Shown one piece after another: positions 1-64,000 of a stretch of 64,000 nucleotides of DNA; within the stretch, counting starts at the first letter, position 1, and each line of letters starts with the position of its first letter. The DNA is taken from NCBI RefSeq assembly GCF_040807025.1, contig NC_090947.1, positions 1,488,001-1,552,000 on the forward strand, written 5' to 3'. Under the pieces are notes generated by a model, which was not told the origin of the DNA, did no database searches, and worked only from the letters and a program-made list of their open reading frames with translations. The position numbers and the translations under genes are program-made. Source of the stretch: Struthio camelus. Taxonomy: Eukaryota > Chordata > Aves > Struthioniformes > Struthionidae.

Positions 1-155
1 CCCTTCCACACCTTGCATTTCTTCTCTGCTCTCTCGTCCTTGTGCCTGTGCTCCTGCTTCCTTCAGCCTGCTGGCCGTTGCCCTGGGCAGAGCATGCTGC
101 AGCTGCTGCCTCTGCAGCACCAGCCGCCTGCACCCATCGCACAGGGCCAACAACC
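1..155 (-). pseudogene. Fragment of small membrane-protein-like gene (left edge)
   Basis: Left part of the upstream gene fragment belonging to the unit that begins before the window, cut by the window edge. The minus-strand frame is the same as at 8998-9260. Confidence 0.3.
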
Positions 156-1685
156 ACCCCCCCCCACCTACCCACCCACCACCTCGCTCACGGGGGCCTT
201 GCGCAAGCTCCCGGCATCCCCGGGCCTCCAGCAAGCAACAAGGGATCCCTTCCGGGACCTCCACTTCGGACACGCAGGGCACAACCACCTGGAGGCTCAC
301 ACTGTTTGTTGTCCCAAAGAAGGCCTCTTTCACCCGCTCTGCAAGGAGCCCCCAAACACACACAGTCGCCACGTTTCTTTCCTTCATTTCTGCGCACACG
401 TGGGTGCTAGGTGGCAAGTCCACAGAGCTAGCACGCCTGATCACTACACAGCTGACACTTTAGACAGTCTAAGCAACAGTTCTCAGTCCCGTTTCCAACT
501 ACATTAAGGCATCCGTGTTGCCATTGGTTCTGTCAGGGCTCCTCTTCGTTCCAAGTCACAGTATCCTCTTTTTCTACTACGCATGCTCTAGGGGGAAGGG
601 GCTTTGACCAGCAGGGGGGCTTCCCTGCTTGTAGGTGGGTTTTTCCTTATGCTCATTCGGATAGTTCACCCGTCCTTCAAGTAGTTCTCTCCTGTTTATC
701 AGCTGGTTTTGTTCTCGTCAGCTTTATGTGGGTACTTGCTTAGCTGGTTGCCTTAGAGTGTTGTCTTGCTCCTTCCTTCAGGGCCTTGTTTTGTTAACTG
801 CCTGTGAAAGACTGACTAATACCCTAATGGCCTTGTTCCCCATCCCTCCAACAAGACCTCCCTCCCTTTTTGCCCGTTGCCTCGCAGCCTGTCCCTGGGC
901 ACCACTGGGCACAGTGTGCCTCCAGCCTCTGGACACCCTCCCGCCACAGAGTCATGCCCATTGAGAAGATGTTCCTGCAGCTGGCTTTGGCAGTGCCGGT
1001 GCCTGAAGAGCTCCCACTGTGGAGGGGCTGGAACCCCCAGTGCCTGGGCAGAGCTCTGGCCTCTGATGGCCTGGTGGCGGCATGGGCAAATCCCGTGGTG
1101 CCGGCCCGTGGCCACAGGCGCTCCCAGCCTTTGGTGCGCAAAGGGCAGCCCAGCGCTTCCTCATCTCCGGTGGTGGGAGGGCAGGCTGCAGGGCAGAGCA
1201 ATGGCTGCAGCCTTGCCTTCTGGCTCAGGAGACTTGCCGGCGAGGGGCCACCTCGGTGTCCTGAATCACGCGGAGGGGCTGATTGCCTCCCAAGGCAGAA
1301 TCTTGTCACCACCACTGTGCTCTCCCATCCAGGCCTGACCCTTTTGTCAGGGAAAACGGGCTGCTTCTCTGACGGCTGGAAGAGGGCGGGAGGGGATGTT
1401 GTGGCTGCCGCAGACTGCTGGAGAGAGTACATGCCCTACCCCCCTCCAAGGGGCCATTCCTGGGTTTTCCACCCATTCGTTGGCACCAAGAAAAGACACT
1501 GGCACGGGGTGAAGAGAGAGGGCTGCTTCTTGGGGGAAAAGGCAGCAGAGGGTGGGCTGGCAGCACAAGCCTGGCACGGGCTGGGCCTGAGGGCTGCAGC
1601 TGTCCTGCGGGCAGGGAGAGAGGCCAGCAACGCCCCCGACTTCCTCGCACACTCCGCTCGTCCCTGCGGGCAGAGCAGCCCGGCA

Positions 1686-4600
1686 TCAGGAGGCGGTCGA
1701 GCTCCCGCAGCAAACGCAGCCACCTCGCAGGGGCCAGGGCCACCTCTGCCACACTCTCCTCAGCCGCCAGCACAGGCCTTCGTGGCCGCCTCCAGGCGCA
1801 GACGTCTTCCCTGGAGCTCTCAGCAGCAGGATGGTTTGCGTGGCCAGGGAACAGATGGACGGGCTGACGTCCTCCTCCAAGCCTTGAAGCGCTGAGAGAA
1901 AGAGCCAGAGCAGAGATCAAGCCCCCATATCTGCACAGAGCCCAGGCAGCCCTTCCTGGCGATGACATGGCCTGTCCCACCCACCTCTTCCCACAGACAG
2001 GAGGCAGCAGAAGGGACACATGCATCAGCTGGGACTTGCTGGCCAGGAATGTCCCAAAGGCCCCTGATATCTTCTCGCGACTCTACGCGCACCACCTCTG
2101 AGCCGCACGGGGAGCAGCAGAGCCCTCCTGGCCTGCGCCAGGCATTGCAGCTCACTGCCCAGCCTCTGTCTTCCTCGCCGCCAGCCCTGCCTCACACCCT
2201 GCTGCCCTCACTCACCCTCGCAGATGTCCTCCACCTTCTTCTTGCTCTGGCCCCTCATGCTCTGCCCGACGAGCCCTAGGCACACGCACAGCCCCTCACC
2301 AATCCTGCTCCCCACACCACCGCCAGCACAAAACCCCTCCCCCAGGGCTAGCGCTAAGCTGCCCCAGTGCAGAGAGGGGCCGCAGGGCTTGGAGCTCACC
2401 AAGGAACCGCACAGCCATCTCTCGCAAGCACTCCTGCGGGCTCTCCAAGTACGGCAGGCTCTGGCGCAGGTATTCTTCCGATCTTCTCCTGCCCCTCGCC
2501 AGCTGGGCAGAGCACAAGGCCACAGGCTGGGCGCACACCCTCCCCACCCAGCCAGCCACTCCCTCCACCCACCACTCGCTTTAGCATCCCAGGGCTCAGC
2601 AAGGGCACAGCAACCTAGAGAAGAGCCCGTTGGGGCAGTGTGCTGGACAAGGGCAGCGGGAGTGCTGCTCCAGGCTGGCACCTCTGGGCACCAGCCGCGG
2701 CGAGGCACACGGCTGCCTGTCCCACACACTGGCCATGCACAGGCCTTGCCCAGGCTGCCTCTGGGGGCTTTGGGGCCATCCTTACCAGGCACTCGCCGAT
2801 CCTGCAGCTCTGCGCTGTCTCAGCCAGCTGCCTCAGCTGCTCCCACCTCAGCAACTTGGCAGCACCAAGCAGGGCTTCCTGAGAGGCCTGCACAGCAGCA
2901 CAGACCCGCTGATGCCACCGCAGCCCAGCGCACAACCCCCACCGCGGCCCTCCTCTTGGCAAGGCCTCCTCGGGGCCTTTCCTCGCCCACAATGGCAAGA
3001 GGGAGCAGCTGGCAACTGCCTCTGCCAGCATGTTCCGGGCCCCGGGCAGACAGCTGGGACAACCACCCCCGCAGGTGTATGGTGCTGCAGGTGGAGGCAT
3101 GGCACGAAGACGAAGGCACTGCTGGGCCTGGTGCAAACAGCAAGGGGGCGCTCTGCACCCTCAGCACCTGGCGCCTCCAGCTCACCCACCTTCAAAGGCT
3201 CCCACTGCCAGCAGCCCTTGCTCCTCATGCTCACGCCCACTCACAGGGCGTCCGCATCGCCCTCCTCCAACGAGCCATCCCGTTACACAGCCATACCTGG
3301 GCCACGCGGGGGATCTCGTCATGCCAGTGGAAGAGCAGCGGCAGCAGGCTCCTGTGCACTTGCTTCTTCAGGGCCTGTGTTTTGGTGCCCACTACAGCCT
3401 CCATCACCTCTTGGAAGAGGCGGATGGAGAGCTCTCGCACGCAGTCCAGCTCCTGGCGGGAAGGGAGAGGGGCCACCTCAGCACTGCCTGCTCCAAGCCC
3501 ACAGTCAGCACAGGGGTCAGTGGGGCTGGTGGCGAGATGAAGGTTTCGGACCCTCCCTGCGCACCAAGGGGCTGTGGGCCTCGTCTGCACCCACTGCAAA
3601 ATGGCCCCCGGCCCAGGCAGGGCAATGCAGCGCGCTTCTGTACCGTGCTGCGGCCAGGGAGAGTGGAGCTGGCGGAGAAGTCTGCGCCTGGAAGGGCTCC
3701 TCTCGCCCTGGCCACACTGGCCCTGTCACCCCTGGCAAAGGCCCAACAGAGCTGCTCCAGGATGGCCCCCCCCCACAGTGGCTGCTGGGGCTGTGGGGAC
3801 GTTGGCGTTACTGAGGGCCTGTGTGCAGGCATGGGCAGCAGCAGGACTTCAGGCTTCCCTCAGCTCAGCCTGCCTGGCCCTCCTGGCGAGCCTGTCTTCA
3901 TCGCCCAGGGGCTCGAGCTGTGCTGCCAGCTCTAGAGGCCGGCAGGAGGAGGCAGCCCCGGGGCACGGCTGCAGGGGCTTTGTGCACAGTACCGAGCAGC
4001 TGAGGGTAGACAAGGGGCTGCTTCAAGGCAGTCCTGCAGCCCAGCGCACCACGGGCAGCACAGCGCAATGACCCCAAGAGCCCCCGGGCAAAAACGTTCC
4101 TGGCAGCACCCAGGGCCCCTGCTGGCAAGCACAAATTCCCACGCCGCAGGCACACCCACACGGCAACACACCACAGCCCGCAGCCCGCACACAGCCTCAC
4201 CGACACGCCAACAGGGCCCCCGCCTCTGCCCCCAGCCTAACCTCATCAAAGAGAGGCAGCAGCTTGTCGGCCAGCAGCGGAGCAAGGTGGGCCACCACCT
4301 GCTTCTCCATGACGTGGACCACATTGCTGAGCACCAGCAGGGCCTTGGCGCTGATGTCTCTGTCCGCGTCCTGCAGGTGCCCCACCAGCAGGGGCCACAG
4401 GCACTGCATTCTTCTGGCCTGGGGGAAACACAACCTCGGTGCCTGAAGAAAGAACCCACTGCCCTGGCAAAAAGGCTCACCTGCTCACACACCAGCTTCC
4501 CCCCTGCCTTTCCACAAGCGGCCATGGCAATGACTGCAGCAACCTGCGGCCTGGCAGCCTTTACCGGCACAGCCACGGGCCTGGACGGGCTGGGGCAGAG

Positions 4601-7600
4601 CGAGGCAGGAGAGGGCACCGCCGGCTCCTCTTCTCCGTCACTCTTCAACGGGCAGCGGGCTTAGTAACCCACACTGCCTGCAAAGCTGCCCGGGCCACGA
4701 GCCGTGCCAGCCCTAGCAGGCGCCTTTCCCGGCAGGGCTCACGGCCCCATTGCCAAGGCCCTGCTGACACCCCCGGCTTGTGCACAGAGGCTGCGGCGCA
4801 GCGCAGCACCCCAAGGCGGCACTCGGCCCGCGGTGGCCCCTGCGTGGTGGGGGCTGCAGCCTCGCGGCCCAGAAGCTGCCTGCGGCATCAGCCTGGCCCT
4901 GCGCTCAGCCTCCAACAGGGCAGCAGCTCCCACAGCTCCTGAGGCCCAGCACAGTCCAAGCTACCCTGTTGCCCAGCACCCCACCGCCCAGCCCCTCGCT
5001 GCCTGTGCACCGGCACCCGGCTGGCCCCTGCTCACCATCTCCTGTCTCTTGCACAGCAGCACGAGGCCTCTGAGCGCCAGCCTGTGCATCACCCGCCAGT
5101 GACCCCGCAGATATCTCCAGAAGAGAATCGGCAAGTCGGCCTCCTCTGCGCAAAGGTCACTGCAGGCCAGCAGCTGAAGCACAGCACAGAGAAAGTGGTG
5201 AGGTCGGCAGGACTCCCGGCCTCAGCCAGCGCCCGATCCCACCAGCAGCTCCGGGCCAGGGCACCAGGCCCGGCCCAAAGGCAGCCGTCAGTGCCGACAG
5301 CCCCTGGTGCCCCACTCCCTGCCCTGGGCCTCAGGCCGCACCGCGCACAGCCCTCGCCTGCTCCTCCACTCCTCTCCAGCCCCGAGAGGCACCGCCTGCC
5401 ATCAGGCTCACCTCCACCAGGAAAGCCATGGCAGGCATCTCCCAGCAGGCCTCTCCACGTTTCAGCAGCGCTGTCAGCCGTTGGAAGAGGACGAGACGCA
5501 GCTCTCTTGGGCTCTTCCTCATCTCTCTGGCAGAGGCAAGAAGGCCCTGTCACTTCTGAGCAGCCAGGCCAAGCTCTTCTGTGATGGCACTCCCCATCCC
5601 TCTAGGCAGGGCTCGTGGAGCCCCGCAGCCATGGAGCGGCACCTCCCTGGGCTGCTCTACTCGGCCAGCCCTCCCTCACAAGGCCTCAAGCTGCAGCCCC
5701 GTGGGGCTCTGCGGGGCAGCCTGTGTGCAAGGGAGAAATGCTGGGGCAGAGCAGGGACAAGGGGCTTCTCACCTGGCCAGCAAAGCCACTCCCGCGTGGT
5801 AGGTCTGCGCGCTGAGGAGTGTGTCCCAGCCACCCTTCCTCGCCATGGCCAGCACCTGACTCTCGTAGCCGGCACGGCACAGCAGTGCTTTCATGGTCTG
5901 CACTGCCAACCTGCGTGCACAGCAAAGGCCACGTCACCCTGGCACCCCTGGCCCTGCCGCCACCTCCACAGCACACACAGCAGGCGTGGGATGGAGCACC
6001 TCACGGGGCTGCCGGGAGCAGACTCTTCCCCTTGCTGTTCTCCCCAGCACATCTCAGCCTCCTCCGGCGTCAGCTCTGCGCAGAAGGAAAGCTGGAAGAG
6101 CAGCGCCAGGAAGAGCTGCGGGAAGAACGCCTCCAGCACGTGCTGGCAGCTGGGCTGCTGCAGCATCTCATGGAGCACTCTGGTTGCCTGCAGAAGAAGC
6201 CCCGAGACAGCTGTCGCTGCTGAGATGTGCCTGTTGCGCTGCCCGAGCTTGGCGGTGAGGCTCACGCACTGCCCTGAGCCTCGGGACAAGCAGGAGTGCC
6301 TGCCGTGCCTGAGTGGCCAGAGCAAAGGCACCGAAGCTCTCTGGCCTCAGCTCCTCTTTGGGCCATGGCCACAACAAGCCCTGCCAGCCGTAGCCCTGCC
6401 GCGCCGTGGCTGTGCGCCCGGCGGGAGGTCACGGCTTCTTGCTGCGTGGGCAAGGCCAGGGCAGCTCTAGGGGAGAGCGAGGCTACGTCCACAAACTCAC
6501 GGCCACGGAAACGATGACTCTGTCGTCCCCATCCAACGTGCACGCCTCGTCCACGGGCCAATCCTGCAGGACACTGAGCAGCTCCTGCAGCACCCTCTCG
6601 GCAGCTCCGCACTTTGACAGCAGCATCCTCCACATGGCTGCGGCAGCGCTGCAGGCCCACAGCGCTCGCTCAGCGGGTGCCGCAGCGGCAGCTGTGGCCT
6701 GGGCAGCCGCAGAGGGCCTGGGCGGGCCGCCAGCCCTGCCTCTGCCCACTGCCCCTTGCCCGCAGCACCCTGCGCGCTCTGCCCCACCCCGCAGCCCATG
6801 GCCAAGCTCCAGTCCCTTGTGGGGCACGCAGGCGGCAAGGCGGCCAGGCTCTGGGGCGGAAGGCAGGCACGCTTGCTCGGCTCGCGCTGCTGCAGCCCGG
6901 CCTGACGCGCCGCGGCTGGCACACGGGGACAACAGCAGGGCCCAGCCCCTCACGAGAGGCCGGACAATCGCCACCTGCCCCGCAGCCCGCAGGGCACGAG
7001 CTCTGCAGGCTGCCGGCCCCCCAGCTCTCAAGGCAAGCGGGCCCCTACCTGTCGCACGAGGGGGAACAGCGCAACAGGCTCACGACCACCTCCTCTGGGC
7101 ATGCACAGGCCAGCAGCAGAAGAGCCCGCTCCAGGCTGCGCCGCGCAGACGCCTCTGTGACGGCCAGCACGCTGCTCCACATGCCCCTCACCACCGGGGG
7201 CACCTGGAGGGCACACGGCTCAGAGTGGGGCTGCTGCCAGAGGGCAGCCGTTGGCCCAGCTGCCCCCGACAACGGCTGCCCTTGCCCCCCTTGCTCTGTG
7301 CTGGCCTGAGAGGGGCTGGCGGGCCTGGCAGGCCTGGACTCAGGGCAAGAACAAGCCCCCGGAGGCCTCGAGCCCCGGCCACGCCACCCACAGGCTACTT
7401 ACATGCTCCACAAGGCAGGCAGCGTCCGCCACAAGCGCCTGCAGCACGCGAGCAGCTGTGTGCGCCTCCTCGGTGCTGCGGGAGCTCATGGCCTCGATGG
7501 CTAGGAGGATGCTGTGGGCCCTCTCAGCGGGCTGCCGGGACGTCCCCAACATCTAGGGGAGAAAGGAGGGCAGCCGAGCTAGAGAGGTCACCGCCAGCGG

Positions 7601-7744
7601 GGCCCCGCACGCCCGCCTGGGCGGCGCCTGGGGCGTGCAGACCTGGTGGGGCTCCAGCTGGCGGCTGCCCTCAGCAAGGGCCGCGTCCTCCTCCTCCTCC
7701 TCCGTCCAGGCCAGCCTGGGGCGGCGGGGGGGTCTCTGCGCCAT
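1686..7744 (-). CDS. Maestro HEAT-like repeat (MROH) family protein, copy 1
   Basis: Predicted 14-exon gene of 669 residues, rich in alpha-helical HEAT-type repeats; its cellular role is not established. Exons from 5' to 3' on the minus strand: 7643-7744, 7403-7552, 7049-7203, 6501-6648, 6000-6268, 5773-5910, 5412-5526, 5036-5173, 4242-4418, 3297-3452, 2786-2887, 2400-2502, 2216-2275, 1686-1882. All introns are GT-AG and all phases join. The ATG sits in CCCACCATGG and opens MAQRPPRRPRLAW followed by an acidic run. Family hallmarks are GWDTLLSAQTYHAG (about residues 303-316), a helix pair with KALLVLSNVV (exon 9), VRELSIRLFQEVMEAVVG (exon 10), EYLRQSLPYLESPQE (exon 12) and SICSLATQTILLLRA (exon 14). 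The first donor (CAG|GTCTGC) is weak and its intron only 90 bp. The family is certain, but the closest numbered member (MROH2B- or MROH7-like) is not. Confidence 0.86.
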
Positions 7745-8240
7745 GGTGGGCAAGGCGGCAGAGGCTGCCCGGGGGCGGCGGGGAAAGACCTGGCTGCGCT
7801 CAGGGGGCTCCTCGGCCAGCCCCGCGCGCTCTCGCCCTGTCCCGCGGCCGTCCGACCGGACACTGCGGGGCCGAGGCCGCGCCGACGCCTGGCAAGGCCC
7901 CGGGCTGTCCCAGGAGCGCAGTCACAAAGGGCCCCCACTGTCACCCTGGGGCGGGCGGGCCCCGGCCCGGGCAGGGGCAGGCCGGGTGCCCTCGCGGGGC
8001 GCCGGGCCGGCTCGCCCCCTGCCACACCTCTCTTTGCCCTCGGGCTGCCCCGGGCCCCCATGGCTCCTGGGGCCCTCACAGCCGCTCCCACCCTCCTCTC
8101 GTCCCCGCCACCGCTGCTCCCGGCCCCGTCCTCAGCCACCCCAACCAACGCCCCGCCGCGACACCCCTGGCACCGCTGGCAAGGACTCCTTCCCAACCAC
8201 CGCAACCACCCTGTCATCCTGCGAGGCGGCCAGAGCAAAA
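7560..8240 (-). promoter_or_regulatory. CpG-rich promoter region of MROH copy 1
   Basis: Dense CpG and GC stretch covering the first exon and the DNA upstream of the ATG at 7744, with many CGCG/GCGC steps and a GC-box-like GGGGCGGGCGGG near 7950. No TATA box is evident. The position and composition fit a CpG-island promoter for minus-strand transcription. The transcription start cannot be placed from sequence alone. Confidence 0.6.
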
Positions 8241-8499
8241 TCTCACTCCCCCACCACCCAACCCCAACCTCCGCCTCACGGCTGCCGCTTGCACTTGCCA
8301 AAGCCACAAGCCTGCGGGGCACAGGGCACTCCTGCCTTTGCGCTGCCTACAGTGCTGTTCGGTCCTCCTGAAGCAGCCTTGGCCCAAGCACTTTGCGCTC
8401 CCCTGCTGCTCCCTGCGGGCAGCAGGCCAAGCACGGAGGCCTGCGCTCACCAGCAGCTTCCACAACGGCCAAGGCGGTGCCCACCACCTTCCTCTGCTT

Positions 8500-9260
8500 C
8501 TCTGCTCTCGGGTGCCGGCCCTCCTGCGGGTGCCCGTGGCACAGGTGCCCCCGTACTCTCTCATCAAGGCAGGGTTGGCCTCCAGACAGCAGAGCACCTT
8601 GCAGCAGCTACCACAGCTGCACCCATCCCAGCAGCCTGGCGCCAGGGCAGCGGAGGGGGTTTGGCCCAGCTCCTGCAAGAGCCATGCCAGGGGCTCAGGC
8701 CTGCCTGGCTGCAGTTGGCCTCTTCTCCACCAACTCAAGCCTCGCTGCACTGCTCCAGCTTGCGCTAAGGACACCTGCAGCAGGACCTGTGGGTTCTCCT
8801 CCCAGCAGATTTCAGCGCAGCCCCTCAGCAGGTCTCCGCTTCCCCCTCCAAGGCCCACACCAAGGCCTGCCTCCTGGCGGCACAACAAGGCCTGGCAGGA
8901 GGCACGTGACCCTTCGGGTCCTGCCAAGGCTTCCTGCGCCATAGACGTTGGACTGGACCCTGGGATCGCGCTCCCCTCTCCCAGAGCAGCCTCCTCCCTA
9001 AGCACCCAGGCAGCAGCGCTCGCAGCAGCCCCTTTCATCTGCCGGCACCCCCGGAGCCACGCTGCACCTGGGCTTGCGTGGCCAGGCAGAGAAAAGCCCC
9101 TCGCTCTCTTCCACACCTTGCATTTCTTCTCTGCTCTCTCGTCCTTGTGCCTGTGCTCCTGCTTCCTTCAGCCTGCTGGCCGTTGCCCTGGGCAGAGCAT
9201 GCTGCAGCTGCTGCCTCTGCAGCACCAGCCGCCTGCACCCATCGCACAGGGCCAACAACC
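8500..9260 (-). pseudogene. Two decayed pieces related to the 50-kb membrane-protein gene (unit 1)
   Basis: Two minus-strand stretches resemble exon 2 of the plus-strand gene at 49992-51018. The piece at about 8504-8620 reads VLCCLEANPALM, matching LLCRLEANTTLM there. The nucleotide match continues into the GGCACCTGTG region, with one base fewer, so the frame is broken. It also matches that gene's intron upstream of exon 2. The piece at 8998-9254 ends GVEESEGLFSAWPRK, resembling DVEQDERLFSTAMYS, and also has a frame of its own (RLVLQRQQLQHAL...). The piece expected to come second lies upstream, so these may be two separate partial duplicates. No first exon with the hydrophobic leader was found. 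Function unknown. Confidence 0.4.
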
Positions 9261-10809
9261 ACCCCCCCCAACCTACCCACCCACCACCTCGCTCATGGGG
9301 GCCTTGCGCAAGCTCCCGGCATCCCCGGGCCTCCAGCAAGCAACAAGGGATCCCTTCCGGGACCTCCACTTCGGACACACAGGGCACAACCACCTGGAGG
9401 CTCACACTGTTTGTTGTCCCAAAGAAGGCCTCTTTCACCCGCTCTGCAAGGAGCCCCCAAACACACACAGTCGCCACGTTTCTTTCCTTCATTTCTGCGC
9501 ACACGTGGGTGCTAGGTGGCAAGTCCACAGAGCTAGCACGCCTGATCACTACACAGCTGACACTTTAGACAGTCTAAGCAACAGTTCTCAGTCCCGTTTC
9601 CAACTACATTAAGGCATCCGTGTTGCCATTGGTTCTGTCAGGGCTCCTCTTCGTTCCGAGTCACAGTATCCTCTTTTTCTACTACGCATGCTCTAGGGGG
9701 AAGGGGCTTTGACCAGCAGGGGGGCTTCCCTGCTTGTAGGTGGGTTTTTCCTTATGCTCATTCGGATAGTTCACCCGTCCTTCAAGTAGTTCTCTCCTGT
9801 TTATCAGCTGGTTTTGTTCTCGTCAGCTTTATGTGGGTACTTGCTTAGCTGGTTGCCTTAGAGTGTTGTCTTGCTCCTTCCTTCAGGGCCTTGTTTTGTT
9901 AACTGCCTGTGAAAGACTGACTAATACCCTAATGGCCTTGTTCCCCATCCCTCCAACAAGACCTCCCTCCCTTTTTGCCCGTTGCCTCACAGCCCGTCCC
10001 TGGGCACCACTGGGCACAGTGTGCCTCCAGCCTCTGGACACCCTCCCGCCACAGAGTCATGCCCATTGAGAAGATGTTCCTGCAGCTGGCTTTGGCAGTG
10101 CCGGTGCCTGAAGAGCTCCCACTGTGGAGGGGCTGGAACCCCCAGTGCCTGGGCAGAGCTCTGGCCTCTGATGGCCTGGTGGCGGCATGGGCAAATCCCG
10201 TGGTGCCGGCCCGTGGCCACAGGCGCTCCCAGCCTTTGGTGCGCAAAGGGCAGCCCAGCGCTTCCTCATCTCCGGTGGTGGGAGGGCAGGCTGCAGGGCA
10301 GAGCAATGGCTGCAGCCTTGCCTTCTGGCTCAGGAGACTTGCCGGCGAGGGGCCACCTCGGTGTCCCGAATCATGCGGAGGGGCTGATTGCCTCCCAAGG
10401 CAGAATCTTGTCACCACCACTGCGCTCTCCCATCCAGGCCTGACCCTTTTGTCAGGGAAAACGGGCTGCTTCTCTGACGGCTGGAAGAGGGCGGGGGGGG
10501 ATGTTGTGGCTGCCGCAGACTGCTGGAGAGAGTACATGCCCTACCCCCCTCCAAGGGTGGCCGCGAAGGAATCGCGGTCATTCCTGGGTTTTCCACCCAT
10601 TCGTTGGCACCAAGAAAAGACACTGGCACGGGGTGAAGAGAGAGGGCTGCTTCTTGGGGGAAAAGGCAGCAGAGGGTGGGCTGGCAGCACAAGCCTGGCA
10701 CGGGCTGGGCCTGAGGGCTGCAGCTGTCCTGCGGGCAGGGAGAGAGGCCAGCAACGCCCCCGACTTCCTCGCACACTCCGCTCGTCCCTGCGGGCAGAGC
10801 AGCCCGGCA

Positions 10810-13800
10810 TCAGGAGGCGGTCGAGCTCCCGCAGCAAACGCAGCCACCTCGCAGGGGCCAGGGCCACCTCTGCCACACTCTCCTCAGCCGCCAGCACAGG
10901 CCTTCGTGGCCGCCTCCAGGCGCAGACGTCTTCCCTGGAGCTCTCAGCAGCAGGATGGTTTGCGTGGCCAGGGAACAGATGGACGGGCTGACGTCCTCCT
11001 CCAAGCCTTGAAGCGCTGAGAGAAAGAGCCAGAGCAGAGATCAAGCCCCCATATCTGCACAGAGCCCAGGCAGCCCTTCCTGGCGATGACATGGCCTGTC
11101 CCACCCACCTCTTCCCACAGACAGGAGGCAGCAGAAGGGACACATGCATCAGCTGGGACTTGCTGGCCAGGAATGTCCCAAAGGCCCCTGAAAGCTTCTC
11201 GCGACTCTACGCGCACCACCTCTGAGCCGCACGGGGAGCAGCAGAGCCCTCCTGGCCTGCGCCAGGCATTGCAGCTCGCTGCCCAGCCTCTGTCTTCCTC
11301 GCCGCCAGCCCTGCCTCACACCCTGCTGCCCTCACTCACCCTCGCAGATGTCCTCCACCTTCTTCTTGCTCTGGCCCCTCATGCTCTGCCCGACGAGCCC
11401 TAGGCACACGCACAGCCCCTCACCAATCCTGCTCCCCACACCACCGCCAGCACAAAACCCCTCCCCCAGGGCTAGCGCTAAGCTGCCCCAGTGCAGAGAG
11501 GGGCCGCAGGGCTTGGAGCTCACCAAGGAACCGCACAGCCATCTCTCGCAAGCACTCCTGCGGGCTCTCCAAGTACGGCAGGCTCTGGCGCAGGTATTCT
11601 TCCGATCTTCTCCTGCCCCTCGCCAGCTGGGCAGAGCACAAGGCCACAGGCTGGGCGCACACCCTCCCCACCCAGCCAGCCACTCCCTCCACCCACCACT
11701 CGCTTTAGCATCCCAGGGCTCAGCAAGGGCACAGCAACCTAGAGAAGAGCCCGTTGGGGCAGTGTGCTGGACAAGGGCAGCGGGAGTGCTGCTCCAGGCT
11801 GGCACCTCTGGGCACCAGCCGCGGCGAGGCACGCGGCTGCCTGTCCCACACACTGGCCATGCACAGGCCTTGCCCAGGCTGCCTCTGGGGGCTTTGGGGC
11901 CATCCTTACCAGGCACTGCAGCTCTGCGCTGTCTCAGCCAGCTGCCTCAGCTGCTCCCACCTCAGCAACTTGGCAGCACCAAGCAGGGCTTCCTGAGAGG
12001 CCTGCACAGCAGCACAGACCCGCTGATGCCACCGCAGCCCAGCGCACAACCCCCACCGCGGCCCTCCTCTTGGCAAGGCCTCCTCGGGGCCTTTCCTCGC
12101 CCACAATGGCAAGAGGGAGCAGCTGGCAACTGCCTCTGCCAGCATGTCCCGGGCCCCGGGCAGACAGGTGGGGCAACCACCCCCGCAGGTGTATGGTGCT
12201 GCAGGTGGAGGCATGGCACGAAGACGAAGGCACTGCTGGGCCTGGTGCAAACAGCAAGGGGGCGCTCTGCACCCTCAGCACCTGGCGCCTCCAGCTCACC
12301 CACCTTCAAAGGCTCCCACTGCCAGCAGCCCTTGCTCCTCATGCTCACGCCCACTCACAGGGCGTCCGCATCGCCCTCCTCCAACGAGCCGTCCCGTTAC
12401 ACAGCCATACCTGGGCCACGCGGGGGATCTCGTCATGCCAGTGGAAGAGCAGCGGCAGCAGGCTCCTGTGCACTTGCTTCTTCAGGGCCTGTGTTTTGGT
12501 GCCCACTACAGCCTCCATCACCTCTTGGAAGAGGCGGATGGAGAGCTCTCGCACGCAGTCCAGCTCCTGGCGGGAAGGGAGAGGGGCCACCTCAGCACTG
12601 CCTGCTCCAAGCCCACAGTCAGCACAGGGGTCAGTGGGGCTGGTGGCGAGATGAAGGTTTCGGACCCTCCCTGCGCACCAAGGGGCTGTGGGCCTCGTCT
12701 GCACCCACTGCAAAATGGCCCCCGGCCCAGGCAGGGCAATGCAGCGCGCTTCTGTACCGTGCTGCGGCCAGGGAGAGCGGAGCTGGCGGAGAAGTCTGCG
12801 CCTGGAAGGGCTCCTCTCGCCCTGGCCACACTGCCCCCGTCACCCCTGGCCAAGGCCCAACAGAGCTGCTCCAGGATGGCCCCCCCCCACAGTGGCTGCT
12901 GGGGCTGTGGGGACGTTGGCGTTACTGAGGGCCTGTGTGCAGGCATGGGCAGCAGCGGGACTTCAGGCTTCCCTCAGCTCGGCCTGCCTGGCCCTCCTGG
13001 CGAGCCTGTCTTCATCGCCCAGGGGCTCGAGCTGTGCTGCCAGCTCTAGAGGCCGGCAGGAGGAGGCAGCCCCGGGGCATGGCTGCAGGGGCTTTGTGCA
13101 CAGTACCGAGCAGCTGAGGGTAGACAAGGGGCTGCTTCAAGGCAGTCCTGCAGCCCAGCGCACCACGGGCAGCACAGCGCAATGACCCCAAGAGCCCCCG
13201 GGCAAAAACGTTCCTGGCAGCACCCAGGGCCCCTGCTGGCAAGCACAAATTCCCACGCCGCAGGCACACCCACACGGCAACACACCACAGCCCGCAGCCC
13301 GCACACAGCCTCACCGACACGCCAACAGGGCCCCCGCCTCTGCCCCCAGCCTAACCTCATCAAAGAGAGGCAGCAGCTTGTCGGCCAGCAGCGGAGCAAG
13401 GTGGGCCACCACCTGCTTCTCCATGACGTGGACCACATTGCTGAGCACCAGCAGGGCCTTGGCGCTGATGTCTCTGTCCGCGTCCTGCAGGTGCCCCACC
13501 AGCAGGGGCCACAGGCACTGCATTCTTCTGGCCTGGGGGAAACACAACCTCGGTGCCTGAAGAAAGAACCCACTGCCCTGGCAAAAAGGCTCACCTGCTC
13601 ACACACCAGCTTCCCCCCTGCCTTTCCACAAGCGGCCATGGCAATGACTGCAGCAACCTGCGGCCTGGCAGCCTTTACCAGCACAGCCACGGGCCTGGAC
13701 GGGCTGGGGCAGAGCGAGGCAGGAGAGGGCACCGCCGGCTCCTCTTCTCCGTCACTCTTCAACGGGCAGCGGGCTTAGTAACCCACACTGCCTGCAAAGC

Positions 13801-16800
13801 TGCCCGGGCCACGAGCCGTGCCAGCCCTAGCAGGCACCTTTCCCGGCAGGGCTCACGGCCCCATTGCCAAGGCCCTGCCGACACCCCCGGCTTGTGCACA
13901 GAGGCTGCGGCGCAGCGCAGCACCCCAAGGCGGCACTCGGCCCGCGGTGGCCCCTGCGTGGTGGGGGCTGCAGCCTCGCGGCCCAGAAGCTGCCTGCGGC
14001 ATCAGCCTGGCCCTGCGCTCAGCCTCCAACAGGGCAGCAGCTCCCACAGCTCCTGAGGCCCAGCACAGTCCAAGCTACCCTGTTGCCCAGCACCCCACCG
14101 CCCAGCCCCTCGCTGCCTGTGCACCGGCACCCGGCTGGCCCCTGCTCACCATCTCCTGTCTCTTGCACAGCAGCACGAGGCCTCTGAGCGCCAGCCTGTG
14201 CATCACCCGCCAGTGACCCCGCAGATATCTCCAGAAGAGAATCGGCAAGTCGGCCTCCTCTGCGCAAAGGTCACTGCAGGCCAGCAGCTGAAGCACAGCA
14301 CAGAGAAAGTGGTGAGGTCGGCAGGACTCCCGGCCTCAGCCAGCGCCCGATCCCACCAGCAGCTCCGGGCCAGGGCACCAGGCCCGGCCCAAAGGCAGCC
14401 GTCAGTGCCGACAGCCCCTGGTGCCCCACTCCCTGCCCTGGGCCTCAGGCCGCACCGCGCACAGCCCTCGCCTGCTCCTCCACTCCTCTCCAGCCCCGAG
14501 AGGCACCGCCTGCCATCAGGCTCACCTCCACCAGGAAAGCCATGGCAGGCATCTCCCAGCAGGCCTCTCCACGTTTCAGCAGCGCTGTCAGCCGTTGGAA
14601 GAGGACGAGACGCAGCTCTCTTGGGCTCTTCCTCATCTCTCTGGCAGAGGCAAGAAGGCCCTGTCACTTCTGAGCAGCCAGGCCAAGCTCTTCTGTGATG
14701 GCACTCCCCATCCCTCTAGGCAGGGCTCGTGGAGCCCCGCAGCCATGGAGCGGCACCTCCCTGGGCTGCTCTACTCGGCCAGCCCTCCCTCACAAGGCCT
14801 CAAGCTGCAGCCCCGTGGGGCTCTGCGGGGCAGCCTGCGTGCAAGGGAGAAATGCTGGGGCAGAGCAGGGACAAGGGGCTTCTCACCTGGCCAGCAAAGC
14901 CACTCCCGCGTGGTAGGTCTGCGCGCTGAGGAGTGTGTCCCAGCCACCCTTCCTCGCCATGGCCAGCACCTGACTCTCGTAGCCGGCACGGCACAGCAGT
15001 GCTTTCATGGTCTGCACTGCCAACCTGCGTGCACAGCAAAGGCCACGTCACCCTGGCACCCCTGGCCCTGCCGCCACCTCCACAGCACACACAGCAGGCG
15101 TGGGATGGAGCACCTCACGGGGCTGCCGGGAGCAGACTCTTCCCCTTGCTGTTCTCCCCAGCACATCTCAGCCTCCTCCGGCGTCAGCTCTGCGCAGAAG
15201 GAAAGCTGGAAGAGCAGCGCCAGGAAGAGCTGCGGGAAGAACGCCTCCAGCACGTGCTGGCAGCTGGGCTGCTGCAGCATCTCATGGAGCACTCTGGTTG
15301 CCTGCAGAAGAAGCCCCGAGACAGCTGTCGCTGCTGAGACGTGCCTGTTGCGCTGCCCGAGCTTGGCGGTGAGGCTCACGCACTGCCCTGAGCCTCGGGA
15401 CAAGCAGGAGTGCCTGCCGTGCCTGAGTGGCCAGAGCAAAGGCACCGAAGCTCTTTGGCCTCAGCTCCTCTTTGGGCCATGGCCACAACAAGCCCTGCCA
15501 GCCGTAGCCCTGCCGCGCCGTGGCTGTGCGCCCGGCGGGAGGTCACGGCTTCTTGCTGCGTGGGCAAGGCCAGGGCAGCTCTAGGGGAGAGCGAGGCTAC
15601 GTCCACAAACTCACGGCCACGGAAACGATGACTCTGTCGTCCCCATCCAACGTGCACGCCTCGTCCACGGGCCAATCCTGCAGGACACTGAGCAGCTCCT
15701 GCAGCACCCTCTCGGCAGCTCCGCACTTCGACAGCAGCATCCTCCACATGGCTGCGGCAGCGCTGCAGGCCCACAGCGCTCGCTCAGCGGGTGCCGCAGC
15801 GGCAGCTGTGGCCTGGGCAGCCGCAGAGGGCCTGGGCGGGCCGCCAGCCCTGCCTCTGCCCACTGCCCCTTGCCCGCAGCACCCTGCGCGCTCTGCCCCA
15901 CCCCGCAGCCCATGGCCAAGCTCCAGTCCCTTGTGGGGCACGCAGGCGGCAAGGCGGCCAGGCTCTGGGGCGGAAGGCAGGCACGCTTGCTCGGCTCGCG
16001 CTGCTGCAGCCCGGCCTGACGCGCCGCGGCTGGCACACGGGGACAACAGCAGGGCCCAGCCCCTCACGAGAGGCCGGACAATCGCCACCTGCCCCGCAGC
16101 CCGCAGGGCACGAGCTCTGCAGGCTGCCGGCCCCCCAGCTCTCAAGGCAAGCGGGCCCCTACCTGTCGCACGAGGGGGAACAGCGCAACAGGCTCACGAC
16201 CACCTCCTCTGGGCATGCACAGGCCAGCAGCAGAAGAGCCCGCTCCAGGCTGCGCCGCGCAGACGCCTCTGTGACGGCCAGCACGCTGCTCCACATGCCC
16301 CTCACCACCGGGGGCACCTGGAGGGCACACGGCTCAGAGTGGGGCTGCTGCCAGAGGGCAGCCGTTGGCCCAGCTGCCCCCGACAACGGCTGCCCTTGCC
16401 CCCCTTGCTCTGTGCTGGCCTGAGAGGGGCTGGCGGGCCTGGCAGGCCTGGAGTCAGGGCAAGAACAAGCCCCCGGAGGCCTCGAGCCCCGGCCACGCCA
16501 CCCACAGGCTACTTACATGCTCCACAAGGCAGGCAGCGTCCGCCACAAGCGCCTGCAGCACGCGAGCAGCTGTGTGCGCCTCCTCGGTGCTGCGGGAGCT
16601 CATGGCCTCGATGGCTAGGAGGATGCTGTGGGCCCTCTCAGCGGGCTGCCGGGACGTCCCCAACATCTAGGGGAGAAAGGAGGGCAGCCGAGCTAGAGAG
16701 GTCACCGCCAGCGGGGCCCCGCACGCCCGCCTGGGCGGCGCCTGGGGCGTGCAGACCTGGTGGGGCTCCAGCTGGCGGCTGCCCTCAGCAAGGGCCGCGT

Positions 16801-16858
16801 CCTCCTCCTCCTCCTCCGTCCAGGCCAGCCTGGGGCGGCGGGGGGGTCTCTGCGCCAT
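10810..16858 (-). pseudogene. MROH-like gene, copy 2, frameshifted in exon 11
   Basis: Same 14-exon layout as copy 1 (first exon 16757-16858, last exon 10810-11006). Exon 11 (11910-12001) is 92 nt instead of 102 because 10 bp present in every other copy are missing. This shifts the frame through exon 12 and produces a TGA at 11379-11381 in exon 13, leaving about 587 residues and losing the final helices. The stop lies only about 39 nt before the last exon junction, so by the usual 50-nt rule the transcript might escape nonsense-mediated decay. It is therefore either a recent pseudogene or a shortened variant. Residue changes elsewhere are few, such as NRHV for NRHI in exon 5, a change shared by copies 3-5. 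Confidence 0.8.
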
Positions 16859-17354
16859 GGTGGGCAAGGCGGCAGAGGCTGCCCGGGGGCGGCGGGGAAA
16901 GACCTGGCTGCGCTCAGGGGGCTCCTCGGCCAGCCCCGCGCGCTCTCGCCCTGTCCCGCGGCCGTCCGACCGGACACTGCGGGGCCGAGGCCGCGCCGAC
17001 GCCTGGCAAGGCCCCGGGCTGTCCCAGGAGCGCAGTCACAAAGGGCCCCCACTGTCACCCTGGGGCGGGCGGGCCCCGGCCCGGGCAGGGGCAGGCCGGG
17101 TGCCCTCGCGGGGCGCCGGGCCGGCTCGCCCCCTGCCACACCTCTCTTTGCCCTCGGGCTGCCCCGGGCCCCCATGGCTCCTGGGGCCCTCACAGCCGCT
17201 CCCACCCTCCTCTCGTCCCCGCCACCGCTGCTCCCGGCCCCGTCCTCAGCCACCCCAACCAACGCCCCGCCGCGACACCCCTGGCACCGCTGGCAAGGAC
17301 TCCTTCCCAACCACCGCAACCACCCTGTCATCCTGCGAGGCGGCCAGAGCAAAA
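16674..17354 (-). promoter_or_regulatory. CpG-rich promoter region of MROH copy 2
   Basis: Equivalent of the copy 1 CpG-rich block, essentially unchanged including the GC-box-like run near 17064. Copy 2 is therefore probably still transcribed even though its reading frame is shifted downstream. Confidence 0.6.
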
Positions 17355-17613
17355 TCTCACTCCCCCACCACCCAACCCCAACCTCCGCCTCACGGCTGCC
17401 GCTTGCACTTGCCAAAGCCACAAGCCTGCGGGGCACAGGGCACTCCTGCCTTTGCGCTGCCTACAGTGCTGTTCGGTCCTCCTGAAGCAGCCTTGGCCCA
17501 AGCACTTTGCGCTCCCCTGCTGCTCCCCGCGGGCAGCAGGCCAAGCACGGAGGCCTGCGCTCACCAGCAGCTTCCACAACGGCCAAGGCGGTGCCCACCA
17601 CCTTCCTCTGCTT

Positions 17614-18374
17614 CTCTGCTCTCTGCTGCCGGCCCTCCTGCGGGTGCCCGTGGCACAGGTGCCCCCGTACTCTCTCATCAAGGCAGGGTTGGCCTCCAGA
17701 CAGCAGAGCACCTTGCAGCAGCTACCACAGCTGCACCCATCCCAGCAGCCTGGCGCCAGGGCAGCGGAGGGGGTTTGGCCCAGCTCCTGCAAGAGCCATG
17801 CCAGGGGCTCAGGCCTGCCTGGCTGCAGTTGGCCTCTTCTCCACCAACTCAAGCCTCGCTGCACTGCTCCAGCTTGTGCTAAGGACACCTGCAGCAGGAC
17901 CTGTGGGTTCTCCTCCCAGCAGATTTCAGCGCAGCCCCTCAGCAGGTCTCCGCTTCCCCCTCCAAGGCCCACACCAAGGCCTGCCTCCTGGCGGCACAAC
18001 AAGGCCTGGCAGGAGGCACGTGACCCTTCGGGTCCTGCCAAGGCTTCCTGCGCCATAGACGTTGGACTGGACCCTGGGATCGCGCTCCCCTCTCCCAGAG
18101 CAGCCTCCTCCCTAAGCACCCAGGCAGCAGCGCTCGCAGCAGCCCCTTTCATCTGCCGGCACCCCCGGAGCCACGCTGCACCTGGGCTTGCGTGGCCAGG
18201 CAGAGAAAAGCCCCTCGCTCTCTTCCACACCTTGCATTTCTTCTCTGCTCTCTCGTCCTTGTGCCTGTGCTCCTGCTTCCTTCAGCCTGCTGGCCGTTGC
18301 CCTGGGCAGAGCATGCTGCAGCTGCTGCCTCTGCAGCACCAGCCGCCTGCACCCATCGCACAGGGCCAACAACC
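17614..18374 (-). pseudogene. Decayed membrane-protein-gene pieces (unit 2)
   Basis: Same two pieces in array copy 2, 9114 bp further on, with the same one-base shortfall in the LEANPALM piece. The decay therefore predates the array's expansion. Confidence 0.4.
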
Positions 18375-19923
18375 ACCCCCCCCAACCTACCCACCCACCA
18401 CCTCGCTCATGGGGGCCTTGCGCAAGCTCCCGGCATCCCCGGGCCTCCAGCAAGCAACAAGGGATCCCTTCCGGGACCTCCACTTCGGACACACAGGGCA
18501 CAACCACCTGGAGGCTCACACTGTTTGTTGTCCCAAAGAAGGCCTCTTTCACCCGCTCTGCAAGGAGCCCCCAAACACACACAGTCGCCACGTTTCTTTC
18601 CTTCATTTCTGCGCACACGTGGGTGCTAGGTGGCAAGTCCACAGAGCTAGCACGCCTGATCACTACACAGCTGACACTTTAGACAGTCTAAGCAACAGTT
18701 CTCAGTCCCGTTTCCAACTACATTAAGGCATCCGTGTTGCCATTGGTTCTGTCAGGGCTCCTCTTCGTTCCGAGTCACAGTATCCTCTTTTTCTACTACG
18801 CATGCTCTAGGGGGAAGGGGCTTTGACCAGCAGGGGGGCTTCCCTGCTTGTAGGTGGGTTTTTCCTTATGCTCATTCGGATAGTTCACCCGTCCTTCAAG
18901 TAGTTCTCTCCTGTTTATCAGCTGGTTTTGTTCTCGTCAGCTTTATGTGGGTACTTGCTTAGCTGGTTGCCTTAGAGTGTTGTCTTGCTCCTTCCTTCAG
19001 GGCCTTGTTTTGTTAACTGCCTGTGAAAGACTGACTAATACCCTAATGGCCTTGTTCCCCATCCCTCCAACAAGACCTCCCTCCCTTTTTGCCCGTTGCC
19101 TCACAGCCCGTCCCTGGGCACCACTGGGCACAGTGTGCCTCCAGCCTCTGGACACCCTCCCGCCACAGAGTCATGCCCATTGAGAAGATGTTCCTGCAGC
19201 TGGCTTTGGCAGTGCCGGTGCCTGAAGAGCTCCCACTGTGGAGGGGCTGGAACCCCCAGTGCCTGGGCAGAGCTCTGGCCTCTGATGGCCTGGTGGCGGC
19301 ATGGGCAAATCCCGTGGTGCCGGCCCGTGGCCACAGGCGCTCCCAGCCTTTGGTGCGCAAAGGGCAGCCCAGCGCTTCCTCATCTCCGGTGGTGGGAGGG
19401 CAGGCTGCAGGGCAGAGCAATGGCTGCAGCCTTGCCTTCTGGCTCAGGAGACTTGCCGGCGAGGGGCCACCTCGGTGTCCCGAATCATGCGGAGGGGCTG
19501 ATTGCCTCCCAAGGCAGAATCTTGTCACCACCACTGCGCTCTCCCATCCAGGCCTGACCCTTTTGTCAGGGAAAACGGGCTGCTTCTCTGACGGCTGGAA
19601 GAGGGCGGGGGGGGATGTTGTGGCTGCCGCAGACTGCTGGAGAGAGTACATGCCCTACCCCCCTCCAAGGGTGGCCGCGAAGGAATCGCGGTCATTCCTG
19701 GGTTTTCCACCCATTCGTTGGCACCAAGAAAAGACACTGGCACGGGGTGAAGAGAGAGGGCTGCTTCTTGGGGGAAAAGGCAGCAGAGGGTGGGCTGGCA
19801 GCACAAGCCTGGCACGGGCTGGGCCTGAGGGCTGCAGCTGTCCTGCGGGCAGGGAGAGAGGCCAGCAACGCCCCCGACTTCCTCGCACACTCCGCTCGTC
19901 CCTGCGGGCAGAGCAGCCCGGCA

Positions 19924-22900
19924 TCAGGAGGCGGTCGAGCTCCCGCAGCAAACGCAGCCACCTCGCAGGGGCCAGGGCCACCTCTGCCACACTCTCCTCA
20001 GCCGCCAGCACAGGCCTTCGTGGCCGCCTCCAGGCGCAGACGTCTTCCCTGGAGCTCTCAGCAGCAGGATGGTTTGCGTGGCCAGGGAACAGATGGACGG
20101 GCTGACGTCCTCCTCCAAGCCTTGAAGCGCTGAGAGAAAGAGCCAGAGCAGAGATCAAGCCCCCATATCTGCACAGAGCCCAGGCAGCCCTTCCTGGCGA
20201 TGACATGGCCTGTCCCACCCACCTCTTCCCACAGACAGGAGGCAGCAGAAGGGACACATGCATCAGCTGGGACTTGCTGGCCAGGAATGTCCCAAAGGCC
20301 CCTGAAAGCTTCTCGCGACTCTACGCGCACCACCTCTGAGCCGCACGGGGAGCAGCAGAGCCCTCCTGGCCTGCGCCAGGCATTGCAGCTCGCTGCCCAG
20401 CCTCTGTCTTCCTCGCCGCCAGCCCTGCCTCACACCCTGCTGCCCTCACTCACCCTCGCAGATGTCCTCCACCTTCTTCTTGCTCTGGCCCCTCATGCTC
20501 TGCCCGACGAGCCCTAGGCACACGCACAGCCCCTCACCAATCCTGCTCCCCACACCACCGCCAGCACAAAACCCCTCCCCCAGGGCTAGCGCTAAGCTGC
20601 CCCAGTGCAGAGAGGGGCCGCAGGGCTTGGAGCTCACCAAGGAACCGCACAGCCATCTCTCGCAAGCACTCCTGCGGGCTCTCCAAGTACGGCAGGCTCT
20701 GGCGCAGGTATTCTTCCGATCTTCTCCTGCCCCTCGCCAGCTGGGCAGAGCACAAGGCCACAGGCTGGGCGCACACCCTCCCCACCCAGCCAGCCACTCC
20801 CTCCACCCACCACTCGCTTTAGCATCCCAGGGCTCAGCAAGGGCACAGCAACCTAGAGAAGAGCCCGTTGGGGCAGTGTGCTGGACAAGGGCAGCGGGAG
20901 TGCTGCTCCAGGCTGGCACCTCTGGGCACCAGCCGCGGCGAGGCACGCGGCTGCCTGTCCCACACACTGGCCATGCACAGGCCTTGCCCAGGCTGCCTCT
21001 GGGGGCTTTGGGGCCATCCTTACCAGGCACTCGCCGATCCTGCAGCTCTGCGCTGTCTCAGCCAGCTGCCTCAGCTGCTCCCACCTCAGCAACTTGGCAG
21101 CACCAAGCAGGGCTTCCTGAGAGGCCTGCACAGCAGCACAGACCCGCTGATGCCACCGCAGCCCAGCGCACAACCCCCACCGCGGCCCTCCTCTTGGCAA
21201 GGCCTCCTCGGGGCCTTTCCTCGCCCACAATGGCAAGAGGGAGCAGCTGGCAACTGCCTCTGCCAGCATGTTCCGGGCCCCGGGCAGACAGGTGGGGCAA
21301 CCACCCCCGCAGGTGTATGGTGCTGCAGGTGGAGGCATGGCACGAAGACGAAGGCACTGCTGGGCCTGGTGCAAACAGCAAGGGGGCGCTCTGCACCCTC
21401 AGCACCTGGCGCCTCCAGCTCACCCACCTTCAAAGGCTCCCACTGCCAGCAGCCCTTGCTCCTCATGCTCACGCCCACTCACAGGGCGTCCGCATCGCCC
21501 TCCTCCAACGAGCCGTCCCGTTACACAGCCATACCTGGGCCACGCGGGGGATCTCGTCATGCCAGTGGAAGAGCAGCGGCAGCAGGCTCCTGTGCACTTG
21601 CTTCTTCAGGGCCTGTGTTTTGGTGCCCACTACAGCCTCCATCACCTCTTGGAAGAGGCGGATGGAGAGCTCTCGCACGCAGTCCAGCTCCTGGCGGGAA
21701 GGGAGAGGGGCCACCTCAGCACTGCCTGCTCCAAGCCCACAGTCAGCACAGGGGTCAGTGGGGCTGGTGGCGAGATGAAGGTTTCGGACCCTCCCTGCGC
21801 ACCAAGGGGCTGTGGGCCTCGTCTGCACCCACTGCAAAATGGCCCCCGGCCCAGGCAGGGCAATGCAGCGCGCTTCTGTACCGTGCTGCGGCCAGGGAGA
21901 GCGGAGCTGGCGGAGAAGTCTGCGCCTGGAAGGGCTCCTCTCGCCCTGGCCACACTGCCCCCGTCACCCCTGGCCAAGGCCCAACAGAGCTGCTCCAGGA
22001 TGGCCCCCCCCCACAGTGGCTGCTGGGGCTGTGGGGACGTTGGCGTTACTGAGGGCCTGTGTGCAGGCATGGGCAGCAGCGGGACTTCAGGCTTCCCTCA
22101 GCTCGGCCTGCCTGGCCCTCCTGGCGAGCCTGTCTTCATCGCCCAGGGGCTCGAGCTGTGCTGCCAGCTCTAGAGGCCGGCAGGAGGAGGCAGCCCCGGG
22201 GCATGGCTGCAGGGGCTTTGTGCACAGTACCGAGCAGCTGAGGGTAGACAAGGGGCTGCTTCAAGGCAGTCCTGCAGCCCAGCGCACCACGGGCAGCACA
22301 GCGCAATGACCCCAAGAGCCCCCGGGCAAAAACGTTCCTGGCAGCACCCAGGGCCCCTGCTGGCAAGCACAAATTCCCACGCCGCAGGCACACCCACACG
22401 GCAACACACCACAGCCCGCAGCCCGCACACAGCCTCACCGACACGCCAACAGGGCCCCCGCCTCTGCCCCCAGCCTAACCTCATCAAAGAGAGGCAGCAG
22501 CTTGTCGGCCAGCAGCGGAGCAAGGTGGGCCACCACCTGCTTCTCCATGACGTGGACCACATTGCTGAGCACCAGCAGGGCCTTGGCGCTGATGTCTCTG
22601 TCCGCGTCCTGCAGGTGCCCCACCAGCAGGGGCCACAGGCACTGCATTCTTCTGGCCTGGGGGAAACACAACCTCGGTGCCTGAAGAAAGAACCCACTGC
22701 CCTGGCAAAAAGGCTCACCTGCTCACACACCAGCTTCCCCCCTGCCTTTCCACAAGCGGCCATGGCAATGACTGCAGCAACCTGCGGCCTGGCAGCCTTT
22801 ACCAGCACAGCCACGGGCCTGGACGGGCTGGGGCAGAGCGAGGCAGGAGAGGGCACCGCCGGCTCCTCTTCTCCGTCACTCTTCAACGGGCAGCGGGCTT

Positions 22901-25900
22901 AGTAACCCACACTGCCTGCAAAGCTGCCCGGGCCACGAGCCGTGCCAGCCCTAGCAGGCACCTTTCCCGGCAGGGCTCACGGCCCCATTGCCAAGGCCCT
23001 GCCGACACCCCCGGCTTGTGCACAGAGGCTGCGGCGCAGCGCAGCACCCCAAGGCGGCACTCGGCCCGCGGTGGCCCCTGCGTGGTGGGGGCTGCAGCCT
23101 CGCGGCCCAGAAGCTGCCTGCGGCATCAGCCTGGCCCTGCGCTCAGCCTCCAACAGGGCAGCAGCTCCCACAGCTCCTGAGGCCCAGCACAGTCCAAGCT
23201 ACCCTGTTGCCCAGCACCCCACCGCCCAGCCCCTCGCTGCCTGTGCACCGGCACCCGGCTGGCCCCTGCTCACCATCTCCTGTCTCTTGCACAGCAGCAC
23301 GAGGCCTCTGAGCGCCAGCCTGTGCATCACCCGCCAGTGACCCCGCAGATATCTCCAGAAGAGAATCGGCAAGTCGGCCTCCTCTGCGCAAAGGTCACTG
23401 CAGGCCAGCAGCTGAAGCACAGCACAGAGAAAGTGGTGAGGTCGGCAGGACTCCCGGCCTCAGCCAGCGCCCGATCCCACCAGCAGCTCCGGGCCAGGGC
23501 ACCAGGCCCGGCCCAAAGGCAGCCGTCAGTGCCGACAGCCCCTGGTGCCCCACTCCCTGCCCTGGGCCTCAGGCCGCACCGCGCACAGCCCTCGCCTGCT
23601 CCTCCACTCCTCTCCAGCCCCGAGAGGCACCGCCTGCCATCAGGCTCACCTCCACCAGGAAAGCCATGGCAGGCATCTCCCAGCAGGCCTCTCCACGTTT
23701 CAGCAGCGCTGTCAGCCGTTGGAAGAGGACGAGACGCAGCTCTCTTGGGCTCTTCCTCATCTCTCTGGCAGAGGCAAGAAGGCCCTGTCACTTCTGAGCA
23801 GCCAGGCCAAGCTCTTCTGTGATGGCACTCCCCATCCCTCTAGGCAGGGCTCGTGGAGCCCCGCAGCCATGGAGCGGCACCTCCCTGGGCTGCTCTACTC
23901 GGCCAGCCCTCCCTCACAAGGCCTCAAGCTGCAGCCCCGTGGGGCTCTGCGGGGCAGCCTGCGTGCAAGGGAGAAATGCTGGGGCAGAGCAGGGACAAGG
24001 GGCTTCTCACCTGGCCAGCAAAGCCACTCCCGCGTGGTAGGTCTGCGCGCTGAGGAGTGTGTCCCAGCCACCCTTCCTCGCCATGGCCAGCACCTGACTC
24101 TCGTAGCCGGCACGGCACAGCAGTGCTTTCATGGTCTGCACTGCCAACCTGCGTGCACAGCAAAGGCCACGTCACCCTGGCACCCCTGGCCCTGCCGCCA
24201 CCTCCACAGCACACACAGCAGGCGTGGGATGGAGCACCTCACGGGGCTGCCGGGAGCAGACTCTTCCCCTTGCTGTTCTCCCCAGCACATCTCAGCCTCC
24301 TCCGGCGTCAGCTCTGCGCAGAAGGAAAGCTGGAAGAGCAGCGCCAGGAAGAGCTGCGGGAAGAACGCCTCCAGCACGTGCTGGCAGCTGGGCTGCTGCA
24401 GCATCTCATGGAGCACTCTGGTTGCCTGCAGAAGAAGCCCCGAGACAGCTGTCGCTGCTGAGACGTGCCTGTTGCGCTGCCCGAGCTTGGCGGTGAGGCT
24501 CACACACTGCCCTGAGCCTCGGGACAAGCAGGAGTGCCTGCCGTGCCTGAGTGGCCAGAGCAAAGGCACCGAAGCTCTTTGGCCTCAGCTCCTCTTTGGG
24601 CCATGGCCACAACAAGCCCTGCCAGCCGTAGCCCTGCCGCGCCGTGGCTGTGCGCCCGGCGGGAGGTCACGGCTTCTTGCTGCGTGGGCAAGGCCAGGGC
24701 AGCTCTAGGGGAGAGCGAGGCTACGTCCACAAACTCACGGCCACGGAAACGATGACTCTGTCGTCCCCATCCAACGTGCACGCCTCGTCCACGGGCCAAT
24801 CCTGCAGGACACTGAGCAGCTCCTGCAGCACCCTCTCGGCAGCTCCGCACTTCGACAGCAGCATCCTCCACATGGCTGCGGCAGCGCTGCAGGCCCACAG
24901 CGCTCGCTCAGCGGGTGCCGCAGCGGCAGCTGTGGCCTGGGCAGCCGCAGAGGGCCTGGGCGGGCCGCCAGCCCTGCCTCTGCCCACTGCCCCTTGCCCG
25001 CAGCACCCTGCGCGCTCTGCCCCACCCCGCAGCCCATGGCCAAGCTCCAGTCCCTTGTGGGGCACGCAGGCGGCAAGGCGGCCAGGCTCTGGGGCGGAAG
25101 GCAGGCACGCTTGCTCGGCTCGCGCTGCTGCAGCCCGGCCTGACGCGCCGCGGCTGGCACACGGGGACAACAGCAGGGCCCAGCCCCTCACGAGAGGCCG
25201 GACAATCGCCACCTGCCCCGCAGCCCGCAGGGCACGAGCTCTGCAGGCTGCCGGCCCCCCAGCTCTCAAGGCAAGCGGGCCCCTACCTGTCGCACGAGGG
25301 GGAACAGCGCAACAGGCTCACGACCACCTCCTCTGGGCATGCACAGGCCAGCAGCAGAAGAGCCCGCTCCAGGCTGCGCCGCGCAGACGCCTCTGTGACG
25401 GCCAGCACGCTGCTCCACATGCCCCTCACCACCGGGGGCACCTGGAGGGCACACGGCTCAGAGTGGGGCTGCTGCCAGAGGGCAGCCGTTGGCCCAGCTG
25501 CCCCCGACAACGGCTGCCCTTGCCCCCCTTGCTCTGTGCTGGCCTGAGAGGGGCTGGCGGGCCTGGCAGGCCTGGAGTCAGGGCAAGAACAAGCCCCCGG
25601 AGGCCTCGAGCCCCGGCCACGCCACCCACAGGCTACTTACATGCTCCACAAGGCAGGCAGCGTCTGCCACAAGCGCCTCCAGCACGCGAGCAGCTGTGTG
25701 CGCCTCCTCGGTGCTGCGGGAGCTCATGGCCTCGATGGCTAGGAGGATGCTGTGGGCCCTCTCAGCGGGCTGCCGGGACGTCCCCAACATCTAGGGGAGA
25801 AAGGAGGGCAGCCGAGCTAGAGAGGTCACCGCCAGCGGGGCCCCGCACGCCCGCCTGGGCGGCGCCTGGGGCGTGCAGACCTGGTGGGGCTCCAGCTGGC

Positions 25901-25982
25901 AGCTGCCCTCGGCAAGGGCCGCGTCCTCCTCCTCCTCCTCCGTCCAGGCCAGCCTGGGGCGGCGGGGGGGTCTCTGCGCCAT
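19924..25982 (-). CDS. MROH-like gene, copy 3
   Basis: Complete 14-exon gene, all exon positions being those of copy 1 plus 18238 (first exon 25881-25982, last exon 19924-20120). Exon 11 is full length (21024-21125). Predicted 669 residues. Distinguishing changes seen by eye are Arg to Cys in exon 1 (EGSCQLEPHQ) and Gln to Glu in exon 2 (RVLEALV), the latter shared with copies 4 and 5. No internal stop was found. Confidence 0.86.
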
Positions 25983-26478
25983 GGTGGGCAAGGCGGCAGA
26001 GGCTGCCCGGGGGCGGCGGGGAAAGACCTGGCTGCGCTCAGGGGGCTCCTCGGCCAGCCCCGCGCGCTCTCGCCCTGTCCCGCGGCCGTCCGACCGGACA
26101 CTGCGGGGCCGAGGCCGCGCCGACGCCTGGCAAGGCCCCGGGCTGTCCCAGGAGCGCAGTCACAAAGGGCCCCCACTGTCACCCTGGGGCGGGCGGGCCC
26201 CGGCCCGGGCAGGGGCAGGCCGGGTGCCCTCGCGGGGCGCCGGGCCGGCTCGCCCCCTGCCACACCTCTCTTTGCCCTCGGGCTGCCCCGGGCCCCCATG
26301 GCTCCTGGGGCCCTCACAGCCGCTCCCACCCTCCTCTCGTCCCCGCCACCACTGCTCCCGGCCCCGTCCTCAGCCACCCCAACCAACGCCCCGCCGCGAC
26401 ACCCCTGGCACCGCTGGCAAGGACTCCTTCCCAACCACCGCAACCACCCTGTCATCCTGCGAGGCGGCCAGAGCAAAA
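25798..26478 (-). promoter_or_regulatory. CpG-rich promoter region of MROH copy 3
   Basis: Equivalent CpG-rich block upstream of the ATG at 25982. It differs from copy 1 by isolated substitutions, for example near 26351. Confidence 0.6.
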
Positions 26479-26737
26479 TCTCACTCCCCCACCACCCAAC
26501 CCCAACCTCCGCCTCACGGCTGCTGCTTGCACTTGCCAAAGCCACAAGCCTGCGGGGCACAGGGCACTCCTGCCTTTGCGCTGCCTACAGTGCTGTTCGG
26601 TCCTCCTGAAGCAGCCTTGGCCCAAGCACTTTGCGCTCCCCTGCTGCTCCCCGCGGGCAGCAGGCCAAGCACGGAGGCCTGCGCTCACCAGCAGCTTCCA
26701 CAACGGCCAAGGCGGTGCCCACCACCTTCCTCTGCTT

Positions 26738-27499
26738 CTCTGCTCTCTGCTGCCGGCCCTCCTGCGGGTGCCCGTGGCACAGGTGCCCCCGTACTCTCTC
26801 ATCAAGGCAGGGTTGGCCTCCAGACAGCAGAGCACCTTGCAGCAGCTACCACAGCTGCACCCATCCCAGCAGCCTGGCGCCAGGGCAGTGGAGGGGGTTT
26901 GGCCCAGCTCCTGCAAGAGCCATGCCAGGGGCTCAGGCCTGCCTGGCTGCAGTTGGCCTCTTCTCCACCAACTCAAGCCTCGCTGCACTGCTCCAGCTTG
27001 CGCTAAGGACACCTGCAGCAGGACCTGTGGGTTCTCCTCCCAGCAGATTTCAGCGCAGCCCCTCAGCAGGTCTCCGCTTCCCCCTCCAAGGCCCACACCA
27101 AGGCCTGCCTCCTGGCGGCACAACAAGGCCTGGCAGGAGGCACGTGACCCTTCAGGTCCTGCCAAGGCTTCCTGCGCCATAGACGTTGGACTGGACCCTG
27201 GGATCGCGCTCCCCTCTCCCAGAGCAGCCTCCTCCCTAAGCACCCAGGCAGCAGCGCTCGCAGCAGCCCCTTTCATCTGCCGGCACCCCCGGAGCCACGC
27301 TGCACCTGGGCTTGCGTGGCCAGGCAGAGAAAAGCCCCTCGCTCTCTTCCACACCTTGCATTTCTTCTCTGCTCTCTCGTCCTTGTGCCTGTGCTCCTGC
27401 TTCCTTCAGCCTGCTGGCCGTTGCCCTGGGCAGAGCATGCTGCAGCTGCTGCCTCTGCAGCACCAGCTGCCTGCACCCATCGCACAGGGCCAACAACCA
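26738..27499 (-). pseudogene. Decayed membrane-protein-gene pieces (unit 3)
   Basis: Same two pieces in array copy 3. One extra C in the run at about 27500 breaks the longer minus-strand frame that runs through the second piece in copies 2, 4 and 5. Confidence 0.4.
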
Positions 27500-29048
27500 C
27501 CCCCCCCCAACCTACCCACCCACCACCTCGCTCATGGGGGCCTTGCGCAAGCTCCCGGCATCCCCGGGCCTCCAGCAAGCAACAAGGGATCCCTTCCGGG
27601 ACCTCCACTTCGGACACACAGGGCACAACCACCTGGAGGCTCACACTGTTTGTTGTCCCAAAGAAGGCCTCTTTCACCCGCTCTGCAAGGAGCCCCCAAA
27701 CACACACAGTCGCCACGTTTCTTTCCTTCATTTCTGCGCACACGTGGGTGCTAGGTGGCAAGTCCACAGAGCTAGCACGCCTGATCACTACACAGCTGAC
27801 ACTTTAGACAGTCTAAGCAACAGTTCTCAGTCCCGTTTCCAACTACATTAAGGCATCCGTGTTGCCATTGGTTCTGTCAGGGCTCCTCTTCGTTCCGAGT
27901 CACAGTATCCTCTTTTTCTACTACGCATGCTCTAGGGGGAAGGGGCTTTGACCAGCAGGGGGGCTTCCCTGCTTGTAGGTGGGTTTTTCCTTATGCTCAT
28001 TCGGATAGTTCACCCGTCCTTCAAGTAGTTCTCTCCTGTTTATCAGCTGGTTTTGTTCTCGTCAGCTTTATGTGGGTACTTGCTTAGCTGGTTGCCTTAG
28101 AGTGTTGTCTTGCTCCTTCCTTCAGGGCCTTGTTTTGTTAACTGCCTGTGAAAGACTGACTAATACCCTAATGGCCTTGTTCCCCATCCCTCCAACAAGA
28201 CCTCCCTCCCTTTTTGCCCGTTGCCTCACAGCCCGTCCCTGGGCACCACTGGGCACAGTGTGCCTCCAGCCTCTGGACACCCTCCCGCCACAGAGTCATG
28301 CCCATTGAGAAGATGTTCCTGCAGCTGGCTTTGGCAGTGCCGGTGCCTGAAGAGCTCCCACTGTGGAGGGGCTGGAACCCCCAGTGCCTGGGCAGAGCTC
28401 TGGCCTCTGATGGCCTGGTGGCGGCATGGGCAAATCCCGTGGTGCCGGCCCGTGGCCACAGGCGCTCCCAGCCTTTGGTGCGCAAAGGGCAGCCCAGCGC
28501 TTCCTCATCTCCGGTGGTGGGAGGGCAGGCTGCAGGGCAGAGCAATGGCTGCAGCCTTGCCTTCTGGCTCAGGAGACTTGCCGGCGAGGGGCCACCTCGG
28601 TGTCCCGAATCATGCGGAGGGGCTGATTGCCTCCCAAGGCAGAATCTTGTCACCACCACTGCGCTCTCCCATCCAGGCCTGACCCTTTTGTCAGGGAAAA
28701 CGGGCTGCTTCTCTGACGGCTGGAAGAGGGCGGGGGGGGATGTTGTGGCTGCCGCAGACTGCTGGAGAGAGTACATGCCCTACCCCCCTCCAAGGGTGGC
28801 CGCGAAGGAATCGCGGTCATTCCTGGGTTTTCCACCCATTCGTTGGCACCAAGAAAAGACACTGGCACGGGGTGAAGAGAGAGGGCTGCTTCTTGGGGGA
28901 AAAGGCAGCAGAGGGTGGGCTGGCAGCACAAGCCTGGCACGGGCTGGGCCTGAGGGCTGCAGCTGTCCTGCGGGCAGGGAGAGAGGCCAGCAACGCCCCC
29001 GACTTCCTCGCACACTCCGCTCGTCCCTGCGGGCAGAGCAGCCCGGCA

Positions 29049-32000
29049 TCAGGAGGCGGTCGAGCTCCCGCAGCAAACGCAGCCACCTCGCAGGGGCCAG
29101 GGCCACCTCTGCCACACTCTCCTCAGCCGCCAGCACAGGCCTTCGTGGCCGCCTCCAGGCGCAGACGTCTTCCCTGGAGCTCTCAGCAGCAGGATGGTTT
29201 GCGTGGCCAGGGAACAGATGGACGGGCTGACGTCCTCCTCCAAGCCTTGAAGCGCTGAGAGAAAGAGCCAGAGCAGAGATCAAGCCCCCATATCTGCACA
29301 GAGCCCAGGCAGCCCTTCCTGGCGATGACATGGCCTGTCCCACCCACCTCTTCCCACAGACAGGAGGCAGCAGAAGGGACACATGCATCAGCTGGGACTT
29401 GCTGGCCAGGAATGTCCCAAAGGCCCCTGAAAGCTTCTCGCGACTCTACGCGCACCACCTCTGAGCCGCACGGGGAGCAGCAGAGCCCTCCTGGCCTGCG
29501 CCAGGCATTGCAGCTCGCTGCCCAGCCTCTGTCTTCCTCGCCGCCAGCCCTGCCTCACACCCTGCTGCCCTCACTCACCCTCGCAGATGTCCTCCACCTT
29601 CTTCTTGCTCTGGCCCCTCATGCTCTGCCCGACGAGCCCTAGGCACACGCACAGCCCCTCACCAATCCTGCTCCCCACACCACCGCCAGCACAAAACCCC
29701 TCCCCCAGGGCTAGCGCTAAGCTGCCCCAGTGCAGAGAGGGGCCGCAGGGCTTGGAGCTCACCAAGGAACCGCACAGCCATCTCTCGCAAGCACTCCTGC
29801 GGGCTCTCCAAGTACGGCAGGCTCTGGCGCAGGTATTCTTCCGATCTTCTCCTGCCCCTCGCCAGCTGGGCAGAGCACAAGGCCACAGGCTGGGCGCACA
29901 CCCTCCCCACCCAGCCAGCCACTCCCTCCACCCACCACTCGCTTTAGCATCCCAGGGCTCAGCAAGGGCACAGCAACCTAGAGAAGAGCCCGTTGGGGCA
30001 GTGTGCTGGACAAGGGCAGCGGGAGTGCTGCTCCAGGCTGGCACCTCTGGGCACCAGCCGCGGCGAGGCACGCGGCTGCCTGTCCCACACACTGGCCATG
30101 CACAGGCCTTGCCCAGGCTGCCTCTGGGGGCTTTGGGGCCATCCTTACCAGGCACTCGCCGATCCTGCAGCTCTGCGCTGTCTCAGCCAGCTGCCTCAGC
30201 TGCTCCCACCTCAGCAACTTGGCAGCACCAAGCAGGGCTTCCTGAGAGGCCTGCACAGCAGCACAGACCCGCTGATGCCACCGCAGCCCAGCGCACAACC
30301 CCCACCGCGGCCCTCCTCTTGGCAAGGCCTCCTCGGGGCCTTTCCTCGCCCACAATGGCAAGAGGGAGCAGCTGGCAACTGCCTCTGCCAGCATGTTCCG
30401 GGCCCCGGGCAGACAGGTGGGGCAACCACCCCCGCAGGTGTATGGTGCTGCAGGTGGAGGCATGGCACGAAGACGAAGGCACTGCTGGGCCTGGTGCAAA
30501 CAGCAAGGGGGCGCTCTGCACCCTCAGCACCTGGCGCCTCCAGCTCACCCACCTTCAAAGGCTCCCACTGCCAGCAGCCCTTGCTCCTCATGCTCACGCC
30601 CACTCACAGGGCGTCCGCATCGCCCTCCTCCAACGAGCCGTCCCGTTACACAGCCATACCTGGGCCACGCGGGGGATCTCGTCATGCCAGTGGAAGAGCA
30701 GCGGCAGCAGGCTCCTGTGCACTTGCTTCTTCAGGGCGTGTGTTTTGGTGCCCACTACAGCCTCCATCACCTCTTGGAAGAGGCGGATGGAGAGCTCTCG
30801 CACGCAGTCCAGCTCCTGGCGGGAAGGGAGAGGGGCCACCTCAGCACTGCCTGCTCCAAGCCCACAGTCAGCACAGGGGTCAGTGGGGCTGGTGGCGAGA
30901 TGAAGGTTTCGGACCCTCCCTGCGCACCAAGGGGCTGTGGGCCTCGTCTGCACCCACTGCAAAATGGCCCCCGGCCCAGGCAGGGCAATGCAGCGCGCTT
31001 CTGTACCGTGCTGCGGCCAGGGAGAGCGGAGCTGGCGGAGAAGTCTGCGCCTGGAAGGGCTCCTCTCGCCCTGGCCACACTGCCCCCGTCACCCCTGGCC
31101 AAGGCCCAACAGAGCTGCTCCAGGATGGCCCCCCCCCCACAGTGGCTGCTGGGGCTGTGGGGACGTTGGCGTTACTGAGGGCCTGTGTGCAGGCATGGGC
31201 AGCAGCGGGACTTCAGGCTTCCCTCAGCTCGGCCTGCCTGGCCCTCCTGGCGAGCCTGTCTTCATCGCCCAGGGGCTCGAGCTGTGCTGCCAGCTCTAGA
31301 GGCCGGCAGGAGGAGGCAGCCCCGGGGCATGGCTGCAGGGGCTTTGTGCACAGTACCGAGCAGCTGAGGGTAGACAAGGGGCTGCTTCAAGGCAGTCCTG
31401 CAGCCCAGCGCACCACGGGCAGCACAGCGCAATGACCCCAAGAGCCCCCGGGCAAAAACGTTCCTGGCAGCACCCAGGGCCCCTGCTGGCAAGCACAAAT
31501 TCCCACGCCGCAGGCACACCCACACGGCAACACACCACAGCCCGCAGCCCGCACACAGCCTCACCGACACGCCAACAGGGCCCCCGCCTCTGCCCCCAGC
31601 CTAACCTCATCAAAGAGAGGCAGCAGCTTGTCGGCCAGCAGCGGAGCAAGGTGGGCCACCACCTGCTTCTCCATGACGTGGACCACATTGCTGAGCACCA
31701 GCAGGGCCTTGGCGCTGATGTCTCTGTCCGCGTCCTGCAGGTGCCCCACCAGCAGGGGCCACAGGCACTGCATTCTTCTGGCCTGGGGGAAACACAACCT
31801 CGGTGCCTGAAGAAAGAACCCACTGCCCTGGCAAAAAGGCTCACCTGCTCACACACCAGCTTCCCCCCTGCCTTTCCACAAGCGGCCATGGCAATGACTG
31901 CAGCAACCTGCGGCCTGGCAGCCTTTACCAGCACAGCCACGGGCCTGGACGGGCTGGGGCAGAGCGAGGCAGGAGAGGGCACCGCCGGCTCCTCTTCTCC

Positions 32001-35000
32001 GTCACTCTTCAACGGGCAGCGGGCTTAGTAACCCACACTGCCTGCAAAGCTGCCCGGGCCACGAGCCGTGCCAGCCCTAGCAGGCACCTTTCCCGGCAGG
32101 GCTCACGGCCCCATTGCCAAGGCCCTGCCGACACCCCCGGCTTGTGCACAGAGGCTGCGGCGCAGCGCAGCACCCCAAGGCGGCACTCGGCCCGCGGTGG
32201 CCCCTGCGTGGTGGGGGCTGCAGCCTCGCGGCCCAGAAGCTGCCTGCGGCATCAGCCTGGCCCTGCGCTCAGCCTCCAACAGGGCAGCAGCTCCCACAGC
32301 TCCTGAGGCCCAGCACAGTCCAAGCTACCCTGTTGCCCAGCACCCCACCGCCCAGCCCCTCGCTGCCTGTGCACCGGCACCCGGCTGGCCCCTGCTCACC
32401 ATCTCCTGTCTCTTGCACAGCAGCACGAGGCCTCTGAGCGCCAGCCTGTGCATCACCCGCCAGTGACCCCGCAGATATCTCCAGAAGAGAATCGGCAAGT
32501 CGGCCTCCTCTGCGCAAAGGTCACTGCAGGCCAGCAGCTGAAGCACAGCACAGAGAAAGTGGTGAGGTCGGCAGGACTCCCGGCCTCAGCCAGCGCCCGA
32601 TCCCACCAGCAGCTCCGGGCCAGGGCACCAGGCCCGGCCCAAAGGCAGCCGTCAGTGCCGACAGCCCCTGGTGCCCCACTCCCTGCCCTGGGCCTCAGGC
32701 CGCACCGCGCACAGCCCTCGCCTGCTCCTCCACTCCTCTCCAGCCCCGAGAGGCACCGCCTGCCATCAGGCTCACCTCCACCAGGAAAGCCATGGCAGGC
32801 ATCTCCCAGCAGGCCTCTCCACGTTTCAGCAGCGCTGTCAGCCGTTGGAAGAGGACGAGACGCAGCTCTCTTGGGCTCTTCCTCATCTCTCTGGCAGAGG
32901 CAAGAAGGCCCTGTCACTTCTGAGCAGCCAGGCCAAGCTCTTCTGTGATGGCACTCCCCATCCCTCTAGGCAGGGCTCGTGGAGCCCCGCAGCCATGGAG
33001 CGGCACCTCCCTGGGCTGCTCTACTCGGCCAGCCCTCCCTCACAAGGCCTCAAGCTGCAGCCCCGTGGGGCTCTGCGGGGCAGCCTGCGTGCAAGGGAGA
33101 AATGCTGGGGCAGAGCAGGGACAAGGGGCTTCTCACCTGGCCAGCAAAGCCACTCCCGCGTGGTAGGTCTGCGCGCTGAGGAGTGTGTCCCAGCCACCCT
33201 TCCTCGCCATGGCCAGCACCTGACTCTCGTAGCCGGCACGGCACAGCAGTGCTTTCATGGTCTGCACTGCCAACCTGCGTGCACAGCAAAGGCCACGTCA
33301 CCCTGGCACCCCTGGCCCTGCCGCCACCTCCACAGCACACACAGCAGGCGTGGGATGGAGCACCTCACGGGGCTGCCGGGAGCAGACTCTTCCCCTTGCT
33401 GTTCTCCCCAGCACATCTCAGCCTCCTCCGGCGTCAGCTCTGCGCAGAAGGAAAGCTGGAAGAGCAGCGCCAGGAAGAGCTGCGGGAAGAACGCCTCCAG
33501 CACGTGCTGGCAGCTGGGCTGCTGCAGCATCTCATGGAGCACTCTGGTTGCCTGCAGAAGAAGCCCCGAGACAGCTGTCGCTGCTGAGACGTGCCTGTTG
33601 CGCTGCCCGAGCTTGGCGGTGAGGCTCACACACTGCCCTGAGCCTCGGGACAAGCAGGAGTGCCTGCCGTGCCTGAGTGGCCAGAGCAAAGGCACCGAAG
33701 CTCTTTGGCCTCAGCTCCTCTTTGGGCCATGGCCACAACAAGCCCTGCCAGCCGTAGCCCTGCCGCGCCGTGGCTGTGCGCCCGGCGGGAGGTCACGGCT
33801 TCTTGCTGCGTGGGCAAGGCCAGGGCAGCTCTAGGGGAGAGCGAGGCTACGTCCACAAACTCACGGCCACAGAAACGATGACTCTGTCGTCCCCATCCAA
33901 CGTGCACGCCTCGTCCACGGGCCAATCCTGCAGGACACTGAGCAGCTCCTGCAGCACCCTCTCGGCAGCTCCGCACTTCGACAGCAGCATCCTCCACATG
34001 GCTGCGGCAGCGCTGCAGGCCCACAGCGCTCGCTCAGCGGGTGCCGCAGCGGCAGCTGTGGCCTGGGCAGCCGCAGAGGGCCTGGGCGGGCCGCCAGCCC
34101 TGCCTCTGCCCACTGCCCCTTGCCCGCAGCACCCTGCGCGCTCTGCCCCACCCCGCAGCCCATGGCCAAGCTCCAGTCCCTTGTGGGGCACGCAGGCGGC
34201 AAGGCGGCCAGGCTCTGGGGCGGAAGGCAGGCACGCTTGCTCGGCTCGCGCTGCTGCAGCCCGGCCTGACGCGCCGCGGCTGGCACACGGGGACAACAGC
34301 AGGGCCCAGCCCCTCACGAGAGGCCGGACAATCGCCACCTGCCCCGCAGCCCGCAGGGCACGAGCTCTGCAGGCTGCCGGCCCCCCAGCTCTCAAGGCAA
34401 GCGGGCCCCTACCTGTCGCACGAGGGGGAACAGCGCAACAGGCTCACGACCACCTCCTCTGGGCATGCACAGGCCAGCAGCAGAAGAGCCCGCTCCAGGC
34501 TGCGCCGCGCAGACGCCTCTGTGACGGCCAGCACGCTGCTCCACATGCCCCTCACCACCGGGGGCACCTGGAGGGCACACGGCTCAGAGTGGGGCTGCTG
34601 CCAGAGGGCAGCCGTTGGCCCAGCTGCCCCCGACAACGGCTGCCCTTGCCCCCCCCAACTCTGTGCTGGCCTGAGAGGGGCTGGCGGGCCTGGCAGGCCT
34701 GGAGTCAGGGCAAGAACAAGCCCCCGGAGGCCTCGAGCCCCGGCCACGCCACCCACAGGCTACTTACATGCTCCACAAGGCAGGCAGCGTCCGCCACAAG
34801 CGCCTCCAGCACGCGAGCAGCTGTGTGCGCCTCCTCGGTGCTGCGGGAGCTCATGGCCTCGATGGCTAGGAGGATGCTGTGGGCCCTCTCAGCGGGCTGC
34901 CGGGACGTCCCCAACATCTAGGGGAGAAAGGAGGGCAGCCGAGCTAGAGAGGTCACCGCCAGCGGGGCCCCGCACGCCCGCCTGGGCGGCGCCTGGGGTG

Positions 35001-35109
35001 TGCAGACCTGGTGGGGCTCCAGCTGGCGGCTGCCCTCGGCAAGGGCCGCGTCCTCCTCCTCCTCCTCCGTCCAGGCCAGCCTGGGGCGGCGGGGGGGTCT
35101 CTGCGCCAT
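29049..35109 (-). CDS. MROH-like gene, copy 4
   Basis: Complete 14-exon gene. Exons 14-10 lie 27363 bp, exons 9-3 27364 bp, and exons 2-1 27365 bp from those of copy 1; both 1-bp shifts are intronic. First exon 35008-35109, last exon 29049-29245. It has a private Gln to His change in exon 10 (TKTHALKK). The predicted length is unchanged at 669 residues and no internal stop was seen. Confidence 0.86.
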
Positions 35110-35605
35110 GGTGGGCAAGGCGGCAGAGGCTGCCCGGGGGCGGCGGGGAAAGACCTGGCTGCGCTCAGGGGGCTCCTCGGCCAGCCCCGCGCGCTCTCGC
35201 CCTGTCCCGCGGCCGTCCGACCGGACACTGCGGGGCCGAGGCCGCGCCGACGCCTGGCAAGGCCCCGGGCTGTCCCAGGAGCGCAGTCACAAAGGGCCCC
35301 CACTGTCACCCTGGGGCGGGCGGGCCCCGGCCCGGGCAGGGGCAGGCCGGGTGCCCTCGCGGGGCGCCGGGCCGGCTCGCCCCCTGCCACACCTCTCTTT
35401 GCCCTCGGGCTGCCCCGGGCCCCCATGGCTCCTGGGGCCCTCACAGCCGCTCCCACCCTCCTCTCGTCCCCGCCACCGCTGCTCCCGGCCCCGTCCTCAG
35501 CCACCCCAACCAACGCCCCGCCGCGACACCCCTGGCACCGCTGGCAAGGACTCCTTCCCAACCACCGCAACCACCCTGTCATCCTGCGAGGCGGCCAGAG
35601 CAAAA
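34925..35605 (-). promoter_or_regulatory. CpG-rich promoter region of MROH copy 4
   Basis: Equivalent CpG-rich block upstream of the ATG at 35109, with GC-box-like motif and CpG density retained. Confidence 0.6.
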
Positions 35606-35864
35606 TCTCACTCCCCCACCACCCAACCCCAACCTCCGCCTCACGGCTGCCGCTTGCACTTGCCAAAGCCACAAGCCTGCGGGGCACAGGGCACTCCTGC
35701 CTTTGCGCTGCCTACAGTGCTGTTCGGTCCTCCTGAAGCAGCCTTGGCCCAAGCACTTTGCGCTCCCCTGCTGCTCCCCGCGGGCAGCAGGCCAAGCACG
35801 GAGGCCTGCGCTCACCAGCAGCTTCCACAACGGCCAAGGCGGTGCCCACCACCTTCCTCTGCTT

Positions 35865-36626
35865 CTCTGCTCTCTGCTGCCGGCCCTCCTGCGGGTGCCC
35901 GTGGCACAGGTGCCCCCGTACTCTCTCATCAAGGCAGGGTTGGCCTCCAGACAGCAGAGCACCTTGCAGCAGCTACCACAGCTGCACCCATCCCAGCAGC
36001 CTGGCGCCAGGGCAGTGGAGGGGGTTTGGCCCAGCTCCTGCAAGAGCCATGCCAGGGGCTCAGGCCTGCCTGGCTGCAGTTGGCCTCTTCTCCACCAACT
36101 CAAGCCTCGCTGCACTGCTCCAGCTTGTGCTAAGGACACCTGCAGCAGGACCTGTGGGTTCTCCTCCCAGCAGATTTCAGCGCAGCCCCTCAGCAGGTCT
36201 CCGCTTCCCCCTCCAAGGCCCACACCAAGGCCTGCCTCCTGGCGGCACAACAAGGCCTGGCAGGAGGCACGTGACCCTTCGGGTCCTGCCAAGGCTTCCT
36301 GCGCCATAGACGTTGGACTGGACCCTGGGATCGCGCTCCCCTCTCCCAGAGCAGCCTCCTCCCTAAGCACCCAGGCAGCAGCGCTCGCAGCAGCCCCTTT
36401 CATCTGCCGGCACCCCCGGAGCCACGCTGCACCTGGGCTTGCGTGGCCAGGCAGAGAAAAGCCCCTCGCTCTCTTCCACACCTTGCATTTCTTCTCTGCT
36501 CTCTCGTCCTTGTGCCTGTGCTCCTGCTTCCTTCAGCCTGCTGGCCGTTGCCCTGGGCAGAGCATGCTGCAGCTGCTGCCTCTGCAGCACCAGCCGCCTG
36601 CACCCATCGCACAGGGCCAACAACCA
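35865..36626 (-). pseudogene. Decayed membrane-protein-gene pieces (unit 4)
   Basis: Same two pieces in array copy 4. The frame of the second piece extends further upstream without a stop, as in copies 2 and 5. Confidence 0.4.
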
Positions 36627-38174
36627 CCCCCCCCAACCTACCCACCCACCACCTCGCTCATGGGGGCCTTGCGCAAGCTCCCGGCATCCCCGGGCCTCCA
36701 GCAAGCAACAAGGGATCCCTTCCGGGACCTCCACTTCGGACACACAGGGCACAACCACCTGGAGGCTCACACTGTTTGTTGTCCCAAAGAAGGCCTCTTT
36801 CACCCGCTCTGCAAGGAGCCCCCAAACACACACAGTCGCCACGTTTCTTTCCTTCATTTCTGCGCACACGTGGGTGCTAGGTGGCAAGTCCACAGAGCTA
36901 GCACGCCTGATCACTACACAGCTGACACTTTAGACAGTCTAAGCAACAGTTCTCAGTCCCGTTTCCAACTACATTAAGGCATCCGTGTTGCCATTGGTTC
37001 TGTCAGGGCTCCTCTTCGTTCCGAGTCACAGTATCCTCTTTTTCTACTACGCATGCTCTAGGGGGAAGGGGCTTTGACCAGCAGGGGGGCTTCCCTGCTT
37101 GTAGGTGGGTTTTTCCTTATGCTCATTCGGATAGTTCACCCGTCCTTCAAGTAGTTCTCTCCTGTTTATCAGCTGGTTTTGTTCTCGTCAGCTTTATGTG
37201 GGTACTTGCTTAGCTGGTTGCCTTAGAGTGTTGTCTTGCTCCTTCCTTCAGGGCCTTGTTTTGTTAACTGCCTGTGAAAGACTGACTAATACCCTAATGG
37301 CCTTGTTCCCCATCCCTCCAACAAGACCTCCCTCCCTTTTTGCCCGTTGCCTCACAGCCCGTCCCTGGGCACCACTGGGCACAGTGTGCCTCCAGCCTCT
37401 GGACACCCTCCCGCCACAGAGTCATGCCCATTGAGAAGATGTTCCTGCAGCTGGCTTTGGCAGTGCCGGTGCCTGAAGAGCTCCCACTGTGGAGGGGCTG
37501 GAACCCCCAGTGCCTGGGCAGAGCTCTGGCCTCTGATGGCCTGGTGGCGGCATGGGCAAATCCCGTGGTGCCGGCCCGTGGCCACAGGCGCTCCCAGCCT
37601 TTGGTGCGCAAAGGGCAGCCCAGCGCTTCCTCATCTCCGGTGGTGGGAGGGCAGGCTGCAGGGCAGAGCAATGGCTGCAGCCTTGCCTTCTGGCTCAGGA
37701 GACTTGCCGGCGAGGGGCCACCTCGGTGTCCCGAATCATGCGGAGGGGCTGATTGCCTCCCAAGGCAGAATCTTGTCACCACCACTGCGCTCTCCCATCC
37801 AGGCCTGACCCTTTTGTCAGGGAAAACGGGCTGCTTCTCTGACGGCTGGAAGAGGGCGGGGGGGGATGTTGTGGCTGCCGCAGACTGCTGGAGAGAGTAC
37901 ATGCCCTACCCCCCTCCAAGGGTGGCCGCGAAGGAATCGCGGTCATTCCTGGGTTTTCCACCCATTCGTTGGCACCAAGAAAAGACACTGGCACGGGGTG
38001 AAGAGAGAGGGCTGCTTCTTGGGGGAAAAGGCAGCAGAGGGTGGGCTGGCAGCACAAGCCTGGCACGGGCTGGGCCTGAGGGCTGCAGCTGTCCTGCGGG
38101 CAGGGAGAGAGGCCAGCAACGCCCCCGACTTCCTCGCACACTCCGCTCGTCCCTGCGGGCAGAGCAGCCCGGCA

Positions 38175-41100
38175 TCAGGAGGCGGTCGAGCTCCCGCAGC
38201 AAACGCAGCCACCTCGCAGGGGCCAGGGCCACCTCTGCCACACTCTCCTCAGCCGCCAGCACAGGCCTTCGTGGCCGCCTCCAGGCGCAGACGTCTTCCC
38301 TGGAGCTCTCAGCAGCAGGATGGTTTGCGTGGCCAGGGAACAGATGGACGGGCTGACGTCCTCCTCCAAGCCTTGAAGCGCTGAGAGAAAGAGCCAGAGC
38401 AGAGATCAAGCCCCCATATCTGCACAGAGCCCAGGCAGCCCTTCCTGGCGATGACATGGCCTGTCCCACCCACCTCTTCCCACAGACAGGAGGCAGCAGA
38501 AGGGACACATGCATCAGCTGGGACTTGCTGGCCAGGAATGTCCCAAAGGCCCCTGAAAGCTTCTCGCGACTCTACGCGCACCACCTCTGAGCCGCACGGG
38601 GAGCAGCAGAGCCCTCCTGGCCTGCGCCAGGCATTGCAGCTCGCTGCCCAGCCTCTGTCTTCCTCGCCGCCAGCCCTGCCTCACACCCTGCTGCCCTCAC
38701 TCACCCTCGCAGATGTCCTCCACCTTCTTCTTGCTCTGGCCCCTCATGCTCTGCCCGACGAGCCCTAGGCACACGCACAGCCCCTCACCAATCCTGCTCC
38801 CCACACCACCGCCAGCACAAAACCCCTCCCCCAGGGCTAGCGCTAAGCTGCCCCAGTGCAGAGAGGGGCCGCAGGGCTTGGAGCTCACCAAGGAACCGCA
38901 CAGCCATCTCTCGCAAGCACTCCTGCGGGCTCTCCAAGTACGGCAGGCTCTGGCGCAGGTATTCTTCCGATCTTCTCCTGCCCCTCGCCAGCTGGGCAGA
39001 GCACAAGGCCACAGGCTGGGCGCACACCCTCCCCACCCAGCCAGCCACTCCCTCCACCCACCACTCGCTTTAGCATCCCAGGGCTCAGCAAGGGCACAGC
39101 AACCTAGAGAAGAGCCCGTTGGGGCAGTGTGCTGGACAAGGGCAGCGGGAGTGCTGCTCCAGGCTGGCACCTCTGGGCACCAGCCGCGGCGAGGCACGCG
39201 GCTGCCTGTCCCACACACTGGCCATGCACAGGCCTTGCCCAGGCTGCCTCTGGGGGCTTTGGGGCCATCCTTACCAGGCACTCGCCGATCCTGCAGCTCT
39301 GCGCTGTCTCAGCCAGCTGCCTCAGCTGCTCCCACCTCAGCAACTTGGCAGCACCAAGCAGGGCTTCCTGAGAGGCCTGCACAGCAGCACAGACCCGCTG
39401 ATGCCACCGCAGCCCAGCGCACAACCCCCACCGCGGCCCTCCTCTTGGCAAGGCCTCCTCGGGGCCTTTCCTCGCCCACAATGGCAAGAGGGAGCAGCTG
39501 GCAACTGCCTCTGCCAGCATGTTCCGGGCCCCGGGCAGACAGGTGGGGCAACCACCCCCGCAGGTGTATGGTGCTGCAGGTGGAGGCATGGCACGAAGAC
39601 GAAGGCACTGCTGGGCCTGGTGCAAACAGCAAGGGGGCGCTCTGCACCCTCAGCACCTGGCGCCTCCAGCTCACCCACCTTCAAAGGCTCCCACTGCCAG
39701 CAGCCCTTGCTCCTCATGCTCACGCCCACTCACAGGGCGTCCGCATCGCCCTCCTCCAACGAGCCGTCCCGTTACACAGCCATACCTGGGCCACGCGGGG
39801 GATCTCGTCATGCCAGTGGAAGAGCAGCGGCAGCAGGCTCCTGTGCACTTGCTTCTTCAGGGCCTGTGTTTTGGTGCCCACTACAGCCTCCATCACCTCT
39901 TGGAAGAGGCGGATGGAGAGCTCTCGCACGCAGTCCAGCTCCTGGCGGGAAGGGAGAGGGGCCACCTCAGCACTGCCTGCTCCAAGCCCACAGTCAGCAC
40001 AGGGGTCAGTGGGGCTGGTGGCGAGATGAAGGTTTCGGACCCTCCCTGCGCACCAAGGGGCTGTGGGCCTCGTCTGCACCCACTGCAAAATGGCCCCCGG
40101 CCCAGGCAGGGCAATGCAGCGCGCTTCTGTACCGTGCTGCGGCCAGGGAGAGCGGAGCTGGCGGAGAAGTCTGCGCCTGGAAGGGCTCCTCTCGCCCTGG
40201 CCACACTGCCCCCGTCACCCCTGGCCAAGGCCCAACAGAGCTGCTCCAGGATGCCCCCCCCCACAGTGGCTGCTGGGGCTGTGGGGACGTTGGCGTTACT
40301 GAGGGCCTGTGTGCAGGCATGGGCAGCAGCGGGACTTCAGGCTTCCCTCAGCTCGGCCTGCCTGGCCCTCCTGGTGAGCCTGTCTTCATCGCCCAGGGGC
40401 TCGAGCTGTGCTGCCAGCTCTAGAGGCCGGCAGGAGGAGGCAGCCCCGGGGCATGGCTGCAGGGGCTTTGTGCACAGTACCGAGCAGCTGAGGGTAGACA
40501 AGGGGCTGCTTCAAGGCAGTCCTGCAGCCCAGCGCACCACGGGCAGCACAGCGCAATGACCCCAAGAGCCCCCGGGCAAAAACGTTCCTGGCAGCACCCA
40601 GGGCCCCTGCTGGCAAGCACAAATTCCCACGCCGCAGGCACACCCACACGGCAACACACCACAGCCCGCAGCCCGCACACAGCCTCACCGACACGCCAAC
40701 AGGGCCCCCGCCTCTGCCCCCAGCCTAACCTCATCAAAGAGAGGCAGCAGCTTGTCGGCCAGCAGCGGAGCAAGGTGGGCCACCACCTGCTTCTCCATGA
40801 CGTGGACCACATTGCTGAGCACCAGCAGGGCCTTGGCGCTGATGTCTCTGTCCGCGTCCTGCAGGTGCCCCACCAGCAGGGGCCACAGGCACTGCATTCT
40901 TCTGGCCTGGGGGAAACACAACCTCGGTGCCTGAAGAAAGAACCCACTGCCCTGGCAAAAAGGCTCACCTGCTCACACACCAGCTTCCCCCCTGCCTTTC
41001 CACAAGCGGCCATGGCAATGACTGCAGCAACCTGCGGCCTGGCAGCCTTTACCAGCACAGCCACGGGCCTGGACGGGCTGGGGCAGAGCGAGGCAGGAGA

Positions 41101-44100
41101 GGGCACCGCCGGCTCCTCTTCTCCGTCACTCTTCAACGGGCAGCGGGCTTAGTAACCCACACTGCCTGCAAAGCTGCCTGGGCCACGAGCCGTGCCAGCC
41201 CTAGCAGGCACCTTTCCCGGCAGGGCTCACGGCCCCATTGCCAAGGCCCTGCCGACACCCCCGGCTTGTGCACAGAGGCTGCGGCGCAGCGCAGCACCCC
41301 AAGGCGGCACTCGGCCCGCGGTGGCCCCTGCGTGGTGGGGGCTGCAGCCTCGCGGCCCAGAAGCTGCCTGCGGCATCAGCCTGGCCCTGCGCTCAGCCTC
41401 CAACAGGGCAGCAGCTCCCACAGCTCCTGAGGCCCAGCACAGTCCAAGCTACCCTGTTGCCCAGCACCCCACCGCCCAGCCCCTCGCTGCCTGTGCACCG
41501 GCACCCGGCTGGCCCCTGCTCACCATCTCCTGTCTCTTGCACAGCAGCACGAGGCCTCTGAGCGCCAGCCTGTGCATCACCCGCCAGTGACCCCGCAGAT
41601 ATCTCCAGAAGAGAATCGGCAAGTCGGCCTCCTCTGCGCAAAGGTCACTGCAGGCCAGCAGCTGAAGCACAGCACAGAGAAAGTGGTGAGGTCGGCAGGA
41701 CTCCCGGCCTCAGCCAGCGCCCGATCCCACCAGCAGCTCCGGGCCAGGGCACCAGGCCCGGCCCAAAGGCAGCCGTCAGTGCCGACAGCCCCTGGTGCCC
41801 CACTCCCTGCCCTGGGCCTCAGGCCGCACCGCGCACAGCCCTCGCCTGCTCCTCCACTCCTCTCCAGCCCCGAGAGGCACCGCCTGCCATCAGGCTCACC
41901 TCCACCAGGAAAGCCATGGCAGGCATCTCCCAGCAGGCCTCTCCACGTTTCAGCAGCGCTGTCAGCCGTTGGAAGAGGACGAGACGCAGCTCTCTTGGGC
42001 TCTTCCTCATCTCTCTGGCAGAGGCAAGAAGGCCCTGTCACTTCTGAGCAGCCAGGCCAAGCTCTTCTGTGATGGCACTCCCCATCCCTCTAGGCAGGGC
42101 TCGTGGAGCCCCGCAGCCATGGAGCAGCACCTCCCTGGGCTGCTCTACTCGGCCAGCCCTCCCTCACAAGGCCTCAAGCTGCAGCCCCGTGGGGCTCTGC
42201 GGGGCAGCCTGCGTGCAAGGGAGAAATGCTGGGGCAGAGCAGGGACAAGGGGCTTCTCACCTGGCCAGCAAAGCCACTCCCGCGTGGTAGGTCTGCGCGC
42301 TGAGGAGTGTGTCCCAGCCACCCTTCCTCGCCATGGCCAGCACCTGACTCTCGTAGCCGGCACGGCACAGCAGTGCTTTCATGGTCTGCACTGCCAACCT
42401 GCGTGCACAGCAAAGGCCACGTCACCCTGGCACCCCTGGCCCTGCCGCCACCTCCACAGCACACACAGCAGGCGTGGGATGGAGCACCTCACGGGGCTGC
42501 CGGGAGCAGACTCTTCCCCTTGCTGTTCTCCCCAGCACATCTCAGCCTCCTCCGGCGTCAGCTCTGCGCAGAAGGAAAGCTGGAAGAGCAGCGCCAGGAA
42601 GAGCTGCGGGAAGAACGCCTCCAGCACGTGCTGGCAGCTGGGCTGCTGCAGCATCTCATGGAGCACTCTGGTTGCCTGCAGAAGAAGCCCCGAGACAGCT
42701 GTCGCTGCTGAGACGTGCCTGTTGCGCTGCCCGAGCTTGGCGGTGAGGCTCACACACTGCCCTGAGCCTCGGGACAAGCAGGAGTGCCTGCCGTGCCTGA
42801 GTGGCCAGAGCAAAGGCACCGAAGCTCTTTGGCCTCAGCTCCTCTTTGGGCCATGGCCACAACAAGCCCTGCCAGCCGTAGCCCTGCCGCGCCGTGGCTG
42901 TGCGCCCGGCGGGAGGTCACGGCTTCTTGCTGCGTGGGCAAGGCCAGGGCAGCTCTAGGGGAGAGCGAGGCTACGTCCACAAACTCACGGCCACGGAAAC
43001 GATGACTCTGTCGTCCCCATCCAACGTGCACGCCTCGTCCACGGGCCAATCCTGCAGGACACTGAGCAGCTCCTGCAGCACCCTCTCGGCAGCTCCGCAC
43101 TTCGACAGCAGCATCCTCCACATGGCTGCGGCAGCGCTGCAGGCCCACAGCGCTCGCTCAGCGGGTGCCGCAGCGGCAGCTGTGGCCTGGGCAGCCGCAG
43201 AGGGCCTGGGCGGGCCGCCAGCCCTGCCTCTGCCCACTGCCCCTTGCCCGCAGCACCCTGCGCGCTCTGCCCCACCCCGCAGCCCATGGCCAAGCTCCAG
43301 TCCCTTGTGGGGCACGCAGGCGGCAAGGCGGCCAGGCTCTGGGGCGGAAGGCAGGCACGCTTGCTCGGCTCGCGCTGCTGCAGCCCGGCCTGACGCGCCG
43401 CGGCTGGCACACGGGGACAACAGCAGGGCCCAGCCCCTCACGAGAGGCCGGACAATCGCCACCTGCCCCGCAGCCCGCAGGGCACGAGCTCTGCAGGCTG
43501 CCGGCCCCCCAGCTCTCAAGGCAAGCGGGCCCCTACCTGTCGCACGAGGGGGAACAGCGCAACAGGCTCACGACCACCTCCTCTGGGCATGCACAGGCCA
43601 GCAGCAGAAGAGCCCGCTCCAGGCTGCGCCGCGCAGACGCCTCTGTGACGGCCAGCACGCTGCTCCACATGCCCCTCACCACCGGGGGCACCTGGAGGGC
43701 ACACGGCTCAGAGTGGGGCTGCTGCCAGAGGGCAGCCGTTGGCCCAGCTGCCCCCGACAACGGCTGCCCTTGCCCCCCTTGCTCTGTGCTGGCCTGAGAG
43801 GGGCTGGCGGGCCTGGCAGGCCTGGAGTCAGGGCAAGAACAAGCCCCCGGAGGCCTCGAGCCCCGGCCACGCCACCCACAGGCTACTTACATGCTCCACA
43901 AGGCAGGCAGCGTCCGCCACAAGCGCCTCCAGCACGCGAGCAGCTGTGTGCGCCTCCTCGGTGCTGCGGGAGCTCATGGCCTCGATGGCTAGGAGGATGC
44001 TGTGGGCCCTCTCAGCGGGCTGCCGGGACGTCCCCAACATCTAGGGGAGAAAGGAGGGCAGCCGAGCTAGAGAGGTCACCGCCAGCGGGGCCCCGCACGC

Positions 44101-44232
44101 CCGCCTGGGCGGCGCCTGGGGCGTGCAGACCTGGTGGGGCTCCAGCTGGCGGCTGCCCTCAGCAAGGGCCGCGTCCTCCTCCTCCTCCTCCGTCCAGGCC
44201 AGCCTGGGGCGGCGGGGGGGTCTCTGCGCCAT
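38175..44232 (-). CDS. MROH-like gene, copy 5
   Basis: Complete 14-exon gene and the last intact member before the array edge. Exons 14-10 lie 36489 bp and exons 9-1 36488 bp from those of copy 1, the one-base change falling in the intron between exons 9 and 10. First exon 44131-44232, last exon 38175-38371. Predicted 669 residues with exon 2 of the Glu type (RVLEALV). No disruption was found. Confidence 0.86.
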
Positions 44233-44728
44233 GGTGGGCAAGGCGGCAGAGGCTGCCCGGGGGCGGCGGGGAAAGACCTGGCTGCGCTCAGGGGGCTCCT
44301 CGGCCAGCCCCGCGCGCTCTCGCCCTGTCCCGCGGCCGTCCGACCGGACACTGCGGGGCCGAGGCCGCGCCGACGCCTGGCAAGGCCCCGGGCTGTCCCA
44401 GGAGCGCAGTCACAAAGGGCCCCCACTGTCACCCTGGGGCGGGCGGGCCCCGGCCCGGGCAGGGGCAGGCCGGGTGCCCTCGCGGGGCGCCGGGCCGGCT
44501 CGCCCCCTGCCACACCTCTCTTTGCCCTCGGGCTGCCCCGGGCCCCCATGGCTCCTGGGGCCCTCACAGCCGCTCCCACCCTCCTCTCGTCCCCGCCACC
44601 GCTGCTCCCGGCCCCGTCCTCAGCCACCCCAACCAACGCCCCGCCGCGACACCCCTGGCACCGCTGGCAAGGACTCCTTCCCAACCACCGCAACCACCCT
44701 GTCATCCTGCGAGGCGGCCAGAGCAAAA
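44048..44728 (-). promoter_or_regulatory. CpG-rich promoter region of MROH copy 5
   Basis: Equivalent CpG-rich block upstream of the ATG at 44232, retained without visible change. It is the last promoter copy before the array edge. Confidence 0.6.
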
Positions 44729-44987
44729 TCTCACTCCCCCACCACCCAACCCCAACCTCCGCCTCACGGCTGCCGCTTGCACTTGCCAAAGCCACAAGCC
44801 TGCGGGGCACAGGGCACTCCTGCCTTTGCGCTGCCTACAGTGCTGTTCGGTCCTCCTGAAGCAGCCTTGGCCCAAGCACTTTGCGCTCCCCTGCTGCTCC
44901 CCGCGGGCAGCAGGCCAAGCACGGAGGCCTGCGCTCACCAGCAGCTTCCACAACGGCCAAGGCGGTGCCCACCACCTTCCTCTGCTT

Positions 44988-45749
44988 CTCTGCTCTCTGC
45001 TGCCGGCCCTCCTGCGGGTGCCCGTGGCACAGGTGCCCCCGTACTCTCTCATCAAGGCAGGGTTGGCCTCCAGACAGCAGAGCACCTTGCAGCAGCTACC
45101 ACAGCTGCACCCATCCCAGCAGCCTGGCGCCAGGGCAGTGGAGGGGGTTTGGCCCAGCTCCTGCAAGAGCCATGCCAGGGGCTCAGGCCTGCCTGGCTGC
45201 AGTTGGCCTCTTCTCCACCAACTCAAGCCTCGCTGCACTGCTCCAGCTTGTGCTAAGGACACCTGCAGCAGGACCTGTGGGTTCTCCTCCCAGCAGATTT
45301 CAGCGCAGCCCCTCAGCAGGTCTCCGCTTCCCCCTCCAAGGCCCACACCAAGGCCTGCCTCCTGGCGGCACAACAAGGCCTGGCAGGAGGCACGTGACCC
45401 TTCGGGTCCTGCCAAGGCTTCCTGCGCCATAGACGTTGGACTGGACCCTGGGATCGCGCTCCCCTCTCCCAGAGCAGCCTCCTCCCTAAGCACCCAGGCA
45501 GCAGCGCTCGCAGCAGCCCCTTTCATCTGCCGGCACCCCCGGAGCCACGCTGCACCTGGGCTTGCGTGGCCAGGCAGAGAAAAGCCCCTCGCTCTCTTCC
45601 ACACCTTGCATTTCTTCTCTGCTCTCTCGTCCTTGTGCCTGTGCTCCTGCTTCCTTCAGCCTGCTGGCCGTTGCCCTGGGCAGAGCATGCTGCAGCTGCT
45701 GCCTCTGCAGCACCAGCCGCCTGCACCCATCGCACAGGGCCAACAACCA
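44988..45749 (-). pseudogene. Decayed membrane-protein-gene pieces (unit 5)
   Basis: Same two pieces in array copy 5, unchanged in layout. This is the copy nearest the apparently intact plus-strand relative at 50 kb, which has the opposite orientation. Confidence 0.4.
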
Positions 45750-48700
45750 CCCCCCCCAACCTACCCACCCACCACCTCGCTCATGGGGGCCTTGCGCAAG
45801 CTCCCGGCATCCCCGGGCCTCCAGCAAGCAACAAGGGATCCCTTCCGGGACCTCCACTTCGGACACACAGGGCACAACCACCTGGAGGCTCACACTGTTT
45901 GTTGTCCCAAAGAAGGCCTCTTTCACCCGCTCTGCAAGGAGCCCCCAAACACACACAGTCGCCACGTTTCTTTCCTTCATTTCTGCGCACACGTGGGTGC
46001 TAGGTGGCAAGTCCACAGAGCTAGCACGCCTGATCACTACACAGCTGACACTTTAGACAGTCTAAGCAACAGTTCTCAGTCCCGTTTCCAACTACATTAA
46101 GGCATCCATGTTGCCATTGGTTCTGTCAGGGCTCCTCTTCGTTCCGAGTCACAGTATCCTCTTTTTCTACTACGCATGCTCTAGGGGGAAGGGGCTTTGA
46201 CCAGCAGGGGGGCTTCCCTGCTTGTAGGTGGGTTTTTCCTTATGCTCATTCGGATAGTTCACCCGTCCTTCAAGTAGTTCTCTCCTGTTTATCAGCTGGT
46301 TTTGTTCTCGTCAGCTTTATGTGGGTACTTGCTTAGCTGGTTGCCTTAGAGTGTTGTCTTGCTCCTTCCTTCAGGGCCTTGTTTTGTTAACTGCCTGTGA
46401 AAGACTGACTAATACCCTAATGGCCTTGTTCCCCATCCCTCCAACAAGACCTCCCTCCCTTTTTGCCCGTTGCCTCACAGCCCGTCCCTGGGCACCACTG
46501 GGCACAGTGTGCCTCCAGCCTCTGGACACCCTCCCGCCACAGAGTCATGCCCATTGAGAAGATGTTCCTGCAGCTGGCTTTGGCAGTGCCGGTGCCTGAA
46601 GAGCTCCCACTGTGGAGGGGCTGGAACCCCCAGTGCCTGGGCAGAGCTCTGGCCTCTGATGGCCTGGTGGCGGCATGGGCAAATCCCGTGGTGCCGGCCC
46701 GTGGCCACAGGCGCTCCCAGCCTTTGGTGCGCAAAGGGCAGCCCAGCGCTTCCTCATCTCCGGTGGTGGGAGGGCAGGCTGCAGGGCAGAGCAATGGCTG
46801 CAGCCTTGCCTTCTGGCTCAGGAGACTTGCCGGCGAGGGGCCACCTCGGTGTCCCGAATCATGCGGAGGGGCTGATTGCCTCCCAAGGCAGAATCTTGTC
46901 ACCACCACTGCGCTCTCCCATCCAGGCCTGACCCTTTTGTCAGGGAAAACGGGCTGCTTCTCTGACGGCTGGAAGAGGGCGGGGGGGGATGTTGTGGCTG
47001 CTGCAGACTGCTGGAGAGAGTACATGCCCTACCCCCCTCCAAGGGTGGCCGCGAAGGAATCGCGGTCATTCCTGGGTTTTCCACCCATTCGTTGGCACCA
47101 AGAAAAGACACTGGCACGGGGTGAAGAGAGAGGGCTGCTTCTTGGGGGAAAAGGCAGCAGAGGGTGGGCTGGCAGCACAAGCCTGGCACGGGCTGGGCCT
47201 GAGGGCTGCAGCTGTCCTGCGGGCAGGGAGAGAGGCCAGCAACGCCCCCGACTTCCTCGCACACTCCGCTCGTCCCTGCGGGCAGAGCAGCCCGGCATCA
47301 GGAGGCGGTCGAGCTCCCGCAGCAAACGCAGCCACCTTGCAGGGGCCAGGGCCACCTCTGCCACACTCTCCTCAGCCGCCAGCACAGGCCTTCGTGGCCG
47401 CCTCCAGGCGCAGACGTCTTCCCTGGAGCTCTCAGCAGCAGGATGGTTTGCGTGGCCAGGGAACAGATGGACGGGCTGACGTCCTCCTCCAAGCCTTGAA
47501 GCGCTGAGAGAAAGAGCCAGAGCAGAGATCAAGCCCCCATATCTGCACAGAGCCCAGGCAGCCCTTCCTGGCGATGACATGGCCTGTCCCACCCACCTCT
47601 TCCCACAGACAGGAGGCAGCAGAAGGGACACATGCATCAGCTGGGACTTGCTGGCCAGGAATGTCCCAAAGGCCCCTGAAAGCTTCTCGCGACTCTACGC
47701 GCACCACCTCTGAGCCGCACGGGGAGCAGCAGAGCCCTCCTGGCCTGCGCCAGGCATTGCAGCTCGCTGCCCAGCCTCTGTCTTCCTCGCCGCCAGCCCT
47801 GCCTCACACCCTGCTGCCCTCACTCACCCTCGCAGATGTCCTCCACCTTCTTCTTGCTCTGGCCCCTCATGCTCTGCCCGACGAGCCCTAGGCACACGCA
47901 CAGCCCCTCACCAATCCTGCTCCCCACACCACCGCCAGCACAAAACCCCTCCCCCAGGGCTAGCGCTAAGCTGCCCCAGTGCAGAGAGGGGCCGCAGGGC
48001 TTGGAGCTCACCAAGGAACCGCACAGCCATCTCTCGCAAGCACTCCTGCGGGCTCTCCAAGTACGGCAGGCTCTGGCGCAGGTATTCTTCCGATCTTCTC
48101 CTGCCCCTCGCCAGCTGGGCAGAGCACAAGGCCACAGGCTGGGCGCACACCCTCCCCACCCAGCCAGCCACTCCCTCCACCCACCACTCGCTTTAGCATC
48201 CCAGGGCTCAGCAAGGGCACAGCAACCTAGAGAAGAGCCCGTTGGGGCAGTGTGCTGGACAAGGGCAGCGGGAGTGCTGCTCCAGGCTGGCACCTCTGGG
48301 CACCAGCCGCGGCGAGGCACGCGGCTGCCTGTCCCACACACTGGCCATGCACAGGCCTTGCCCAGGCTGCCTCTGGGGGCTTTGGGGCCATCCTTACCAG
48401 GCACTCGCCGATCCTGCAGCTCTGCGCTGTCTCAGCCAGCTGCCTCAGCTGCTCCCACCTCAGCAACTTGGCAGCACCAAGCAGGGCTTCCTGAGAGGCC
48501 TGCACAGCAGCACAGACCCGCTGATGCCACCGCAGCCCAGCGCACAACCCCCACCGCGGCCCTCCTCTTGGCAAGGCCTCCTCGGGGCCTTTCCTCGCCC
48601 ACAATGGCAAGAGGGAGCAGCTGGCAACTGCCTCTGCCAGCATGTTCCGGGCCCCGGGCAGACAGCTGGGACAACCACCCCCGCAGGTGCATGGTGCTGC

Positions 48701-48790
48701 AGGTGGAGGCATGGCACGAAGACGAAGGCACTGCTGGGCCTGGTGCAAACAGCAAGGGGGCGCTCTGCACCCTCAGCACCTGGCGCCTTC
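45594..48790. repeat. Tandem array unit, copy 6 (truncated)
   Basis: Partial unit of about 3.2 kb. It matches the others up to the position equivalent to about 3178 of copy 1, then stops. It contains the 3' flank and exons 14 to 11 of the MROH-like gene but none of the upstream exons, the promoter or the upstream gene fragments. It has the 19-bp block typical of copies 2-5, yet near 48660 it shares bases found only in copy 1. Confidence 0.95.
47298..48499 (-). pseudogene. MROH-like gene, copy 6, 5'-truncated remnant
   Basis: Only exons 14 (47298-47494), 13 (47828-47887), 12 (48012-48114) and 11 (48398-48499) remain. They are full length and in phase, encoding the last ~150 residues. Exon 10 and everything upstream, including the promoter, is replaced by the array-edge junction just after 48790. 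Exon 14 has an Arg to Gln change relative to the other copies (WPLQGGC). Without a promoter or start codon it cannot make the normal protein. Confidence 0.85.
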
Positions 48791-48905
48791 CAGGCGTCCT
48801 CCACCTTCTTCTTGCTCTGGCCCCTCATGCTCTGCCCGACGAGCCCTAGGCACACGCACAGCCCCTCACCAATCCTGCTCCCCACACCACCACCAGCAGC
48901 ACAGC
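48788..48905. repeat. Array-edge junction with duplicated exon-13 segment
   Basis: After about 48790 the unit stops. About 100 bp follow that match an earlier part of the unit (equivalent to about 2226-2331 of copy 1, also present intact at about 47838-47943), in the same orientation. This second piece contains most of exon 13 and the adjoining intron. Homology fades after about 48895, where single-copy sequence starts. The jump backwards by roughly 1 kb inside the unit points to a rearranged array boundary rather than a clean end. Confidence 0.85.
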
Positions 48906-49099
48906 AGCCCTCCAGGGCGCTGCCAGCCTAGCCATGCTCCCACCTCCCTTTGGACAGTGCTCACCCCAGGGCATTCTGCACTGCGTGACACCCCAGAGCA
49001 TTGTTGTGAGGGAGAAGAGAAGCCTGAGAGGCGAGCTCATGAATGTGTACAAATATGGTGGAGTTTAGGATCCTATGAGGAGGGAGCGGGGCAATAAGT

Positions 49100-49490
49100 A
49101 GGACTGAAACCCTGGACTTAGGGGAGCTAACTTTGGCTTCTTCAGGGACCTACTTAGTGGAATCTCATGGGGTAGGGCCCTAGAAGGAAGAGGGTTCCCA
49201 GAAAGCTGGTTAATATTCAAGTATCACCTCCTCCAGGCTCAAGATCGGTGCATCCCTCTGAGTAAGAAATCCAGCAAAGTGGGCAGGAGACCTGCCTGGA
49301 TGAGCAAGGAACTCCTGGCAAAACTCCAGCAGAAGAAGGAAGTCTACAGAATGTGGAAAAGGGGATATGCCAGTTGCGAGGAATATAGGGACGTTGTCAA
49401 AGTGTGTAGGGATTTAACAAGGAAGGCTAAGGGCCATTTGGCATGAAACCTGGCAAGGGATGTCAAGGACAACAAGAAGGGGTTTTGAGA
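49100..49490 (+). mobile_element. CR1 LINE fragment (endonuclease/RT linker region)
   Basis: The plus-strand translation contains PESWLIFKYHLLQAQDRCIP, then RRPAWMSKELLAKLQQKKE and EEYRDVVKVCRDLTRKAK, ending LARDVKDNKKGF. These are hallmark stretches of the CR1 (Jockey-type) pol region just before the reverse-transcriptase core. The copy is old: an in-frame stop interrupts it before NLARD. It ends abruptly at about 49490, where CR1 would normally continue. Confidence 0.85.
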
Positions 49491-49637
49491 CTCTGACTGG
49501 GCTGGGGCCATGCTCCCGCCCCTTTCCCGGGTACCACAGTATGCGCCAGAGCTGCTTGAAATGCTGCCGCTGCCCAGCTGCCTACAGGCCTGAGAGCACT
49601 GAGCACTTCTGGGCAATGCCCTGTGCTGGCCCATCCC

Positions 49638-49685
49638 CTCCTCACTGAGGATTTTGGAGCAGGGCCCAAAGCACGTGCAGCTCAG
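49638..49685 (+). repeat. Short repeat shared with 52092-52139
   Basis: A stretch of about 45 bp beginning CCCCTCCTCACTGAGGATTT recurs in the same orientation at 52092 with a few substitutions (GGAGCAGGGCCC versus GGAACAAGGCCT). Each copy lies downstream of a CR1 fragment, 2454 bp apart. Confidence 0.75.
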
Positions 49686-49991
49686 GCCCACTGTGCCGGC
49701 AGGTACACAGAGCCCCAGGAGGGACAGCAGTGGGAGCGGCAGTGTTAGAAAGCTGCCTGCACGGGTCCTCCTTCGCACTGCCTCCGCCTTGCCGGCCTGC
49801 TGGGTACCTGGGCAAAGGCCTTGTGACCTCACAGGCCCTTTGGTGACAGCCCCCTGGGGCTGATGACCTCCTCCACCCTCCACTGCGCCCATGCTCGGGG
49901 CTGCTCCTCCATCCTGGCGGTCACTAGCTGAGCTCGGCCGATAGCGACAGCCAGCACTTGCCGAGATTTGTCCTTGGGAGGCACAAGGACA

Positions 49992-51018
49992 ATGCACTGC
50001 CTGCTTCTCTGCCTGGCCTTTGCTCTGGTCACAGCCTTGTTGCTCCCCGGTGGCCTGGGCCTTTGTGGACGCCCCATCTGGGCCCGAGTGGGCTGGGATG
50101 TTCTCCCTGAGGAGCTGGAGCAACTGGGCTTGGGCATGGGGCGTCAGCACTCCTGCCTGCCCTCCCCCCTGGACCAGCTCTGGCCCTCCTGTGCCCAGCT
50201 GGATATAACGGCGGTGATGCTGGAGGTGCTTTCTCTGTGTAGCCAGGCGCTGGGCCTGCTTGGCGGGCTTTTGCTTGCACGCTGGCTTTGGTGTAAAGCC
50301 ATGAGACACCAGAGACAGGTGAGTGCTGAGTGCTGGAGGGGAGGCAGGTGGGATGGTACCAGGGCGCTGGGAGCAGAGCACCACAAAGGCCCTGGGCTAG
50401 GCACACTTGGAAGGAGGGCTAAAAACAGGGCTGGGCGAGAAAGTCTGGCCAGGAGCTGGCAAGTCCTCTGCCTCTTCCCCTGGACTCTTTGTCCCCACAG
50501 GAGGCAGAGGTGTGTTGGTGTCAGCGTCAGCGGGAGAAATGGGGACATAGTGTCCCAGTGGGGTTCCACCTGCCGGGTGGAAAACGCACACGTGCTGCCT
50601 GAGGTCTTGTTAGCGCAGCCTGCTGCGTGGAGCAGCGCTAGGCAGCTTGAGTTTCTGGAGGCGAAGGCAGCCCCGTGGCACAGGTCTGAGCAGTGCAAGG
50701 CAGGCCGCTGCCCGTTTCATTGTGCCCCTGCTCTGTCGTTCGCAGGAGATGGGTCAGGCACCCGCAGCTCCTGAGGGGACTGCATGCCAGGGCGGGAGCC
50801 CCTGCAACAGCTACGAGCTGCTCTGCAGGCTGGAGGCAAACACCACCTTGATGGTCAAGCACCTGAGGCACCTGTGTCACCGGCACACAAAGGAAGACAG
50901 GCTCCAGAGCCCAACCAAGAAGAAGAAGGAGGCAGATGTAGAACAGGACGAGAGGCTTTTCTCTACCGCCATGTACAGCCGCAGCTCGAGCATGGCTCGA
51001 GGGATGCCACGAGATTAA
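49992..51018 (+). CDS. Two-exon putative small membrane protein, unrecognised
   Basis: Predicted 199 residues. Exon 1 is 49992-50318 (109 codons, donor CAG|GTGAGT); exon 2 is 50746-51018 (90 codons plus stop, acceptor TTCGCAG). Phase 0 at the junction. The start is the ATG at 49992, directly before a strong hydrophobic leader (MHCLLLCLAFALVTALLLP), likely a signal peptide or anchor. A second hydrophobic stretch at about residues 77-101 (LCSQALGLLGGLLLARWLW) looks membrane-spanning and is followed by a basic KAMRHQRQ. Exon 2 has an NTT glycosylation sequon, a Lys-rich patch (SPTKKKKEAD) and ends SSSMARGMPRD. I do not recognise the family. Pieces of exon 2 recur, decayed, on the opposite strand in every array unit, and the gene lies between two CR1 fragments. 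More upstream exons are possible. Confidence 0.5.
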
Positions 51019-51650
51019 TCAGGCTACTGCAACTACTGCTGTCCCTGTACCTTGGGAGGAGGCTGCTCGGGGAGATGAGAGGGAGCCATGCACAGTCCCA
51101 CCTGCAGAGGCACGCTCTGCTCTTCCGGCTCTCTGGCTCGCAAAGGTGCCTGCTGTGCACCCTCTCCACCTTGCCCAGACCACGGCCCTCCGAGTGGAAA
51201 CCCGAGGGGGCCTGCAGCAGCACATGGGAACCCTCCCTTGGTAGGACTTTCTGGCCCAGGCGCAGCAGCTGGAAGAGCAGACGTGGCCCGTCTTCTGCAA
51301 GCTGGCTGCCCCCTGTGAGTGCTGGGACTCTGCATCTGGAGGCGGCTTACCAGAGCAAAGCTGCTCTTGGAGGAATGCAATCTCTAAAGGGAGTAATGGA
51401 GTAAAGGGAGTAAAGGGAGTACTGGAGATGGTGTGGCCTGAGTTTCTCAGTCTCGCCGCTGCATGTCTCTGCGGCTGCTGAACTTGGTCCCATGCTGGTG
51501 CCAGCTGCCCTGGGGAGCGGCCCCGGCTCTCTCTCCTGTGCCTGGGCAGCAGCTGGGCCGAGTCGTTGCAGAGGTGAGCTGCCAAGCCTCAAGAGCCACT
51601 GCTGCTCCTAGCGCTGGGGGCACAACGAGAGGGGAGGGGAGGCTCTTGCA
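51019..51650. other. Interval after the membrane-protein gene
   Basis: No confident gene. A small degenerate repeat of GGGAGTAATGGAGTAAA type lies at about 51395-51425. A plus-strand open stretch near 51463-51572 ends in a GAG|GTGAGC-like donor and could be an exon, but nothing else supports it. Confidence 0.4.
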
Positions 51651-52085
51651 TTGGGTTAGAGATCATTTAGGCAAATTTGACAGCCCCAAATCCGTGGGCC
51701 CCCATGGGATGCACCCACGAGTGCTGAGGGAGGTGGTGGATGTCATTGCTAGGCTGCTCTCTGTCATCTCGGAAAAGTCCTGGAGAACCTCATGAGAGGT
51801 GCCTGAGGACTGGAAACAAGCCCATGTCCCTCCAGCCTTCAAAAAGGGCAAGGAGGAGGCCCCAGGAAGAAACTCCAGGGGCCTGTCAGCCTCACCATCC
51901 CTGGAAAAGTGATGGAACAGCTCCTCCTGGAGGTCCTCACTAAGCATGTGGAGGACAAGGAGGTGATCAGGAGTAGCCAGCATGGATTCACCAAAGGCAA
52001 ATCATGCTTGACCAATCTGCTAGCCTTCTTGGATGGAATGACTGGCTGGCTAGTCTCGGATGGAATGACTGGCTGGCTGACTGGC
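51650..52085 (+). mobile_element. CR1 LINE fragment (reverse-transcriptase region)
   Basis: Plus-strand translation begins VRDHLGKFDSPKSVGPHGMH, then PRVLREVVDVIARLLSVISE and [19 protein letters not shown], followed in another frame by [20 protein letters not shown] and a MTGW stretch. This is the start of the CR1 reverse-transcriptase domain. At least one stop (after SWRTS) and frame changes mark it as a dead copy. It would follow the 49100-49490 fragment in an intact element, with roughly 250-300 bp of CR1 missing between. The end carries a short internal duplication of GGATGGAATGACTGGCTGGC. Confidence 0.9.
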
Positions 52086-52091
52086 TGGCAG

Positions 52092-52139
52092 CCCCTCCTC
52101 ACTGAGGATTTTGGAACAAGGCCTAAAGCATGTAGTCTT
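52092..52139 (+). repeat. Short repeat shared with 49638-49685
   Basis: Second copy of the CTCACTGAGGATTTTGGA repeat, directly after the CR1 RT fragment. It may be part of a longer old duplication that included CR1 sequence. Confidence 0.75.
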
Positions 52140-54700
52140 GAGCCATGCAGTGCTGTCCCTATGGTTAAAGTGTGCCCAGTTCCTCTAAAGTCAAGGGGAA
52201 AGAAGGAAATCTAATACAGATGCTGAGTTGTTCCAAGTGACAGAACATCTTCTTGCCCGTTTTGGAGATTTAGCTCTAACTGAACTCATTTTACAAGGTT
52301 TATGATCTTAATTCTTATCATACCGGAGGAAGTGCCTTTAAAGCACAAGGAGTGTGGGATGCCATGAGAATCTGCTGTAGGTCTCCCCCCTGCAAAGAGG
52401 GATGTTTGTTCACAATGCGAGTACTTTTGTTTGGAGGATAAAGGACATATCTAGCAGCAGATTTAATGTTTGCATATTTCCTTGAGCTTCGGGGTCTATG
52501 TGGTTTTAATGGCAATGCTTTCCAAATGGGGAGAATTACTCTGCTGTCTAGCCTCTAAAAGGTAAGGGAATATCTTCTAGCATTTGTTTTGTAACTCAGT
52601 GTATTGGTCTTAGGTTCAATGAGCTAATTATATTTGGATGCAAATCTCGTTGCAAGTGTTTGTATTCTCCTTTGCAGGGTAACACCTTGCTTGTAGTATT
52701 TCTCTCCAGTAGCTAGGACTGAGTGTTTTCAACCATAAATGTTTGCACCCATCCTTGTATGCACTCATGTCCATTGTTTTTCCCAGGGGAAGGGGGAGCA
52801 TTCTTCGATGGGTGGCACCTTCTCAGAGCTTTCCTGCTGTCCCTGTTTTTTTTCTGGATCATGCTGTGTACGCTGCACTATACTACTTTCATTCTTTCGC
52901 TCTTAGCTGTTGGGTAGCACTTCCAAGCCCACAGTGCACGAGTTTAGTTGACTTACAGTACAAAACTGCAACACCCGTTTAGTCTCCTCTTACTTGTGTT
53001 GAGAGACAGAGATGTAGTACATCTCTTTCATTTTCATCTCTGATGAGGATGAGATAGAAATAGAAATTTAGGCATAGAAATGAGAAGTAAGAATAGTAAT
53101 TCCAGCTTAATACCTACCTGAGGAGGCTTTGGTCAGCTTACTACTGCTTGTTGACAGCAAAGCGCCTTTGTCGCTCTCTTGCTCTTTTTAAACTTGGGTG
53201 TACAGTTGGAAAGCAGCCATCCTGAGAAAGGAACTTGGGAGCCTTGAAAGGGAAGAATTCGCTGGTTGGTTGTGCATGCAAAATAGGCTTCCCTTTTTAC
53301 TGATGAGCAAGACTGTTTTTGTCATCTGCTATCCAAACACTCCCTTGTTTCTTGCTAGCTTGATGTTCTTTTGTTTAGTAGAGGCAAGCGGGGACTGAAA
53401 TCTCTGAAGAGGGGCTGGCTGTAAAGAAATGACACCCGCTTTGTCCAGAGTGTCCTTGCAAGGAGAGAAGTACCCAAGCACAGAAGAAAGACTGGAACCG
53501 CTTTCTCCTCTCCCAGAGGTCCCATAACTCATTGTGTGTTCAAACAGAGATCTGTGGAACACTCATGAGTGTCTCTGCTTCCTACAGTTGGTTCTTAAAA
53601 CATCTTTTTGAAATGTTATGAATTTGCATTTACTCTGTCACAAAATGTCTGCAGCTGTGACCTCACCATGCAAGGGTCAGCCACAAATCTAGTTTTAGGC
53701 TCCACATCATCCTTAAGTATGCTAGTTTAATTGTTTGTGGGACATGTGTGACAAGGCCAATAACTGGTGCAGGTGTAAAAGTAATGCAGCAAGAACAGTC
53801 TGTAATACACAGGGATTTGGTGAGCTGGTGCATACAGCTGTATTGGCACTGCTGCTTCATGGGTCCTATCATGGAAGTAGGACATGAATAAGCTGTTGCT
53901 GATGCACAGTGTTGCCTTAGCTGAGGGGGACCTAAGCAAGCTGGGTGTAGCCATGATGCCCCATCCCTCTGAGGATGTGGCAGCAAATCCCTGCCCTAAA
54001 GCACCACCTGCTGCCCACAAGAGAGGATGAGAGCTCTCGTGGAAGATCCCATCAGCCATGGGATGTGGTAGTTTTCAAAGACCCCTCTGGTAACCTCAGC
54101 AGCACTGCCCTGCAGTCAAGAGACTTTCCATTGAAAGGGCTGTGCACATTTCTCCTGCAATGAGCTCTCAGCTGTTCCCTCCCTCCAGACTGCATTTACC
54201 TTGCTTCTCTTTTGTCTCATCTTATCTCAGCACTGGCAGGCAGTGCCCTCAGCCCTGCTGCTCTTTGCAGAGGAGCTGCTCCTAGACAGAGCTGTCTCTG
54301 TGCAGCGCCACCAGGTTGCTGTGAGCTCCCTCTGTGCTAGGAGCCTGGCCCAGCTCAGGAGAAAGGGCCCAGCCGAAGGTGTAACTTTCTCTATGCCTGG
54401 GCTTCCTTGAGATGTCCCCAGAGCTCTGGAGCTGCATGTTCCTGAAAGGCCACAGTGTTCCTCCTGGAGAATGTGCTTTGAAGCAGATTAAAGTAATTGC
54501 CTCCTTTCCTTCTCTAAACAATAGAGCAAAACTCTAGAACCTCTAGAAAGTTGTGTCATTTTTCCTTTCAAAGGGAAGTGCTTAGGAGAAGTGGAGCTAT
54601 CCCCCTCTGGAAGTTTCCCTTCCTGTCCCCTAAATGGACAGAACACTTAGACACTGCTGAGAAGGGAGGCTCAGGGTAGTGATTCAGCTGAGTCAACCTG
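52140..54700. other. Lower-GC interval without recognisable genes
   Basis: Markedly less GC-rich than the array. The longest open frames are about 60-110 codons, on both strands, with no recognisable motifs or good splice pairs. I see no tandem repeat or recognisable transposon here. It is probably single-copy intergenic DNA or decayed repeat. Confidence 0.5.
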
Positions 54701-56020
54701 GGCATCTAATTCTGGGTGAGAAGCTCTTCAGCTGGAGGGACAGTCAGCTCCATGCCATTCACGCCACTGACCTACAGGAGGGTTGTGGGATTCCTCTTTC
54801 CTAAGCTGGGGTGTCCTCTTCCCTCTCCTGTGAGGCCCCAGCCTCTCCACACAGGGCTCAGCGAGGCTGGTGGAGCCCAGGCACTGGGGCTGCTCTTGAC
54901 ACTGCTCTGCTGCCAGGAGCTGCCAAGCCCTGAGCAGGAGCCACCGAGGGGAGGGTGTGCAGGTGAAGTGTGGAGGAGGAGAGCAGAGAGGAGGCATTTG
55001 CAAGGCACTCTCCTGCTGCAGGGGTTAAGCCAGAGCGAGGATGACAAAGATGGAACACTGGCCATGGAACACAGCGTGGGCAGGGGGTGCCAACACTCCC
55101 CCTCTGGGGTAAGGCCTTTGGGAGCTCCTTCAAGAGTGCTGTTGTTGAGAGTCTGAACTCTGTTCATGGCTGAGGAAGCCCTGGGGCTGTGGGGGTGGCT
55201 GAATGGGATGGTGGGAGCCCCAAGAGCCCTGACTGATGGTCCCTTCTGGTGCAGGGGGCGATATGGCTGCCAGGGCTGCTGGGTCCTGGCCCTGCCTCTG
55301 CCGCTGCTGTCAGCTGTGGGAAGGAGCTGGAGCTGCTCTGCTGGCCATGCAGAGCCTGTGCATGTGGGGATCTGGTACGGGGGGTCCCTGGCCTTGCAGG
55401 GGAGCCCCTTGGGGATGCCCTGAGCCCCTGGACTCCTGCAGGCACAAAACTGTCTTCTGTGGGGTGGAAATCCATTGCCAATATCCCTAGGGAGGGGGCC
55501 GCCCTGTGAGATCTGCATCTGGAAGAAAAGGAGACCTGTCTGTGGAAAGCTGCAGCATCCTGCAGCTCCTGCTGGGTTCTGGCGAGATGGCGAGAAACGC
55601 ATGCACTCGCAACCAATCCTCGGGCTTTTCCTCACCTCGGCTGGGCTTTCTGTACGAGAGGCCAGCACTGCCTCTAGTCCTTCCCCCTCAATCTCTTTGT
55701 GCCTCCAGACTAGCAGAGCAAGCTTTGAGCTGGGAGATGCACTGTGGATGTGGCAGGCAGGCAGGATCCTGTCCATGTCCATGGATCCAGGATCCATGTC
55801 CATGCCTCTCCATGCCTGTTTCAGGTGCAGACCTCTGCTGAGGTCAGATGACAGGTCCTAGCCTGAAGGCAGTGCTCAGCTCTGGGGCCCCTGTCAGGGA
55901 TGCAGTTAGTTTGAGGAGGGGGTGCTGTTATGCCTGCTCTTGTCATCTCCTTGGTTAGGCATACGCTGAATGGCTGTGAGCTAGCCACCCCAGAGCATGA
56001 CATGTATTTCCCTTCCTTTC
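54700..56020. other. GC-richer interval with candidate plus-strand exons, unassigned
   Basis: Two plus-strand stretches have good splice edges: about 55021-55108 (after CTGCTGCAG, ending GGG|GTAAGG; reads LSQSEDDKDGTLAMEH) and about 55258-55375 (after TGGTGCAG, ending GATCTG|GTACGG). They could be exons of an unknown gene or chance. A GGATCCATGTCCATG-type simple repeat lies at about 55770-55815. Confidence 0.3.
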
Positions 56021-56023
56021 CAG

Positions 56024-56085
56024 AGAGTCTGCATATCTGGGGCAGCATGTCAGGCTACATTACAGAGCAGCTGGCGCTGAACAAG
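56024..56085 (+). CDS. CCDC81-like HU-domain exon (isolated)
   Basis: A 62-nt exon bounded by CCTTCCTTTCCAG and AAG|GTGGGT. It reads SLHIWGSMSGYITEQLALNK, matching the first helices of the HU-like domain at the start of CCDC81 and its many bird paralogs (pattern IWxxVSxYIxxQLxxxKG). In the family the next exon starts Gly-Val and continues to a GLGTF motif. I did not find that continuation in the following kilobase, where a minus-strand MROH fragment begins instead. It is therefore probably a stranded exon of a broken or rearranged gene, though a distant second exon cannot be excluded. Confidence 0.6.
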
Positions 56086-56169
56086 GTGGGTCTGCCATCC
56101 TGTTCCTTCCCTCCACCCTGGTGTCAGCAATCCTGACAGCTCTGCCATTGGGTGCAATCATTCTGCCCC

Positions 56170-57510
56170 TGCCTTTGAAAACAAAAGGAAACCTCCTCTT
56201 TGGCCTCAGCTCCTCTTTGGGACATGGACACAACAAGCCTTCCTGAGCCGGTGTAAACATCACCCGTGGAGGGCCACAAGCAGCCAGCAGGCCATCCTGG
56301 CTTCCCTGCCCCTGCCCTTGTGGCCTGCCTGGCCTGTGCATTGGGCCTGCCTGGCCCCTAACCATGCCTTGGCCCCTAACCATGCCCCAGCCTCTAATCC
56401 TGCAACCCTAAAACAGGTTTGCAGTGGGCCGAGCAAGGCAGGGAGATACAGAGGTGGAGGAAGGCAGAGAGCTGCTCAGGCAAGCTCCATGGCTGTGCAC
56501 AGAGGGCCCAAGGCAGCTGCGGCAGCCCAGCGCGCTGGTGCAGCGGAGGCCTGGTGCTGGACAGGGCGCTGCCAGCTGTAGCCCTGACGTGCTGTACTTG
56601 TGTGCCCAGGGGGAGGTCACGGCTTCGTGGCAGATGGGCAAGGGCAGGGCTCCCTGCCTCTTGCCCGCAGAGGCGAGGGCAGCCCTAGGGGAGAGCGAGG
56701 CTATGTCCACAAACTCACGGCCAGGAAAAAGATGTCCATGTTGTCCCTGTCTGACATGAATGTCTCATGCACTGGCCAATCCTCCAGCACACTGAGCAGC
56801 TCCTGCAGCACCCTCTCGGCAGCTCCACGCTTCGACAGCAGCATCCTCCACATGGCTGTGGCAGCGCTGCAGGCCCACAGCGCTCGCTCAGCGGGTGCCG
56901 CAGCCGCAGTGCCGAGGCCTGGGCAGCCTTCTGCCCTGCAGCGCACAGGGCCTGAGCTCTCCAGGCTGCGGGAGCCCGAGCTCTAGAGGCAGGTGGGCCC
57001 CTACCTGTCGCACGAGGGGGAACAGCGCAACAGGCTCACGACCACCTCGTCCGGGGCTGCGCAGGTCAGCAGCAGAAGAGCCCGCTCCAGGCTGCGCCGC
57101 GCAGACGCCTCTGTGACGGCCAGCACGCTGCTCCACATGCCCCTCACCACCGGGGGCACCTGGAGGGCACACGGCTCAGAGTGGGGCTGCTGCCAGAGGG
57201 CAGCCGTTGGCCCAGCTGCCCCCGACAACGGCTGCCCTTGCCCCCCTTGCTCTGTGCTGGCCTGAGAGGGGCTGGCGGGCCTGGCAGGCCTGGAGTCAGG
57301 GCAAAAACAATCCCCTGGAAGCCTTGAGCCCTGGTGATGCCACCCACAGGCTACTTATGTGCTCCAAAAGGGAGGCATTGCCTGTCACAAGAACATTTGT
57401 GCACAAGTCCTGCGGAATGAGAGCTTGCTGCAGGCAGGAGGGCAGTCTTTGGCTAGTCTCAGCACCATGCACAGTGCGAGCCCTCTCCCCAGTGACCACA
57501 AGGCCCCCTC
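56170..57510 (-). pseudogene. Diverged partial MROH paralog (exons 2-4 only)
   Basis: Minus-strand counterpart of the array gene's 5' half. Exon 4 equivalent is 56719-56866, exactly 148 nt like the array, reading MWRMLLSKRGAAERVLQELL, with about two dozen differences. Exon 3 equivalent is 57005-57159 (155 nt) and almost identical. Exon 2 equivalent is about 57361-57505, strongly diverged but ending LLEH; its donor GT is changed to AT (ATAAGT), which should block splicing. Intron homology reaches down to about 56170 but is interrupted by about 340 bp of extra DNA at 56227-56568. Exons 5-14 are absent. It is an older, non-functional relative of the array genes. Confidence 0.8.
57069..57304. other. 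Tract identical to the 9.1-kb array, likely gene conversion
   Basis: By eye, 236 bp match array copies 2-5 without a difference, covering most of exon 3 and about 145 bp of the intron, including a six-C run. The flanks are clearly diverged: a cluster of changes at 57050-57068, exon 4 on one side, and the intron and exon 2 from 57305 on. Conversion from an array copy carrying GGAGTCAGGGC (copies 2-5, not copy 1, which has GGACTC) explains this best. Confidence 0.7.
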
Positions 57511-57597
57511 AGCCCTACCCGCTAGCCATCCCTCTCTTCGCTCAAGTCACATGCTCACCCCACCGCCAGGATTCCCAGCCAGGGAGGTGCTCCTTAC

Positions 57598-57707
57598 CAT
57601 GCTGATGTCGCTGGCCTCCTTGGACTCCAAAAGCCAGAAGGTGTTGGCAGATTCCCAGGCCTTTTGGAGCTCTAGGTGCTGTGGGCTATCCTGTGAGAGC
57701 TCCCTCC
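57598..57707 (-). CDS. Candidate exon upstream of the MROH paralog
   Basis: A 110-nt minus-strand stretch with acceptor CCTGTCCAG and donor ATG|GTAAGG, open in one frame, reading RELSQDSPQHLELQKAWESA then NTFWLLESKEASDISM. It ends in phase 0, as required to join the exon 2 equivalent of the MROH paralog, and lies where that gene's 5' exon should be. It does not resemble exon 1 of the array genes. It may be an alternative 5' exon or belong to another gene. Confidence 0.35.
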
Positions 57708-57710
57708 CTG

Positions 57711-58220
57711 GACAGGAGGGGAAACGCAGGGCCATCAGCAGCAAGGCTGCAGAGGTGGAGGTGGCCCACTGAAGGTGCCAGGGAGAACTCTGCCCTGGCA
57801 GACCAAGAGGACAGGCCAGAAATGGCTGGGCAGCAGGACTCGCAGGGAGGGCCTGGGCCTATGGTAAGGTGGGGGAAGGAGAAACAGCTTGCAAGAATAG
57901 AGAAAGGCACAGCGCCTCTGATGGGCCGTTCTGCTGTGAAGCAAGACAGGAGGCCTGGGAGCAGCAGGTGCTGCTGAAGGCTTTGCAGGCCACTGCTAAG
58001 TGAGAGCTGGATGAGTGGCTGCTGTGTGGGGCCCCGTGTCTGGAAGGAGCCAGCCCAGTGCAGCTTCTTCTTCTCTTCCTGCAGGATTAATCTGTACAGC
58101 GCCAAAGAGCCTCCACTGCCCCATGACTGCTCCCCTGCTCCTTGTAGGCGCAGCACGGTGAGCTGCCCCACCAGCTGCCCCAGGATTGGGAATTACTTCT
58201 ATCTGTGGCAGGTAGAGCTG
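57711..58220 (+). other. Candidate plus-strand exons, unassigned
   Basis: A stretch starting after CTTCTTCTCTTCCTGCAG at 58084 is open to at least 58213, with possible donors at 58158 (ACG|GTGAGC) and 58210 (CAG|GTAGAG). It reads KEPPLPHDCSPAPCRRST. The PxPHDCSPxPC pattern vaguely recalls a middle segment of CCDC81-like proteins, which would fit the HU-domain exon at 56024 on the same strand, but this is weak. Another possible donor is CCTATG|GTAAGG near 57863. Confidence 0.25.
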
Positions 58221-59990
58221 GCACTGCTTCCTTCCAAGCGGCAGCAGGCCTGCAGGAGGCAAGCAGCGCTGGCATCAGGGCTCAGGGGCACCAGTCAGGA
58301 CTGGGTTCCCCAGGGCCCTCACATATCTCTGGGGCCTTGAGCCCTCCCAAACCTTGACACCACTCAGGTGTCCCCCATCTCCCCCATGGTGTGGGACTGT
58401 GGGCTGTTTTCCCTCTGCCTCCCACCCTGAACCTTGTATGTGACATGATCCAGGCATCCGGGCCCTCCTGGTGTAGTGTGGATAACACCCAGCTGTGCAC
58501 TGTTGGTGCCATAGCACAGCTTACCCACCTACCAGCCCTGCACCCTGATTGCAGCCCCCTGTCCGCCCCAGTGCCACAGCCCAGCCTCTGGGATACTTGC
58601 CAAGAGATATGGCACAGCTTCCCTGGCAGAGTTGCCAGCAAGCAGGGCTCTGTGCTCTCCTCGAGATGCTCCATGGCTCCTGCTGCCCCTAGACCTCTTC
58701 TATGGGGCAAGCAGTGGGTATCTGCTCTCCCTGCCTCCCCTTTCTTATGGAACAGGGGCAAAGATAGAGGCATCATGAGGAGATCCCCTCCTTAAACCAG
58801 GAAAACAAACCCAAAAACAGGAAAGGAAAGAAAGAGCTTTAGAAAGAAACAGGAGAAAGAAAGGGCTCCTTCAAGCAAAATATTTACCTCATTTCTTTCC
58901 AGCAGTGCGGGGAGCACCTTCTGCCATCATCCTCCACCACAGGCACCCAGATAGCGTGTCTGGTAAAAAGTGAATAAATTAATTCACTAGGATCATGGCA
59001 TGGGGTCATAGTCATGCAAGGACAAAATCTCCCACCTAGGACTGTGGATTGCTGCCAGGTGGAAGCATGAGTCTCTGTGACAGGATCCTAGCAGTGGTGT
59101 TCACACCTGGACAAGGAGAGACTCCTTGCACCATAGTTCTGCTCCATCCTTGTAACCTACCTGTAGTAGTCATCCTTATAACCTATCTCCATCTTTATAA
59201 ACTACCTGTAGGCTTGAGTGGCCAACCCAGCACATGCATGACCCATTGCTATTGATATGCCTTAACTATATACAAAAGCCTGCCTTGTAGTGACCATTTA
59301 TGTGGGAATAATTTCTACTGACTCCTTACAAATGTCTTAACTGTGTCCAGTTTGATCACTTATGTAGCAAGACCTACGCAAGAGAGTCTTTAGGACACTC
59401 CACCCAGGATGATAACCAACACATTTAAGCATACAAATTGGGCTAGACACAGCAGGAGTTGCCTCGGGACATTTAAAATGTCTGAAATTTCTACCTGGAG
59501 GGCTCTTGTAACAGGCAGTCAAATACTTACTTTTGAAGGGTCAGTCCATCTCTCCATTATCGCCAGCCATTCTCTTTTCTCAGAAGCCAGGGGGTCCCTG
59601 GTCCACCACAGAAGTATTGGCTGATGTGTGCTGCATGTGCGTACAGCCTTGATCCCCAGCAGCGCCATAGTAAGTAAAAAATAAATTCCATTTTCATACT
59701 TACAAATCACTTTTAACTTCAGTCTTGTAGCTGTTGAGATATGAAGCATCCAAATTAGACTGGGATGTTTAGGAAGAGGTTCATCTCAACCACATTTTAG
59801 GTGCAAGAAATTTGGGCATCTGGTTAAGGGTAGCTGTGCAAGGCCCTTCATGGGTAACTTTTATGATAGGATAGAAAGGCCCAACTCAGCTTACTCTTAG
59901 GGAAACCTAGACGTTGAGTTTGGACTCAAAGCCTAATTTTTCAAAGATGGCAATTTAGGTGAAACAAATTTGTAGGCACAAATGAATGTG
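58221..59990. other. Unassigned interval, possible old LTR-like piece
   Basis: No supported gene. From about 59050 to 59745 the sequence becomes AT-richer, has an AATAAA near 59687, and has the look of an old retroviral LTR fragment. I could not define its ends, target duplications or family, so this is only a suspicion. The purine-rich run at about 58795-58870 is low complexity. Confidence 0.25.
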
Positions 59991-59994
59991 TCTA

Positions 59995-60236
59995 TTTGTG
60001 GATAGGCTGATGATTGAAAGCGTAAGAAAACACTTTTTCACTCTGAGGGTGGTTGAACACTGGAACAGGTTGCCCACAGAGGTTGTGGAGTCTCCATTCT
60101 TGGAGATATTCAAAATTCAGCTGGACACATTCCTGGGCAGCCTGCTCTAGCTGACTCTGCTTGAGCAGGGGGTTCAGACCAGATGGTCCCCAGAGGTCAC
60201 TTTGAACCTCAACTATTCTGTGATTCTGTCATTTGG
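59995..60236 (+). mobile_element. CR1 LINE 3' end
   Basis: Plus-strand translation reads VRKHFFTLRVVEHWNRLPTE then VVESPFLEIFKIQLDTFLGS, the conserved C-terminus of CR1 reverse transcriptase. The 3' untranslated tail follows and ends ATTCTGTGATTCTGTCAT, the short-repeat terminus typical of CR1. It is 5'-truncated to about 240 bp, as most CR1 copies are. The first frame is open as far as it extends. Confidence 0.95.
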
Positions 60237-62320
60237 TGGTTGTGGGTGTAAAGGAGGGAATGTGTTTGCACTTCTCTGTCTAGTGAGAAAAGAGATCCTT
60301 TTATGCAAAATTTAGTCATTCTGGAAGTCACAGCAGTTTAGACATAATACAGGAATGAAATTTCAGTAGACAAAATGTTACTGTATTTCAAAATGCAATA
60401 AAGAACTAAAATTGGGGCTGCATTTTCTTGATGAGTATTTTCTTTAATGTTTCAATCCATAGAGTGTCCTGACAGGAACTTCTTAACCAAATACTCAAAT
60501 TTTATCTGTGGATACCTTAATTGCGATGACGTGGAGTGGTATAGTGAAATGGTGCTGTGATAAGGGAATAAAAGATGCTAAAAGAATAAGGTGGATAATA
60601 AGGTGGAAGTAAGAGTCAGAAAAATGCTTTTAGCAAGAAAGTAAAATAAGTCAGCAGCAGAAGGAGAAGAAACTGAAAACTTACTCTTTTTGACCCAATC
60701 CTGGTCTATATTACTGGTTGTAGAGTCCTTCACTGTGCCCTGTCTCAAACAGCCAATTCTTGTTGACCTCAAGCTCATTAAAATCATAAAACAAGAAAAC
60801 AAGATAGTTCCTTTTCATCCTCACTAGCTTGCCCTTTTGTACTAAGTCACAGAGCCACAAGGCTGAAAAGGGGCTCTAGAGATTCACATTCAGCATAAGC
60901 TCATAGCCTCTTTTAGAGACTAACTTGGAAATGCATAATTCAGGTCAAATATCCTTGAAACGGTAGCCACTCTATGCTGTATACATTGGCATTTTGGAGA
61001 TACTGAGGCCAACCAAGCTGTTGCTTTTTTTCAAAGCAGGAACTAGTAACTAGTCTGATTTCCAGTAACACAGCACACCCTGAGACACCCTCCAAGGATA
61101 ACTAAAGGAGGCAGGGGGGTGACGGCAGCCAGCTAGATTGGCTCAGGTCCACAGGGCTTAAGGATGAGGAAAGGGGAGAAAAGTTTTAATCGCAGGGCTT
61201 GGGGATGGGGATGTTGATACCACATCCATTTTAGCAAAAACAAAGAGTAGAAATGAACAAAGGATTCAGCCATCAGGATGGAGACAGCAGTGCTGCTGCT
61301 GAGGGGCCTGGAGGCAGTAACGCCTTCCTTCATCTGCAGCCGCTGAATTAGGTCCTGCAATTGTACCAGGACTGGCCTGGGCAAGAAGAGCAGTTGCTGA
61401 GCTGAGATGGTGAGCACCAAGTGCTGGGGCTGTGTAGGGGGGAGGTTGTCTTCCTTCTTTTTTGGGAACAATTTCTTGACACAAAGAGGTTTCCTTCTCT
61501 CCATAGTCTTTCAACTAGAGTCTGGAAGGGATGTCTGTTAGTCTGTTCTGCACCCTTCTATGTCCTGTCCTTTCTTTTCCGATGTGGCTAGAAGCAAATC
61601 CTCTTTTCTTTTCTTTTCCTCCTCTGCAAAACTGAAGTGATTGTATTTCATTTTCTTCTTTCCAATACTTTGCTTGCTCTTTTCTTCTCACATCCATCCA
61701 TACACTGCCTGACTTAGTCCTGACTTCAGGAGTAAGGCTGCAACATTAGGTGACCATGCTGGCCCTGTGTCTCTGGAAGCTGCTGTACTTCTAAGTAATA
61801 GGCCCTGGGGGACAGAGCAGCTGCCCCCTTCCCACAGGTAGACAGCCCTCTTTCTTGGCACAGGCTCTCCTCATCTCTTCCCTTGACTGTCATGACCAAT
61901 GGCACCTGCTCTGAACTGTGGGGTATGCTCTCACCTGCTGTGGCTCTTTGCCCACCTCATCTTTTGCTCCAGGTTCTGCAGAGGTTTCTGGTCCCAGCAC
62001 TGTGCACCCAGGGCACAGTTGCAGGGTAAGAAAGGGCTCTTGGCAGTAATGCTGGGGCTTCAGAAGGCCACAGGTGTGGTACTTTTTAAACTCAGCTTGT
62101 GAAATGGAGTGTTTCTCTTATGTGTGCGCCTGGTTGGTTCCCTGCTAGAGTTCATGGGCATTTTTGGAGCAAAGGGACCTGTGGCAGAGGAGAGGGTGGA
62201 AGCGCAGATGAGTGGATGCTGGTTTCACCTTGAACACTTGCACCAGCAGCGCCAGCTAAAGAGCCATGGGCCCAGCCTGGAGGAAATGGGAATGGAGCTA
62301 TTGAGAGCAGTGACCCCAAA
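60237..62320. other. AT-richer interval, no recognised gene
   Basis: The longest frame is a minus-strand stretch at 61133-61504 (123 codons, MERRKPLCVKKLFPKKKEDN...QHLVLTISAQQLLFLPRPVL) that I do not recognise. It has a basic start and a hydrophobic middle but no neighbouring exons with clear splice sites. A plus-strand segment at 61961-62025 has CTTTTGCTCCAG before it and GG|GTAAG after it and could be an exon. Several T-rich tracts occur near 61590-61690. Confidence 0.35.
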
Positions 62321-62329
62321 GGGATGGGA

Positions 62330-62455
62330 AAGCTATTTTCTTCTTGCCTTTGTCTCCTTAAAGAAAAGACACCAACATGTCATGGAGAAACAGGGCTGCT
62401 TCTTTGGCAAAGCACGACAGAGGGGTGAACTGGCAGCACAGCAGGACAGGTGGAC
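62330..62455 (+). repeat. Diverged copy of the array unit's 3' flank
   Basis: Over about 120 bp this matches the unit around 1470-1590 in the same orientation: AAGAAAAGACAC, then AGGGCTGCTTCTT and CTGGCAGCACA occur in the same order and spacing with moderate divergence. In the units this lies just 3' of the MROH stop codon. I found no exon 14 equivalent nearby. Confidence 0.65.
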
Positions 62456-62930
62456 CTGAAAGGTTTTGGTTCCTCTGTTCTATTGCCAATGTATTTGATG
62501 TCAGGTCAGAAACTGGTCCCTCATGCAACGCTTTGGGGCCAGGATGTGTCAGTGGGTCAGAGGAAGGTAGGTGCTCAGTGGCCTTTGTTTTCCCATTCCT
62601 CACAACCCCTTTGAGGCTGTGTTGTTCATCCTGCAGCGTGGCAGTGCCTCGCATCCATCCCCTCTTGGGGAGACTCAGCCTGAGGTCTTACAGCAGCGCT
62701 GGCATATCTGGAATCAAAAACTGCCATTTGAAAGGGAGAAATCTTTTGGCAAATTATATACGTGTGTATATATGGATAGATAGGTATGAATGTCTGTATG
62801 TTTTCCCCCTGGGGAACACTGTCAAGCATCACCCTGATGCTGTCTGTATGTAGCTCTTCAATCCACAGTGCTGGGAGCCTTCTTTGCAGCAGGTCTGTGG
62901 CATGCTCGCAGTGAGGCCTTTGCCGCAAAG
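62456..62930. other. Interval without recognised feature
   Basis: No gene recognised. Small open frames on both strands lack motifs. A short TATATA/TGTATG-rich stretch lies at about 62750-62805. Confidence 0.4.
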
Positions 62931-62933
62931 GGC

Positions 62934-63212
62934 TCAGGCTGGTGCCTCCAGCTGTCCCTCCTTCCTTGCTTTCTGTGGCTCAGGCTCCTGTCTTTGCAGG
63001 CTTTCCGCAAAGACCCCATCAAGCCCCTCTTCATCCTCCCTGATGGTGTGCAGCCTGCTCACCTCTTCCTTCAGCTCCTTCCCCTGGCAACTCAGTGCCT
63101 CAACCAGAGTACATCTCTTACAAAAAAGGCCACCTAAGCCCCAGGCCCGCTCTGCAGTGCCAGCCTTGTGCAGTGTCCTGCTCTTCCCTAAGCTGAGGGA
63201 AAGCTGTGCCAA
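62934..63212 (-). CDS. Putative coiled-coil C-terminal fragment, unrecognised
   Basis: Minus-strand open stretch to a TGA at 62934. It reads CQGKELKEEVSRLHTIREDE then EGLDGVFAESLQRQEPEP, with charged, heptad-like spacing typical of a short coiled coil followed by a Pro/Glu tail. The 5' part is probably not coding; a splice acceptor around 63120 is likely but not clear. I do not know a named family; function unknown. It could be the last exon of a gene extending to the right on the minus strand. Confidence 0.35.
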   Translation of the reverse strand: MAQLSLSLGKSRTLHKAGTAERAWGLGGLFCKRCTLVEALSCQGKELKEEVSRLHTIREDEEGLDGVFAESLQRQEPEPQKARKEGQLEAPA

Positions 63213-63469
63213 GGGTGCTAGCAGTCATCAGTGCCAGAGACTGGGCCTTACAGCGTGGTAGGGCCGTGGCTGCTCAGCCACAACAGCCCCAGACAGGCCT
63301 CAGCAGAGCTCCTGGGCCTCTGCTAACAGCCAAAAGGGCTACACCCCCCAGCAGTGTCCGTGCGTGCTATGCCCCACAAGCCCAACCTTCCCCCCGCCTT
63401 CCCCGGGAGCTGCCCAGCTCCAGCAACAGCCCCTGAAGCAGAGCCAGGAGCCACTGCCTGAGAGCTGCG
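63213..63469. other. Interval before the minisatellite
   Basis: GC-rich, no recognised gene. It includes the run-in CTGCGCACGCTCCCTCAGTGG to the first, most diverged repeat copy. Confidence 0.4.
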
Positions 63470-64000
63470 CACGCTCCCTCAGTGGCCACTCCTGCGCTGC
63501 GCAGCCCTGCCCCGCCCTGCCACGCCCCCTCAGCAGCCCCTCCTGCCCTGCGCAGCCCTGCCCCGCCCTGCCGCGCCCCCTCAGCGGCCCCTCCTGTGCT
63601 GCGCAGCCCTGCCCCACCCTGCCGCGCCCCCTCAGCGGCCCCTCCTGCCCTGCGCAGCCCTGCCCCGCCCTGCCGCGCCCCCTCAGCGGCCCCTCCTGCC
63701 CTGCGCAGCCCTGCCGCGCCCTGCCGCGCCCCCTCAGCGGCCCCTCCTGCCCTGCGCAGCCCTGCCCCGCCCTGCCGCGCCCCCTCAGCGGCCCCTCCTG
63801 CCCTGCGCAGCCCTGCTGCGCCCTGCCGCGCCCCCTCAGCGGCCCCTCCTGCCCTGCGCAGCCTGGACACGCCCTGCCGCGCCCCCTCAGCGGCCCCTCC
63901 TGCCTGCGCAGCCCTGCCGCACCCTGCCGTGCCCCCTCAGCAGCCCCTCCTGCCCTGCGCAGCCCTGCCCCGCCCTGCCGCGCCCCCTCAGCGGCCCCTC
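63470..64000. repeat. 51-bp GC-rich minisatellite
   Basis: At least ten tandem copies of a 51-bp unit, with CTCAGCGGCCCCTCCTG recurring at about 63478, 63529, 63580, 63631, 63682, 63733, 63784, 63835, 63886, 63936 and 63987, and running off the window. Copies differ by a few substitutions, and one near 63900 is one base short. Because 51 is a multiple of three, the minus strand stays open from 63870 back to 63367 as a 17-residue repeat (AGGAAEGARQG...). That is probably incidental to the unit length. Confidence 0.95.

Follow-up and report, generated by a model that had tools for sequence, protein, structure and literature searches.

MROH genes form a family of 11 members, the structure and function of which are given as unknown in the available part of PMC5391009, and the accessible portion of PMC6585022 lists five MROH genes in a human paralogon. 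In birds, excerpts of published work place MROH2B among penguin spermatogenesis genes (PMC11371425) and MROH1 among the genes with copies on the germline-restricted chromosome of the blue tit (PMC10172847). The chicken gene symbol MROH2BL23 is printed in an excerpt of PMC12192435. The initial annotation of the locus described here had treated the amplification of MROH genes in birds as known; the chicken symbol lends this general statement indirect support by suggesting many loci. Among the open-access papers listed, no title, abstract opening or excerpt describes tandem MROH arrays in birds. The window examined here, a 64,000-nucleotide stretch of contig NC_090947.1 of Struthio camelus, contains an array of mostly intact MROH-like genes that is most likely the product of a real, very recent amplification of a familiar kind.

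The 9.1-kb unit and its gene

From position 1 to about 48,790 the window is occupied by head-to-tail units that repeat every 9.1 kb: a left part, five full units and a truncated right part. The array leaves the window across the left edge, and its right-hand limit lies at about 48,790. Self-BLAST of the window yields a single 39.7-kb match of 99.68% identity at an offset of one unit, spanning 3-48,808. Nine of ten 40-base anchors recur at spacings of 9,105-9,127 bases (one spacing of 18,238 reflects a missed unit), and the anchor at position 1 is found once only. These results and the alignment of the units agree on the tandem array of five full 9.1-kb units reported in the initial annotation, and its view that gene and flanks were copied as one block is supported. 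The locus appears to carry at least five near-identical head-to-tail copies of one complete MROH-like gene. The segments, to which no strand is assigned, are as follows:

1..999: left fragment, intergenic DNA of another unit that is truncated by the edge of the window
1000..10104: unit 1, 9,105 bases, the most divergent full unit
10105..19218: unit 2, 9,114 bases
19219..28343: unit 3, 9,125 bases
28344..37469: unit 4, 9,126 bases
37470..46592: unit 5, 9,123 bases
46593..48790: truncated right-hand unit, gene exons 11-14 only (exon content deduced by shifting exon coordinates)
48796..48898: 103-bp unit segment, 99% identical to unit position 11350-11452, an out-of-order join at the right end of the array

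The 103-bp segment carries part of exon 13, and the few bases before it (from about 48790) match neither side.

Each full unit bears a gene on its minus strand, with 14 exons and 13 GT-AG introns whose borders are kept in all five units. The coding sequence runs from ATG to TGA over 1,938 bases including the stop and encodes 645 amino acids. The five genes are:

1686..7744, minus strand: MROH-like gene of unit 1, 14 exons, 645 amino acids, intact
10810..16858, minus strand: MROH-like gene of unit 2, in which exon 11 has lost 10 bp (near 11915), so that the frame shifts and a stop arises at codon 561
19924..25982, minus strand: MROH-like gene of unit 3, intact
29049..35109, minus strand: MROH-like gene of unit 4, intact
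38175..44232, minus strand: MROH-like gene of unit 5, intact

The earlier count of four intact genes out of five is correct, with open frames in units 1, 3, 4 and 5 and a frameshift in unit 2. A downstream acceptor in unit 2 keeps the frame open on paper; because the bases preceding it are purine-rich, the gene is best read as broken. A 637-residue model built on this alternative acceptor was rejected, as the alignment identifies unit 2 as the odd one, with its 10-bp deletion.

The protein of unit 5 matches the Pfam family HEAT_Maestro (PF21047) at 73.6 bits, where the cut-off is 27.4 (E 2.8e-20), residues 41-156 aligning with profile positions 114-229 of 229. The same protein shows a weak match to HEAT_MROH2B_C (PF23227), a C-terminal HEAT family that would point towards MROH2B, at 19.2 bits under a cut-off of 27 (E 7.6e-4), and five further HEAT, TPR and L27 matches that are weaker still, all under their cut-offs. 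Because HEAT_Maestro scores well above its gathering cut-off, the predicted product is classed as MROH-like, and the assignment stops at this level, with no subfamily named. Among solved structures, none was significantly similar to the 637-residue form used as the query (best E 0.79). The DNA before the start codon in unit 5 has a GC content of 0.79 and a CpG observed/expected ratio of 0.64-0.73, a composition compatible with a putative promoter.

The intergenic region and the right flank

The initial annotation had also placed a pseudogene upstream of the gene in each unit, and this claim was not borne out. The 317-residue minus-strand open reading frame of the intergenic region gives no hit in Pfam at E 0.1, and comparison of the array protein with the 3 kb of intergenic DNA gave nothing credible (best E 0.06). 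An upstream pseudogene of the array gene was rejected as a candidate, since the DNA relatives of the region align in several frames, none of them preferred, and their order is changed. RNA families gave no match at the gathering score, megablast of one unit against plasmids and phages gave no match, and a protein search of viral contigs returned nine pattern matches and no relatives.

To the right of the array, CR1-like reverse-transcriptase pieces lie at 49204-49485 and 51652-52052 and suggest a bird or other sauropsid; the Pfam RVT_1 match on the CR1-like piece is under its cut-off (E 0.069). Between the two CR1-like fragments sit two pieces at 50,810-51,081 that are about 72% identical to intergenic pieces of the unit (17598-18244), inverted and reordered. 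A third short DNA relative of the unit's intergenic region lies at 62,361-62,440 (74%). A 51-bp GC-rich tandem repeat, present in about 10 copies, closes the flank at 63472-64000, where the window ends on the right.

The flank also contains a further relative of the array gene:

56196..57391, minus strand: partial MROH copy, diverged and separate from the array, in the array's orientation, with the end of exon 2 and exons 3 and 4

In this copy the exon-2 donor has changed from GT to AT, and exons 3 and 4 are open. With a GC content of 0.663 and a CpG ratio of 0.456, it resembles the array. Over 56671-57391, compared with unit 2, exon 4 is more diverged than the adjoining introns (23/148 vs 6/108, p = 0.016); of its 49 codons, 15 show non-synonymous changes and 3 synonymous ones, mostly in the second half of the exon. 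Such a pattern could reflect exchange with another paralogue or positive selection.

Divergence between units and the history of the array

The five full units were aligned over 9,127 columns, and the left and right fragments were compared separately. The alignment contains 85 variable columns, 52 of which are gap-free substitutions. Units 2-5 differ pairwise by 8-13 substitutions (0.09-0.14%), and unit 1 differs from each other full unit by 32-41. Indels are limited to 19 bp missing from unit 1 past the gene's 3' end, the 10-bp exon-11 deletion of unit 2 and four single-base columns. Against the state common to the five full units, the 999 bases of the left fragment show 7 private differences. 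The right fragment, up to the break, has 3 private substitutions, and near its end it shares two alleles with unit 1 (columns 2074 and 2079).

Exons, introns and flanks were compared on the same alignment, as were the coding changes, in line with the check proposed in the initial annotation. Substitution columns number 7 of 1,938 in exons, 30 of 4,123 in introns and 15 of 3,066 in intergenic DNA. Among units 2-5, exons are as variable as the rest (6/1,938 vs 16/7,189 variable sites, p = 0.44), which matches the prediction of a fresh amplification and is the pattern expected of a tandem array under concerted evolution; to this extent, the earlier claims that exons and non-coding DNA are equally similar and that protein selection plays no part hold. 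They fail for unit 1, the private substitutions of which are scarcer in exons (1/1,938 vs 29/7,189, p = 0.012), and this depletion hints at conservation of the protein. Four of the seven coding differences are synonymous and three non-synonymous; the codon list omits unit 2, whose length differs, and its seven sites still cover all exonic substitution columns. The expected share of non-synonymous and stop changes under the observed spectrum is about 0.65, and the observed share does not depart from neutrality (P = 0.20). Taken together, the older comparison, that of unit 1, hints at purifying selection, and the younger one among units 2-5 does not.

Divergence is also uneven along the array. 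The 30 private substitutions of unit 1 fall between columns 263 and 7534, with none in the last 1,593 columns (P = 0.003, for a region picked after viewing the data), and the largest circular gap among these sites has a shuffle P of 0.04. The divergence level drops near position 8,513, and on this basis a younger homogenised block seems to be nested in an older array. On the simplest reading, the younger stretch would run from about 8,513 to about 48,666, its right boundary being set by two sites only. In the four-gamete test, 4 of 10 informative site pairs conflict; since every conflict involves the CpG column 7785, recurrent mutation explains them equally well and conversion is left unproved.

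The explanation held with considerable confidence is that a whole MROH-family gene was recently amplified head to tail together with its flanks, most probably by unequal crossing-over and conversion and in what seem to be at least two rounds; we infer both the mechanism and the number of rounds. Unequal crossing-over between misaligned copies would have spread the 9.1-kb block, and gene conversion would keep neighbouring copies alike. The suggested rounds are at least two: an older array would survive as the left fragment together with most of unit 1, and a later round would have produced the younger, near-identical stretch between about 8,513 and about 48,666. The predicted product is a 645-residue HEAT-repeat-like protein, the frame of which is open in four of the five copies. 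The initial annotation had offered recent duplication or ongoing homogenisation as the source of the similarity. Overall, that annotation was correct about the array and the number of genes, and partly so about what they mean.

That the assembler wrote one or two real units repeatedly is very improbable. The 8-13 substitutions per 9.1 kb that separate units 2-5 do lie within the allelic range, as an artefact of this kind would have it; each of the five full units, however, has at least one substitution and at least one indel of its own, and unit 1 and the left fragment are more diverged than the interior of the array. Transitions make up 42 of the 52 substitutions and CpG-type transitions 34, an excess that germline mutation, but not random error in sequencing, would be expected to give. 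The longest exact repeat inside the array is 4,237 bp, so that accurate long reads can resolve and order the units. The CpG transitions and the length of this repeat both favour real copies over an assembly artefact. An older array kept alike by continuous GC-biased gene conversion, instead of by recent copying, is a doubtful though more plausible reading. The array has a GC content of 0.663 and a CpG ratio of 0.468, values that fall to 0.535 and 0.214 for the right flank, and at its private sites unit 1 has A/T where the others have G/C in 18 cases vs 7 (p = 0.043). CpG decay in unit 1 alone, however, would be expected to produce the same bias, and the five-unit alignment contains no secure conversion tract. 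GC-biased conversion could also act as a second step of the amplification by unequal crossing-over described above.

Retention of many copies because a high dosage of the protein is favoured seems unlikely, less so than outright assembly error. The intactness of four of the five copies and the avoidance of exons by the private substitutions of unit 1 would fit such selection; yet non-coding DNA is as alike as exons among units 2-5 (the comparison with p = 0.44), the copy in unit 2 is broken already, and the shortage of non-synonymous changes among the coding differences is not significant at the P of 0.20 given above. A bolder form is highly improbable: the window would show part of a large ampliconic array of a reproductive MROH gene, variable in copy number and still expanding, in which a sharp front at about 8,513 would divide older from freshly homogenised DNA and dosage selection would keep the genes intact.

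Significance and relation to known systems

Recent amplification, the preferred reading, makes the locus a finely resolved picture of a gene array at a very early age, with an apparent internal age boundary, useful for measuring homogenisation by unequal crossing-over and conversion. The array also shows how soon copies start to break, as one in five is broken already. The function of MROH proteins is little known, and were a gene of the family maintained in many open copies, its dosage and expression would be worth testing. With the wider MROH family, the array protein has the HEAT_Maestro domain in common; the array differs in consisting of near-identical tandem copies, and the excerpts of PMC5391009 make no mention of such arrays. 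The chicken MROH2B-like loci are similar in that the number in the symbol suggests many loci in a bird (PMC12192435, excerpt). Sdic of Drosophila melanogaster, an unrelated gene and an example of a young tandem family, is described in the available part of PMC7475035 as tandemly repeated and specific to its species.
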